A model generated the notes under the pieces. It made no database searches. It saw only the letters and a program-made list of their open reading frames with translations, and was not told the origin of the DNA. 64,000 bases of DNA from Hemicentrotus pulcherrimus. Taxonomy: Eukaryota; Echinodermata; Echinoidea; Camarodonta; Strongylocentrotidae. The stretch lies in contig BEXV01000551.1 of NCBI GenBank assembly GCA_003118195.1, forward strand, positions 117,388-181,387, written 5' to 3'. Positions 1 to 64,000 of this stretch are shown in pieces. Position numbers and translations under genes: made by a program. The stretch's first letter is position 1, and every line of letters begins with the position of its first letter.

Positions 1-22
1 AATTTTATATTTTGCTCTGCAG

Positions 23-128
23 ATCACCGATCAAAGAACTAGGAACCTGGGATGACTCCAACAACAAACTCAATATCATTGTTGTTGGCGAGGATGGATT
101 GGCCGATGAACTTGACACCGAAATAAAG
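23..128 (+). CDS. ARHGAP35/ARHGAP5: exon 1 in window: start of pseudoGTPase domain pG1
   Basis: The exon follows a ctctgcag acceptor and ends at gtatgg. Its first base completes a codon from an upstream exon (phase 2 entry) and it ends in phase 0. It reads ...NNKLNIIVVGEDGLADELDTEIK, the first beta strand and degenerate P-loop of pG1. The Gly-Lys-Ser/Thr of a working GTPase is absent (VGEDGLADEL), as expected for a p190 pseudoGTPase domain. Confidence 0.92.
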
Positions 129-3100
129 GTATGGGACTGTATGCCTAGATGTGTAGACAAAGTACAGTAGAGGCATGTATTAAGAAGGCACCAATGTCAG
201 CCGGAATGCCAGTTTTCAGGTTGTAACCTGGTTTAAGGCTTTGTGGCTTCTGTGTTTCAGGCTTTTTCAGACTTTGTATTGACTAGAACATGTGTATCTG
301 GCCTCAGTAGTCCAGATCAATTCTGTTCGGGTTAGAAAGAGTTCCCCCTAACCAATTACCCTTTGTAGTCAATACTTAATGCCTCAGTCACAACTTTGTA
401 TATTTGGCTTGCATATTGCTGCGTATTTGTGGCAAGTCGGTTTAACATTTATTTCTATTTCTTGATATCAAGAAATGATTTTCTGTTTTAAAGCAATGGT
501 AATTCTTGATATCAAGAAAAAGGAATAGAGGCGTGATAGCTCCGTTGCTAGAGCAGTGGTCTTGTAATCCGGTAACCCGGGTTCGAAACCAAGTCGATGC
601 ACAAGGGCCCTTTGGTAAGGCATAAATCCTAATTACCAGGTCCATCGGAGAGGACCTAAAGCCGTCGGCCGTTTGGTTGTTTACTTACAAGCGTTTATGC
701 TTTCTTAGCAGTCAGGTAAAATGACCACCATCACAACAAATGTTAAAACAGCTTGCCATAGATATGCAGCAATACGCAAGCCAAATACGCAAAGGTGTGA
801 CTGAAGCATATGTGCCTTGTTCAAATTATTTCATTCACCTGGGGGGTGTTTCACAAAGATCCTAAGTTGAACTTAACTCTAAGTTGGACTTAAAAATTAT
901 GGAAAGCCGTAGCATCTCTGAAAATATTTTGTAAAAGTTATTTCAAAAGGCATAAAATGTTGATTCAAATCATTCATATTTTCTATTATCATGGGAGATT
1001 TCCTGTTCTTGCTGTGGAATTTATGAAAAGTCTAAAATACTTGTTTTTTCACTTTTGAATGTATATAAATTTAAGGTTACAAATGGCTCTCCATAATTTT
1101 TAAGTCACACTTAGAGTTAAGTTCGACTTGGGATCTTTGTGAAACACCCCCCTGTTATGCATAATTATACTTCAATAGTCCGAATGCGAATTTCATACAT
1201 TGGTTGTTGCTATATAGGTAGGACAAACAGTATGGATTGTCCTACCTCATATTACGGAAGTACGACTAATTTGTAACAGGTGAATGAAATCATTTGTAAC
1301 GAAGCACTAAACGAATATTAGTGCATTAGATTTGATTACATTACAGAAATGGCCTATTGAATGCAAATTTATCATTAAAGTGACTTAGTAACATTGTTGA
1401 AGGTTGATGACAAAAATTGCTTAATTTTTGTATAAAATGCTCCTTACTATATTCCTTTTACTGTACTAACCCTCTGACAGGCAAATAATCCTGAACAAAT
1501 TCTCAAACCATTAAGATATCTATGGTTTTCTTTGAAGGCGTCGATGTGAGGCACCCTCTAACAGTGATTAACAGTCAATTCTCCCAACCATTTTTGAATT
1601 TTCCCAACTGTTTTTCCATGAGAAAAAGACACAAAACAGGCTATAAAAAAATCTGTCAACACTTAAATGTCTAGAAAGGAATGTAGAGACATTTTATTGC
1701 TTTGTGAGATTTGCAATCACCTAAAGTGTGATAAAATTGTAATAATATAGTTGGGAGAATTAAGGAATCGATCAGATCAGTTTTATCCAATTTGTACCAT
1801 GAATAATGGTCCATTTTCAGTCAAATTTTCAGATTATCTTTCAGTGTACATCTAGCATTGAAGTCACTACCTTAGCACTACTATCTCTCATCTTAACAAT
1901 GTTACAAAGTCCCTTTAAAGGTAAAGACCAGTTGTGGTCATGCGATTGCATTTTTGAAAGAAACGTTGTGGAATCGATCAGAAAAGGTTGATCATCTAGC
2001 ATCTAGCATCTGCAAGGTTCTGGAATCATCAAAATGATAAGAAATTTGGCCCATTCTTCATAAAGTTACAAGCACTATACACAGAAAGATGTATATGGGA
2101 CTACCCTATATCTCTCACAGACCATGAGAGAAACAAATTTACCAAATACTGTATATGAATTAGTAGGCGGTTTCCAGGCAAGTTTTTTATCATCATGTAT
2201 TAGTCAAAACATATTCTTTCAGATGATTGGTAATGAGAGCTTCCATTTCATTTTTTGAAATTGGAGTGTTTCCAATACTGGTCTTTGCCTTTAAATGGAG
2301 TATGCAGTTACTGACATATATTGAGGTTTTAAGTAAAACAATGTGGCTTTCTATTTCTCTGAATCTTGAATCTTGCATGGCCTTTTGTAGAACTCACAGG
2401 CGTATCAGGGCAGCGGAAGGAATTTTTCCCAGGTATACGTATGGCACAAGTCTCAATAATCTAACAAACTTTCATCAATTTTCACCCAATATTCTATCAA
2501 AATCCATGGTCTAAATTAACTTCACAATCCATTTTTATGATTATTTTTACTCACAATTCCACATTGTCCATGAACATGATTTAATTCTTTTTTAAATGGT
2601 CAAGATTACTGGTAGGACGAAGGAGATTCCAGACTTAAATTAACAAGATGTAATCTGCCAATACAAATGAACTACACCATTTAACCACCATAACAGAACT
2701 TACACGTATAACAAACATTACACAAATTTTATGTATTTATTTATTCATTTCTAATCTTTTGTCAGGGTAGCCCATTTACCAATAAGTAGTGGTCTTTCAT
2801 GGCCCCAATGATTAGCAAAGTGAAAATAAGAATTTTTGGAGGGGGAAAAAAAAAAAATCAAAAAATCAAAATTGTCCTCATTGTTTCCAGGAAATATGTT
2901 TATCTATTGAGGTAGAATCTTTGAGGTAGAATCTTTGAGTCTGAGGATTGGGTAACTTTGATTGCTGTGTGGTTTATTGGCGAGTGATGTGTTCGTTTTG
3001 TAAAACATTTTTACTTGACATGAACAGCCAACTCACGTGGGGTAAAATACTTCTAAAAAAATACCCATCCCTCAATTAGGAAGTAAAAAATGAACCTTGT

Positions 3101-6100
3101 GTGTATTTGAGAGCCAAACTTCTCTCTTCTATAAGCCTTGCACATGTAGGCCCGGTTTCATAAAACTTGTTATCAATAACACATGCTAACTTTCAATGAC
3201 AAATTTGCTCTCAGCCAATCAGATGTCACGATTTCAGTAGCTTATAACAGTTATTATAACTTGTTATAGATATCAAGTTTTATGAAACAGGGCCCTGGTA
3301 ATGATTAGTGATGAAAATCTCATGTATTGGCGTGCCTGCACAACTCTACATTAAACTACTAGGGAACATGCAGGGTCAAAGGTCATTGTGATTAATTCAC
3401 ACTTTCCAGCTGATGATGTTAGACTCATCATGACAAGTTCTGTTCTTCTTTTCTAACACATCGTGCATGGAAAACCTTAAAACATATATGAGTCAACTGC
3501 TAATTTAACCGTACACACATATCATTCAATTTTGAATTCATATTTGAACTACATGTATATAGACCAAGGCTATTGATTTTGTTTTCATTGACACCCTTGC
3601 TTCGTATGGACCAAAACAATATTATTTACATACACTCTTTTTGTTTCCACAGTTCTTCTTATGGTATGCATACATGAACACTTACACTTATATATTTCTA
3701 AAATAATTGTGCATGAAGTATCTACAGGTAATCAAAAAGATTAATTAATTCATTGCCAGTATGTTGTCCAAACAGACTAGACCATAAACATATTAATAAA
3801 TGACCAATGAATGCCAAGAATCTTTCAAGCTGCACACACTTCACCACATCCTGTGAGAGGTCTTGGTAATTTTGTTTGTGAGGGAAAGAATTCTTTAACA
3901 TACAAGGATCCTCTTTTTTGAAAAGTTGTGATGAAGTGTAACAAAAGCCATGAAAATTGAAAATCTAACTCAAGTCCTGGATATGAAATTCTGATTGCGG
4001 ATAGTTGTTTGACAGGAAAAATACACCAGTTACGCCTCAAAATGAGGTGGTGTGTGTTCAAAATTTATTTCAGCACTTTCAAATATTTTGTTATGATCTT
4101 TACAAGGGTTCTCTGTTTTTTTATGATTGAGATACAGTTTAGAGAAGAGTACTAAATCTAATCCATCTAAATAACTTTTGTTTCCATAGTCGCAATCGTA
4201 CGATGGTGACTACACGCTGGATAAGGTTCTATACAGCCTCGATCTGAAGACTATAGAGGGCGACATCACTCATCCGAGTAATCAACTCCAATCGGAAAGC
4301 TTCACACCGCAAGGTAGAAACCGTAGACTGCAAGACATTTTAATTTACAATGCTTCTCTTTACCCAGGGGTAGTTAAACTCCTTCAAACTTACCCTACAT
4401 CAAATGCGATGTTCGACAGTAGATGGCAAACTCCTTCCTCACTATGCATTCAGCACATGCACAGATATGATACAGGGGGAAGATGATAAGACAAGATTCC
4501 TTCAGCCTTCTATAGAAAATGTAGAGCAGTTTCAACTAAATACCTTATTTAAAAAAAAAAAATATTGTTCAAGAACTCCCAGATGGATCGATGAGATCTA
4601 TGTAGGCACCATCATAATCTGTTACTAATAGTCTATTGGTTCCAAAACTATGATTATTATCAGTTCTCGACCCATTTTATTTGCATGAGAACCGAATTTC
4701 CTTTGTCAAATAAACCCATGGCCGGTGCTGCCTTCTATGGCCAAATACCATAGCTGCGGAAGCGAGAGTTGTCTAGAGCTTATTCGACTCCTAGACAACC
4801 CTCCAGGAGACAATAGAAGGAAGAGGAACACTTGAAGCTGCGCTCAAAGTCACTGTCACAATAAATTATAAATGAATATTAATTATTCTTGTTATCTTTT
4901 GCACCAGGTTGTATCTGTGTCTTCACATCTCTGGAGGGTTTCCAGTACATCCAAGACTCCCTGGAACGTACCATCCTGTCCGACCAGGAGGAGTACAACT
5001 CAACGACCCTGAGGGACCTGGCAGTGGTGCTAATGTTTGGTCGCAGCACCAGCCCGGAGGCAGACGCGGCTCAGGTCAGAGATAAAGCAGAGATGTTGTG
5101 CCGCAGGTAAGCCATGGTGTTGCAGCACCTTGAACCTTGAACCCTGAACCTTGAACTTTGAACCCTGAACCTTGAACTTTGAACAGATATCCCTTTCAGC
5201 AGATCCTTGAAGATATCTTGGAATGATGGTGGACCAACAGGCAGCAACAACAATCTAACATGAACTCTTCTCCATACGTATTGTTCACAATGCAAAATTT
5301 ACAATTTGCGGATAGTAAACAGTATAGAAACAGCCAGACCTTCAATATTAAAGCAGTCGATGTGTCTTTTATATACCGAATTGACAAAAAATATACCAAG
5401 AAACTTTTTCTTGAGTAAAGATTGGTTACAACATCACAGAAAATCTGACACACTGTCCGTTAAAATTCGCTGGAAAGAGGACTGAATGTTACACTCATTT
5501 GGGAATCGCAGACAAAAAGCACTGTATGGTATCCACTCTCAACCATTTTAAAACGTAAACCAATGGGTATCTCATCAAATTTTAACAGGGACAAGCAGGC
5601 ATCTTTTAAAAGACTATTCACCAGTTGGTAGGGCATGGCTAAAATCATGACTCCAATTTCGTCCAAACAGATGGCTAGATTTCTTAAGAAAGGTATATAA
5701 TGACTAATAGTCAATTAGCATTTATTGACCAAAACGTATTTGAGATTACAATATGAAACTTCTTTAATGAGGTGTTCTGCAGATCCTGTTCCTTACTAAA
5801 TCCTTGTTTTAATATTCCCCTAAGAGAGCAGAAGATCTTGCAAACAATAAACAAGTTTTGACTTTGGACACTGCTCGTCTTTTCTTATGACTATGATAGA
5901 GGAAACTGCATTATTGTATTTATCAAAATTTTATTAGATTACTATACTTTTACATAATTTGCTTTCATTTCTCTGTAATTGATGTTCAAATTGATTGATT
6001 ATCATTAATCTTGTCCTTATTTTAATGTTTCTTTAATTCATGAATTAGTAGTTATGTGTAATTTTGTTGTAATTGTGAAGTGCATTGTTATTTTCTCATA

Positions 6101-9100
6101 AGATGAAATGCACTATAGAAGCCTAGGTTGTTATTATTATTGTATTAAACTCATGTTATGAAATGGGTCTTTTTTCCTGTAGGTTGAACAACTGCCAGAT
6201 CGTCAACGTGCCTCCAGACAACACGACCCTATGGCAAGGGAAGAAATTCAGCGAGTCCCAGATACAGGATGCCCTCAGATCTGTGGTCGCGGGTCAGAAG
6301 TATCGCAGCGGGACCCCCAACCAGGTGGAGAGCGACAGGGGAGATAAGGGAGACAATGCTTTCAGGTTGGCACTCAGATTTCTTGTAGCTTGTGTACTTT
6401 GAATTATCTCATTCTTGCCTTTCTCTTTCTCTTTGCGTTATACTTTTTACCCTGCTGTCTCAAGCTGTCTTTATCTTTCCCCTTTGATTTTTCTTTCTAG
6501 TATTTAAAGAACAAAAATTCTCTTCATTTAAGATGCTCTAATTCATTTCTTGGTAATCATTACTTGCTCAAATCATGAACATGCTGTACACCTTGTGATG
6601 CTAAAGTTTTTGCTATAGCTAACTCTAATATCAGATGCTGTATAATCCATACTTATTTTGATTTCCTTGACTACATATACATTTAATCTATCCATATCAT
6701 ATTAATTTTGTCTCCATTGCTTTGCATAGCTCAGTATTTATTTGACATATTTTGCACCATGTATTTATCTAATTTACTTTTTCTTTCTTGCCTGCCTATC
6801 TTGGTGGTATGAATGTAATTGTTTCTTTTTACTGCACTTTGCGCCATGTGCCTCTGTGTGTCTCTTCGCCAACCCTTTTAAAACAAACTTTTGCTGGTCC
6901 TTCCTTCCCCTCCCATATTTGCATATTTTTTTCTTTTCTTCTTTCTCTCTTTGAAAAAAAAAAATCTCTGCTTTCCTTTTCTTTTGGCAATTTCATTTTT
7001 TTTTCAAATCTCTTTTCCATCCCACCTTGTCCTACCTTCCTCTTTCCCTCCCACTCCTTGCATTACTCTTGCATTGTTATACTACTCTCTTTCACCTCTC
7101 CTTTTCCTCCTTCTTTCTCCTTCTTTCTCCATCTCTCTCTCTCTCTCTCTCTCTCCCTCTTTCTCTCTCCCCCTCTCTCCCTTTCTATTTTTCTCTCTCC
7201 ATATCCACCCTCTCTCTTGCTGTGTATCTTAATTTGTTCGGCACACTTTTCATCTCTCCTTTCCTGCCTCTTTCTTTCTCTCTCTCTCTCTCTCCCTCTT
7301 TCTCTCTCCCCCTCTCTCCCTTTCTATTTTTCTCTCTCCATATCCACCCTCTCTCTTGCTGTGTATCTTAATTTGTTCGGCACACTTTTCATCTCTCCTT
7401 TCCTGCCTCTTTCTTTCTCTCTCTCTCTCTCTCCCTCTCTTTCTCCCTCTCACCCTCCCCTTCTCTCTCTCTCTTGATGTGTGTCTCTCTCTAAATGTTT
7501 TGCACACTCCGTCTCCATCTGTTTATCTGTGCATGATTATCACTACACCACCATCCATCAACTCGTCCTCTTCTTGCACACTCTCTGTCCTTCACCTATG
7601 GTAGGATTGGCATGTGCTTAGCGTGTGGTGATCCTTTCTCACCCGAGTTGGTACTGCCCTTTCTCAGGACACACAACTACAGCCTCTCTCTAGATAGGTA
7701 CACCAGTCTTTCTCATTCATGCTAGCTTTTCATTTTGCACCCTATCTTATAATTGCTACTCTACTGGACTTCATGAATATGTATTTCAAATTATCCTTGC
7801 AATGCATAGCTACTTATGTCCTTGCTATTAATCATCATTTATATTTTCTGCTTCCATAAAACTATTATCTTTTTGTTGAATGCATTTATTTATTTTTAAA
7901 TTCCTCTGCTGTTTTGCATCTTATTAAAATTCATATATTTTCTTATTTCTTTTTTTTCATGACAATGTAAATATTCTGTTTTCACGGAGAATTCAAGTTT
8001 ACAATAATAATCTTGTGCTATGATGTGCTATGATGTTATTGTGTTTAAACACTATGTTATCAGTTAGTATCCTTATTTTATTTTTTAAAGTCATTTTCAT
8101 TAGATGATTTAGAAAAATATAGACTGATGTAATTGGCAATTTGAAGTAAATAATTGCATTTTGAAACGGGAAAAGGAGAACACTCAGATAAGAATAATTA
8201 TAATAATTTTTTGTTGTTGTAATGATGGAAAAAATTCATATTAGCTTGATACAATGAATCATGACCTTAGTTTGACCTCCTTTGCATAACACCCCCCCCC
8301 CTACCACCATGACCACTACCAACACCTCCTCCACCCCTTTCCACCCCCTCAGAATTGGGCTATGCATGCCTTGCGGTGACCCCTTCCAGCCAGACCTGGT
8401 CCTGTCGCCCATCACCAGCCACAACTGCGTGGCCACGCCCAACGAGAAGAAATCCATCACCTGTGACATGTTCCTTATAGACACCAAGTGCAGGGTGGAC
8501 TTTGAGATCTCATCCTATCACCTAGGAGACAGTCTGAGGGAGCAGCGCGTTCACCATGGCTACATCCTAGTCTACGCGGCCCAGCGGAAGGCGTCGCTGG
8601 AACTCCTCAAGTAAGACCGACATAGCAACAATATGTTTACTTTGGTTGGGGGAATATTGTTGAGGAATGCCAGCTTTCAGGCAATAGCCTGAAATCAGGA
8701 CCTGACGATTAATTTTCAGACCATGGTTTAGGCCTTCTTGTGTACAATCTATCTCATTCTAGGTGATTTTTTTAAGCCCTCTGGTCAATTCTAACCTACT
8801 TCCCCGATTGTTGGATTATCTTGTTGTTAGTATAGTAATTCTGGTCAAAAGTATGGATCAAAGTGGGGCAAAGTAGGCCACATTTAGTTTGTTTGTAAAC
8901 ATGGATCTCTATGGCCACAACTTCTCTTTTTTACCCTTTCAAGACAGGATTTATTTCTAGGGTTAAATTGATCACATATTGTTCTGCAAATTGGCACCAA
9001 TGATATTCTTGTATTAATGCTACTTTTAAAAAATGTAATGTTTAGTATCTGAAAACATTGATCTAATTGATCTAAAATATTGTCGAAAAGTTGAACAAAA

Positions 9101-12100
9101 TACCCAATTTAGATCAAAACAAAAATGTTTTGAATCTCTGAACATGTTGCCAATTAAAGGATTTTAAAGCAAAATAGGCGTGGAACAAAAAAAGGTGCAG
9201 AGTATTCCAAAAATACGCCCTTTAGTATTAATGTGACACAAATAAATGAATGAATTAAGATTAATCATTTTTTATTTCCTTGTTGATATAGTAAACACTT
9301 AATATAGTCCTTACATGATGAATTTATTGTAATTCATCTTTCTTTTGTTGTTGTTGGGGAAATGCCAAAGGAGAGGAAACCAGCAATAATGGGAAAAATC
9401 AAAGACAGTCATTAGAAACATTGTAAGGGAACATCTCACAAAGTCATTATAGGTTTTGATTCTTTAAATTGTTTCTTAGACTTGGTTCAGCCCTTCAATA
9501 TTGATTTTGTTCTCTTTAGGTGGTTCTTGAAGATGGTGGCGCCCATCCCAACGCTAGTCGTGGCTGTGTGTGAGGACATCAACTCTGCTGCAGACGGCGT
9601 AGCAGAGGGCAACCGTCTTGTGGACGATACACCCACTGCAAGATTAGTGACTGCAAACTGCTCATCGTTCAGAGATCAAAGTATGCACTGTGTGTAGGAA
9701 TGTATAGAATTGCAGTGCCTTAGTAGGGGTTTGGTTGAGGATGGGTAATAAGGTGCTAACAGGGGAATGCATGTTTTTATCAGGGTTGTTGTACATCATA
9801 GCATTTTGTGAAAGGAAGTTATGACATTGTGATTCCCTCCTTCTGGGAAAGTAGGGGCAAGGTAAAGGTTATCAGAACTTCCTCTTTGGAAATTACGTAA
9901 ATTCATTTGAAAGTCACATATTTTTGGTTGCACAATGTTGGCAGCTCTTGGTAGTATTACTTGAGATATTTTTGCGGTGAGGGGTTTGTAATTTGCAGGT
10001 AGTTGCCTGGGTATGATTTACTTTCCTTTAATTTTTTTTTTTAAAACTTTGATTGTATTAGTTGTTGCACTCTCTAAACCAATTACAGGGAAACCTGTTT
10101 TTTTATAAAGACCACTCACAGGAAAGATAAAACGAGGTCTTATGTGCAGGTGGTTACCAAAGCAGGTTTGACTTTACTTGGAGTATGTAGTGACCAAATC
10201 TCACACATCAATTTGTCGTCCTCCCCTATACAGCTGTGATCTACAACAGGTTTCTGAAGGAAGCGCTTGATAAGAGGAGAGAGACGGAGAGGATGTTCAA
10301 GGTAGAGGAGGAACCACCCAGTCCCAGTCCTTTCTTATCTAACAGACCTCCCATGGAGTTACCTTCACCCCAGTAAGTTCACAAACAAAATCTTGTCATT
10401 TTTTCCCCCTTAAAAAAAATTATAATAGTAATAATAGCTCATTCTTACATAACGCTTTTTCAGGACCGCAGGCCCTCTCTAAGCGTTTACAGAATACTTT
10501 ACACTGGTCATTGGATGTTGGTAATAGACCAGTTCATAGTGAGCACATGGGTCATATGGCCCTAAATATCCTTTTGGAATAATTACAGCTAAAGTCATGA
10601 AGGTGATTTCTTTGTTTGCCCTCTTGAAAAGATGACTTCCACCTGTGTTCAATAGAATGCATCACAGGTGCATGCATGAATAATGATTACATAACTTTTG
10701 TGAGCATGTATCCAGTATTAGTCTCAGTGGGTTTTACAACTTTGTTCAAGCGACCTTTATCTGCGCATGCACAGATCAATCCATGCATGCTCAGATTGTA
10801 TGTAGGAACTGGTATATTGCCAATGAATGTTGTTGGAAACCCCCATCAACAAAACAATAAAAAATAAAGAAGATCTCTTGAATGGTCCAGAAACAAGTTT
10901 TTGTCCTGTTTTATAAAATTTGATGAAAATTAAATAAATGACAGTAACTGTTAACAGCTTTTGTAATCATTGCATTTTAATGGCTGAGAGTAAATTTGAT
11001 AGAGAAATGGGACACTTGTTGTTAAAAAAAAAGTTTTTATGAAATGGCCCAGATCATTACCAGGTCTTGAATGCAGGTATACCACACACGTCTTATTTGT
11101 GGCTGTCTGCTTTTCAAATTTTATGTTCTGTTTTTTTATTATTATTTTCCTTTTTTTCTTCTTTCCTTCAGCAGAGACGGCACGCTAGATGATTCCCAGA
11201 CCCCTACGTCAGGTAAGACACAAACCATCACTTTCCCCTCAATAATGTACCCATATTATTCCATATTGCATGGAATGCATCGTATATTCTTGCATTTTGT
11301 AGTGTCTTTACATCTTCACAGACACCATACCAGTTCCGTATATGTCTGTTTAGAGCTAGCTGGGTTCTTGACGATAGTAAATGTTATATGTACGTACCAT
11401 AAGTCGAAATATGCATCATTGCAGTTCATAGTTTGTATAAATAAATTGTTAATTATGAAATTCAGATGCCACACATATTGCCTCATCTGTCTATTTCCTC
11501 ACATTACTTTTCATGTACTTATTCATTAGACTTAGATCACATTTAGGTTTACATTTGTCTCTTTCCTTTCAAGCAACTTCTAGCAAGACTGGCTGTGTCT
11601 TTGAATCAGTTCTTGTCATTATTAGAGGAATTGTATTGTTTTTTAAGGCAGTGCAGAGGAAAATAACAATTTAAAAAGTAAAGACAAACAAAATGAAAAT
11701 GGAGAATAAGAATTTCAACAAAATGAGATTTGTATTTAACTTTTCTACTTCTTTATTTATTTATCTTTGTATTCATTTATTTGTATGACCCTATTTCAAA
11801 GTTACCTTAGCCAAGACTTGGAAGGGAGACAATAGTGAGAAAATAGTGGGGTGGAGAAAAGATTTATACTGCAGAAGAACATTTCATCAAGAAGGAATGC
11901 CAACAAAAATGAATAGAGAGGAAAGTTTTTAAGATAGGAGATAAAAAAAGAGGTTGCGGATATAAAGAGAAGATATGTTATGAGCCTCATAAGGACTGCA
12001 TCCACCTAAAGCTTGCCCCTTGATATACAGGTGCATACATGAATGAAATACAGCTCTCCTAAATGTCCTTGGTGTTATGCATTATAGATATACCCTTTAC

Positions 12101-15100
12101 CTGTATACCAATATGATATGATTGTTGTAATTGATAGCGTAAGTGGCATGGTTTTGACCTGGATTTAATTTTTTTTCTTTAATCAGTCATAACAAATCCA
12201 AGTTGTATATATTACATCTCTATATTTGTTACTCGGCTAGCTTTCTATTGATACTTTGGGCTTAAAACTTCTGTATAAATTATACAATATTAGTAAGAAT
12301 TTCCCCAATCATACAATATATATGCATCTACTTTTAAAACCAAGTATGCATGCTCTTTCTTGCATTGTATTCAAAGATGACTGTATACTTTTGAAATATA
12401 GGATTTGGTTCATATAGTCATGTAAATATTGGATCCAGCATTTCTATGGCCGAGTTGTAGGAGCTATATTAATATTATTATTAATTTTCATTATTAACAA
12501 GTTCATGACTAATTTGGGGGAAATTGTAATTATATTCTAGTCAGAATATACTCATTCATTTGCAGAATTAAATGAAAGAGCATAACAGGGTCTTTTGGTT
12601 GCTAAATGAATTCAACCTGCTTTTATCCGTACATGAATGGGTTTTTTTTTGTGCTCCCTATCAACTTGTCCCACCTGGTTGTGAGGCTTTCTAGCATCCA
12701 CTTTAAAAATGTAGCAATGGTCTGAAATAAACCTCACAGTTTCCATCCCTCAAGAACCTCAAATCAATTCAAACTGTGTATCAGACATTTTAATGCAAGG
12801 AAATTGTCTCTGTAATTGTTAACAACAAAAAGTTACGAACTAAGGAACGTTATGATTCAATGAGAAATAAGTCAATTACTTGAAGCTACAGAGTAACAGA
12901 GTCCCAATTTGGTTAAGAAATGCCAGATATATTTTCTGCATGATTGTATAAGACAATGAGATATATACTGCTATTGTGTGACACAGTTCAAGATTCCCTT
13001 TCCCCCACCTTGTGTTTGATGAATCCATTTTCTCTAAATGCAGCAGTTGACCATCATTATGAGAATCTCCTAGTTAGAAGCTGGTAGATATTACTTTTTC
13101 TGGGCTTAGTGAACTTGAAAAAACAAACGAAAGGAAAATAGAATTGGTGAAACAGTATTAACTATCCTGAATCTTGTTCTAATTTATCCTTTCTTCATTT
13201 TTCCATCCTTCCATCCATCCCTCAAATTTGTTGGCTTTCCTTCCCTCCCCTCAACCCCTGCTTAATAAATGCCATCTCCCAATTGATGCACTGTGTCTTC
13301 AATGTGCTGAAATGAATTTCCTTTTTTGTTTTTGCTTCTTCCCTTCCGTACCTGCATACATGTGCTGTACCTGTGATGTAACTATGCGGTTTTATCTTGT
13401 AATTGATGCTTATTCATGTGGTGATTGTTCAACTTACAATTTATACCTCATGATATATGCACTTTGGGGGATAATTGTCAATTTCTGGCCTTTTTTAAAT
13501 TGGTTACATCTATCCGTTTGCTCTCTTCACTGCAATGTTTCTCTCTTTATCTACAATTCATTATTAATTCGCTAATTTATTTGTATGTGGTCAAATGTCC
13601 TCTCCTGTAAAAATGTATGTGACGCTGTGTAAATTTCTTTGTGTTCATGACTTGTTATCTGCATCTGTGTCTGCCCTTAATTTGTTCTCCATTGTTCCTT
13701 GATTTGGTCTCATAATTTACGTTCATATTCCCATTAATTATCCCATCTCAAAAATACAAATTTCATCTCTGTATGTTCCTTTTTATTAATTTTCTAATCT
13801 TTTGTTTTTGTGTTGAATATTACACAATAATGTGTATCACCACAACATTTATTTTCATCAATATTATAATTGTCTCTTTGGGTTTTATCCTTGGAATGTC
13901 CTCTGACTTTTGTTTCAAATTGGAATTCATAAATATCTATACTATTAAACTTTATCTCCTTCATAACAAAATACATTTCCTTTCTCATTGATAACATTTG
14001 AACAATTCTTTATGTATGGTTCCATGTGTTCTGTTTTGTATCATGTTGTTATCATCTACATCAAACCAACATTTTTTCCTTTTTTTCATCTCCATTCATA
14101 CTCTTATGGTATAATTCTATTTCCATGACTGTGCATAATACAATCATTATGTTAAACTATGATTTATTTATTTTCAACTCTGGTGTTATATATTCATACA
14201 TACAAACTTCCCTGTATTGCATAAATTGGTACTCTTATACCTTTTATTCACTTGACTTTACAATTATTAAATTCCACATTCCCTCCACTGATTCTGCCAT
14301 TTCATTTAAAACCCATTCTATCCTCATGATATCTTGATATGTCAATATAATGCACTTGTTCTTCCATGTCAAATCTAATTTGATTTGTATAATACCCGAT
14401 TGTTCTGCATGAAACTGATGGTATTGATATATGCATATATCTGTTGCATGATGCACTGTGACCCCCCAACCACAACACCCTTCCCTCCCCCACCCCTTCT
14501 CGATGGTGCCAACCCAACCCCCCTTCCAATAGGCTACACCCCTGAGTTTGTACCCCGCAAGAGATCCGTTTCTTCCGAAGCGGTAGTCCACGACCCTTTG
14601 GTAAAGCCCAGTGAAATCCGCAACCGCATGAGACTACAGCAGCAGACGCATTATAGTTTCAGAGGTAAAGGAATCAAGGTGTCGTCTTCATCAACAGGAG
14701 TTTAAAGTTTGAATTCCTTTCAGTTTCACAGGCAGTTTGAACGTTTAATTTCTGGTGGCAGCGGTGGGATGTTATATAATATATGATATTTTGATGTTGT
14801 GCTTAAAGGAATAAATGTCAGGAGTCGGCACCCATCAGAATTAGCCTAAATGTAGTGTTCACATTTTATTTTAAACTCTGTAAGCAAAAAAGTAATTGAT
14901 TAGACATGTCATCATCATAGCATTCCTTTTAACTTATTGTGAAAGAGGGTTTTACAAAGCTTTACAAGTTTTAAGAAGGTACTGGTAAATATTTGATAGG
15001 TTACTGATACAAGGAGCAGAGAAAATGCTCTTTCATGTTTGTTAAATTGCTCGATCACGTTCATTATGATATACTCTTTGTAAAAAGGAGGGGTTCTATT

Positions 15101-18100
15101 CTTTGATTGAGATTGAAGGAAAGATTGGGAGAATGAGAGAACGAAAGAAAAGCGGTTGTTCATACAGGAGATTAACATTGTAGAATGAGAAAGAAAGTTT
15201 CTGAACTGAGTATGTAAGCAGAGTATATATATACATGTACAGCTTAAAACTAAATTTTTCATACCCCAGTTTTTCGTCAATTTGTTGTATGTGAAAATTA
15301 GATTTTTCCTGATTTCTTTCGTTATAAATTTAAATATTAAAGCTTATTTCTGTACCGGTAATTATTGAACAAAGCCATCATTCAACGATTCCCTCTCCCA
15401 TTCTTGATTTAAGAGTAACACACACACGTTATTTGTTTACAAGGGTTACAACTAATTTAGTTGTTAATTCCATATACCGGTATACATTATTACATACTGT
15501 ACCTGTAATATTACCCCATTTTCTTCATTTTGTATCCATTAATATTTTCAATATTCTTGACCCTTTAATATCATCGCTTTAGTGTGTACGTTTCCCTCGA
15601 TATACCGCAGAGAACTTTCCTAGTTATCTCTCCTAACCACACTACAAGTTTTATCTCAATGGTCTTTCAGTCTCATAAATCTATATTGTCATCATTAAAG
15701 GCCTGTTCATATAGGCCATGCTTAATTGACATTGGCATTTTTGTCTTGTGTAGTTAATGAATGTCCAGTGGGGACACACTAATGGTCCTATGCTTATGTG
15801 TGTGTTCTAAGATACACACTTGGTAAGTGCAGTGCACCAAAGTACGCTGAAAAAACAGAATGGATCCTTGGTAAACCGTAGCAGTTTACAGCGTCATACA
15901 TGCGAGAGTACAGGCCTTAAAGGCTTGCTTAGATATGATGCAGCAAACTGCCAAAGGCCACTGCACTTTGTGCATGTGTAATAGGATGGCAGTTGCGTGC
16001 AACTAAGGTCATACTTGTATTCAGTGCGCTTAGTGTTACTAGATACCGAAATGTGAAGCATATAACACCTAGCCCCATCAAAGCCCCAGCAGTTTCACAG
16101 CGTCGTATCTACGTACTCTTAGTAAGATTTTTCTCAATCGCAATATTTGATCTTTTATTTTTCCTGTATTACCCTGTACCAGGTGGTGAAGACTCGTTAT
16201 ATGATGTGATCAGTCAGCCCTCCTCGAAGTGGGCCCAGAAGCCAAGCAATGAAGGTAAATACGTATTATGGCTGTGGGGGGGGGGGGTGTTTCACAAAGA
16301 TCGTTAGTTGAACTTATCTCCAAGTTGGACTTAACAATTATGGAAAGCCATAAGCATCATTGAAAATATCTTGTAAAAGTTATTTTTAAAGGCATTAAAT
16401 GTTGATTCAAATCATTCATATTTTCTATTATCATGGGAGACTTCGTGTTCTTGATGGGGAGTTTATGAAAAGACTTAAACACTTGAATTTTTGCTTTTGA
16501 TATATTTCATTGTAAGGCTGCAAATGGTTCTCCATATTATTTAAGTCCAACTAAGAGTTAAGTTCAACTTAAAATCTTTGTGAAGCACCCCCAGGTGTTA
16601 AAGGGTGTACAACCTATCATTAGAGGCATATTACCAAGCTGAAAGTGGGATCATATATGATGCCCTTACAAGTATGATTAGGAATAGCAGATTTTGTATC
16701 ATTTTGTCACTGATTTAGAGATGAAAGGGTTTGCATCTCCTTATCGTAATAAGCTTAAAAGGATGTGCATGAGTATTGTGTAGGCTGTAAACAATAAAAA
16801 CTAAAATCATGTCTAACTGACTTTGGGGGCAAAATGTCATTAAACCTTTGCTGCGTTTCACCCGCAAAAATGTTCATTCATATGTGTTCTTGTAAGAAGG
16901 ACGTAATATGTAGCAGCAATTCATTGAGATGGAAATCATACTGCATGTACATCTAAATAGAAGTAGTAGGTTGTGGATAATGATAAGTAATGTCCGGCTT
17001 CGGGCGGCAAAATGTCATGAAACTAATGCTGCATATCACCAGCAATCATGAACGCTAATATGTGCTCATGCATGAGGGAACTGATATGCTGCAGCTACTC
17101 ATTGAAACATAATTTTATTTGTATTTACATTTGAAATTGGTAATTTTCTTATCCTTCTCAAGTCATGATAAAAACCACTTGTACCATCATTGTTCCAGGT
17201 AAAAAGTGTGAGCATTTTTATGTTGATGCCTGGAATTGAGCGTGCCTGGGTGTGTTCAGACTTTTGCTTGATCATGTTTTACTTGATGCTAAATCATGCT
17301 ATGGTAATGATACCATGCATTTGTTTTAATAGCGCAATAGCCCCTTGTCCATGGCGCGCTAACTTAAAAACAAGGGTTACATGATAACATTATTTGTGTG
17401 CTTTCAGGGTTGCAATTCCTGGTAATGTACGTTTTCAGGACTGTTAGAGACCAAACATCAAATTCACCATAACTCTGCTTGGAACTTATTCACCGAGCAG
17501 GTGTATATTCGTTTCAGGATGGACTCTAATGTGTTTTAAAGCTCAATATTAACTCGCATGCTGCATTCTAAAGAACGTTTTTGTAATGGGGAGTTTGTCT
17601 GCAGTGTTCACAGTCCATGAGGAGAGGCGGTCCCAATGATCAAAGCCTGTGCCTTCTGGTTCCTTCCATAAAAATCCATTCTGAAAACGAAACACATTTG
17701 ATTTCTTCATAATGTCCATTTTTGATTTGATCTTTCTGTTCTGCTGATAAAAATACTTTTGGCGTGAATTTTAAAGGGTCAATTTTCTTTCTCGATTGGT
17801 GTGAAACTGTTCATGTAATTAGCATAATCTCCCAACAGCAAATAAAAGTTGAAGAAACTTGCTGTGTTTTCATTTGTTCTTGTTTCCTCTCTTTTTTTAA
17901 TTGCCATGTCAGCTTTTTATTTGGCCTTTGAATATGGATTGCAGCATGGGAAGTTTAAATAATGAGGGCAATCTCTAAACAACATTTCTTCTTGATTTTT
18001 ATTGAAGTGAGGATTTATGGTGTTTTATTATTATTTTTTTACAACCACACCTTTCCCCACCCTCTGCTCTCCAACCTTTCTTCCATATATTCCTCAATAC

Positions 18101-21100
18101 CCTACTTGAAATATACTACCCCTTTCTTTCCATATACCCCACCCCCTTATAACATCTCATTATACCACCCCTTATGCCAAAAAAACATATGCCAACCCAA
18201 TACCCCACCCTCTTAACTACCCCTTTCCTCTCATATATACCCCATTACCCCCACCCCATTATCATACCTATCCCCTCTCTGATAAACCCATCCTGTATGC
18301 CATCCCTTATACCACTCCTTATACCACCCCTATACCACCCCTATACCACCTCCTTATACCACCCTCCTATACCATCCCCTTATACCATCCTCCTATACCA
18401 ATCACTTATACTACCCTTGTTTGTTATGTATATACCGCGTCCCCATCATACTATCCCATTTCTTACCACCTTCCTATACCATACCCTTAACACGCCCTTA
18501 CACCTCTCCCATAAATCACCCCTCCTTATATCACACCTTTAAACCAACCCATTATACCTCTCCAATACGCCTCCCCTCCGTGCATACCCTTATGCCACGC
18601 CCTTATACCACACCCTTAAACCAACCAATTATATTACCCCTTTCCTTGCAAGCAGCCCGCATATACCATACAGCCAACTATGAATCCAGGCAGCGCCGGT
18701 GGGGCTCGGAAGTGCGGCGAAAGCCAAACTTGCCCATGCCCTCGACACCTCAGAGTTCTGGTACAGAAGGTAGAGATTCTGTTGAAAGATTATTTCAATG
18801 TCTTTTGTCTGCTTGTGCACTCCCTGTATGTAGTGCCCTCTGTGCATTGTGTTACTAATACTCATCCTGTCTTTATTATTCTGTCCTCTCTATACTGTAA
18901 AAGTGAGATTTGGGGGTAACATTAATGTCGAGTACTGATCACTTGCATATAGGTGAGAGAAAATAAAATAAATGATGCAGTGAGCTTTCATTTTGTTCCT
19001 TTGTCAAAGAACATCATGTCAACCAATATAGGAGCATAACACTTGATGCATTTGTAGCTATTGTTCACATACTAAACAAAGTAAACACCCATAAAAGGCT
19101 TTGTTGCATCAAAGATCCTCTGTCTAAAAAAGAACACATTTTTTGTTCCCTTGAAAATTGTTTCTCATTAAAACCTATACTAAAGAAACCTGTACATGGA
19201 GACTACATGCTGATACAGACTACTTGAGTGATCCTTATATACAGGTTTTTTAACTGTAATTGGCTAACCGAATTGTCTGTGCATAATGATTAAGTATGTT
19301 GGTAGGTCTGTCAGTCATGTTTGAAATTCAATAATAGAAGTTGACAGAAGAGCAATTTTCACACGTCACGCGTACAATCCCCCAAATATTACTTTTACAG
19401 TATATATTATTTGTTTTCTTCACATTCTTATACATTATATAGTAAAGCAAAACAACGATGTAGAGATTGTGATGTGTCTTTGTGTTTGCACCGTACATTA
19501 ATATAACCAATTGTGCATTATGGTTCTGTATGTCTGTCTGTCCGACTCTTTGTGTATGTCACCCTGTTATGGAGTTTTGGTCTTTGTGGATCTTTGTTTT
19601 CCATTTTTTTTTTTCAATTTTGACTTTCCTCATTATTTTCTAAAATGTATCTGTATATCTTTATGTTTTGTTTATTTATGCTAATTTCCAGGGGTGATTT
19701 TCAGAAAATGGAAATAGTGTATTTTAAAACTTTTTTATTTGTTAAATGTTTTACTATGACTGGAGGGTAAGAATAACATTTAGGAAAAAAGATGAAAGGA
19801 AGATTAAAACAAGAAAGGAAAAAAATCACCAACTCCAATTCCAACGCGTTCAAAGACACATGCATGCTGAAGCCCGATATCAATCAGGTGTGCTAGCTGT
19901 GATATTCATGTATTTGAAATAGCATTCCTAGTTTCCTTGTGGACAAAACTCTGACATCATGTTGTCTGCATATTCCTGTTCTATGCATGCCCTGGGAGTA
20001 CATCCATAAAATCAATTTAAAAATAAAAAAAATATTTAGTCGATTAATTTATTTACATATTTTTTAAAATTATATATTTCTTCATTTATATATTCATCTA
20101 TTTGTCTATATATCTATCTATTTTCTTAATGATAAAAAAAAAAATCAATACAATTATTTAAATGTACTGTTATTCTGTTTTTTAGATAATTTCTTCAGCT
20201 GCCCTTTATATTTTGTACAATATTCTACATTTGCATTGTTGGTCATTGCATATGTGTGTGTCTTCACTTGTATCTGTCGGGTTTGTTGTACTGTTATATG
20301 TATAAACAGGGTGTAGAAATATATATGGTGTGTTCATTTATTCTCAGTACATGCAGCATTACATACAGCATTCCTTCCGCACAGACCCTCTTGGATCTAC
20401 CTGTAATACATTTACTCCGCAATACAAATTTTAGCACAATTATTATCGTTTTGTGTGATGTGCGTTCAGCCATTTTCAGCACTATTAGACCGTCACAAAG
20501 GCAGATACCTAGTGAATTACTTGAATCAGTATGTGCTTTCCTGCCTTATAGTAAAACAAAAAAATCATATTATACCGGAGCTTGGGGAGAAGGTCATCAC
20601 ACTTGTCCCATGTGTCTAATGGAGTTTTATCAGTGCACCTGAAAACTTTTGTATTTTACTCTATATGGGTGTTTTTTCTCCTTCATATCCGACCATGGCT
20701 TTGGTTTTTATTGTGGTTTTAGAATTATATGCTATGTTATCACCTCTATTTTGTCTTAAAATTCTATGTATACATAGAGTGTGTATATGTTAAGATGTAT
20801 TTAAGCTGAGTGATTTGTCCATTGTATACTACCACTTGTGAATACAATTCATTCCTTTTTCATTGGCTTTTCAAAGATCTGCCTCGGTGCCTTAGAACAA
20901 TGACTAACATTTCTGTAGTAAAAAAACAATTTTTCTCTTTGTTTCTCTCGTTCTCTCCTTCCATCCTTTTTCTGGCTTTTCGTCTTAACATTTTCTACCT
21001 CCCATACTGTCCTAACCACCCTTTCCATCACAAATCGTCATTTCCTTCAACTCTTCTTTCCTTTCTCTTTCATTCACTCTCTTCTTTACTCTTATTTAAA

Positions 21101-24100
21101 CTGGTCCTTTCCTCTACTTTTCTATCATTCAATCATTTCTTATGTGTTTCTCTAACACCTCCTTTTCACTGTCTTCTTTCTCCTTCTTTCTTTTCTCCTT
21201 CTTTCTATTCTCTTCCCTCCCATCTTTCCTCCTCCCCCCTGCTTCGCATTTCGCATAACGCTTCATCCACAACTACCATGAACATCTGGACAAAAACAAA
21301 AAAATGAACATTTTTTGCCGTAGCGCACTATATACATGCGGAGAGGAGAGGCTCAGAACCAGTACGGCCATCGGTGGCGCTGTCGGCCCGGCCACATCAA
21401 GGTTTGTTCAAATGCATGCTTGCTAAATTGCTTTTTCCCTGAGTTTCTTCATCTTGGATTGCTAACGTGTTTTCATTTGAACTCCATTTCCTCATTTCTT
21501 TCCCATTTTCATTTTAACCTTGTTTCATTTAGTTTTCTTAGATTTTCTGTGTGCTTGTAATCCCGCTTTCTGCTCTTTTTGTTTTTGAAAGTTTTCTTTT
21601 GTTTCATGTTTGGAGCCAGAAAGGCATTAATTCATTTACTTTAACCCAATGACTACTGAGACTGCTTGTTTCCAGGGGGCAATTGGTTGATAACAGAGTA
21701 GTGCCCTTCTGGCTCTGTACAGATAGTTCTTTCATCTCTTCCCAGATCTCCAGAGACTGTTTACTATTCTCCCTTTTTGTTTTATCAGTTATCATTCTTA
21801 ACAAGTTTTCTAAATTTTTTTGTATGAGTAAAGATCTTAACTCCCTCCAGTTGTTTACTCAAATTTGCATCAGAGTTTTAAAAATTATTTTCCCTTTTTG
21901 TTTGAGCAGTTATCATTTTCTTTACTTTTCTGTATGAGAAGGCCCTTAGCAAAGATGCCAACCAGTTTGATTAAATGGTATTAAGAACGATTATAAGAGT
22001 GTAATACGATCTTTAAATCTTAAAATACCATTTTTCATCTTTTTTTCCAAAAAACAAAAAAACAAAACCCCATTAAAACAGTGGAGTTGCATAGAGACAT
22101 GTCCAAGAAAACCCCCGCAACCCCAATAAAAACATTGTGTTACAATTTCCTCATTACATTTTAATGAAAGAGCAAACATTTTTTCTTAAATTTTACTGGC
22201 CCGGGGCTGGCAGGCCAGTGGTAGTTTCAAGTTTTTTTGTGAAAATCTGATTTTTCTCTCCAAAATCTGATTGTTTAGGATAGTCTGTTTTCTTGTGTCA
22301 AGAGGTTGGCATCTCTGCCTTAGTGTCCATTGTTTATCAATTTCTCATCCATTTTTTCTGCTGAACCTGAATGTTGGTGTTTATTTTCTTTCTCTTTGTT
22401 TCATCAGTTATAGTGTACCATAGCAACCAAGTTTTCTTTATTTTTCTGTATACCAGCAAGTCTTAACTCCCTTCACCTTTCAATTATTTATTCCTCTATT
22501 TGCAAAACCTGAATGTCTCTTTTAATTTTCTCCATCTTTGTTGTATCAGTTATCATTGCTACCAAGATTTGTTTTACTTTTTTTTCCTGTATGATTACAA
22601 ACCTAACCTGCCTTAAATTTTGTTAGTATTCATTTCTTTCTTTGCTGAAGCAGAGTAAGTTTTCTATTTTATCCCTCTTTGTTTTATGAGTTATCAGTGC
22701 ATACCAAGTTCCTTTATTTTTCTGCATGATTGCAAATCGTTCTGCCCTCTTTAGTTTTTCATTGATGATTGATCTCTTTGCAAATTCAGTGCATTTTTAA
22801 AAAAAAATTCTTATCAGTTAACACTGTTTACTATAAACATTCCTTAATATTTTGATTTCAATTACAGACCCGAATCATTTTATCTGCCGAGACCCAACAG
22901 GTGTTATTCATATCAGTCCTCTAAAACAGTTTAAACCCTTCTCGCTCTCAACATACTGATTATACATGTACTTCCTTTTGTTTATGAAACATTTTCCTAT
23001 GGAAATGCCCAGTCTCTCTTGAATAGTGGTCTTATTTGTATTGTTTTGTTTCATCCATTTTCTTAAATGTTGTGTTATATGGTTTATGTTCTTAACACAT
23101 TTGTTAAGTACTTTGTTTTCTCAAGATGTCGGTCTCTTTCCCAGGGTTCTTCACATAATGATTCATTTTGGGGGGTCTTCACATTGTTATACAAGTAGAT
23201 TTTTATTAACCAGATGAAAAACTACCACCTATTTTACCAAAATTAAGTTTATTAACGCCCTCTCTTTTTCTGTAATAAAGCTTAATTTTGAATATTTGTT
23301 GCAGATGTTAATTTATACATTTCATCAATGTTCTGTATTATAAGTAGACCTAGACCATAATTCCAACAGTATAGTATACAGAGAAAACTTTTGTGGATTG
23401 AGTTGTGCTATACACGTATGTACATGAATATATTACTTACATTATCATTATATTTCATTTTGTAACTGTAAACAAGTAATGTACTGAGTGATTACTCAAA
23501 TTAAAAATGCAGTTTATGCTTACCGTATTCCTTTTAATACATGTACATGTACATATACAATAACAAAAAAGAGGAAATAGAGATAAAAGTAGGCCAGAAA
23601 TTTGCAGATCAGAGGATCCTGTGTAAAATGTTTGGTTTGCTAACTTGTTAATGGGGAAATCTATGACAAACATTTTTTTTCCAAGGTGCATATATCAACT
23701 ATAAATTTGTGTCCCTTTGAAGGCAAACCAGCCCTGTGAAATCTTTGCACTCCCCACCTCATTTCTAAAGTGATGATGCTGTATTTTTTCCTATCAAATT
23801 AAAGTTCAACTTTATGAAAGGACATTTACCCAAGGCCCTTTTATATTTTCGCCTTTATCTTTTCCTGGAATTGCATGTTTTACTTTTCAAGTTAGAGCCC
23901 TATTAAAACGATCCTGACCCATAATTATGTTTGCAATAATGATCTTTCCGGAATTATTCCTAAGCATTTTCAGGTCTCTTCACTCCATGTAAAGGGGGAT
24001 AATGTCCTGTTTCAATTTTTTTCTTCTGAAATGATAATTATTTGATTATTTCATTACATCTCTCCTTCATGCTCTGATCAGACTCCTACTGTCATAGTCC

Positions 24101-27100
24101 TTCTAAACTTAAAGTTAAAACAAAATGTATAATTATTGAGCCTTTTGATTTCTACTAAAATAACAATTAAACGAAATATCTAGCTTAGGGCCCCTTAAAA
24201 GCAAAGCCAGTCCTTTTATGTCATTGATAAATCATTGATTCTTTTCCCTGTATCTCGCCTTCATGCTTCGATCAGACTCCTTCCATCGTACGTCCTACCA
24301 AACCAAAAGTCAAACCTAATTTGTATTTTTTAACTTTTTGCCTTTCACTATTTTTTTTTTCCTCTAACCAGTTCTTCTCTCCTTTAAAAGGACTCTAGCC
24401 CTTCGTAAATTCTGCATTGCTGTACATTTTTTCTGATATCATAATTCTTTGATTCTTTCCCTTCATCTCTCCTTCATGCTTCGACCAGACTCCTTCCAAC
24501 CTAGTAGTCCTACTAAACCAAAAGTTTAACCTAATATGTATTTGTGTACATGTTGCCTTTCACTGAAATCACTTTTATCTCTAACCAATTTATGGCTACT
24601 TTGAAAGGACTACATCCCTTTGCAAATTCTGCATTGCTGAACATTTTTCTGAAATCATAATTCTTTGATTCTTTCCCTTCATTTTTTCCTTCATGCTTTG
24701 ACCAGACTCCTTCCAACCTAGTAGCCCTACTAAACCAAAAGTCAAACCTAAACCACCAATCAGGAGCAGCAGTAAAAAACAAGAGTATTCAGCAGGTTTG
24801 TTATTGGGGTATTTAATCTTGCAGTGATCTGAGTTCTCTGCAAAAGGCGTTCGGCAATTTAATATTCATTTGCACCGTCTTGGCCCAAGTATTTGCAGTC
24901 GATTTCATTATTTTTGTCTCAAAGAGTGTGCAGTGTTTTGATTTAATTTTTCTTTCTTCTGGAAGTCATTTTGCAGTCATTTTTCTTTCCATGTGGTCAT
25001 TTGAATTTGAGTTATTCTGGTGAAGCTGTCTTTTCCTTTTTTTTTTAAGTCCTTGCTAATTGGTTTCTTTTCAATTTGGCGGTGCACAAGCTTTTAATTT
25101 CCCTTTTTTGTCTTCACATAATTTTGACGTCCTTGGATACAATACCTACATTTAATTTTTCAAACCATTTATAAACTTTACCGACATATTAGTAAAGAAA
25201 TTATATTTTAATCCAACAGACATCTTTAGATTCAAAATTGATATCTGCCAAGCTTTCCTAAATTGGTTGTTAAATGCTCTATAGAAATGTTAATGTAATA
25301 GAATTATGATGATTTGGGATGATAAATCTTCAGAACTAATCCTTTTTTAAATGTGTTTTGGTTTGTAATCACAAATTAATCAAGCGATCAATTCTTGAGA
25401 TTTTACACCACGATGAGTCGGGGAATCCAGGGAAAAAAAAACAAAGGAGTTGCAGATTTGATGTTGCTCATATGATTTAGATTATTATTATAAACTGTCT
25501 CTTATTGTCTTCTCTTGTGGCTCGGACAAGACTTCACACTAACTGTTTTGTAAGGGGATCCAAATTGAACCTCTTTACAGTCTATACGCATGAGCCCTAT
25601 CTTAAAACTTCAACATTTTGGCAAATCCAGACTTAGATTTTGGGCACCCATGTTTCCCAGGCCCCTGTTAATGTCGAGCCCTGATGAAGTTTTATTTATA
25701 TGATTGGCACCTACATCTTACGTACTATTGCACAATAATCAAGAACCATACTTTTTATTTCTGTAAAAATATATTTCCAAGTGACTCAGACATTAAGTCA
25801 CATTTATATGATTGGCACCTACATATTATTGCACAATAATCATGAACCATACATTTAATTTCTGTAAGAATATATGTTCAAGTGATTCCGTATTTGTTTC
25901 ATGTTTATGCTATACCGGTAAACACTTTTTGGAGTATTATTTTGGTATCATTTGCTTCCCCATCAATGTTCTCTTTATATGCCAGACAGTACAAAATGCT
26001 TCCCTCTTTCATTCTATCTAGTTCTCCTCTCCTGTGATATTGTGGATTTTCCATCTTTCATTTCTATTTGAATCTTTAGACAGCCAGTAGGCTGTTAACT
26101 CACACGTATATGAGTTACCACTCTTCTGGTTCCAAACGGATGATATCTATTAAGGCAGTGTTTGAGCTGTGTGTTTTTTGATTTTGTAATGCACTTGTTG
26201 CTTTTAATCGAAGTCGCACTCGATGGCACTCTATTGGAAGCTTTCTGTTCTTTTCTCATTGTACTTGATTAAGCCTCAGTGTTTCTCTGCAGTGCTGTTT
26301 GGAAGCAGTAACAGATTTGTGATACATCTATTTTTGTTTGCATAGCTTTATTTCCCTTAAAATTCTCTTCAAGTTTTATTTACAATCTTATTGAAAAAAC
26401 AGGGGGTGGGGAATTCATTTCCGATGGTGCTAGGTGTACAGGCTATTAGTATCTAAATGTAATTAAAAAGAAAGAAAAAGTGACTAGTGTGCTGGTATTC
26501 AATATACATGTACATGTGCAATGGCTCATTGGTAGAGAGCAGTGGTCTCGTAAACCGAAGGTCCCGGTTCAAAACTAATTCAATGCGCTAGAGCCCTTTG
26601 GTAGGCTATTAATCCTCATTACCAAAACAAGTCCCTCGGAGAGGACCTAAAGCTGCTGGTCCCCTGGTTGCTTACTAATACAAGCATACACATGCTTTCT
26701 TATCACTCGAGTAAAACATACAAACAAACATGTAGCAGCTTTGTCCACAGCACTACAGCAAGATACACAACTATATGAGCATCCAAAGAGCAAGTGTAAT
26801 TACTATGCTCAGTGTGAAAAAAAAATGGTTTACTGCCCATTGCAAACATATGTATAGCTGATATTCACTCATTTTCTGGAATAAACTAGCTGTTTTTCTG
26901 TGATCCCAAGATGCTGCAAGTGGAAGTTAGGACTGAAACTGGGACCTGTTTCACAAAATTGTCATCAGTGACAATTGACAGTTTTCGTAATAAGCTACTG
27001 AAATCCTTGCTTCTGATTGGTTATCAGCAGATTTTTCACAGATTTTTGGAATTTGTCATTGAAAAGGCTTTGTGAAACAGGCCCCAGGTGTAAGACATCA

Positions 27101-30100
27101 AATGGTGGCAGCGGTGGGATACAATCAGAGCCATTGACATGTGGATTTATCGGAAGACTTTTTTCATTTTTATTTTCATTTAGCATGCATTTGGAATTAG
27201 GTCAAATGAGTTTGAAGTATTCATTGGCCCTGAACCTTTATAAACCGTGAATAAATATTTCCTCTAAACAAGCAAAGACATTGTCCTTGAGAGGGCAAGA
27301 TGTTGTGGCAGTCACAGCCTATTGAGAAACATAGATTTGACATGTGCATAAAGTGTGCTCGTAATGCAGTTCATGAAGCTCCAAATAATTCCCTCTCATA
27401 CACAATCTTTGTGGGGTGAAATGTGAAGGCAGTTTCTGGGGTGACATGTGAAGGCAGTTTCTGGATTTGACATATGACTTCTGGTGATGCAACTAATGCA
27501 AATAATAATACTCTGCTAGCTATGGTTGCAGGTGATTGTAGTGCTTTAGATCCTTGTGCAGCAACATGTACAGGTGCAGGTGGTCTTCATTGGGTTTAAA
27601 TGGCATCACTTGTGCTTTTTCCTATTAAAGTGCTTAAAGCTACCATATTTTGTTTACAGCAAAATTGTTGAGCTTATCATCTGTAACATCTGATCTGATC
27701 TACATGCAATCATTGGAGGAAGCTGACTGAAAACGTATATGTGTAGTGTCTGCTTGGGATGAGAAGGCATTAACTCATAGTCTGTAACATAGAGTTAACG
27801 CCCTTCTGACCCTCAAACAGATGATGTGTGGTACAGTCAAACCTGTCTATAGAGGTCACTCAAGGGAAAGAGAAACAAGTGGCCACTGTAGACAGGTGAC
27901 CTTAATAAAGACATGGCCACTATTAAAGACAGGTTTGACTGTAGTTATATTCCATTCATGGTACCACTGTACAAATCCACACACAGCAAGCATGTCAGAT
28001 GGAAGTGGTGTATGTAGGTACATAATCTCGGGCTGTGGCAATTAGATTACATATTCCCCTACAACAATTTAAAATTAAATCAACACATTCAAACATCAAG
28101 ACGAAATTGTATTTTTTACCTTTGATTTGTGGTTGATTAGCTTGATCATTTAACAACGCGTCATCTTTTGGAATAAACATATTCCAATCCAATAGTTTGC
28201 ATATTCATAACAGTAGTCATTTGCATTAATAGATGCATAACATACCATAGCTTTTTGCATAATTAATAGTACATAAGACTTGCAAATAATTCATGCAGGA
28301 GCTCACATGTACTTGCGGTCAATCGCTGTAGAAGCATATGCTCTTTCATCCTCTTGGAGTCTAGATATATTAGCTATCTTTGCTTTATTGTGGGCATGCA
28401 GATTTCACTGCTCCTAGCCTAATATGGAGTATAACATTCATTCAGCAGTTTGAAATGTGTTGTATGTCATCGTTATGAATATTTGTCTGTTGCATGGAAG
28501 CAGGAAATAATCGTTTTCCTAGTTTTCTATTGTAGACATTAGGTTGTTTACATGTATTCATATACCTTAAGAGTGTATCTTAAGAGCAATTGAAGAAAAC
28601 AATTCATAAAGCAAATTAACAAATTGAGTGAGAAGCCTTTATACTGCACTATCCATGATCGTTTTTCATTCAATGCACTTCAAATAGCCATTAATTCATT
28701 ATATAAACACCAAAGCAAAAATGGAAAGAAGGAAAATGATGAATATAAAGTACAAATATTTGTTTGTTATTTTGTTATTTTTATAGAAAATTCATCATGA
28801 TGCGATTTCCATGATAATTATTCAATTGATGCACTACAAAGTTTATTAAATCAGCAAAAAATTAAAAAAGAAGATAAAATGTGTATTGAAATATCGAGCA
28901 GTTTCCATAATAATCGTTCAATTGATGCACTACAAAGTTGATAAAATAAATAAAAAACAAACAGACAAAAGATGAATTGTGAATTGAAATAGCCAGCTTT
29001 TTTTCATTTTCCATGACAATCACTTTGATAATAATCATATTGTTCTTAAAACACAGGTGATAATGCCTCTGCAAACACTACTGCCCAGGAGCCGGAGGGT
29101 TAGTTGAAAGTGTTTTTATGTTTTCATGTATATCTCTGTTAAGTGCAACTTCCTTAAACTTTTGTTGTGAGGTGCCTCGCATTCATGTATGACTAACACA
29201 CTGGGTAATTTCAATCATGTGTTTCTATGCACACCAAGAAACATGTGTACGGAAGTCGCTTTGTATTAATGCTTATAGCCTGAATCAGGCAATCATGCAG
29301 GTAGACAATATATAAGAATCATTATAAAGAGTCTGCTGAATCCTGCTGATAATGAAAGTTACATATAACAATTCCTAGAAGACAAATTGTTGAAGTTTAA
29401 TGCGAGTTGTACTTTAATACTTGATAAGAATGAGTATGGTCCATATATATTGCAGCCTCGTACTCAGATATTTGGCTACATCACAGAGATGTATTACATA
29501 GATATGAAATGCAAGAATTCATTAATTGATTTTATTGCAAACAGAAATAGTGGCCTATGGCGAGTATAGTGGACCGACAACCAAGGCAAAACCAGAGGGT
29601 ATGTCTCTAAAATAACTGTAGCCATCATTTATATCTGAGAATTGAGGGAAGAAGCAAGATTTAAACTATTGTGAATTTGAAAATAAATAAGAGCTCATAC
29701 TAACGGTACGCTTTTAACAGAATTACAAGTACTTGATCACGTTAAATAAATATAAACTAAACCTCATTTTGTTTTATCTTATAACAAATAATAGTGTCCA
29801 TATATTGTTTGACCAAGAAATATATATATAAATATAAATATGGCAGTCAATTTATATAACTTTATTGATAGCATGAATCAGACAAGCATATTCTAAAAAA
29901 AGATCTATGAATCTAAAAGAAAATCACCAAATCATTCAGATTGTGAAATGACATATAATAATTTTATTGCAAACAGAAATTGCAGCTTATGGAGAGTATA
30001 GTGGACCAACAACCAAGGCTCAACCAGAGGGTATGTCTCTGAAATAAACTGTAGCCATTATTGATCTCGGTTAATCAACGGAACAGGGACGATGAGAAAT

Positions 30101-33100
30101 ATTCTTCATTTTATTAGAAATCAGGAAAAATATAAGCATTTCCTTCAAAGAGATTTAAAATTAGAGGTACTCATTCAGGTTCAAAATAAATTAACTACTG
30201 TTAAATATCAATTTGTCTATTCTTATACCAAAAGTATGGTGCAATCTTTGAAGGCCTTTTATGGTGTAGAATTGAGTTGACTGTGAGGCAAATACTGAAA
30301 ATAGTACCACTTACTGATAGTGACTATTTACAGTAGCGCATCTTTTACATAGACGTGAAATGGAAGAATTCATAAGAAATAAAATTGAGTTCTGGTCGTA
30401 AGATTGCGCTGTGAAAGAAACTGTTTGAAAGCCGTACATACATTTTCTTGCAATATTTTGGATATGAAGGCATCCAAAGAGCAATCAATTTCAATAAACG
30501 CTTTTTATCTTGACATTCTTCCAAACTGACATGAAAGGAACGGCAAATCTCACAAATAATTTTATCCTAATCAGAGCGTAACCTTCTTTTTAATTGATAT
30601 ATTGGACACAGAAATAGCCGCGTACGGAGAGTTTCGGCCACCAGGGGCTAAGGAAAAACCAGAGGGTACATGTCATTTGAATCATCTCTTGGAGCTAGAA
30701 GGACATGAACTCTGTGTAAAAAGAGACAAATCAATGCTCTTCTGGCACCTTGTGGACAAAATGAATGCAGCCCCTGTTTTATGTCTGAAGTTATGGGGAA
30801 CAAGCAATATTTAAAATGTTTTTGCTTTGAAAATAAAACTAATTTAGCCATTATTACCTCTCATGAGCTGTAAACAAAGTAACAGCTACTTCACATAGTT
30901 CCAGTAATAACTCAAGTTATTAGTACATGTGACAAAGACTCATTAAGGATATATAAAGAGTCAAGATATATCCCCAAAGAAAAGTAAATTAATAAATATG
31001 TTTTGCAGAAAATGTAGGCAGAATTTCAAATTTTTGCAAAGTTAAGAACAGACTTTGATTTAAAAAAAAATAAAAAAATTCTACATACCAAAATAATGGA
31101 CTTCATATCAAGTGAATATTTGATGATATGATTTTTTTTTATTCAGAATCATTTGAACTCTTTTTACACTTAAAAATAGTGCCCCTACCATACACAAAAA
31201 TTGTTGTGTATTTTCTCCCTGTTCCAAAGGTGCAATTGGAACAAAAATATGATTTTATAACAAATAAAATGTCATTTATTTGGCAGAAATTCCAGCGTAT
31301 GGAGAGATTGATAGATCTGCAAAAAGAGCTACTCCTAAATCTGACCCAGCTGATGGTACGTGTCGGACTGTTCAAAGCTTTAAATTAACCTATACACATA
31401 AATTAGCATTCATTACACAGCAGTGACATACGTTAAACTCTGCATAAGCCAATTCTGTTCGGACCGTAATAACAAAAAGTGTGGCATGTGAAATTTGACT
31501 TTGGAAGTGTAAAGAACTCATGTTTTGCAAGTTTGGTCAAAAAAATGGATTCAACTTAGTGCGACCTTGATTTATGCAGAGTTGGGAACCCTTTAACTGT
31601 CTATTTAATCACACTCCATTTAGAGCATGTAATATATATATTAATGGGCAAGTCCACGGTATTTTGTCACATAAGGCAATATTTTTTTTGTTACTTTTCC
31701 TGATCATTGTTCCAAGTTAATATCCTCAAAGCTTGGAAACAAGGAAAATAGCTCCCCCAGTGGTCATTTTTGTCCGTTCTTGACTATTCTCAGTGATACA
31801 TGGTATGGACACCAAAATACTATATACTGTGGATTTGCCATTATTAGCTTGTGTATACATTTCTTAGTTCCTTTACAAGATGCAATAATATTATCGTGCA
31901 TCAGGTACATGTAGTGTCAAGAGGACAGATAAAGAGCCTCATATTTACTGTTTGTAGAATTAGAATAGCTAATTCATATACTTGAGTACTCTAGTGTTTA
32001 GACTAACCAAATTTCTGGATGAAACAATTGTTTCCCCTTGCATTTCCCCTGATATTTACACTGTGAGTAGAATTAGAATCGCTACTTCATATATTTGCGG
32101 ACTACAGTGTTCACACTGCCCAAATGTATGAATGAAACAATCTTTTCCCTTATATTTAAACTGTGAGTAGAATTAGAATCGCTACTTCATATACTTCAGG
32201 ACTAGAGTGTTCACACTGACTAAGTGTATGAATGAAACAATCTTTTCCCTTATATTTACACTGTGTTCAGAATTAGAATCGCTTCTTCATATACTTCAGG
32301 ACTAAAGTGTTCACACTAAGTGTCTGAATGAAACAAATCTTTCCATTATATTTACACTGTGAGTAGAATTAGAATAGCTACTTCATATCCTTGAGGACTA
32401 GGTTGTTTAGACTAACCAAGTGTCTGGATTAAACAATTGTTTCTCCTTGCATTTCCCCTGATATTTACACTGTGTGCAGAATTAGAATTGCTACTTCATA
32501 TACTTCAGGACTAGAGTGTTCACACTGACTAATTGTCTGAATGAAGCGAATCTTTTTCCTTATACCATGGACACATGTCATATGCTTAGTCCTTTATTGC
32601 ATCACTACAATGATGCAAGAAAGACTAAGCATATGACATAATCATAGTACTTAAGCTATTTATATCAATAACAAGTTACAATAACTGTTATAAGCTACCG
32701 GTACTGAAATAGTGGCTTTTGATTGGCTGACAGCGAATTTCCGAGTTCTAGCATTTGTTATTGATATTGTTATTCAGAAGCACCAGCATATGGAGTGGTC
32801 AATAGAACTTCTAAAAAGCCTCCAGTGGCAGCACCAGGATCAGAGGGTAGGTCTCTCAGACTTATTCATAAATTCAAACAAATACATCCTTTGACTTTCT
32901 GTGGCACACAAAGTTGGAATGGTCTCATTTGCTCTTCATAATTAAAATACACTGCAGACATATTTTTAGCAGTGTTAGAAAGGTTACAATGCATCCATTA
33001 CTCCAAATATACTTGTAAGCGTAGTAGATAGACATGACACGTAGAGGTGCATGAGTTAACATGATTAAGATTCATGTAAGGTCTTATATCGTATTATGTA

Positions 33101-33992
33101 TTTTCATGTCCATTTTCTCATGAGAGATATATCCATGTCAGCTCTTATGAGATGCATGAGTTCACATGATTATGATTCATGTAAGGTCCTATATCGTGTA
33201 TGCATTTTCATGTCCACTTTCTCATGACAGATATATCCATCTAAGCTCTTATGAGGTGCATGAGTTCACATGATTAAGATTCATGTAAGGTATTGTATCG
33301 TATATGCATTTTCATGTCCACTTTCTCATGAGAGATATATCCATCTAAGCTTTAATGAGGTGGTGAGTTCACATGATTATGATTCATATAAGGTCTTATA
33401 TTGTATATGCATTTGTATGTCCTGTTTATTTGGAGAGAGGTCCTTGGAAGCTCTTGTGAGGTGCATGAGTTCACAAGACTATGATTCATATATTAAGGTC
33501 TTACATTATATACTGGTATGCACTTTCAGCTCCACTTTCTCATGAGAGATATATCCATGGAAGCTTGTGTGAGGTGCATGAGTTCACATGATTATGATTC
33601 ATATAAGGTCTTATATCGTATATGCATTTTTCATGTCCAGTTCATTATGAGAGAGGTACGTGGAAGCTNNNNNNNNNNNNNNNNNNNNNNNNNNNNNNNN
33701 NNNNNNNNNNNNNNNNNNNNNNNNNNNNNNNNNNNNNNNNNNNNNNNNNNNNNNNNNNNNNNNNNNNNNNNNNNNNNNNNNNNNNNNNNNNNNNNNNNNN
33801 NNNNNNNNNNNNNNNNNNNNNNNNNNNNNNNNNNNNNNNNNNNNNNNNNNNNNNNNNNNNNNNNNNNNNNNNNNNNNNNNNNNNNNNNNNNNNNNNNNNN
33901 NNNNNNNNNNNNNNNNNNNNNNNNNNNNNNNNNNNNNNNNNNNNNNNNNNNNNNNNNNNNNNNNNNNNNNNNNNNNNNNNNNNNNNNNNNNN

Positions 33993-34032
<40 letters not shown>

Positions 34033-37000
34033 GGGGGGGGGAATGGTGAAAACATTTTGAAACTTCCATCAATGTACTCTCTTCTGAAATGCACTGTTTG
34101 CATCGTATCTTGATGGACTTTTTTTTGAATTTCTTCTGAAAATAAGCTATTTCTGATGAAAAATTATTTACAAACTCAGATATTCTTCTTGTCATAAATA
34201 TGTCTCCACAGGCACTGTTCTAGAAATTTTGCTGCTCCCAGCTACATGGACATTGTGTCACACCAGCTTATCATTAATGATAATATATAACTTTATCAGG
34301 TGCTTAATAAAGCGCATTAAAGAGACAAATACAGAAATGGAAGAGAGAGAGAGAAAGGGAGAGATTGAGAAAGAGGGAGACAATTTCACTACTACTATTG
34401 CTACAAATACTAGTGCTGCAACTACTTCTTTTCCTACTACTACTCCCACATCACTACTTCTACTTCCACTGATGACGTGATTACCTTAAAAGATTTGTTT
34501 GTTGTGGTTGTGAAAGTGCCCATGGTAGAAGCTTCTTGCATGTTGACGGGGAGATTGTACATTGATTCTGTGATTTCTTTTTGTTTACAGGATTGTACGG
34601 CGTTGTTAATAAGCCAGCTAAGAGTCCCAAACCGAAACTTATGCCGAAACCTGATGGTGCGTGTCTTATCATTTTATCATCTTTCTTCTCTCATGTAAAT
34701 ATGTATGTAGCTAGAGGGTGACATATCGTTTGCTCTTGTATGAACCAACTAATCTGTACTTTTAATATGAAGTTAATTTCATGTAAAATTTATCTATGGA
34801 ATTTAATCACCTGAACAATTGCATTAACATTTTCGAGGATTTTATTTTCTCATGATATCCTGAAATTTAAGTTTTCACATGTTACCAGTCGACTTTAGAA
34901 AACCCTTAACCATTTACAGTCAAACCTGCTCTAGCGACCACCTGTCTACAAAGAGCACATTTTTTGTTTCCCTTGAAAATGGTTTCTCATTGAAAAATGT
35001 GCAAAAGGAACCTGCCTAACAAGACTACCTGTCTGCAAAGACCACCTTTTGTGTTTCCCTTGGGCGGTCGCTATAGACAGGTTTGAAAGTATAAGAAATT
35101 GCTTTGCATGTATAAGAAGCATTTAAATTTTTTCCTAACTTTAAAATATTTTTCCATGTGTCCAGCGTTATACGGAACTGTGAACAAGCCGCCCAAACCT
35201 TCTCCATTCTCGACCCCAGGATCTGAACTTCAGGGTTCGTCAATCATTGATTTCTTTGACTTCTTCCTCAAACCCACAATGCATTGCCAGAGAAACTTGA
35301 TCAGAATTCCAATAGCCTGGGACAGTTCATTTAAGAAATACTAATATAAGAAAGGGAGTTTCATTTTTTCCCTCTTATTGATCTGGATAATAATAAAAAC
35401 ATGGTTTTAAACTTTTTACTGGATTTCTAGCAGTGAATAAAGCATAATATTGCCAATTTGATGATTCTTCCAGTAGTCCTGAAAAAAACATGAACATACC
35501 GTACTTAACATGTTTACTAGGGTATTCCTTCAAGTATCAATAAAAGCATCTTTTTTTGCTGGATTTCTGGCAGTAAATGAGGAATAAAATTGCCAATTTG
35601 AAGATTTGACCAGTAGTTGTGACAAACATGTTAAGTTGTTAACACTTTGCATTTATATGAACATGAAAAAATGCAATTTATACCAGGGTACGAATTCCTT
35701 AAAGTTTTTCTGGTAATGTATTCATTTGATTTTGTGGTTGATTTTGCACTTTCTTCATTGATCATATCTTTATTTCTTCCTTATTTTTTTTCATTGGTAT
35801 GGTTCACCTTTGTACATGAGCATCTCAACATCATGAATCTGCCATGTTGTATTCATCTCTAGATCAAGTCTTTTGCTGAGCAAAATTGGAGAAGCAAAGA
35901 AATTCACTCTCTATATGTTGCAGTTAAGAAGTCAACAAAGGGGTGATTAACATTTGCCCATTTGAGCACTTTTGTGTGTTGATAAACTGTAAACTTTTGA
36001 ATAGTTTTTGTTGAAAGGGGAAAGATAAAAAGAAAATAAAACTAGAAAAAAAACAGTCAAGCCAGTCAATTGAGGCCCTAAAAGGGAAACAGAAAATGGC
36101 CACTGTAGACAGGTGGTCTTTCTAGACAAGTTCTACAACACACAATTCTAACTTCATAGAGACTGTAGAGACATAGTATATAGGCACAGTAGATGGGTGG
36201 CCTTAAGAGAGAGACATCTTGTACTGTTTTCCCTGAGAATGAGGCTGGGATCAAACATACATGTAGCTTGTATTGCGTGTGATGGGAAGTGCAGTGTTGT
36301 CCATGTGAACGTGCAGTGTTGTCCATGTGAACGTTGCTCTAGCTATTGCTTTTATGCAGGTCTTGTGGGAACCACTGGAATGTATAAGGAAGCAGACGAG
36401 AGCCAAGGGAAGGAGGGTGTGTTCACATTTGCTCTTGTTACACTTCTTCTAAATTTGCTTTTCTTCTGAATTTGCTTTTGTTTGACTTTATGCACATTCC
36501 TTAAAAAACTCATCAACCAAAACAAAACAAAAGTTGAATATAGCACCTAATAGAAGGAACTGAATTGTTGACATTAATATCTTGGGTGATTAGTTTCATT
36601 TTCTCTCTCAATGCATTATGCCTTTGTTTTTCTTTTCATAATACATGTATGTGATTGTGCAATCAGTCATAAGTAAAATCATTTCTTAAAAAACATTTTT
36701 ATATCAATGGAAAGCTGAATGAAACGTAAAATACAAATATAAAGAAATAACAAATATTTTACCTGTCAGTTTTGCACAAAAGCAAATCAAAATCTACTTT
36801 TTTTTCATCCCTCAAAATAACGGGTCGACAACTGCCTATTTTAGATTTCAAATTTTTAGAGAGCATATGAATTGTTATTGATACTATGTAATAATTTATC
36901 GTTTATAAGCTTTCTGTTGATATATAATTCTTCTATTTTTCTTTAAAACTTCTGAGAGGGTCTTTAAGCTTTTGCCAATCAGGCTTGCCTTTAACTCACA

Positions 37001-40000
37001 CTAAATCGGACCTCCATTTTGATTTGCTACTGCTAGATTTTGGTCTTTGCATGTTGGGTTTTTGAAGAATTTTTCATGCACACTTCACACAATTCATTGT
37101 TTCTTTCATTTGCAGTGGAAGTGACCTTTAAAATCATCATTTCTTTCAAACATTTTATTTTCAGAGTTCTCTTCTGAAACCATCTCCTTTGATGAACCCC
37201 CATTTAAGTGGTTCATTAAATTTCATATTTTCTTGCAGTTTCTTTAATTTGTTTGAGATTTTTAAAATGTTGTCATTTGTATAACCTTAATTCTTTTGAA
37301 GGTGTGATGCTATCATGAGTGAGAGTGTACAATCATTTTCTCCCCTGAAACTTCTTATTTCTTTCTAGCTTGTGTTGTATTGTATCCCTTCTATTCATTC
37401 GATCTTTGTTCCAAAGTCTCCTTTGCGGATTAAGGACCTTTTTGAGAGTGGATTTTACAGTTTTTCTTGAGCTTCGTTATCTAACTTTTCTCATGTCTAA
37501 TGTTTCTGCACACATCAACTTATCTTTTTTTTTCTTTAACTACTTTCAAATGGAAATATAAAAATATCATGCAGTTTCAGCATTTAACATCATTTTGAAT
37601 AAGTAAAGATAAACGAATGCTGCTTACTTTCTTCCTGGTTGCCAATTTGGCCGGTGTTTTTAAAATCTATTGCCTTGATTTTTTTCTTGCCACTTTTACT
37701 CTTCTCTTACGGCTATCAAATGAACATACTGAAAAATGCAATATAGCTCTGTGATGGTTACATCATATATAACTACGGGATGCACAGTCTTTAATATGAC
37801 TAGTTGCCAAACTACTCGGGCTTTCTGATTCAAAATCTCATTGTGCTCCAGTGACTTAATGAAGGCTTCTTAACGTGGATGCTTGTATACAATTGTGTCT
37901 CTGTATTTCATGTTCATGTTGCAAGCATCTTCAGATATAACGTTAATTAATGATTCCTTCTGCTTCTCTGCGGTTTAAATAATGACATTTATTGCACTCC
38001 AATACTCTAAGAGCCTACATCTACAGTCAAATCAATTATTCATACCCATACCAACTTGTATGTGAAAAGTTGATATGTCCCTATTCATATCCTTAAGAAT
38101 TTAACATCCTTAAAGAATTTAACATATTAAAACATACATCTAAAAGTATTCAGCAAAGGCCCTAATTCAACCAGTCCACCTTTATCTCTTGGGTTATGAA
38201 ATAACTAAAAGAAGATCAAATTTACAATGGGTATGAATAATTAAAATGACAAATGTATGCCTTATCTATTCGCTCACAGTTGCTCTCTAAAGAATGATGC
38301 ATAGTTCACTGATGAAAGCTATACAGAAAAAGCCGACAGACAAAAAAAGAAATGTTCTATTAAACAGCTTTTCTACTGTATTTGTTATAACTTCCAATGT
38401 GGGCCTCGATGCTATTATATGTCCAGCCCATTGAGCTAATTTTTCCCCTCATCAATGTGTGTTTACTGTTATTCTAAATATCACAAATAATAGGCAAGGG
38501 AAATGGGTTTCTTGCTCCATTCAATGAATCACTGCTGAATTACAGTTCTGACAATTATATCCGTAAATAAATTAGTTTCAGTATTATTAATGTACCTTTA
38601 AATCTATGAGATGGTAAGTAAACATGATTCAGTTAGTCATTTCTGCTCATGATCAGATAATACATATGCAAATGAAAAATGAATGAATTGCTTCAGTCTA
38701 AACTTATGACTTACCCCATGTACTTGCTATTATATGTTTTGTTTTATTAAGAAAATTGTGCTATTTGATTTAAGTGTTTATCATAAGAGATGCTATGTTT
38801 ACATGTTAGTTGCCAAAATTATGAAAATGGACCGGTAATCAGTTATACCAATCAGTACTCACTACTCTACTTGCTTCATATTTATCTAAGAAAAGGGGTG
38901 TCCGTCTTAAATTAATTACTCTTAGTTTATAACTTTGATAAACAATTCACTATTTATAGAGGGCAGTGATATAAGCTTAACCTTTGACCTTTTTAAAACT
39001 TAACTTCGTTTCCTTGTAGATCTTTACGGAACTGTAGACAAGTCTCGTAAGACCAAAGAAGAACCGCAATCAGTTGACGTTTCGGCACAACCAGAGGGTG
39101 CGATTTCTAATATGACATCACTTTTTTTGTGCTTGTATATATTATGAATGATGCCTTAAATTAATTGCAGTTTTGGAAATTAGTTGCACATAACATGCGC
39201 TTGACTGACTTAATAGCTCATATTAACATTGGAAACTTAGACACCCGCTGTGAGACTTAAGGGCAGTATTGCATGTACTTGTAATTTTTGAACCTGTCGT
39301 GGTGTTGTGGATACGTCACCGGACTGTGGATCACATGGTTCGTGGGTTAAGTCCCGCTGCAGCACTAATGTCCTTTGGCAAGACATTCATATACATTCCC
39401 CACTCTTCACCCAGGTGATGTAAAGGAGTACTCGGTAGGAAGAAATACCTTGAATGACGGAGCACGTCATCAGGGTAGCTCGGCCAAGGGCAGGGTTCAA
39501 CCCAGGACCTAGAAACATTATTGCTACGCGCTTTATTAATTATACTTTTGTTCTTTTAAAAGGAGTTAAAACCCTTCTTTTTATAAATTGACATGTCAAC
39601 CCGTTGACTACTGAATTATCTTATTCCCATAGGCTTAACACACGGACCACCAGGTTCCCGTAAGCAATGGGTTAAATATGTATTAATCTTTATGTACATA
39701 GCTTGAAGTTCTGTTGTATATTTCACTATACCTAACACTAAGATGCATTATGATAATGTCACTAATACATATTGCAGTTGTACATATCTTGATCAACTAT
39801 TGTTTTGGTAATTTCCCTATGAACAGATTTTCTACATCAATATCTTTCTCTGACTGCTATTTCAATTCTTCAATTGATCTTTCTTTTTAAAACTCGGTAT
39901 AAAGTGTCTGAGTCTCTTTGAGCATGTTTGATATGGATTCTTTTATATATTTTTTCAACCTCTCTTTCCAGTCTTTTCCTTCTCTATGGAATATTACTTT

Positions 40001-43000
40001 CAATATATTTCACATCTTTTGTTTTCTAGATACAAAAAATTACCAACAAAAAGGACTTTTAGCTATACCTACTCATTCTGATGCCCTTTGTCTGTTTTCT
40101 TTTGATACATTTATATAAACCTATCTTTATTTCTCTTTCTGTCTCTCTTTCTTCCTCTCTCTGTCTCTCTGTCTCTCCTCTGTCTCCTCTGTCTTTCGTT
40201 CTCTTGGTTCTACTGTCAATACTATTCACTACTCCACATCATTTACTTCTATTGATTTATTTGCATAAATTTGCTTGCACTAATCATTGTTATTTGCATA
40301 GGACATTGACCTATTGATTGTTAAAATCTAATCAGCCATTCTTAACAATAAATATACAAATAAATAAAGAATAAATAAATAGATAGAAAGTAAACAATGA
40401 ATAGATAATGAACAAATAATATTTATTTCTAAAAAAATATATAAATTGATAAATATTCTAAATAAATAATAGGTGATTAAATAAATGATTAATTATAATG
40501 CATGTAATCAGGTCATTATGACCTTCCATGTTCAATGTCCGATAAATTATCTTGGGGTCTGTCATATTTAGAAACGATGCATGTTCAAAATGTTAGTTTT
40601 GGTGAATTGATATCTTTCTCACATTATTCTCCCATGATAGTTTGCACGTACTGTAGGCCTACACGTAGACATAATATCTTGATTTTCACATTCTTTCCTC
40701 ATCTCGCTGTTACATCATTTCCTACAATTTTTTTGATACAAATACATGCTTGATGGAAACTCTAACTTGCTATATCAAGGCTTGATATTTCATAATTTGT
40801 TTTTCTACTCCTAAATCCTAACCTTCATAACTCCTTCCTGAGCTCTTATGGGAATAACATGTTCATCAATTATTCAATCAATTTTTTTGAGAAAAAAATT
40901 GAACTGTGCCTACTAACGATAATTAAGAGTATTCATAAAATATGGAATAGCCTCAATTTTTTTTTAGGGTTATGCATATATGGATATATATACATTTGTA
41001 TACATATTTAAACATGTATATATAAAGTGTATATGCATGTTTTTTTGCATGTGATAACATTCTCAAACAAAACGTTTTCATATATTTATGCTTTTTGAGA
41101 TGTACAAGTACATCTTACTTGTAGTAACAGACTTTTTCACATGTATCATTGCAATTATGAAGCGAAAAAAAAAACGCAGAATTGTTTTTCATTATATGAC
41201 TTAATTAGAAGTAGGTTGTATGAAAGGAAAAGTAAGTTGCTCCACATGAATGAAAAAAAAGAAAAGAAAGTAAATCTGACAAAACACTAAACAAACCAGT
41301 AAAGAAGCAACTTCACACACTTTCTGCACTAGATATGGCTTAGCTGTTTGGTCTCAATAACTAGTGAATCAGAGCCTAAACAATTATGACAGATGCACGA
41401 GTAAAAAAATGCAAACATTTCTGCACACACTGTCTCTTTATGTTTCATGACTACCGTAGAAATGTTTGACGCTAGGTATTTTTGAAAGGGAAATGAGGTT
41501 CAAAATCATTTAAATTGGCAACGCAATGAGAGATTTTATGAAAGAAAATGGTTTACGATCAACATTTGACATTTCCATTTTTTGACTACCGGTATGCTAT
41601 TACCCAGGCATGTTTATTGTTGCCAATGTGAAGAACAGAATGAGATCAATTAAGCCCTGAAAATAAATCCTGTCTTGAAAAGGTTATTATTCGTTTCAAG
41701 TTAGACTAGTAAGCCTGTGCTACAATTCTGAAATCATCTTCAAGCAGATAATGAATATTTAATGTTTGTTCATGACTGTAGACATGTATGCGGTGGTTGA
41801 CAGGCAACGCAAGCCGGCCGAGCAAAAGCCGTCTCCGGATGAGCCTCCCCCAGACGGTCTGTTTAGATCTTCATTTTGATTTTTTTGTCATATTAGTCTC
41901 TTACAATGTAGTTCTTTATCTTCATCTAATCTCACTTTAAGTTACCACATAGCAACTTACCTATCTCTAGTATATAGTAGTATATAACATCCTCAGTTTA
42001 GAATAGATGTTGATGTGATGCTATCTAGACTTGCAAGTAGAGTTCTAATTTTAGCACTTTCTCAGTATAGCCACCTGATAGATATAGGTAAATACATATA
42101 TATTGACACTGACACTGCCTCAAACTAGTGTATGGGTTTCAACTGGGTGTAACCGGCTTGAACTGGTTGAAACTGGATTATGTATATGTCACTCAAACTT
42201 ACATATACATGAACACTGGATGATTGTTGGTGGTTTATGCATTTCTAAATGTAGAACTGATATATTTTACACTGACACTGATGTTCAACAGGGCATTGTT
42301 TCACAAAACCGTCATAAGTACAAGTTCAAAGATATCCTATTCAAACGAGTATAATAAAATGAACATTAGTTTGAATGAGATGTCGCAGAACTGGTACTTG
42401 TGTCAGTTTCAAGAAACGCTGTCCAGTAGCACATGGTTTTCTTGAGATCATCCAAACACTTGATCACTTGATCACTTGATCACTGGATCACTTGATGCAC
42501 TTACATGTACATGTAGACTGTTTTGCACTTGCGTAATCTTACTCCTTCATCCACACTGGGTAAAATGTGTAGGCCTGCCAGTTGAATCAACAGGTTTTGT
42601 TCTTATGCTTATTATCTTCCTTCTCTCTTTATCTTTTTTTGTATGATATCGAGAAGAATGCATGAAGTGTGGTCATTTCTTGTAGCTTTTTTAGCTGTAT
42701 ATTTACCACATACCACCTTAACATATATTACTAACATACAGTCAAACCTGCTTTTAATAGTGACCACCTGTCTACAAAGACCACATTTTTTGTTTCCCTT
42801 GAAATTGGTTTCTCATTGAAACATGTACTAAAGGAACTTGTCTACAAAGACCACTTGTAGTGTTTGCCTTGGGCGGACGCTAGGGACAGGTTTGACTGTA
42901 CTTGTAAATATACTTGTAAAAAATGTGGAAAATTTATCTTTAATGTGGAAAATTTATCTTTAATGTCTGTGTACCTACAACCTTTTACCTTTATCAAATA

Positions 43001-46000
43001 AGATGGGGAGTCATTGTACGGTGTTGTCAACAAGAAGCGTGACAGAAAACCGGCCAATAGGGATTTAGGTGGCCGCATTGTAGACAGACCGGCTGAAGTC
43101 CCTGAAGATTCTGGTTTTAGTGGTAATTCAAATTGATTTTGATTTAAACAAACCGAGAAAACAAAAAACACATCATGCAGCATTCATCAAACTTTCTTTT
43201 CTAAAGATCAAATATATTCTATGAAGTCTTGGGATGAAGACTACATGTGTGTTAGCAACCATGCGCTAGTATAATTATAGAGAAAAGAGAGATGGTGTGA
43301 GCATGCTTGAAAGAGAGAGAGAGAGAGGGAGACGGGAGGGGTCAAGATGCAATATATATAGTAGGTTCACCTGTCGCATTTAAAACATGACTTTTCTTCT
43401 CTATTTTATATCAAAATATCTATCATCACTGCCTGCCAATTTTAAATATTATGAACATCATACATCAAGTTCTGTATTACTATTTACAATTTTGTTAAGA
43501 CTTTTTTTCTTCTTCATTTCAAGCACTCATTAGTTCTTGTTTAATTGTTTTAACTTGCTATCCCATTCCTTTTTACTCTGCATACATTGCTGTTGCAACT
43601 TTAAATCCGTTTAAAGCAAATAATACAGAGAGAATAAAAAAGAGATATATAGAGCTTAGAGAGAGAGAGAGAGAGAGGGGGGGGGCGGATGAAGAGATGC
43701 ATGAAGTGAGAGAATGAGGAAGATGGAGAAGGAGTAATAGAGAGAGAGAAAAGAGAGAGAGAGAGGTATCGGGTTGGGAGGGGAGAGTTTTGCATTCTTA
43801 GATTCTCTTTGTTTACTATCTTATTTCTTTTGGCAACCTCAACATAGTTTTAGTATTTCTACCTCACTTGCTATGCAAAATATGATTATATCTCAGCGCT
43901 TTCACATACATCCTTAATGGTTCCGACGTAATTTTCATTTTTAATCAAACTCCGCAAAGTTTCTTGTGAAACGAAGTACACCATGAAAATGTAGAATATC
44001 CTTTGAGATACATTTCAGAATGATTCTCTTCATGTAATAGCCTGTATTACATAATCACCTAAAAAATACTCACAAAATATTTGCTTCTGTTAACAGTTAT
44101 GCTATGGTCACATTACCCCAAAGTGGCCTGCTCTGCGAGTTTTTAACCAATTCTGTTCGGCGGCTGCCCGGCCATTGAGCGGCGGCCGCCCAGGCACCGC
44201 TCGTTATTAGTGCATCGCTCAGTCGCCGCTTAAGTTTTAGCGTGGAGTTAAAATTTGGGCGGCGCCTGCTCACTTTTCACTCGCCGCCCAAAATACGCTC
44301 GGTTCCTGGGCGGTCGCCGCCCGGCACCGACCTAATTGCTGGGCAACACCTAAATTCCAGCAGCGACAGAGCAGGCTACTGATCGGTCGGTCGCTGCTCA
44401 GATTTGTGAACATAGTTTTAGGGAGAAAATCTGGATTCAATTGAAACATTATTGAGTGGGCTATGAACTTCGGCTCGTAGTCACACAATTAACTAAATTA
44501 TTCATATCTTTACTATTTAACTATGTGAAAAATTGATTAGTCCAGATTTATCTTTTTGAGAATGTGACATATTAAAGACGAAAATTATACAAAATAGACC
44601 ACGTTCCTAATTTTTTCTGTAACAGGTTGACAGGTAAGAGTCAGATATGGATGGCTCTGCCTGAGATCACCAGTTGCCAAACCAGTTCTTGTGCATTCAA
44701 GATATAGTTTAAATGCAAAAATAATTACAGTACCATCTAAAATTTTGACACTGGTCGTTAATTATTCTGCCATGCACTGTTGCTGTAAGTACATTTATCT
44801 GTACACTTCATGGTGTTCCTATAAGGTTAAACAACTATGTCTGCTTTTCTCTTAAAATGCTTCTTGTGTGATCATTTTCTGCAAATATACAGGTTAACAA
44901 TTCTTTTTCTTAACCTCATGATAATTCACCTTGTAAGAGATTCCAGATTTCTTATATTTCTACTTTATTCTTTCAAATGTCTGAATATTACCATGTTATT
45001 ATTTCAATAAACATTGACATAGTGAACACTGTCCTGCATGTGAGTAAAGTACACATACCTTTTTCAGCTGTTGAGTATTTTTATGTTACTAACAAATATG
45101 CCTTAAGACAGTGATTGATCAAACCCTCTTTTTGAAATTAAGGAATAATTTTTTTGTTTTCCTTTGTAATGATGTATTGGTAAGTATATGTACTCGTGCT
45201 ATTTGCTTATGAAACTGTTTGTTGTATAATACGTGTTCTGATACCATGCATTGCACTCAAGTTTGATGTGAGCCAAAATATGTTTGATTTCACCTTAAAA
45301 CAGACATTAAAAAAATTCAGAACAGACTTTCATACCCCTGTTTTCCCCCATGTCTGAGGACTCCACTGCCCATGGAATAAGTGAAAGTCTTTTGTGATGG
45401 CGTTGCAAAAGGCTTGCTTGGAGTCATCAGGTCATCGCGTCAGGTTGTGTGGTCACGTTACCCGACCTTTTGTGAGCACATGCCCCTTCATTCACCTCAA
45501 GTCAGGGGTAATGTTTGTGAAATGAACCCCTCTCCCATTGGGTCCAATTTACCAGACACTTTGTGAAATGTAACCCTACAGCTTCTACTTTTCTACTTTC
45601 TACTGATCTTCTACTTTTGTTTCTCGAAAGGTTGTGTAATGGGACCACCCGACCGTCCTCAATGACCTGATTATTTGAAGTAAACCTTCTACATAGTACC
45701 TGAATGACACTCCAATAAAAAAAACTAATTCATTTTGCTGCCATACAAAGTGAATGACTAGGCATGCTTAACAAATGGACGTGAAACCTCACCTTTTTTT
45801 TTTTAATGAACAAAATGAGATCAAGAAATCTGCCGCTTTGTTACTACCTATTTTTCCTCTATACAAATGAGGGTACCACAAAAAAAAAAATACAGGCTTG
45901 ATGTTTGGTTGAAATGTTTGTTGTTTATACATGTTAGTTTGTGTCATTGTAAACAGGTCTTTACGCTTCAGTAGACAGAGGGTTCAGGACGTCCACGCCA

Positions 46001-49000
46001 GATACAAATCGCTCCATGGAAGGCTCAGGTCAGTACCATAAGTGCATTTATGTGTTTGTGAAGAAAGAAAATACATTGAGTTGAGAGTGACTAGGCTAAG
46101 AAAACTCATGAAAAGTTTTTTTTAAATGGAATTACCGGTATTACCTCTCAGGAAGTTTCGCCTATTGTAGAAATTGGGATCAGGGAATGGTTGTTTGTTA
46201 TATGTTTGTAAAAATGCAAAAGCAAAAAGAAAATCAAACAGAAATAAATAAATCTAATCAAATCAAATCAATCTACCTTCCATTTTTGGTTCTTTGGTTA
46301 TCTCTCCCTCTCTCTTTTTTCCCCCGTTTGTTTCTCTCTTGTTCTCTATCTCTTGTTCTCTATCTCTCTTTCACCCTCCCTCTTTCTCTTTCACCCTCTC
46401 CCTCTCTTTCTCACTCTCTCTTTTATCCACTCTCTCTCCCCTCTCTCTGAGAATTTCATTAATGAGGACTAAAATTTAGAAAACTTGTAGCTCTTGTATC
46501 ATGAAACATAGTAAACAAATCCACAGAGACTGAGCTGACTCTATTGTTTCAATATTTGTTATGATAAGCATTCATCTCGGACATCCTTGTATCTTGTTGT
46601 CTCTTCTCAATTAGTTACTTAACATTTTCGACTAAAAACCATATTTGTGTAAATGTATGTGTATCCTTCCATGTTAATATTACATTATATGTTTAGTGCT
46701 TCATTTTTTTTTGTTGCTTCATGAGTTTCATCTTACATTCTTTACACTTTTTTGTGGGTGGGTGTGTGTGTTTAAGTGTATAGGGTTTTGGTCTTGACTA
46801 AAAAACTAAATCGATCTTGTGTTTGTGTACATCTATGTGCATCCTTCCGTGTTAATATTACATTACATGTCACGCAAATTTTTAATCATCATGTACATGT
46901 ATTAGTCAAAACATACTCTTTCACAGGATTGGTAATAGGAGCTTTCATTTAATTTTTGTCTCGCCTGCGTAGCAAAAAAGCGAGACATAGCCGCTTTTCC
47001 GGTGGCGGTGGCGGCGGCGCGACGACGGCGTCAACATCTAAAACTTAACCTAATGTTAAGTTTTTGAATTTTTGATAAAATTTTGAAAGTATAAGTCCTC
47101 AGTCAATGAAGCTAGGACTATAGGGTTATCAAGTATCTCCAATCATGTGAATCGAATTTCAGGTCACAAAGTCGAGGTCAAATGTCATTTCAGGTCAATA
47201 GACTTAGACTATGTTGTGGCATCATTATCAAAAAACTTAACCTAAGGTTAAGTTTTTGAATTTTCGATATAATTTTGAAAGTATAAGTTCTTAGTCCATG
47301 AAACTTGGACTATAAGGTAATCAAGTATCACAAGTCATATGACATAAATTCCAGGTCACAAATTCAAAGGTCATTTTAGGTCAGTAGACTTGGATTATGT
47401 TTTCACATCTTAATATGAGAATAAATGAATCAATTTTTGTTATTTGTTCATGATTCTTAATCAATATTCACTTCACAATGCTGATTATATTCAGAGGATT
47501 TCATTTTTAGGGGCCTGCAAATGGGCAACCCTGCCATAAATAATGTTCCAACCTCAATATTTCATCATATCGAATTGCGTAATGCAGGCGAGACCACCGG
47601 GAGCATTTCCCTAGTTTGAAATTGGGGCGTTTCCAATACTGGTCTTTACCTTTAAGATTTGAGGCCCTTTTTTTTTATACTGGTACGGTTATGTAATAGC
47701 TTTATTTGCACAGAAAATAAAATAGGTCTGTGGTTATGCAGTAAATTTCTAGATCATACTTGATACTGTTATGTGTCTACAAAAATGTGTATCCTCAAAT
47801 ATATGTAATAAGATACTGATTTGTATTACGCATCCTCAATTTACAGCACAGACGTGTATGTGTGGCGTATGTGTGTCATGTATTTGTCACTCTTGCTTTG
47901 CATGATACTTGATGTCGCTTCTTTAAGTTGATGTGTGTGCATTCTACCGCTGCAGGTTATGAGAAGCCTTACTTTAAAATAAAATACATATTATGGTTGG
48001 CAAACATTCAAATGTTTGGGGAAAAATAAAATATTTAAAGGATTTAAAGGGAGTATTATCATTTAGTTAGAATTTTGTGGCTGTCCCTATACAGTGCGTC
48101 CCAGAAAAAAAACGAAACCGAGAACTATCGATGTTTGATCATAACTTAATCACAATTATAATTAATAAATGACACATATTTGGAAAGCCTTAATCCTCCT
48201 CATTTTCATTTGATGCCTGAGAAACAAACAGAGATAAAAGACTCAACTTGGTTTCATTGTAGATCAGCCATGCATCAGATCTTTCGTCTTCTTTGTGCAT
48301 GGCTGATTGTCAACGAAACGGAGTTAAGTCTTTTGTCAACTCTATTCGCTGCAATGGCAAGAAGCCAGTAAAAACGAACTTGTTTGATCAAATTATGGAA
48401 ATGCAAGCATTACTTTAAAAAAACAGAACCCTGATATTCCTAGCTCATTTTTCCTGATTGAGGTGTCATATGAAAGGGGAGAAATTGAACTTTCTAGAAA
48501 TGTGATTATGACTTTCTGGTTTCCTCTCTTCAAATTGCTTTTCATCACTCATGCTTGTGGTACGCCGTGTAATAGAAGAAAAATTGAAGGAATCATTATT
48601 ATAAACTACATATTGAGATCTATCAGAAAGATTACTTTCAAACCAAGATGACAGACAAATTTGATTGTTGTTCTAGTTTCCGAGTAGTGATTCAACACAT
48701 TGATTGCTGAGCTGGGAGACATTGCCAGGCACAGCGCCAGGTGGAGGGGCATAAATTGAAACTTTAAAAAAAGTGTATGAGTGTACCGTGTATAAACCGC
48801 ACCCCAGACTTTGATTTTTTTCGGCGGCAAAAAGGTGTGGTTTATACACCGTTAAGTACGATACAAATAATGTTTAAAAGCTGAAAAATATTGAAAAATT
48901 ATGGCCTAGGAATGTATGTGTTTTTTTCTGTTCACATTCCTTAAATTACATGTTATGATATTTTGATTCCTATGGGTTGACATTTTGTAAAGTAAGCAGA

Positions 49001-52000
49001 ACTAACACACACTAAAATGCATCATTTTTTTTAAAGCTCACATATTGCAATATACACTATGAACATGATGGACAAAGCAAGCGGACAAAATATACAGTTC
49101 CTCATTCTACCCTCAACAATTGCTATGGTAGACAAAGGAACATCCCTTCACTGCTATTATGTCAAAATGTGTAGAACAGGTGAATATGCATGTGACACCT
49201 GTTCTACAGATTTTTACATAGGAGCAGTGAAGGGATGTTTCTTTGTCTACTCTACCTTAGCAACTGTTGAGGGTAGAATGAGGAACTGTATATTTTGTCC
49301 GCTTTCTTTGTCCATCATGTTCATAGTGATACATACACTGTACCTTCACATGTAAAAACTACCTTCAAGCAGGCGCAAGTAAAGCACACTTGAATGCAAT
49401 TTTATTTGCTTTTCATTTTTTATTGCGGATACTTGTAGCATCACAATGATTCTTAACGATACATTTATATTGATCATATGAATTGATGTTGCCTTCAAAG
49501 AAGCATAACTAAATATAACAAACTAAAATGCATCATTTTTAAAGTTTTATTTTCAACAAACATTATGAAAAAAAGAAAAGGTCACCATCATTTGCCACAG
49601 CTTTAGCAGGTCATTCACTTCCACAGTGTGCGATACAAAAGACAAGTTCAGAGATAGCACTTGTTCAAATGATAGCCGCAAATCTTTTAAAACAGAGAAA
49701 AGTTCTACCATGTGCATTGCAGAATAATCACTACTCTATGCATACCTTTTGTTTGCCCTCTCTAAAAAAAAAAGAATCCACCTGTGTATCATATCATTAT
49801 AGTATTATATACCGTTGGTGCATAAATTGATAATTATTACATATGGGTCTTTATATTTGTGAAAATTACCTTTATCTGCCCTAGTGCAGCTGCTATCTCC
49901 GAATTGGCATACATACAGTCAAGAAGGATACCACAGTCGCACCAAAGAAACCAACACCAGGGCCCTGTTTCACAAAACTTGTTATCAATAGCAAGTTAAA
50001 AATAGCTGTTATAAGCTACTAAAATCATGGCATCTGATTGGCTGACAGCTAATTTGTCAAAGAATGTAAGCATTTGTTATTGATCAGAACTTTCATGAAA
50101 CAGGGCCCGGGTAATATTTAAACTGAAAGATTTGTTAAATCTACAGCTGTGTTTGGCCAGCAAGAAAGATGGAAATTACCAGGCCTTGCCCCGGATGGGA
50201 GCAAAGAAAACACTACTGCTTTACCGGACGAAGAAGAAGCAGAGCTTGAGGGTTTGTGCATTTCTAAGAAATCTGAAAACATACCTTTACAATTCGTCTT
50301 CCATATAATTTGTTCAAAGACTTAAAGGGACATCGCCTTGAATCATCTTTAAAAAGTGCGATGTAAATCCAGTTATTATTATTTAGGCATCGTGAAAACT
50401 CTGTCTGGACATTTCTAAAGTCCCTCGCCCTTTGTATGAGGGATGCCAGGAAAATATGCATGGCAATATTTCTTAGTTATTCAGGATAATATTAAATTAA
50501 AAAAATATATGATTTGTATTTTGATTTGTCATGCTTTTGAAATCATGATTATAAAAGAAAGTGTAATTTTAAGAAATATGCAAAGCTGCAATTATTTCTG
50601 CATATTCTTATTTATGTTCCAATTGCAAAATTTGAAAACGATTTTTATTTTAAGGTAAACGTCATTTTATAGGTTGAGCAAGCAAGCATATCATGTTAAT
50701 ATAACAAAACAGGAACATTTGACAAAATGTATAAAGAAATTATCAGTCACATACATGTTAACTTATTACCATAAACACAGTTACCAACTAAATTAGTCAC
50801 ACCCTAACCAATTTGTATAATTTTTCAAGTAACGATAGGTCATGTACTGCAAATATAAATATGAAAGTTGGTCTTGACAAGTAAGTGTATGCAACAAATG
50901 GAAATGGACAGTTTAAGAGAGGCAGAGACATAAAACATTACCCTAATTGTCTTATTTATAATGTTACAGCAGAACAATATACCCATACAGTTGACCTTCT
51001 ACAAGTCAACCTTGTATGTCAAACAATTGCCTTTAAAAGATGATGAAGCGGATCCTAATGAAATGATTGTTTGAGAGTGTTGTGTGAACACATGACCAGG
51101 CATTTATTTTGCCTAACACATAATTTTACTAATGACCGATCATTAAACGTCATCTACTTTATACAAATAATACACATCATTTTGTTCAGGCATTAGTAAA
51201 ATTACCCACACTCGGTACCTTCAAAACAGTCCAAACAAAGTGTTTGACTGTTCCAAAGGTACCTTGTGTGGGTAATTCTTACTAATACCGTCACTGCTAT
51301 GTTTCATTTCTATAAAGTAGACCAGAATAAAAAGTCCGAATTTTGTTATCATAGATGTGTGTCGATCAAATTCCCAGGATCCTTGTTATGGAGAACACAA
51401 AAATTTACAGCGTCAAAGTCAAAGCCAAACGAAATCAATCACTGGCAAAGCACGCATTACACACTGATTTTGTTTACACAATACGCCCTTGGTGGCCCTG
51501 TATTCTAGACTTGCTCGCGCGCGCTCCGCGGTTCTCTCTGTCTCGTATCTACCTCTCTCTCTCTCATTCAGTTTGACCTTTTTGTTTCTAATTCCTCTTA
51601 CATGGATTATTTTTTGGACGATCATGTTCGTTAAGATCAGATACATGTAAATGAGCATGTAATTTTGTGGGTCATGACAAGTAAAGTTATACAACTATTA
51701 GAAATAGAAAATTTAAGAAAGACAGAGACATTACAATTGTCAAACTTGTAAAGTGACAGCAGAATGGTACATATTTATGAATTCTGTCATGTTTCATGTA
51801 CATGTATGTTTTCTTGTTTTGTCTGTGTTTTATGTCTTTTCCTCCTTCAATCGATTTAACATGTCTTCTTTCCTATTTACTGCAGAAAATATATCTCTTT
51901 GGTTCTGTACAAGTGTTGCCTTATTCTGCTAATGAACTCCCTTTGTTGTGTTGTGGTAACTTTTGCTATTTAAATGTGTTGTACCCTCCCTTCTCTCTTT

Positions 52001-55000
52001 CTCTCTATCTCTCTCTCTCTCTCTCTCCCTCTCTTTTATTTGCATATCAAATAACAATCACTTTTTCTCACACACATGTTGTTTTGTAGGGATGGTAGAA
52101 AACGTGCTATACGACTCTTACAACAACCAGAAGTCACCGGCTCAAACAGGTACAGTCCTTATATTTTTTTAGATTTGTTAACTACATAGGAATAGAAAAT
52201 AAGAATGATTGAAGTCAATTTGAAGATGGAAAACTGTTTGATGTAGACCTTAAGAAAACTCTGAACTACTATTGGTTAGTGATCGATCCCATATTCACCC
52301 TCTGTCTTGTTATTGGTCAATGATTGATCCCATATTCGCCCTCTGTCCTGCCATTGGTTAATGATCGATCCCATATTCACCCTCTGTCCTGCCATTGGTT
52401 TATGATCAATCCCATATTCACCCTCTGTCCTGCCATAGGCGAATGATCGATCCCATATGATGCCTCTGTCCTGCCATTGGTTAATGATCGATCCCGTATT
52501 CACCCTCTGTCCTGCCATTGGTTAATGATTGATCCCATATTCACCCTCTGTCCTACCATTGGTTAATGATTGATCCCGTATTCACCCTCTGTCATGCCAT
52601 TGTTTAATGATCAATCCCATATTCACCCTCTGTCCTAGGCAATTCCATGGCCTACGCCACAGTGCCAGATTTCAGAACTTCAGAGGAGCCGGAGGAAGGG
52701 ATGCAAGAGAACCCTCTTTACACCCCCTTTAGCCCCACCTTCAGCCCCACACCTTCTGAAAGCAGTAGACAGAGGCAGGAGCCACCACCAATCGCGCCTA
52801 AACCAGGGGTAAGTACCTGCACCCTTGTGATCATTAGTGATCCCCCTTTCTTAAAAAACGGACACCAAAGGTTGCAAAAGTTGTGCTTCTGTAGGGTCTG
52901 ATCTCTAGAACCCCGCCCCTCGGACAGGAACCAGTAGACCAACTGTTCCTAAACCAGGGATATGTCTGTGCACTCTTTTATTCGTCTTTCCAGATAGGAA
53001 CCATGACCCACCACTCCCCAGCAACTCGGGGGTACATCTCTGCACCTATTTGATCATTAAATCCCCTACCCACACTCCCACTTCACCCCACACTCTGTTT
53101 TTAAGTCATCAATTTTTATAAGTTTTGATTTTGTCCTTAGGGTCTGGGTAGTCCCTTGTGCTTTGTGTAATGTAAGCGCACATGTAAATATGTTGCTATA
53201 TTATGCAAAGCCTGCTTTTAGTTATAATTTGTTGGTGTAATTTCTATGTCAAATGGGATAGTGGTTTTCCTTCAAAGGTATATCTGGAGAGCATTAAAAT
53301 ATATAAACCAGGTTTTGCTATTTTTGTGGATATCTGTTAAAATATCGTGTAGCCACACCTTTCCCTCAATACTAGATAATGCATATTCTTGCTGTTAATA
53401 TGGTAAAGGGCTATTAAGCATATCAGTGTTTGCTAAACTAGTCATGGAACCGGTGCATTTTCCTCGTTAATGTTTCTTTTATTTAAGATATGTAGGCATG
53501 CTCTTTTCCCTGATTATATTTTTCTCCTTGGGAATGCTGGAAATATAACCGTTCTATGATATGTTTATTTATTCTTTTCTCCCCATTAATTGTTTTCCTT
53601 TCCTCAAACCATACCCTTGGCTTGATTCAATGTCTTCATTTTTTGTTCATCACCAAAAAAAAAAAAAAAAAAAAAAAAATTAATTTCATGGACATTTGAT
53701 TTACAATTTTAACTCTGTATGATATTTTTGTTTTGTTTTATGAACTACATTACATCATTTATGATTTGCTTTTTATCATGGCTTATAATACAAAATAACT
53801 CATTGGATTTGCTAAATACATCAACTTGAATTATGGATTCATGATGCTTTTATTTATTGATAAAAATTATCTCATCTACTCTGTTAAAACATTTTCTCTG
53901 TATTCTGGATATCAAACAAATGCTTAAAATACATTAATTGATATACAACCAAATCAATACATTATGAAAAAAACAAATTATCTTTTTTGATTCTTTCACC
54001 TCTGCTTTTGTCATTCCTGTGCCTATGTGTATATGCACAAATCCAAACCCTTCCTTCCCCCCCTTGCTATCCTTTCCTCCCCCCCCCCCCACCCCCAGAA
54101 ACTGGACCTTACTAAATTCCCTGTACGCATGGAGGGGCTCATGCGCCCCATGGGTAACGTAAACCGCCCCAACGACCTCCCCGTGTGGCACCACCGCAGC
54201 ACCCCCACCCACAATAACCACCCCCCGCCCTTTGCTAGCCCCGAGAGCGATGAGGGGGCGGGGTACTCCAGCCCGGCCGACGCCCTCCCCTTTGATCAAG
54301 TCCGAAGGGTAATCGGGAGCAGCTTTAGGACCGGTGGTAGTAGCGGAGGAGGAGGGGGTCCCCAGTCAGGAATTTACTCACAGCCCCACGATCACCTGCC
54401 TCGCGGCACTGTAAGTTCGCTCAGTCTTGCACCCCCTTTCTCTGTCTGTGCATCGTTATCAAAAGAGAGAAAGTGAGCATGTGCTTTAGTTCTCTCAGCA
54501 CTGTGTGTTTGTAGTGAGCTTCTGATATGCCTCTGCCCCAACCGAAGGCGGTGCAGGAGGCATTATGTTTTGGGTTGCCCATCTGTCCATCCGTCTGTAC
54601 GCCTGTCCCTCTTTCTCGTTAACGCAATATCTCAAGAACAATTTAAGAAATGAATTTCAAAATTTGTGATAATTTGTTTCAACATTGGAAGAAAATCTTA
54701 TTAGGTCAAAGGTGAAAGGTCACACAGGTCAACTTATGAAATTCCAGGTGTTAGCTTAGTTATCTGAATATCTCAAGGACCACTAAAGATGTGAGGCACA
54801 AACTTGTTGATAATATGTAATTACCAAAGGAAGACAATCTGATCAGATTTTAAATTAATTGGTCAAAGGTCAAAAAGGTCAATTTCTGAAATTACAGGTT
54901 TTCAGCCTTGCTTTTTGCGATATCTCAAGCCAACCATAAGAGATAGGCTTTTTATTTTCATCATGTTATGTCACAGATTAATCCATCCATTTCCTTTACT

Positions 55001-58000
55001 GAATTTAGGGCAGAGGCATATAGGAGATGCAGTCACATTTGTCTTGTTAGCTATGCATCCGAGTGCCCTTTTGTTAGGGCGAGCCATGCCCATCTTGTTT
55101 ATGAAGGCTTACACCACCCACTTAGCACCATACACCATATTTCTTTCATTAGGGTTCTTCTATCGCATAGGCAGAGCTTCTAACCATTCCGTTTTTGCCG
55201 GGATTACTCTGTTTTTCCCTCCAAATTACGGTATTACGTTTATTCTTCATGAAATACTTTGAAGAAAAAAAATTGTTATTATTTTATTTTTATTTTTTTT
55301 TACATACAACACGTCAAACAATTGCCCTAAAATGTTGTTTTGATCTCAAATTCAGTAGAAAACTGATTTTAAATTAAACTTGAAAACATAATTGCAGAGA
55401 AAATATTTTCAAAAAAGAATTAATTGCTGATAATAAAAAAATCCCCCCCCCCAAATACATGTTTGTATGGAAAAAACAGCATGAAGAATGAACACTTCTG
55501 CATTGGAAATGTGACCCGCGTGGTTGTAAGTTTTGGTTTTGATGAATTCCTTCTTTTTGCTTGATATTCCTTTCTTTTGCCATCTTGGTTCCTTTTTTTT
55601 GGTCGCACAAGGTTGGCAGCTCTGCATAGATTTAGGTGATGGCCTTATCAGATCAACACCTAGTTAGCACCATATATCTGTTATCAGGGTTCTAGATTTT
55701 GATGAAACCAATTTTTTTTTAGCACCCTATATACACCTGTCATCAAGGATCTTTATGTAGGTTTACAACACCTACCTAGCACCATACACCATATATGTCT
55801 TACATCAGGGTTCTTCTATCATATAGGTGTAGATGTAGGTGGCGTCATATTTACTGGTAAACCGCATCTACTTTAATAGCTTCATACATGTATATCTGAG
55901 TTCTATTATCACATAGGTGTGATGATACAATATTCAAACCACACCTATTCAGCACCATGTTTGTTATCTGAGTTCTTAAATGTAGGTGTAGATGACACCA
56001 TATATCCTAATACATACGTATTAAGCACCATGTTTGTTATTGGGGATCTATGTAGGTGTAGATGACACTGTATATCCTTACCAACATGTTCTCAGCACCA
56101 TATGTGGAGGTCTTAAGACTCTTTCCCATAGGTGTAGACAACACCTTAATCAAACTACAGCCTATATATTTAGCACCATACATGCATATATTTCAATGGG
56201 CTCAGTTATCACATTGGTGTAGATGACACTGTATTCAAATCAACACCTTCTTAGCACCTTTAGCAGGGTTTTTTTCCTATAACATAGGTGTACATGTAGA
56301 TGGAACCATAACACTATGAATATGATGAACAAAGAAAGCGGACAAAATATACAGTTCCTCAGGTAGACAAAGGAACATTCCTTCACTGCTATTATGTAAA
56401 AATGTGTAAAACAGGTGTCACGTGCATATTCACCTGTTCTATACATTTTTACATAATAGCAGTGAAGGATTTTCCTTTGTCCACCTGAGGAACTGTTTAT
56501 TTTGTCCGCTTCCTTTGTCCATCATGTTCATAGTGTAAGCTCCATGTATCACATAGGTAAATCCTAACCAATGTGTACTTAGCACCATAGGTCTTTCTTT
56601 AGATATGGTTCTTCTTTCTCATAGGTGTAGACAAGACCTTAATCAAACCACAGTCTACATATTTACATGCATATATTTCAATGGGCTCAGTTATCACATA
56701 GGTGTCAATGACACTGTATTCAAGCAGACACCTTCTTAGCGCCATTCCCAGGTTTTTTTCTATCACATAGGTGTACATGTAGGTGGCACCATAATTAAAC
56801 TAACACCTATTTAGCAACGTTTGTCTTTTTCTTGAGTTCTTCTATGACCTAGATGTAGATGACACCATAATCAAACCAATCTTCTTTCCTATACAATTTA
56901 GGTTTAATTATAGATGGCACTATAGTTATACCAACACTTACTTGGCACCTTTCATGAGGGTTCTTCTCCATGTATCACATAGGTGTAGATAACACCATAC
57001 ACCCAAGCAACACCTTTGTTTAGAGTCACATATGCTACATCTATAGAGTACCGAAGTGCTAGCGTCATACTCGCTCGTCGACCAGGTTAATGGTTCTAAG
57101 CAACAGAGCCTGTGCATGAGGTTCACCGTCAAATCATTCAAGCAACAGGCTGGAGAAGGGTAAATTTAGTGTTTTGGGCTGGTGTGATCGCCATACCACT
57201 GTTTAGCACAGAGTTGTTTGGAACCAGCAACCTTGACGATTTGGCCCGTACGACCTCACACTTCGGTACTCTATTTGCTATAGAAGTAGAGGTGATAGAT
57301 GTTCTGTCACAGGGGAATAAGATGTGGGGGTATCACCAAGGCACCTATCTGCAGTGTTTGCTTTTATCTTGTGTCTCTTCTCTCATAATTAGACTGTGCA
57401 TGCTTTATAAGCAATCTACTTCTGTGTGCTGTATTTCTCTCACTGCTCCAGTCTCCACACATGTTGAATGACCTCCTTTCAAACCACAGCCAATAGTCCA
57501 TTGTTGTAATTGTAAAACTAAACTGCTTCTCTCTCAGCTTTGAACTCAAAGCAAGATTATGAATCATGCTGTTAGATGTGATAGGAATATGAAAACAAAA
57601 GTAGGAAAAATATGAAACAATTAATCTATTGCATTTTCTTTGATACATATATCCGTCATTTTCGAGGCATGGCAAGGGCTAGGTTAGTCACTCTAGAAGA
57701 TTCCTTACTTATGAAGTAAAAAGTTGGCCATGATTAACCTCATGTCCTTGTACAGTTAAACCTCAATATAAAGAGCTCTGGTATGACAAGGTTTGTGTTT
57801 AATATAACAAGGTGACTTTGCTGTCCCACCAATTTATTTTCCTTTTTTTTTTACTCTTATATAACAAGATTCCTGATATAACAGGATCTCATTATAATGA
57901 AGTTCCACTGTATAGAGAAAGAAGATACTGCTTCGTTGCAAGGTGTCACACTGCATGTAAGCCCTAGCGATGCTAGTTAGAGCACTTTATGCAGATTTCA

Positions 58001-61000
58001 TTTTGAAATGTCAAAATCTTCTTTAAAAATGTAGCTTGATAGTCACACCAGTCAATTTAGCAACAAGTTTTCTTTAAAAAAATATTACTTCCAAGTGATT
58101 CGTCATGATCTCATTTTTGATAACGCCTCATAAAGATGTCCTCCATGTGGAGATCATTGAATAGTCTGTATGATTAATTCATATCCTGAATCATCTGACT
58201 TAAACAAAAAAACTTTTGTTCTACTATTAAACACTAATTTTAATAAACATTTTCATTAACCATGCTTTCTTAGAAATATTCATTCATGTTCTGTGCAATT
58301 CCAATATGTCACAAGCTACTAATGATATTGTTGAACTAACCATGGCTGTTACTCAGAAAAAAAGTTAAATTTTTATTTCAGTGAACTGATTTCAATTACC
58401 ATATAGTGAATATATACTCATAGCTTGTTATTGGTTTCTGATTGCATTTTGGTGGGTATGCAAAAGTAAAAAAAGTCTTTGCAAACATCTTTGAATTGCT
58501 GCATTTTAGAACTTGTTATGATTGAAATCATGTATGTATTAAGAGAAGGAGAAAAAAGTCGGGGAATACGTTCCTGGTTTAATAAAACAAATTGAGCTTT
58601 TATCATTATAAGGGTTGAACTTCTCTTTGCCATTCTCCACTCTTTGCAGTGAACATTAATAGTATAATGTTTTATGATACTAACACAATATTTTCCTGCC
58701 ATTATCTATGAGTTACATATGATGTTCTAACATTGTTACTGCAGTCAGTTCATTGTGTTTCCAGGTTTGGTTTCTCATAAGTCTCTGCAATCACATTGTT
58801 ACTGTAATTGACCATTTCATAGATACAATCTGTGCATGACTGCCGATAACGGTCATTTGTGATAAAATGGTAAAACCCACCAAGATGAATACATGCTCAT
58901 GTTATGTAATAATTTTTTTTTCATTTGTGCAGCTACGGTACATTCTATGATACAAGACGGCACACAAAAGCTATTCATCAAGCACATACATGACTTTGGC
59001 ATTGATTAATTCTAAAATACACAAAGTGGGACTTCTCCATGAGTAAAAGATCTGCGAAATATTAGGGGTCATTTCTACCATGTGTTAACTATGAAATGGT
59101 CAATAGATGTAAGTTAGCAGAGTAAATGTGATCTTCATTTATGATGTTCTGTGGTTTCTCTCAACCTGTCTCCCATTTTAACCGACACCCTAGAACCAGC
59201 GAATCTTTTTCGGCAAACCGATGCTCGCCACCACACCTCGCCCCACTGGGCTCCCTGTAGCTAACAACAACACCCCAGATGCCTCACCCGCGAATGCTGG
59301 CCGGCCCAGAGAGGTGCAGAAACAAACCCCCGTCAGGAGGCCCCTGGGTAATGCGAATGCCAGGCACAAGAAGCGGGAGGATTTCCTCAAGGGCTTGAAC
59401 AAGCTTATAGAAGGTAGGTGTGCGTTCAAAACATTTGCAGAGTTCATGGCTTAATAATCTAGGAATAAGTATGCGGATGAGTTGGGTATAAATCAAGCTT
59501 GTACAAGGAAGTTGTGCGCCCTGAATGCTTTGGACGAGGTCTTGTACAAAAGTTATGCAGGATGGGTGGGTCGGTAGAGCTCCTCCTGCAAGTGCGGGGT
59601 TGGCAAAGGGGTGGAACAAACTTATAGAAGGTTGGTGTGCCCTCATTACATATTCAGAGTTCCTGGCTCGTATCTTGGTAGGACAAAGCCGTTAACAATA
59701 CTTTTTAGAGACAGGTGGGCCCGGCCCCCCGCACTCATGGGTCGGAATGACCGCATGCGTGTTGCCAAAATGTCGGGTAAAGGGGTACTTTTCGTGCGAC
59801 AAAGTCTAGCCCGAGAATTGTGAAAAAAAAGGGGTGTATTTTGACTTTCACCCAGAGATTATTTCAAGAAGGGGGTGTTTTTTCTTTTTTTCTCTCATCT
59901 CTTTGGACTCCTGAGAAATTTTTCTGAATTTAGGGGGGTATATTGAGCATTTTTCCTGATTAATGGGGGGTCTCGAAGACAGGAAAAGCCCGCGAAAAGC
60001 CCGCGAAAGGGGGGTTCGAAAATGTTGGCAGTCCTCAGATAAGGGGTGTTTTCAAAAAGAGGGAACGAGCATATGCGTACCCTAAATAACACTGAGTGGG
60101 GGGGGNNNNNNNNNNNNNNNNNNNNNNNNNNNNNNNNNNNNNNNNNNNNNNNNNNNNNNNNNNNNNNNNNNNNNNNNNNNNNNNNNNNNNNNNNNNNNNN
60201 NNNNNNNNNNNNNNNNNNNNNNNNNNNNNNNNNNNNNNNNNNNNNNNNNNNNNNNNNNNNNNNNNNNNNNNNNNNNNNNNNNNNNNNNNNNNNNNNNNNN
60301 NNNNNNNNNNNNNNNNNNNNNNNNNNNNNNNNNNNNNNNNNNNNNNNNGGGCAGGTGGGTCGTTTGATGATCTAGGAATGAGTAAGGGATCGATCAAGCT
60401 TGTAGAAGGAGGATGTGCGTCCTGAATACCTTGGACGAGGTCTAAAATACACAAAGTGGGACTTCTCAAAACTGAACAAAACTGTTTTAGGGACAGATGG
60501 GCCTTTGATGGGCCTTGACTCGGGCAATGGCTTAAACAGGGTTAGAGTTGTTTCTAAAATTCCTGAAGTAACTGTTCAAATTCTATCTCGAGTATTATAG
60601 TTGTTAAAGTGGTTTTATATGAAAAACTGTAAGCCATACACGTCTGAATGGTGCATGCGTGGTCCATATCGTGTATCTTGCTCTACAGGTATTTTCCATT
60701 CATAATGTATGACCGTGAATGCAGAACATGTCTTTATACCATCTTTATACATGTTTACATTATCACAAACATTAGCCCCCTTGTATGACCCCAAATCACA
60801 CGATGAGCAATCCAGCCAGGGTGAGTCACAACGAGATTAAGATCCGCATGTGAATAGGGTGATGCACTTTAAAGGCATTGTATGCTTTGATATGCTTTGA
60901 TATGACCCCCGAAATACATGTAGAGGCTTGATGGCTCAGCGGTAGAGTATTGGTCTCGTAAGCGGTAGGTCCTGGGTTCGAAACGCAAGTCAATGCGCTC

Positions 61001-63908: not shown

Positions 63909-64000
63909 GTAAGGTTTGATGATGATAATGGGGATTTGATGATGATGATGAAGATAATTTTGAGGATGATCATGATGACGATGGTGATTACAATGATGAT
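63909..64000 (+). other. start of next intron with GATGAT repeat
   Basis: After the donor comes an impure GATGAT trinucleotide-type repeat that runs to the window end. Confidence 0.85.

Follow-up and report, generated by a model that had tools for sequence, protein, structure and literature searches.

An array of small symmetric exons in the linker of a sea urchin p190 RhoGAP gene suggests a splicing dial for the number of signalling sites

The window analysed here, i.e., the whole 64-kb stretch of DNA, contains the middle part of a p190 RhoGAP gene (ARHGAP35/ARHGAP5), which encodes an inhibitor of the cell-shape switch RhoA, from a sea urchin related to but distinct from Strongylocentrotus purpuratus. 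The pG1/pG2 pseudoGTPase domains were matched at residues 13-369 of the spliced translation (PF19518, 5e-66), with the pG1 part similar to the solved p190B pG1 structure (5u4v_A, 6.9e-22). The N-terminal GTPase/FF region lies outside the window (the orthologue P0001 has PF00071, PF16512 and PF23083). Of the RhoGAP domain the window holds the first residues only, with no Pfam match there; PF00620 is complete in the orthologues. Spliced together, the array exons described below and their neighbours give a stop-free translation of 1219 aa, and the eight S. purpuratus isoforms match the gene in the window at 85-95% in local alignments.

Downstream of the pG1/pG2 exons we observed 20 exons (exons 9-28, positions 14533-52149), all of which have AG/GT borders, a final G and a length divisible by three (20/20 in each case). 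As the sequence-only reading had described, all are in phase 1-1, are 42-132 nt long and add up to 1530 nt, that is 510 codons of open reading. That reading called them micro-exons, a term that in the strict sense applies to exons shorter than ~30 nt; with the shortest one at 42 nt, these are small exons and not strict micro-exons. The description "mostly single-tyrosine" fits 13 exons, while five have two tyrosines and two have none. A tyrosine was found among the first eight residues in 16 of the 20 exons (shuffle mean 7.1, p 5e-5, which is optimistic because exon copies are not independent). Both reported cores were recovered: Y-[GA]-x-V-[ND]-[KR] is common to seven exons (19, 20, 21, 23, 24, 25 and 26) and AYGE to four (15-18). 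A 33-nt phase 1-1 candidate exon without Tyr, at 22868-22900, had no match among 148 proteins and was left out of the array; another unit may be concealed by the stretch of 324 N that separates exon 19 from exon 20 (33669-33992).

Table 1. Exons of the p190 RhoGAP gene in the window. Isoform counts refer to 17 urchin isoforms (8 S. purpuratus, 5 L. variegatus, 4 L. pictus), all of them NCBI predictions.
Feature	Position	Strand	Length (nt)	Content	Isoforms
Eight upstream exons	23-128, 4190-4313, 4908-5106, 6183-6365, 8353-8610, 9520-9680, 10234-10372, 11172-11212	+		pG1/pG2 domains, linker start	
Exon 9	14533..14664	+	132	LVKPS motif; ancient border exon; both Tyr = Phe in L. variegatus	absent from 4/4 L. 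pictus
Exon 10	16183..16254	+	72	SLYDVI	17/17
Exon 11	18656..18769	+	114	two Tyr (IYHTANYES)	16/17
Exon 12	21324..21401	+	78	HYIHAE	7/17
Exon 13	24706..24795	+	90	basic/Pro-rich (PTKPKVKPKPPIR)	7/17
Exon 14	29057..29098	+	42	no Tyr	6/17
Exon 15	29545..29598	+	54	core VAYGEY; tandem copy	
Exon 16	29977..30030	+	54	core AAYGEY; tandem copy of exon 15	
Exon 17	30612..30665	+	54	core AAYGEF; tandem copy	
Exon 18	31287..31355	+	69	core PAYGEI	sole family cassette before exon 26 in S. purpuratus X13
Exon 19	32778..32846	+	69	core PAYGVV	
Exon 20	34591..34656	+	66	core LYGVV	sole family cassette before exon 26 in S. purpuratus X10
Exon 21	35166..35234	+	69	core LYGTV	
Exon 22	36360..36416	+	57	GMYKEA, no family core; Tyr = Trp in both Lytechinus	
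Exon 23	39020..39097	+	78	core LYGTV; Tyr = His in L. pictus	
Exon 24	41782..41856	+	75	core MYAVV	sole family cassette before exon 26 in S. purpuratus X12
Exon 25	43003..43122	+	120	core LYGVV	
Exon 26	45957..46028	+	72	core LYASV, motif only (similarity below 0.001 level)	17/17
Exon 27	50147..50251	+	105	no Tyr	L. variegatus 5/5, S. purpuratus 0/8, L. pictus 0/4
Exon 28	52090..52149	+	60	ENVLYDSY; ancient border exon	17/17
Exon 29	52639..52808	+		MAYATV, PPPIAPKP	
YxxP-pair exon	54099..54410	+		GYSSPADA and GIYSQPHD, candidate counterparts of mammalian Tyr-1087/Tyr-1105	
Four downstream exons	59194-59413, 61857-61891, 62757-62801, 63773-63908	+		basic stretch, first RhoGAP-domain residues	

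The RasGAP-type YxxP sites are outside the array. The GIYSQPHD peptide was present in 16 of the 17 predicted urchin isoforms and, compared by sequence with the mammalian NI(pY)SVPHD, it appears to be a linker YxxP site like Tyr-1105.

Pairwise similarity of the array exons was above the 0.001 shuffle level in 13 of 190 pairs, compared to 0.19 expected. Exons 15-21 and 25 fell into one group and exons 23 and 24 into another; the pair 13/20 was also above this level, which looks like common Lys/Pro composition. Exons 15, 16 and 17 are situated within a 96-nt repeat (identity 86% and 61%) that takes in their splice borders, and the comparison of exon 15 with exon 16 gave dN of 0.053 and dS of 0.824 (17 codons). 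Tandem exon duplication, claimed for the array as a whole, is supported, with similarity at the level of copies in ten of the 20 exons (15-21 and 23-25). The extent of the array had to be narrowed as well, to the stretch between exons 9 and 28, which are old p190 exons rather than array units. The LVKPS motif of exon 9 and the [DE]N-x-[LIV]-Y motif of exon 28 recur in p190s of other phyla; an LVKPS-like motif was found in nine of the 14 proteins checked and was absent from two hemichordates, two crinoids and Holothuria. Chance open reading frames were rejected as an explanation of the cassettes because the coding strand has 27 exon-like stretches with the family motif, compared to 4 on the opposite strand and 0-3 in ten shuffles (overlapping stretches were counted, and the pattern was chosen after the cassettes had been seen), and because orthologous proteins carry the same peptides.

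The predicted proteins of S. purpuratus and of two Lytechinus species contain the cassettes. Most cassettes have clear Lytechinus counterparts, with an identity of 0.69 in the array compared to 0.80 outside. There are three YGEY units in S. purpuratus; the window has two, together with one YGEF. Starfish p190 (Patiria miniata and Asterias rubens) has YGEV/YGVI/YGVV/YGTV cassettes at the same place, but compared to the eleven Tyr-core units of the window, Patiria has four and Asterias a single one. The match between starfish and urchin cassettes was at the shuffle floor of 0.001 (14 uncorrected comparisons each). Given these one to four related cassettes in starfish, the cassette unit is, judging from the sequences, old and was expanded in urchins. 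For the Tyr motifs of sea cucumbers and crinoids the best shuffle p against the urchin family ranged from 0.001 to 0.06 (14 uncorrected comparisons each, floor 0.001), with the Antedon motifs judged by reading only. A description of the array was not found in the open-licence PMC literature; its peptides, however, are part of existing NCBI gene models.

Skipping of cassettes without a frameshift, foreseen in the sequence-only reading, is borne out by the isoform models of three urchins (NCBI predictions), in which cassettes are omitted. In Patiria the cassettes are missing from three of four predicted isoforms, and frame-exact skipping is present in the models of four echinoderm species (the three urchins and Patiria). 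Among the eight predicted isoforms of S. purpuratus, cassettes 15-25 are represented by none, by one (exon 18, 20 or 24), by a block, or by nearly all. The hinge in these isoforms varies from 154 to 449 aa, with 8-23 Tyr and 2 to 10 YxxV/I/L sites; in the predicted isoforms of L. variegatus it reaches up to 512 aa. Urchin proteins that include the hinge are longer than 1200 aa. Isoforms X12 and X13 of S. purpuratus have different cassettes and differ in length by 2 aa only. Since the models of the three urchins contain the cassettes and variably omit them, the predicted isoforms depict neither cassettes that never enter transcripts nor exon 8 always joined to exon 29. Splicing of the hinge also occurs in phyla that lack the cassette family.

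As to the phosphotyrosine sites that had been proposed, the putative site class is YxxV/I/F/Y, not the YxxP of mammalian Tyr-1105. Of the 23 array Tyr, 13 have a hydrophobic residue at +3, compared to a mean of 4.4 in shuffles (p 1.5e-4, with copies not independent), and two have Pro there. The core motifs, Y-small-x-V/I/F/Y, fit the form of a kinase/SH2 site. Exon 17 across its border reads EEIAAYGEF, and EEIYGEFF is named as a Src test peptide in the accessible part of PMC546003; the general preference of human tyrosine kinases is for an aliphatic residue at both -1 and +3 (excerpt of PMC11136658). Against the kinase-site reading, five family exons have Ala rather than an aliphatic residue at -1. 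Special conservation of the Tyr was dropped after a test of Tyr versus other residues kept in L. variegatus (13/16 vs 285/394, Fisher p 0.57), S. purpuratus (16/16 vs 337/359, p 0.61) and L. pictus (12/14 vs 212/303, p 0.37). Identity of the +3 residue (8/9) did not differ from that of the tail (125/177, p 0.21), and Tyr was lost from exon 22 in both Lytechinus and from exon 23 in L. pictus.

In mammalian p190A, residues 380-971 mask the GAP domain through residues 1069-1231, and this contact is independent of phosphorylation (both from the accessible part of PMC9840978), which counts against a phosphotyrosine hinge. The p190A linker residues Tyr-1105 and Tyr-1087 recruit p120RasGAP (excerpts of PMC6938330 and PMC6523970), and the linker peptide EEENI(pY)SVPHDST has Pro at +3 (PMC6938330, in the same excerpt). 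For the array, we propose an alternatively spliced hinge of echinoid p190 RhoGAP that connects the auto-inhibitory half with the GAP domain and whose putative YxxV/I phosphotyrosine sites would be set by splicing, a reading that we believe and doubt in equal measure. Each core cassette would supply a Lys/Arg/Pro-rich spacer bearing one putative kinase/SH2-type Tyr, with an aliphatic residue or Ala at -1, a small residue at +1 and V/I/F/Y at +3, and splicing would determine the number and the choice of motifs between the pG1/pG2 half and the conserved YxxP pair with the GAP domain. Src- or Abl-type kinases might phosphorylate the cassette Tyr, and the putative partners would be SH2 proteins whose +3 pocket is hydrophobic, not chiefly p120RasGAP. 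Such a pocket is found in SH2 proteins of the Nck, Src-family, SHP2 or PLC-gamma type. The number of SH2 proteins bound may, in turn, control the location and openness of the GAP.

The main role of the cassettes might instead be to make the hinge that joins the masking half to the GAP domain variable in length and charge, with the Tyr as passengers of the duplicated unit. The hinge lengths in S. purpuratus and L. variegatus agree with such a device, as do the splicing of the hinge in phyla without the family, the absence of Tyr from exons 14 and 27 and the background level of Tyr conservation; the length of titin PEVK is likewise set by splicing (accessible part of PMC6469411). It appears rather unlikely to us, however, given the clustering of Tyr at exon starts, the excess of hydrophobic +3 residues over shuffles and the cassette swap between X12 and X13 at nearly constant length. 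Neutral growth, where symmetric exons in a disordered linker are duplicated and skipped harmlessly and the isoforms are splicing noise, is in our opinion unlikely. The turnover of copy number and identity between species (YGEY and YGEF units), the absence of exon 27 from 12 of the 17 isoforms, the Tyr losses in exons 22 and 23 and, again, the background level of Tyr conservation speak for it; the dN and dS values of exons 15 and 16 and the clear Lytechinus counterparts of most cassettes, at the identities given above, speak against it.

Every isoform compared is an NCBI prediction, and the combinations could be chimeras made by a gene builder, with most transcripts carrying one fixed set. The frame-exact skipping in the models of four echinoderm species and the different single cassettes in S. 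purpuratus make such an artefact improbable. Multiplication of the Tyr-1105-type site for p120RasGAP docking was rejected, and we consider it highly improbable: the linker is the same one where mammalian p190A uses two Tyr in this way, but the +3 Pro of the mammalian peptide recurs at only 2/23 array Tyr, and the urchin YxxP pair is situated elsewhere.

The array itself is confirmed as an observation. Its interpretation in the sequence-only reading is partly supported, namely in the p190 RhoGAP identity, the tandem exon duplication and the frame-neutral skipping; the phosphotyrosine platform is a proposal. Gene models with many cassette combinations suggest a splicing dial for the number of signalling sites. 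More tentatively, the predicted choice among family cassettes (none, a certain single one, a block or almost the full set) could amount to a phosphotyrosine code that splicing writes onto a RhoA inhibitor and that would set the number and identity of SH2 partners and hence where and how strongly RhoA is turned off; the hinge would then be an old bilaterian p190 splicing site that echinoderms filled with duplicated Tyr units. Natural proteins make it difficult to study how many docking sites are needed on a scaffold. For this single gene, isoforms with none to eleven related Tyr cassettes are predicted, and the urchin embryo is easily injected and imaged; should the transcripts vary in the way the models predict, RhoA control could be tested directly for a dose-response to the number of Tyr sites. 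The locus is also a clear case of a motif array built by exon duplication, with smaller arrays in living starfish.

Dscam-type clusters consist of duplicated variable exons. The urchin array is similar in its duplicated exons and in the one family cassette carried by each of the S. purpuratus isoforms X10, X12 and X13, whereas other urchin isoforms carry many cassettes at once; Dscam-like docking-selector RNA pairing did not exceed 30 shuffles each in any of 16 scans (a crude search of 250-nt flanks only). The multi-docking substrate p130Cas also has many Tyr motifs in a disordered stretch, although of the YxxP class, and we know of no arrangement of one motif per skippable exon in it. Mammalian p190RhoGAP-A/-B (ARHGAP35/ARHGAP5) share with the urchin gene the family, the linker position between pG2 and RhoGAP and the YxxP Tyr. 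The mammalian linker differs in having few regulatory Tyr, of YxxP type, and the accessible part of its description mentions no exon array (PMC6523970, 0 occurrences of 'exon'). Titin PEVK, as presented in the excerpt of PMC6469411, is an array of many small duplicated exons whose length is varied by splicing, as it is in the predicted urchin isoforms; the PEVK ratio of at least 0.54 given there is reached by one of the 20 urchin exons. Titin PEVK is a mechanical spring, while the urchin array has a Tyr core per unit and belongs to a Rho regulator.

The forward strand of the window carries the middle portion of a gene for a p190 RhoGAP. The eight exons upstream of the array (exons 9-28) encode the pG1/pG2 domains (PF19518, 5e-66), while a basic stretch and then the very beginning of the RhoGAP domain lie 3' of the exon with two YxxP tyrosines. 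All 20 array exons, 1530 nt in total as the sequence-only reading had claimed, were indeed frame-neutral, with AG/GT borders, a final G and a length divisible by three in every one, and its counts of seven Y-[GA]-x-V and four AYGE cores were correct. The description "single tyrosine" held for 13 of the 20 exons; five carry two tyrosines and two carry none. Tyrosine fell among the first eight residues in 16/20 exons (shuffle mean 7.1, p 5e-5) and a hydrophobic residue stood at +3 after 13 of the 23 array tyrosines (shuffle mean 4.4, p 1.5e-4), both p values being optimistic since copies were treated as independent. The proposed skipping of cassettes without a frameshift was supported: splicing of all modelled exons gave a stop-free product of 1219 aa, omission of exons 9-28 kept the frame (709 aa, stop-free), and urchin isoform models differ by cassettes.

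Features of the window with their positions
Feature	Positions	Strand	Remark
Exon within pG1	2391-2432		42 nt, phase 0-0 (NSQAYQGSGRNFSQ); not in the gene model used here
Exon-like stretch	7605-7697		93 nt, in frame, splice borders present (IGMCLACGDPFSPELVLPFLRTHNYSLSLD)
pG2 exon	8353-8610
Exons 9-28	14533-52149	+	array
Tandem repeat	31909-32556		six copies of a ~100-nt unit, intron preceding exon 19
N run (assembly gap)	33669-33992		array intron separating exons 19 and 20
Palindromic element	49055-49328		arms 78 nt, 96% complementarity
Tandem repeat	52198-52677		41-nt unit, reaching exon 29 and entering its start
Exon 29	52639-52808	+	directly after exons 9-28
Exon with two YxxP tyrosines	54099-54410	+	downstream of exon 29
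Palindromic element	56311-56536		arms 68 nt, 91% complementarity
N run (assembly gap)	60106-60348

A counterpart of the 42-nt exon was present in 13 of the 17 urchin isoforms (every S. purpuratus and L. variegatus one examined) and missing in all four from L. pictus. The exon-like stretch seems to have been copied from the beginning of the pG2 exon, and is read as a duplicate exon, unused or rare; its peptide CLACGDPF occurred in none of the 148 proteins pooled from three protein searches (all 25 matches, best 120 of 863 and best 120 of 659). The two palindromic elements are related to each other and probably arose as copies of a single small mobile element. The 41-nt repeat could bear on the splicing of exon 29. 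The gap within the array could conceal a cassette; L. variegatus has further YGV units there.

The isoforms compared, all NCBI predictions, were eight from S. purpuratus (where numbering extends to X14), five from L. variegatus and four from L. pictus, and cassettes were found in all three species. Against S. purpuratus X2, 26/708 aligned residues of the window differed outside the array and 32/445 inside, which marks the window as coming from a close relative and not from S. purpuratus itself. Predicted isoform X14 joins exon 11 directly to 26, and X11 adds exon 12 only. Between exons 11 and 26, X13 has only exon 18 and X12 only exon 24; X10 has exons 12 and 20, X6 has exons 12-18, X7 is as X6 minus one YGE unit, and X2, which lacks exons 13 and 27, has nearly all cassettes. 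Measured from the TPTSG motif as far as exon 29, the S. purpuratus isoforms thus named span 154-449 aa, with 8-23 tyrosines and 2-10 YxxV/I/L sites. Cassette content also varies among the L. variegatus and L. pictus isoforms; the Diadema setosum gene model stops after exon 9.

The suggested tandem exon duplication was confirmed at the DNA level, as exons 15, 16 and 17 sit in a 96-nt repeat (identities 86% and 61%) that spans the splice borders. Above the 0.001 shuffle level we found 13 of 190 cassette pairs, compared to 0.19 expected; these link exons 15-21 and 25, and 23 with 24, while the similarity of the further pair 13/20 looks compositional. Exon 26 had no cassette pair reaching that level. 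Among ten pairs taken for dN/dS (dS not computable for four), exons 15 and 16 had dN 0.053 and dS 0.824 over 17 codons.

Beyond urchins, there are four cassettes in Patiria miniata (YGEV, YGEV, YGVI, YGVV), missing in 3/4 isoforms examined, and one in Asterias rubens; each matches an urchin cassette at 0.001 (the shuffle floor, in 14 uncorrected comparisons). Sea cucumber and crinoid linkers carry tyrosine motifs, e.g. IYAQINKP and IYATVTKP, which may be homologous to the urchin family. The stretch from LVKPS to [DE]N-x-[LIV]-Y varies among isoforms of Limulus (P0044), Parasteatoda (P0078), Larinioides (P0054) and amphioxus (P0094), where it is other sequence without the tyrosine cassette family; Centruroides isoforms showed no difference there. 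From this variation, we infer that the hinge (between the pG1/pG2 half and the RhoGAP domain) is an ancient site of alternative splicing, which in echinoderms became populated by tyrosine units.

Hinges were compared in the 18 of 28 proteins with usable landmarks, i.e. four urchins (window included) and 14 others. Tyrosines with a hydrophobic +3 numbered 15-16 in the urchins versus 1-6 in the others; their density separates urchins less than their number does, because hinge length, too, is greater in urchins (592-659 aa versus 199-384 in 12 of the 14 others, maximum 434). YG-x-[VIFYL] separates better, with 8-9 in the urchins, 4 in Patiria and 0 or 1 in each of the remaining 13. That the cassettes mainly vary hinge length/charge, with tyrosines as passengers, we consider rather unlikely.

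Neutral growth, in which symmetric exons duplicate and are skipped harmlessly in a disordered linker and the isoforms are splicing noise, is in our estimate unlikely. In its favour, array tyrosines were not kept better than other residues (Fisher p 0.57 in L. variegatus, 0.61 in S. purpuratus, 0.37 in L. pictus), with losses in exons 9, 22 and 23. Across nine tyrosine cassettes orthologous between the window and L. variegatus, aligned on the tyrosine, +3 was identical in eight, an identity not distinct from the tail's 125/177 (p 0.21; nine cassettes), and in seven both species had V or I there. Positions -1 and +2 were each identical in 3/9, a notable drift against the tail (p 0.02 each), and -1 was aliphatic in both species in 8/9. 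Human tyrosine kinases generally select aliphatic residues at -1 and +3 (excerpts of PMC11136658), a preference that the motif form fits. The cassette EEIAAYGEF recalls the Src peptide EEIYGEFF (as it appears in a portion of PMC546003), from which the array's YGE units differ by Ala at -1.

In the mechanism that we propose, splicing would determine how many YxxV/I sites the hinge carries and of which kinds, and partners bound there would set GAP location and openness. In mammalian p190A, according to excerpts of PMC9840978, residues 380-971 restrain the GAP domain by binding 1069-1231, and this masking contact is independent of phosphorylation; recruitment is therefore favoured over direct unmasking. 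The urchin array falls between the counterparts of the two halves of that contact. Tyr-1105, which together with Tyr-1087 recruits p120RasGAP (passages of PMC6938330 and PMC6523970), has its candidate urchin counterpart, GIYSQPHD, outside the array in the YxxP exon, and we observed it in 16/17 urchin isoforms.

The array peptides are already present in public gene models, and no description of such an array was found in the open-licence papers searched. What is new is that a Rho regulator has a duplicated array of tyrosine cassettes, of which some predicted isoforms carry a single one. Its organisation is like that of the titin PEVK array, while its composition is unlike it, as the PEVK ratio (0.54, the threshold used for titin PEVK exons) was reached by only one of the 20 urchin exons.
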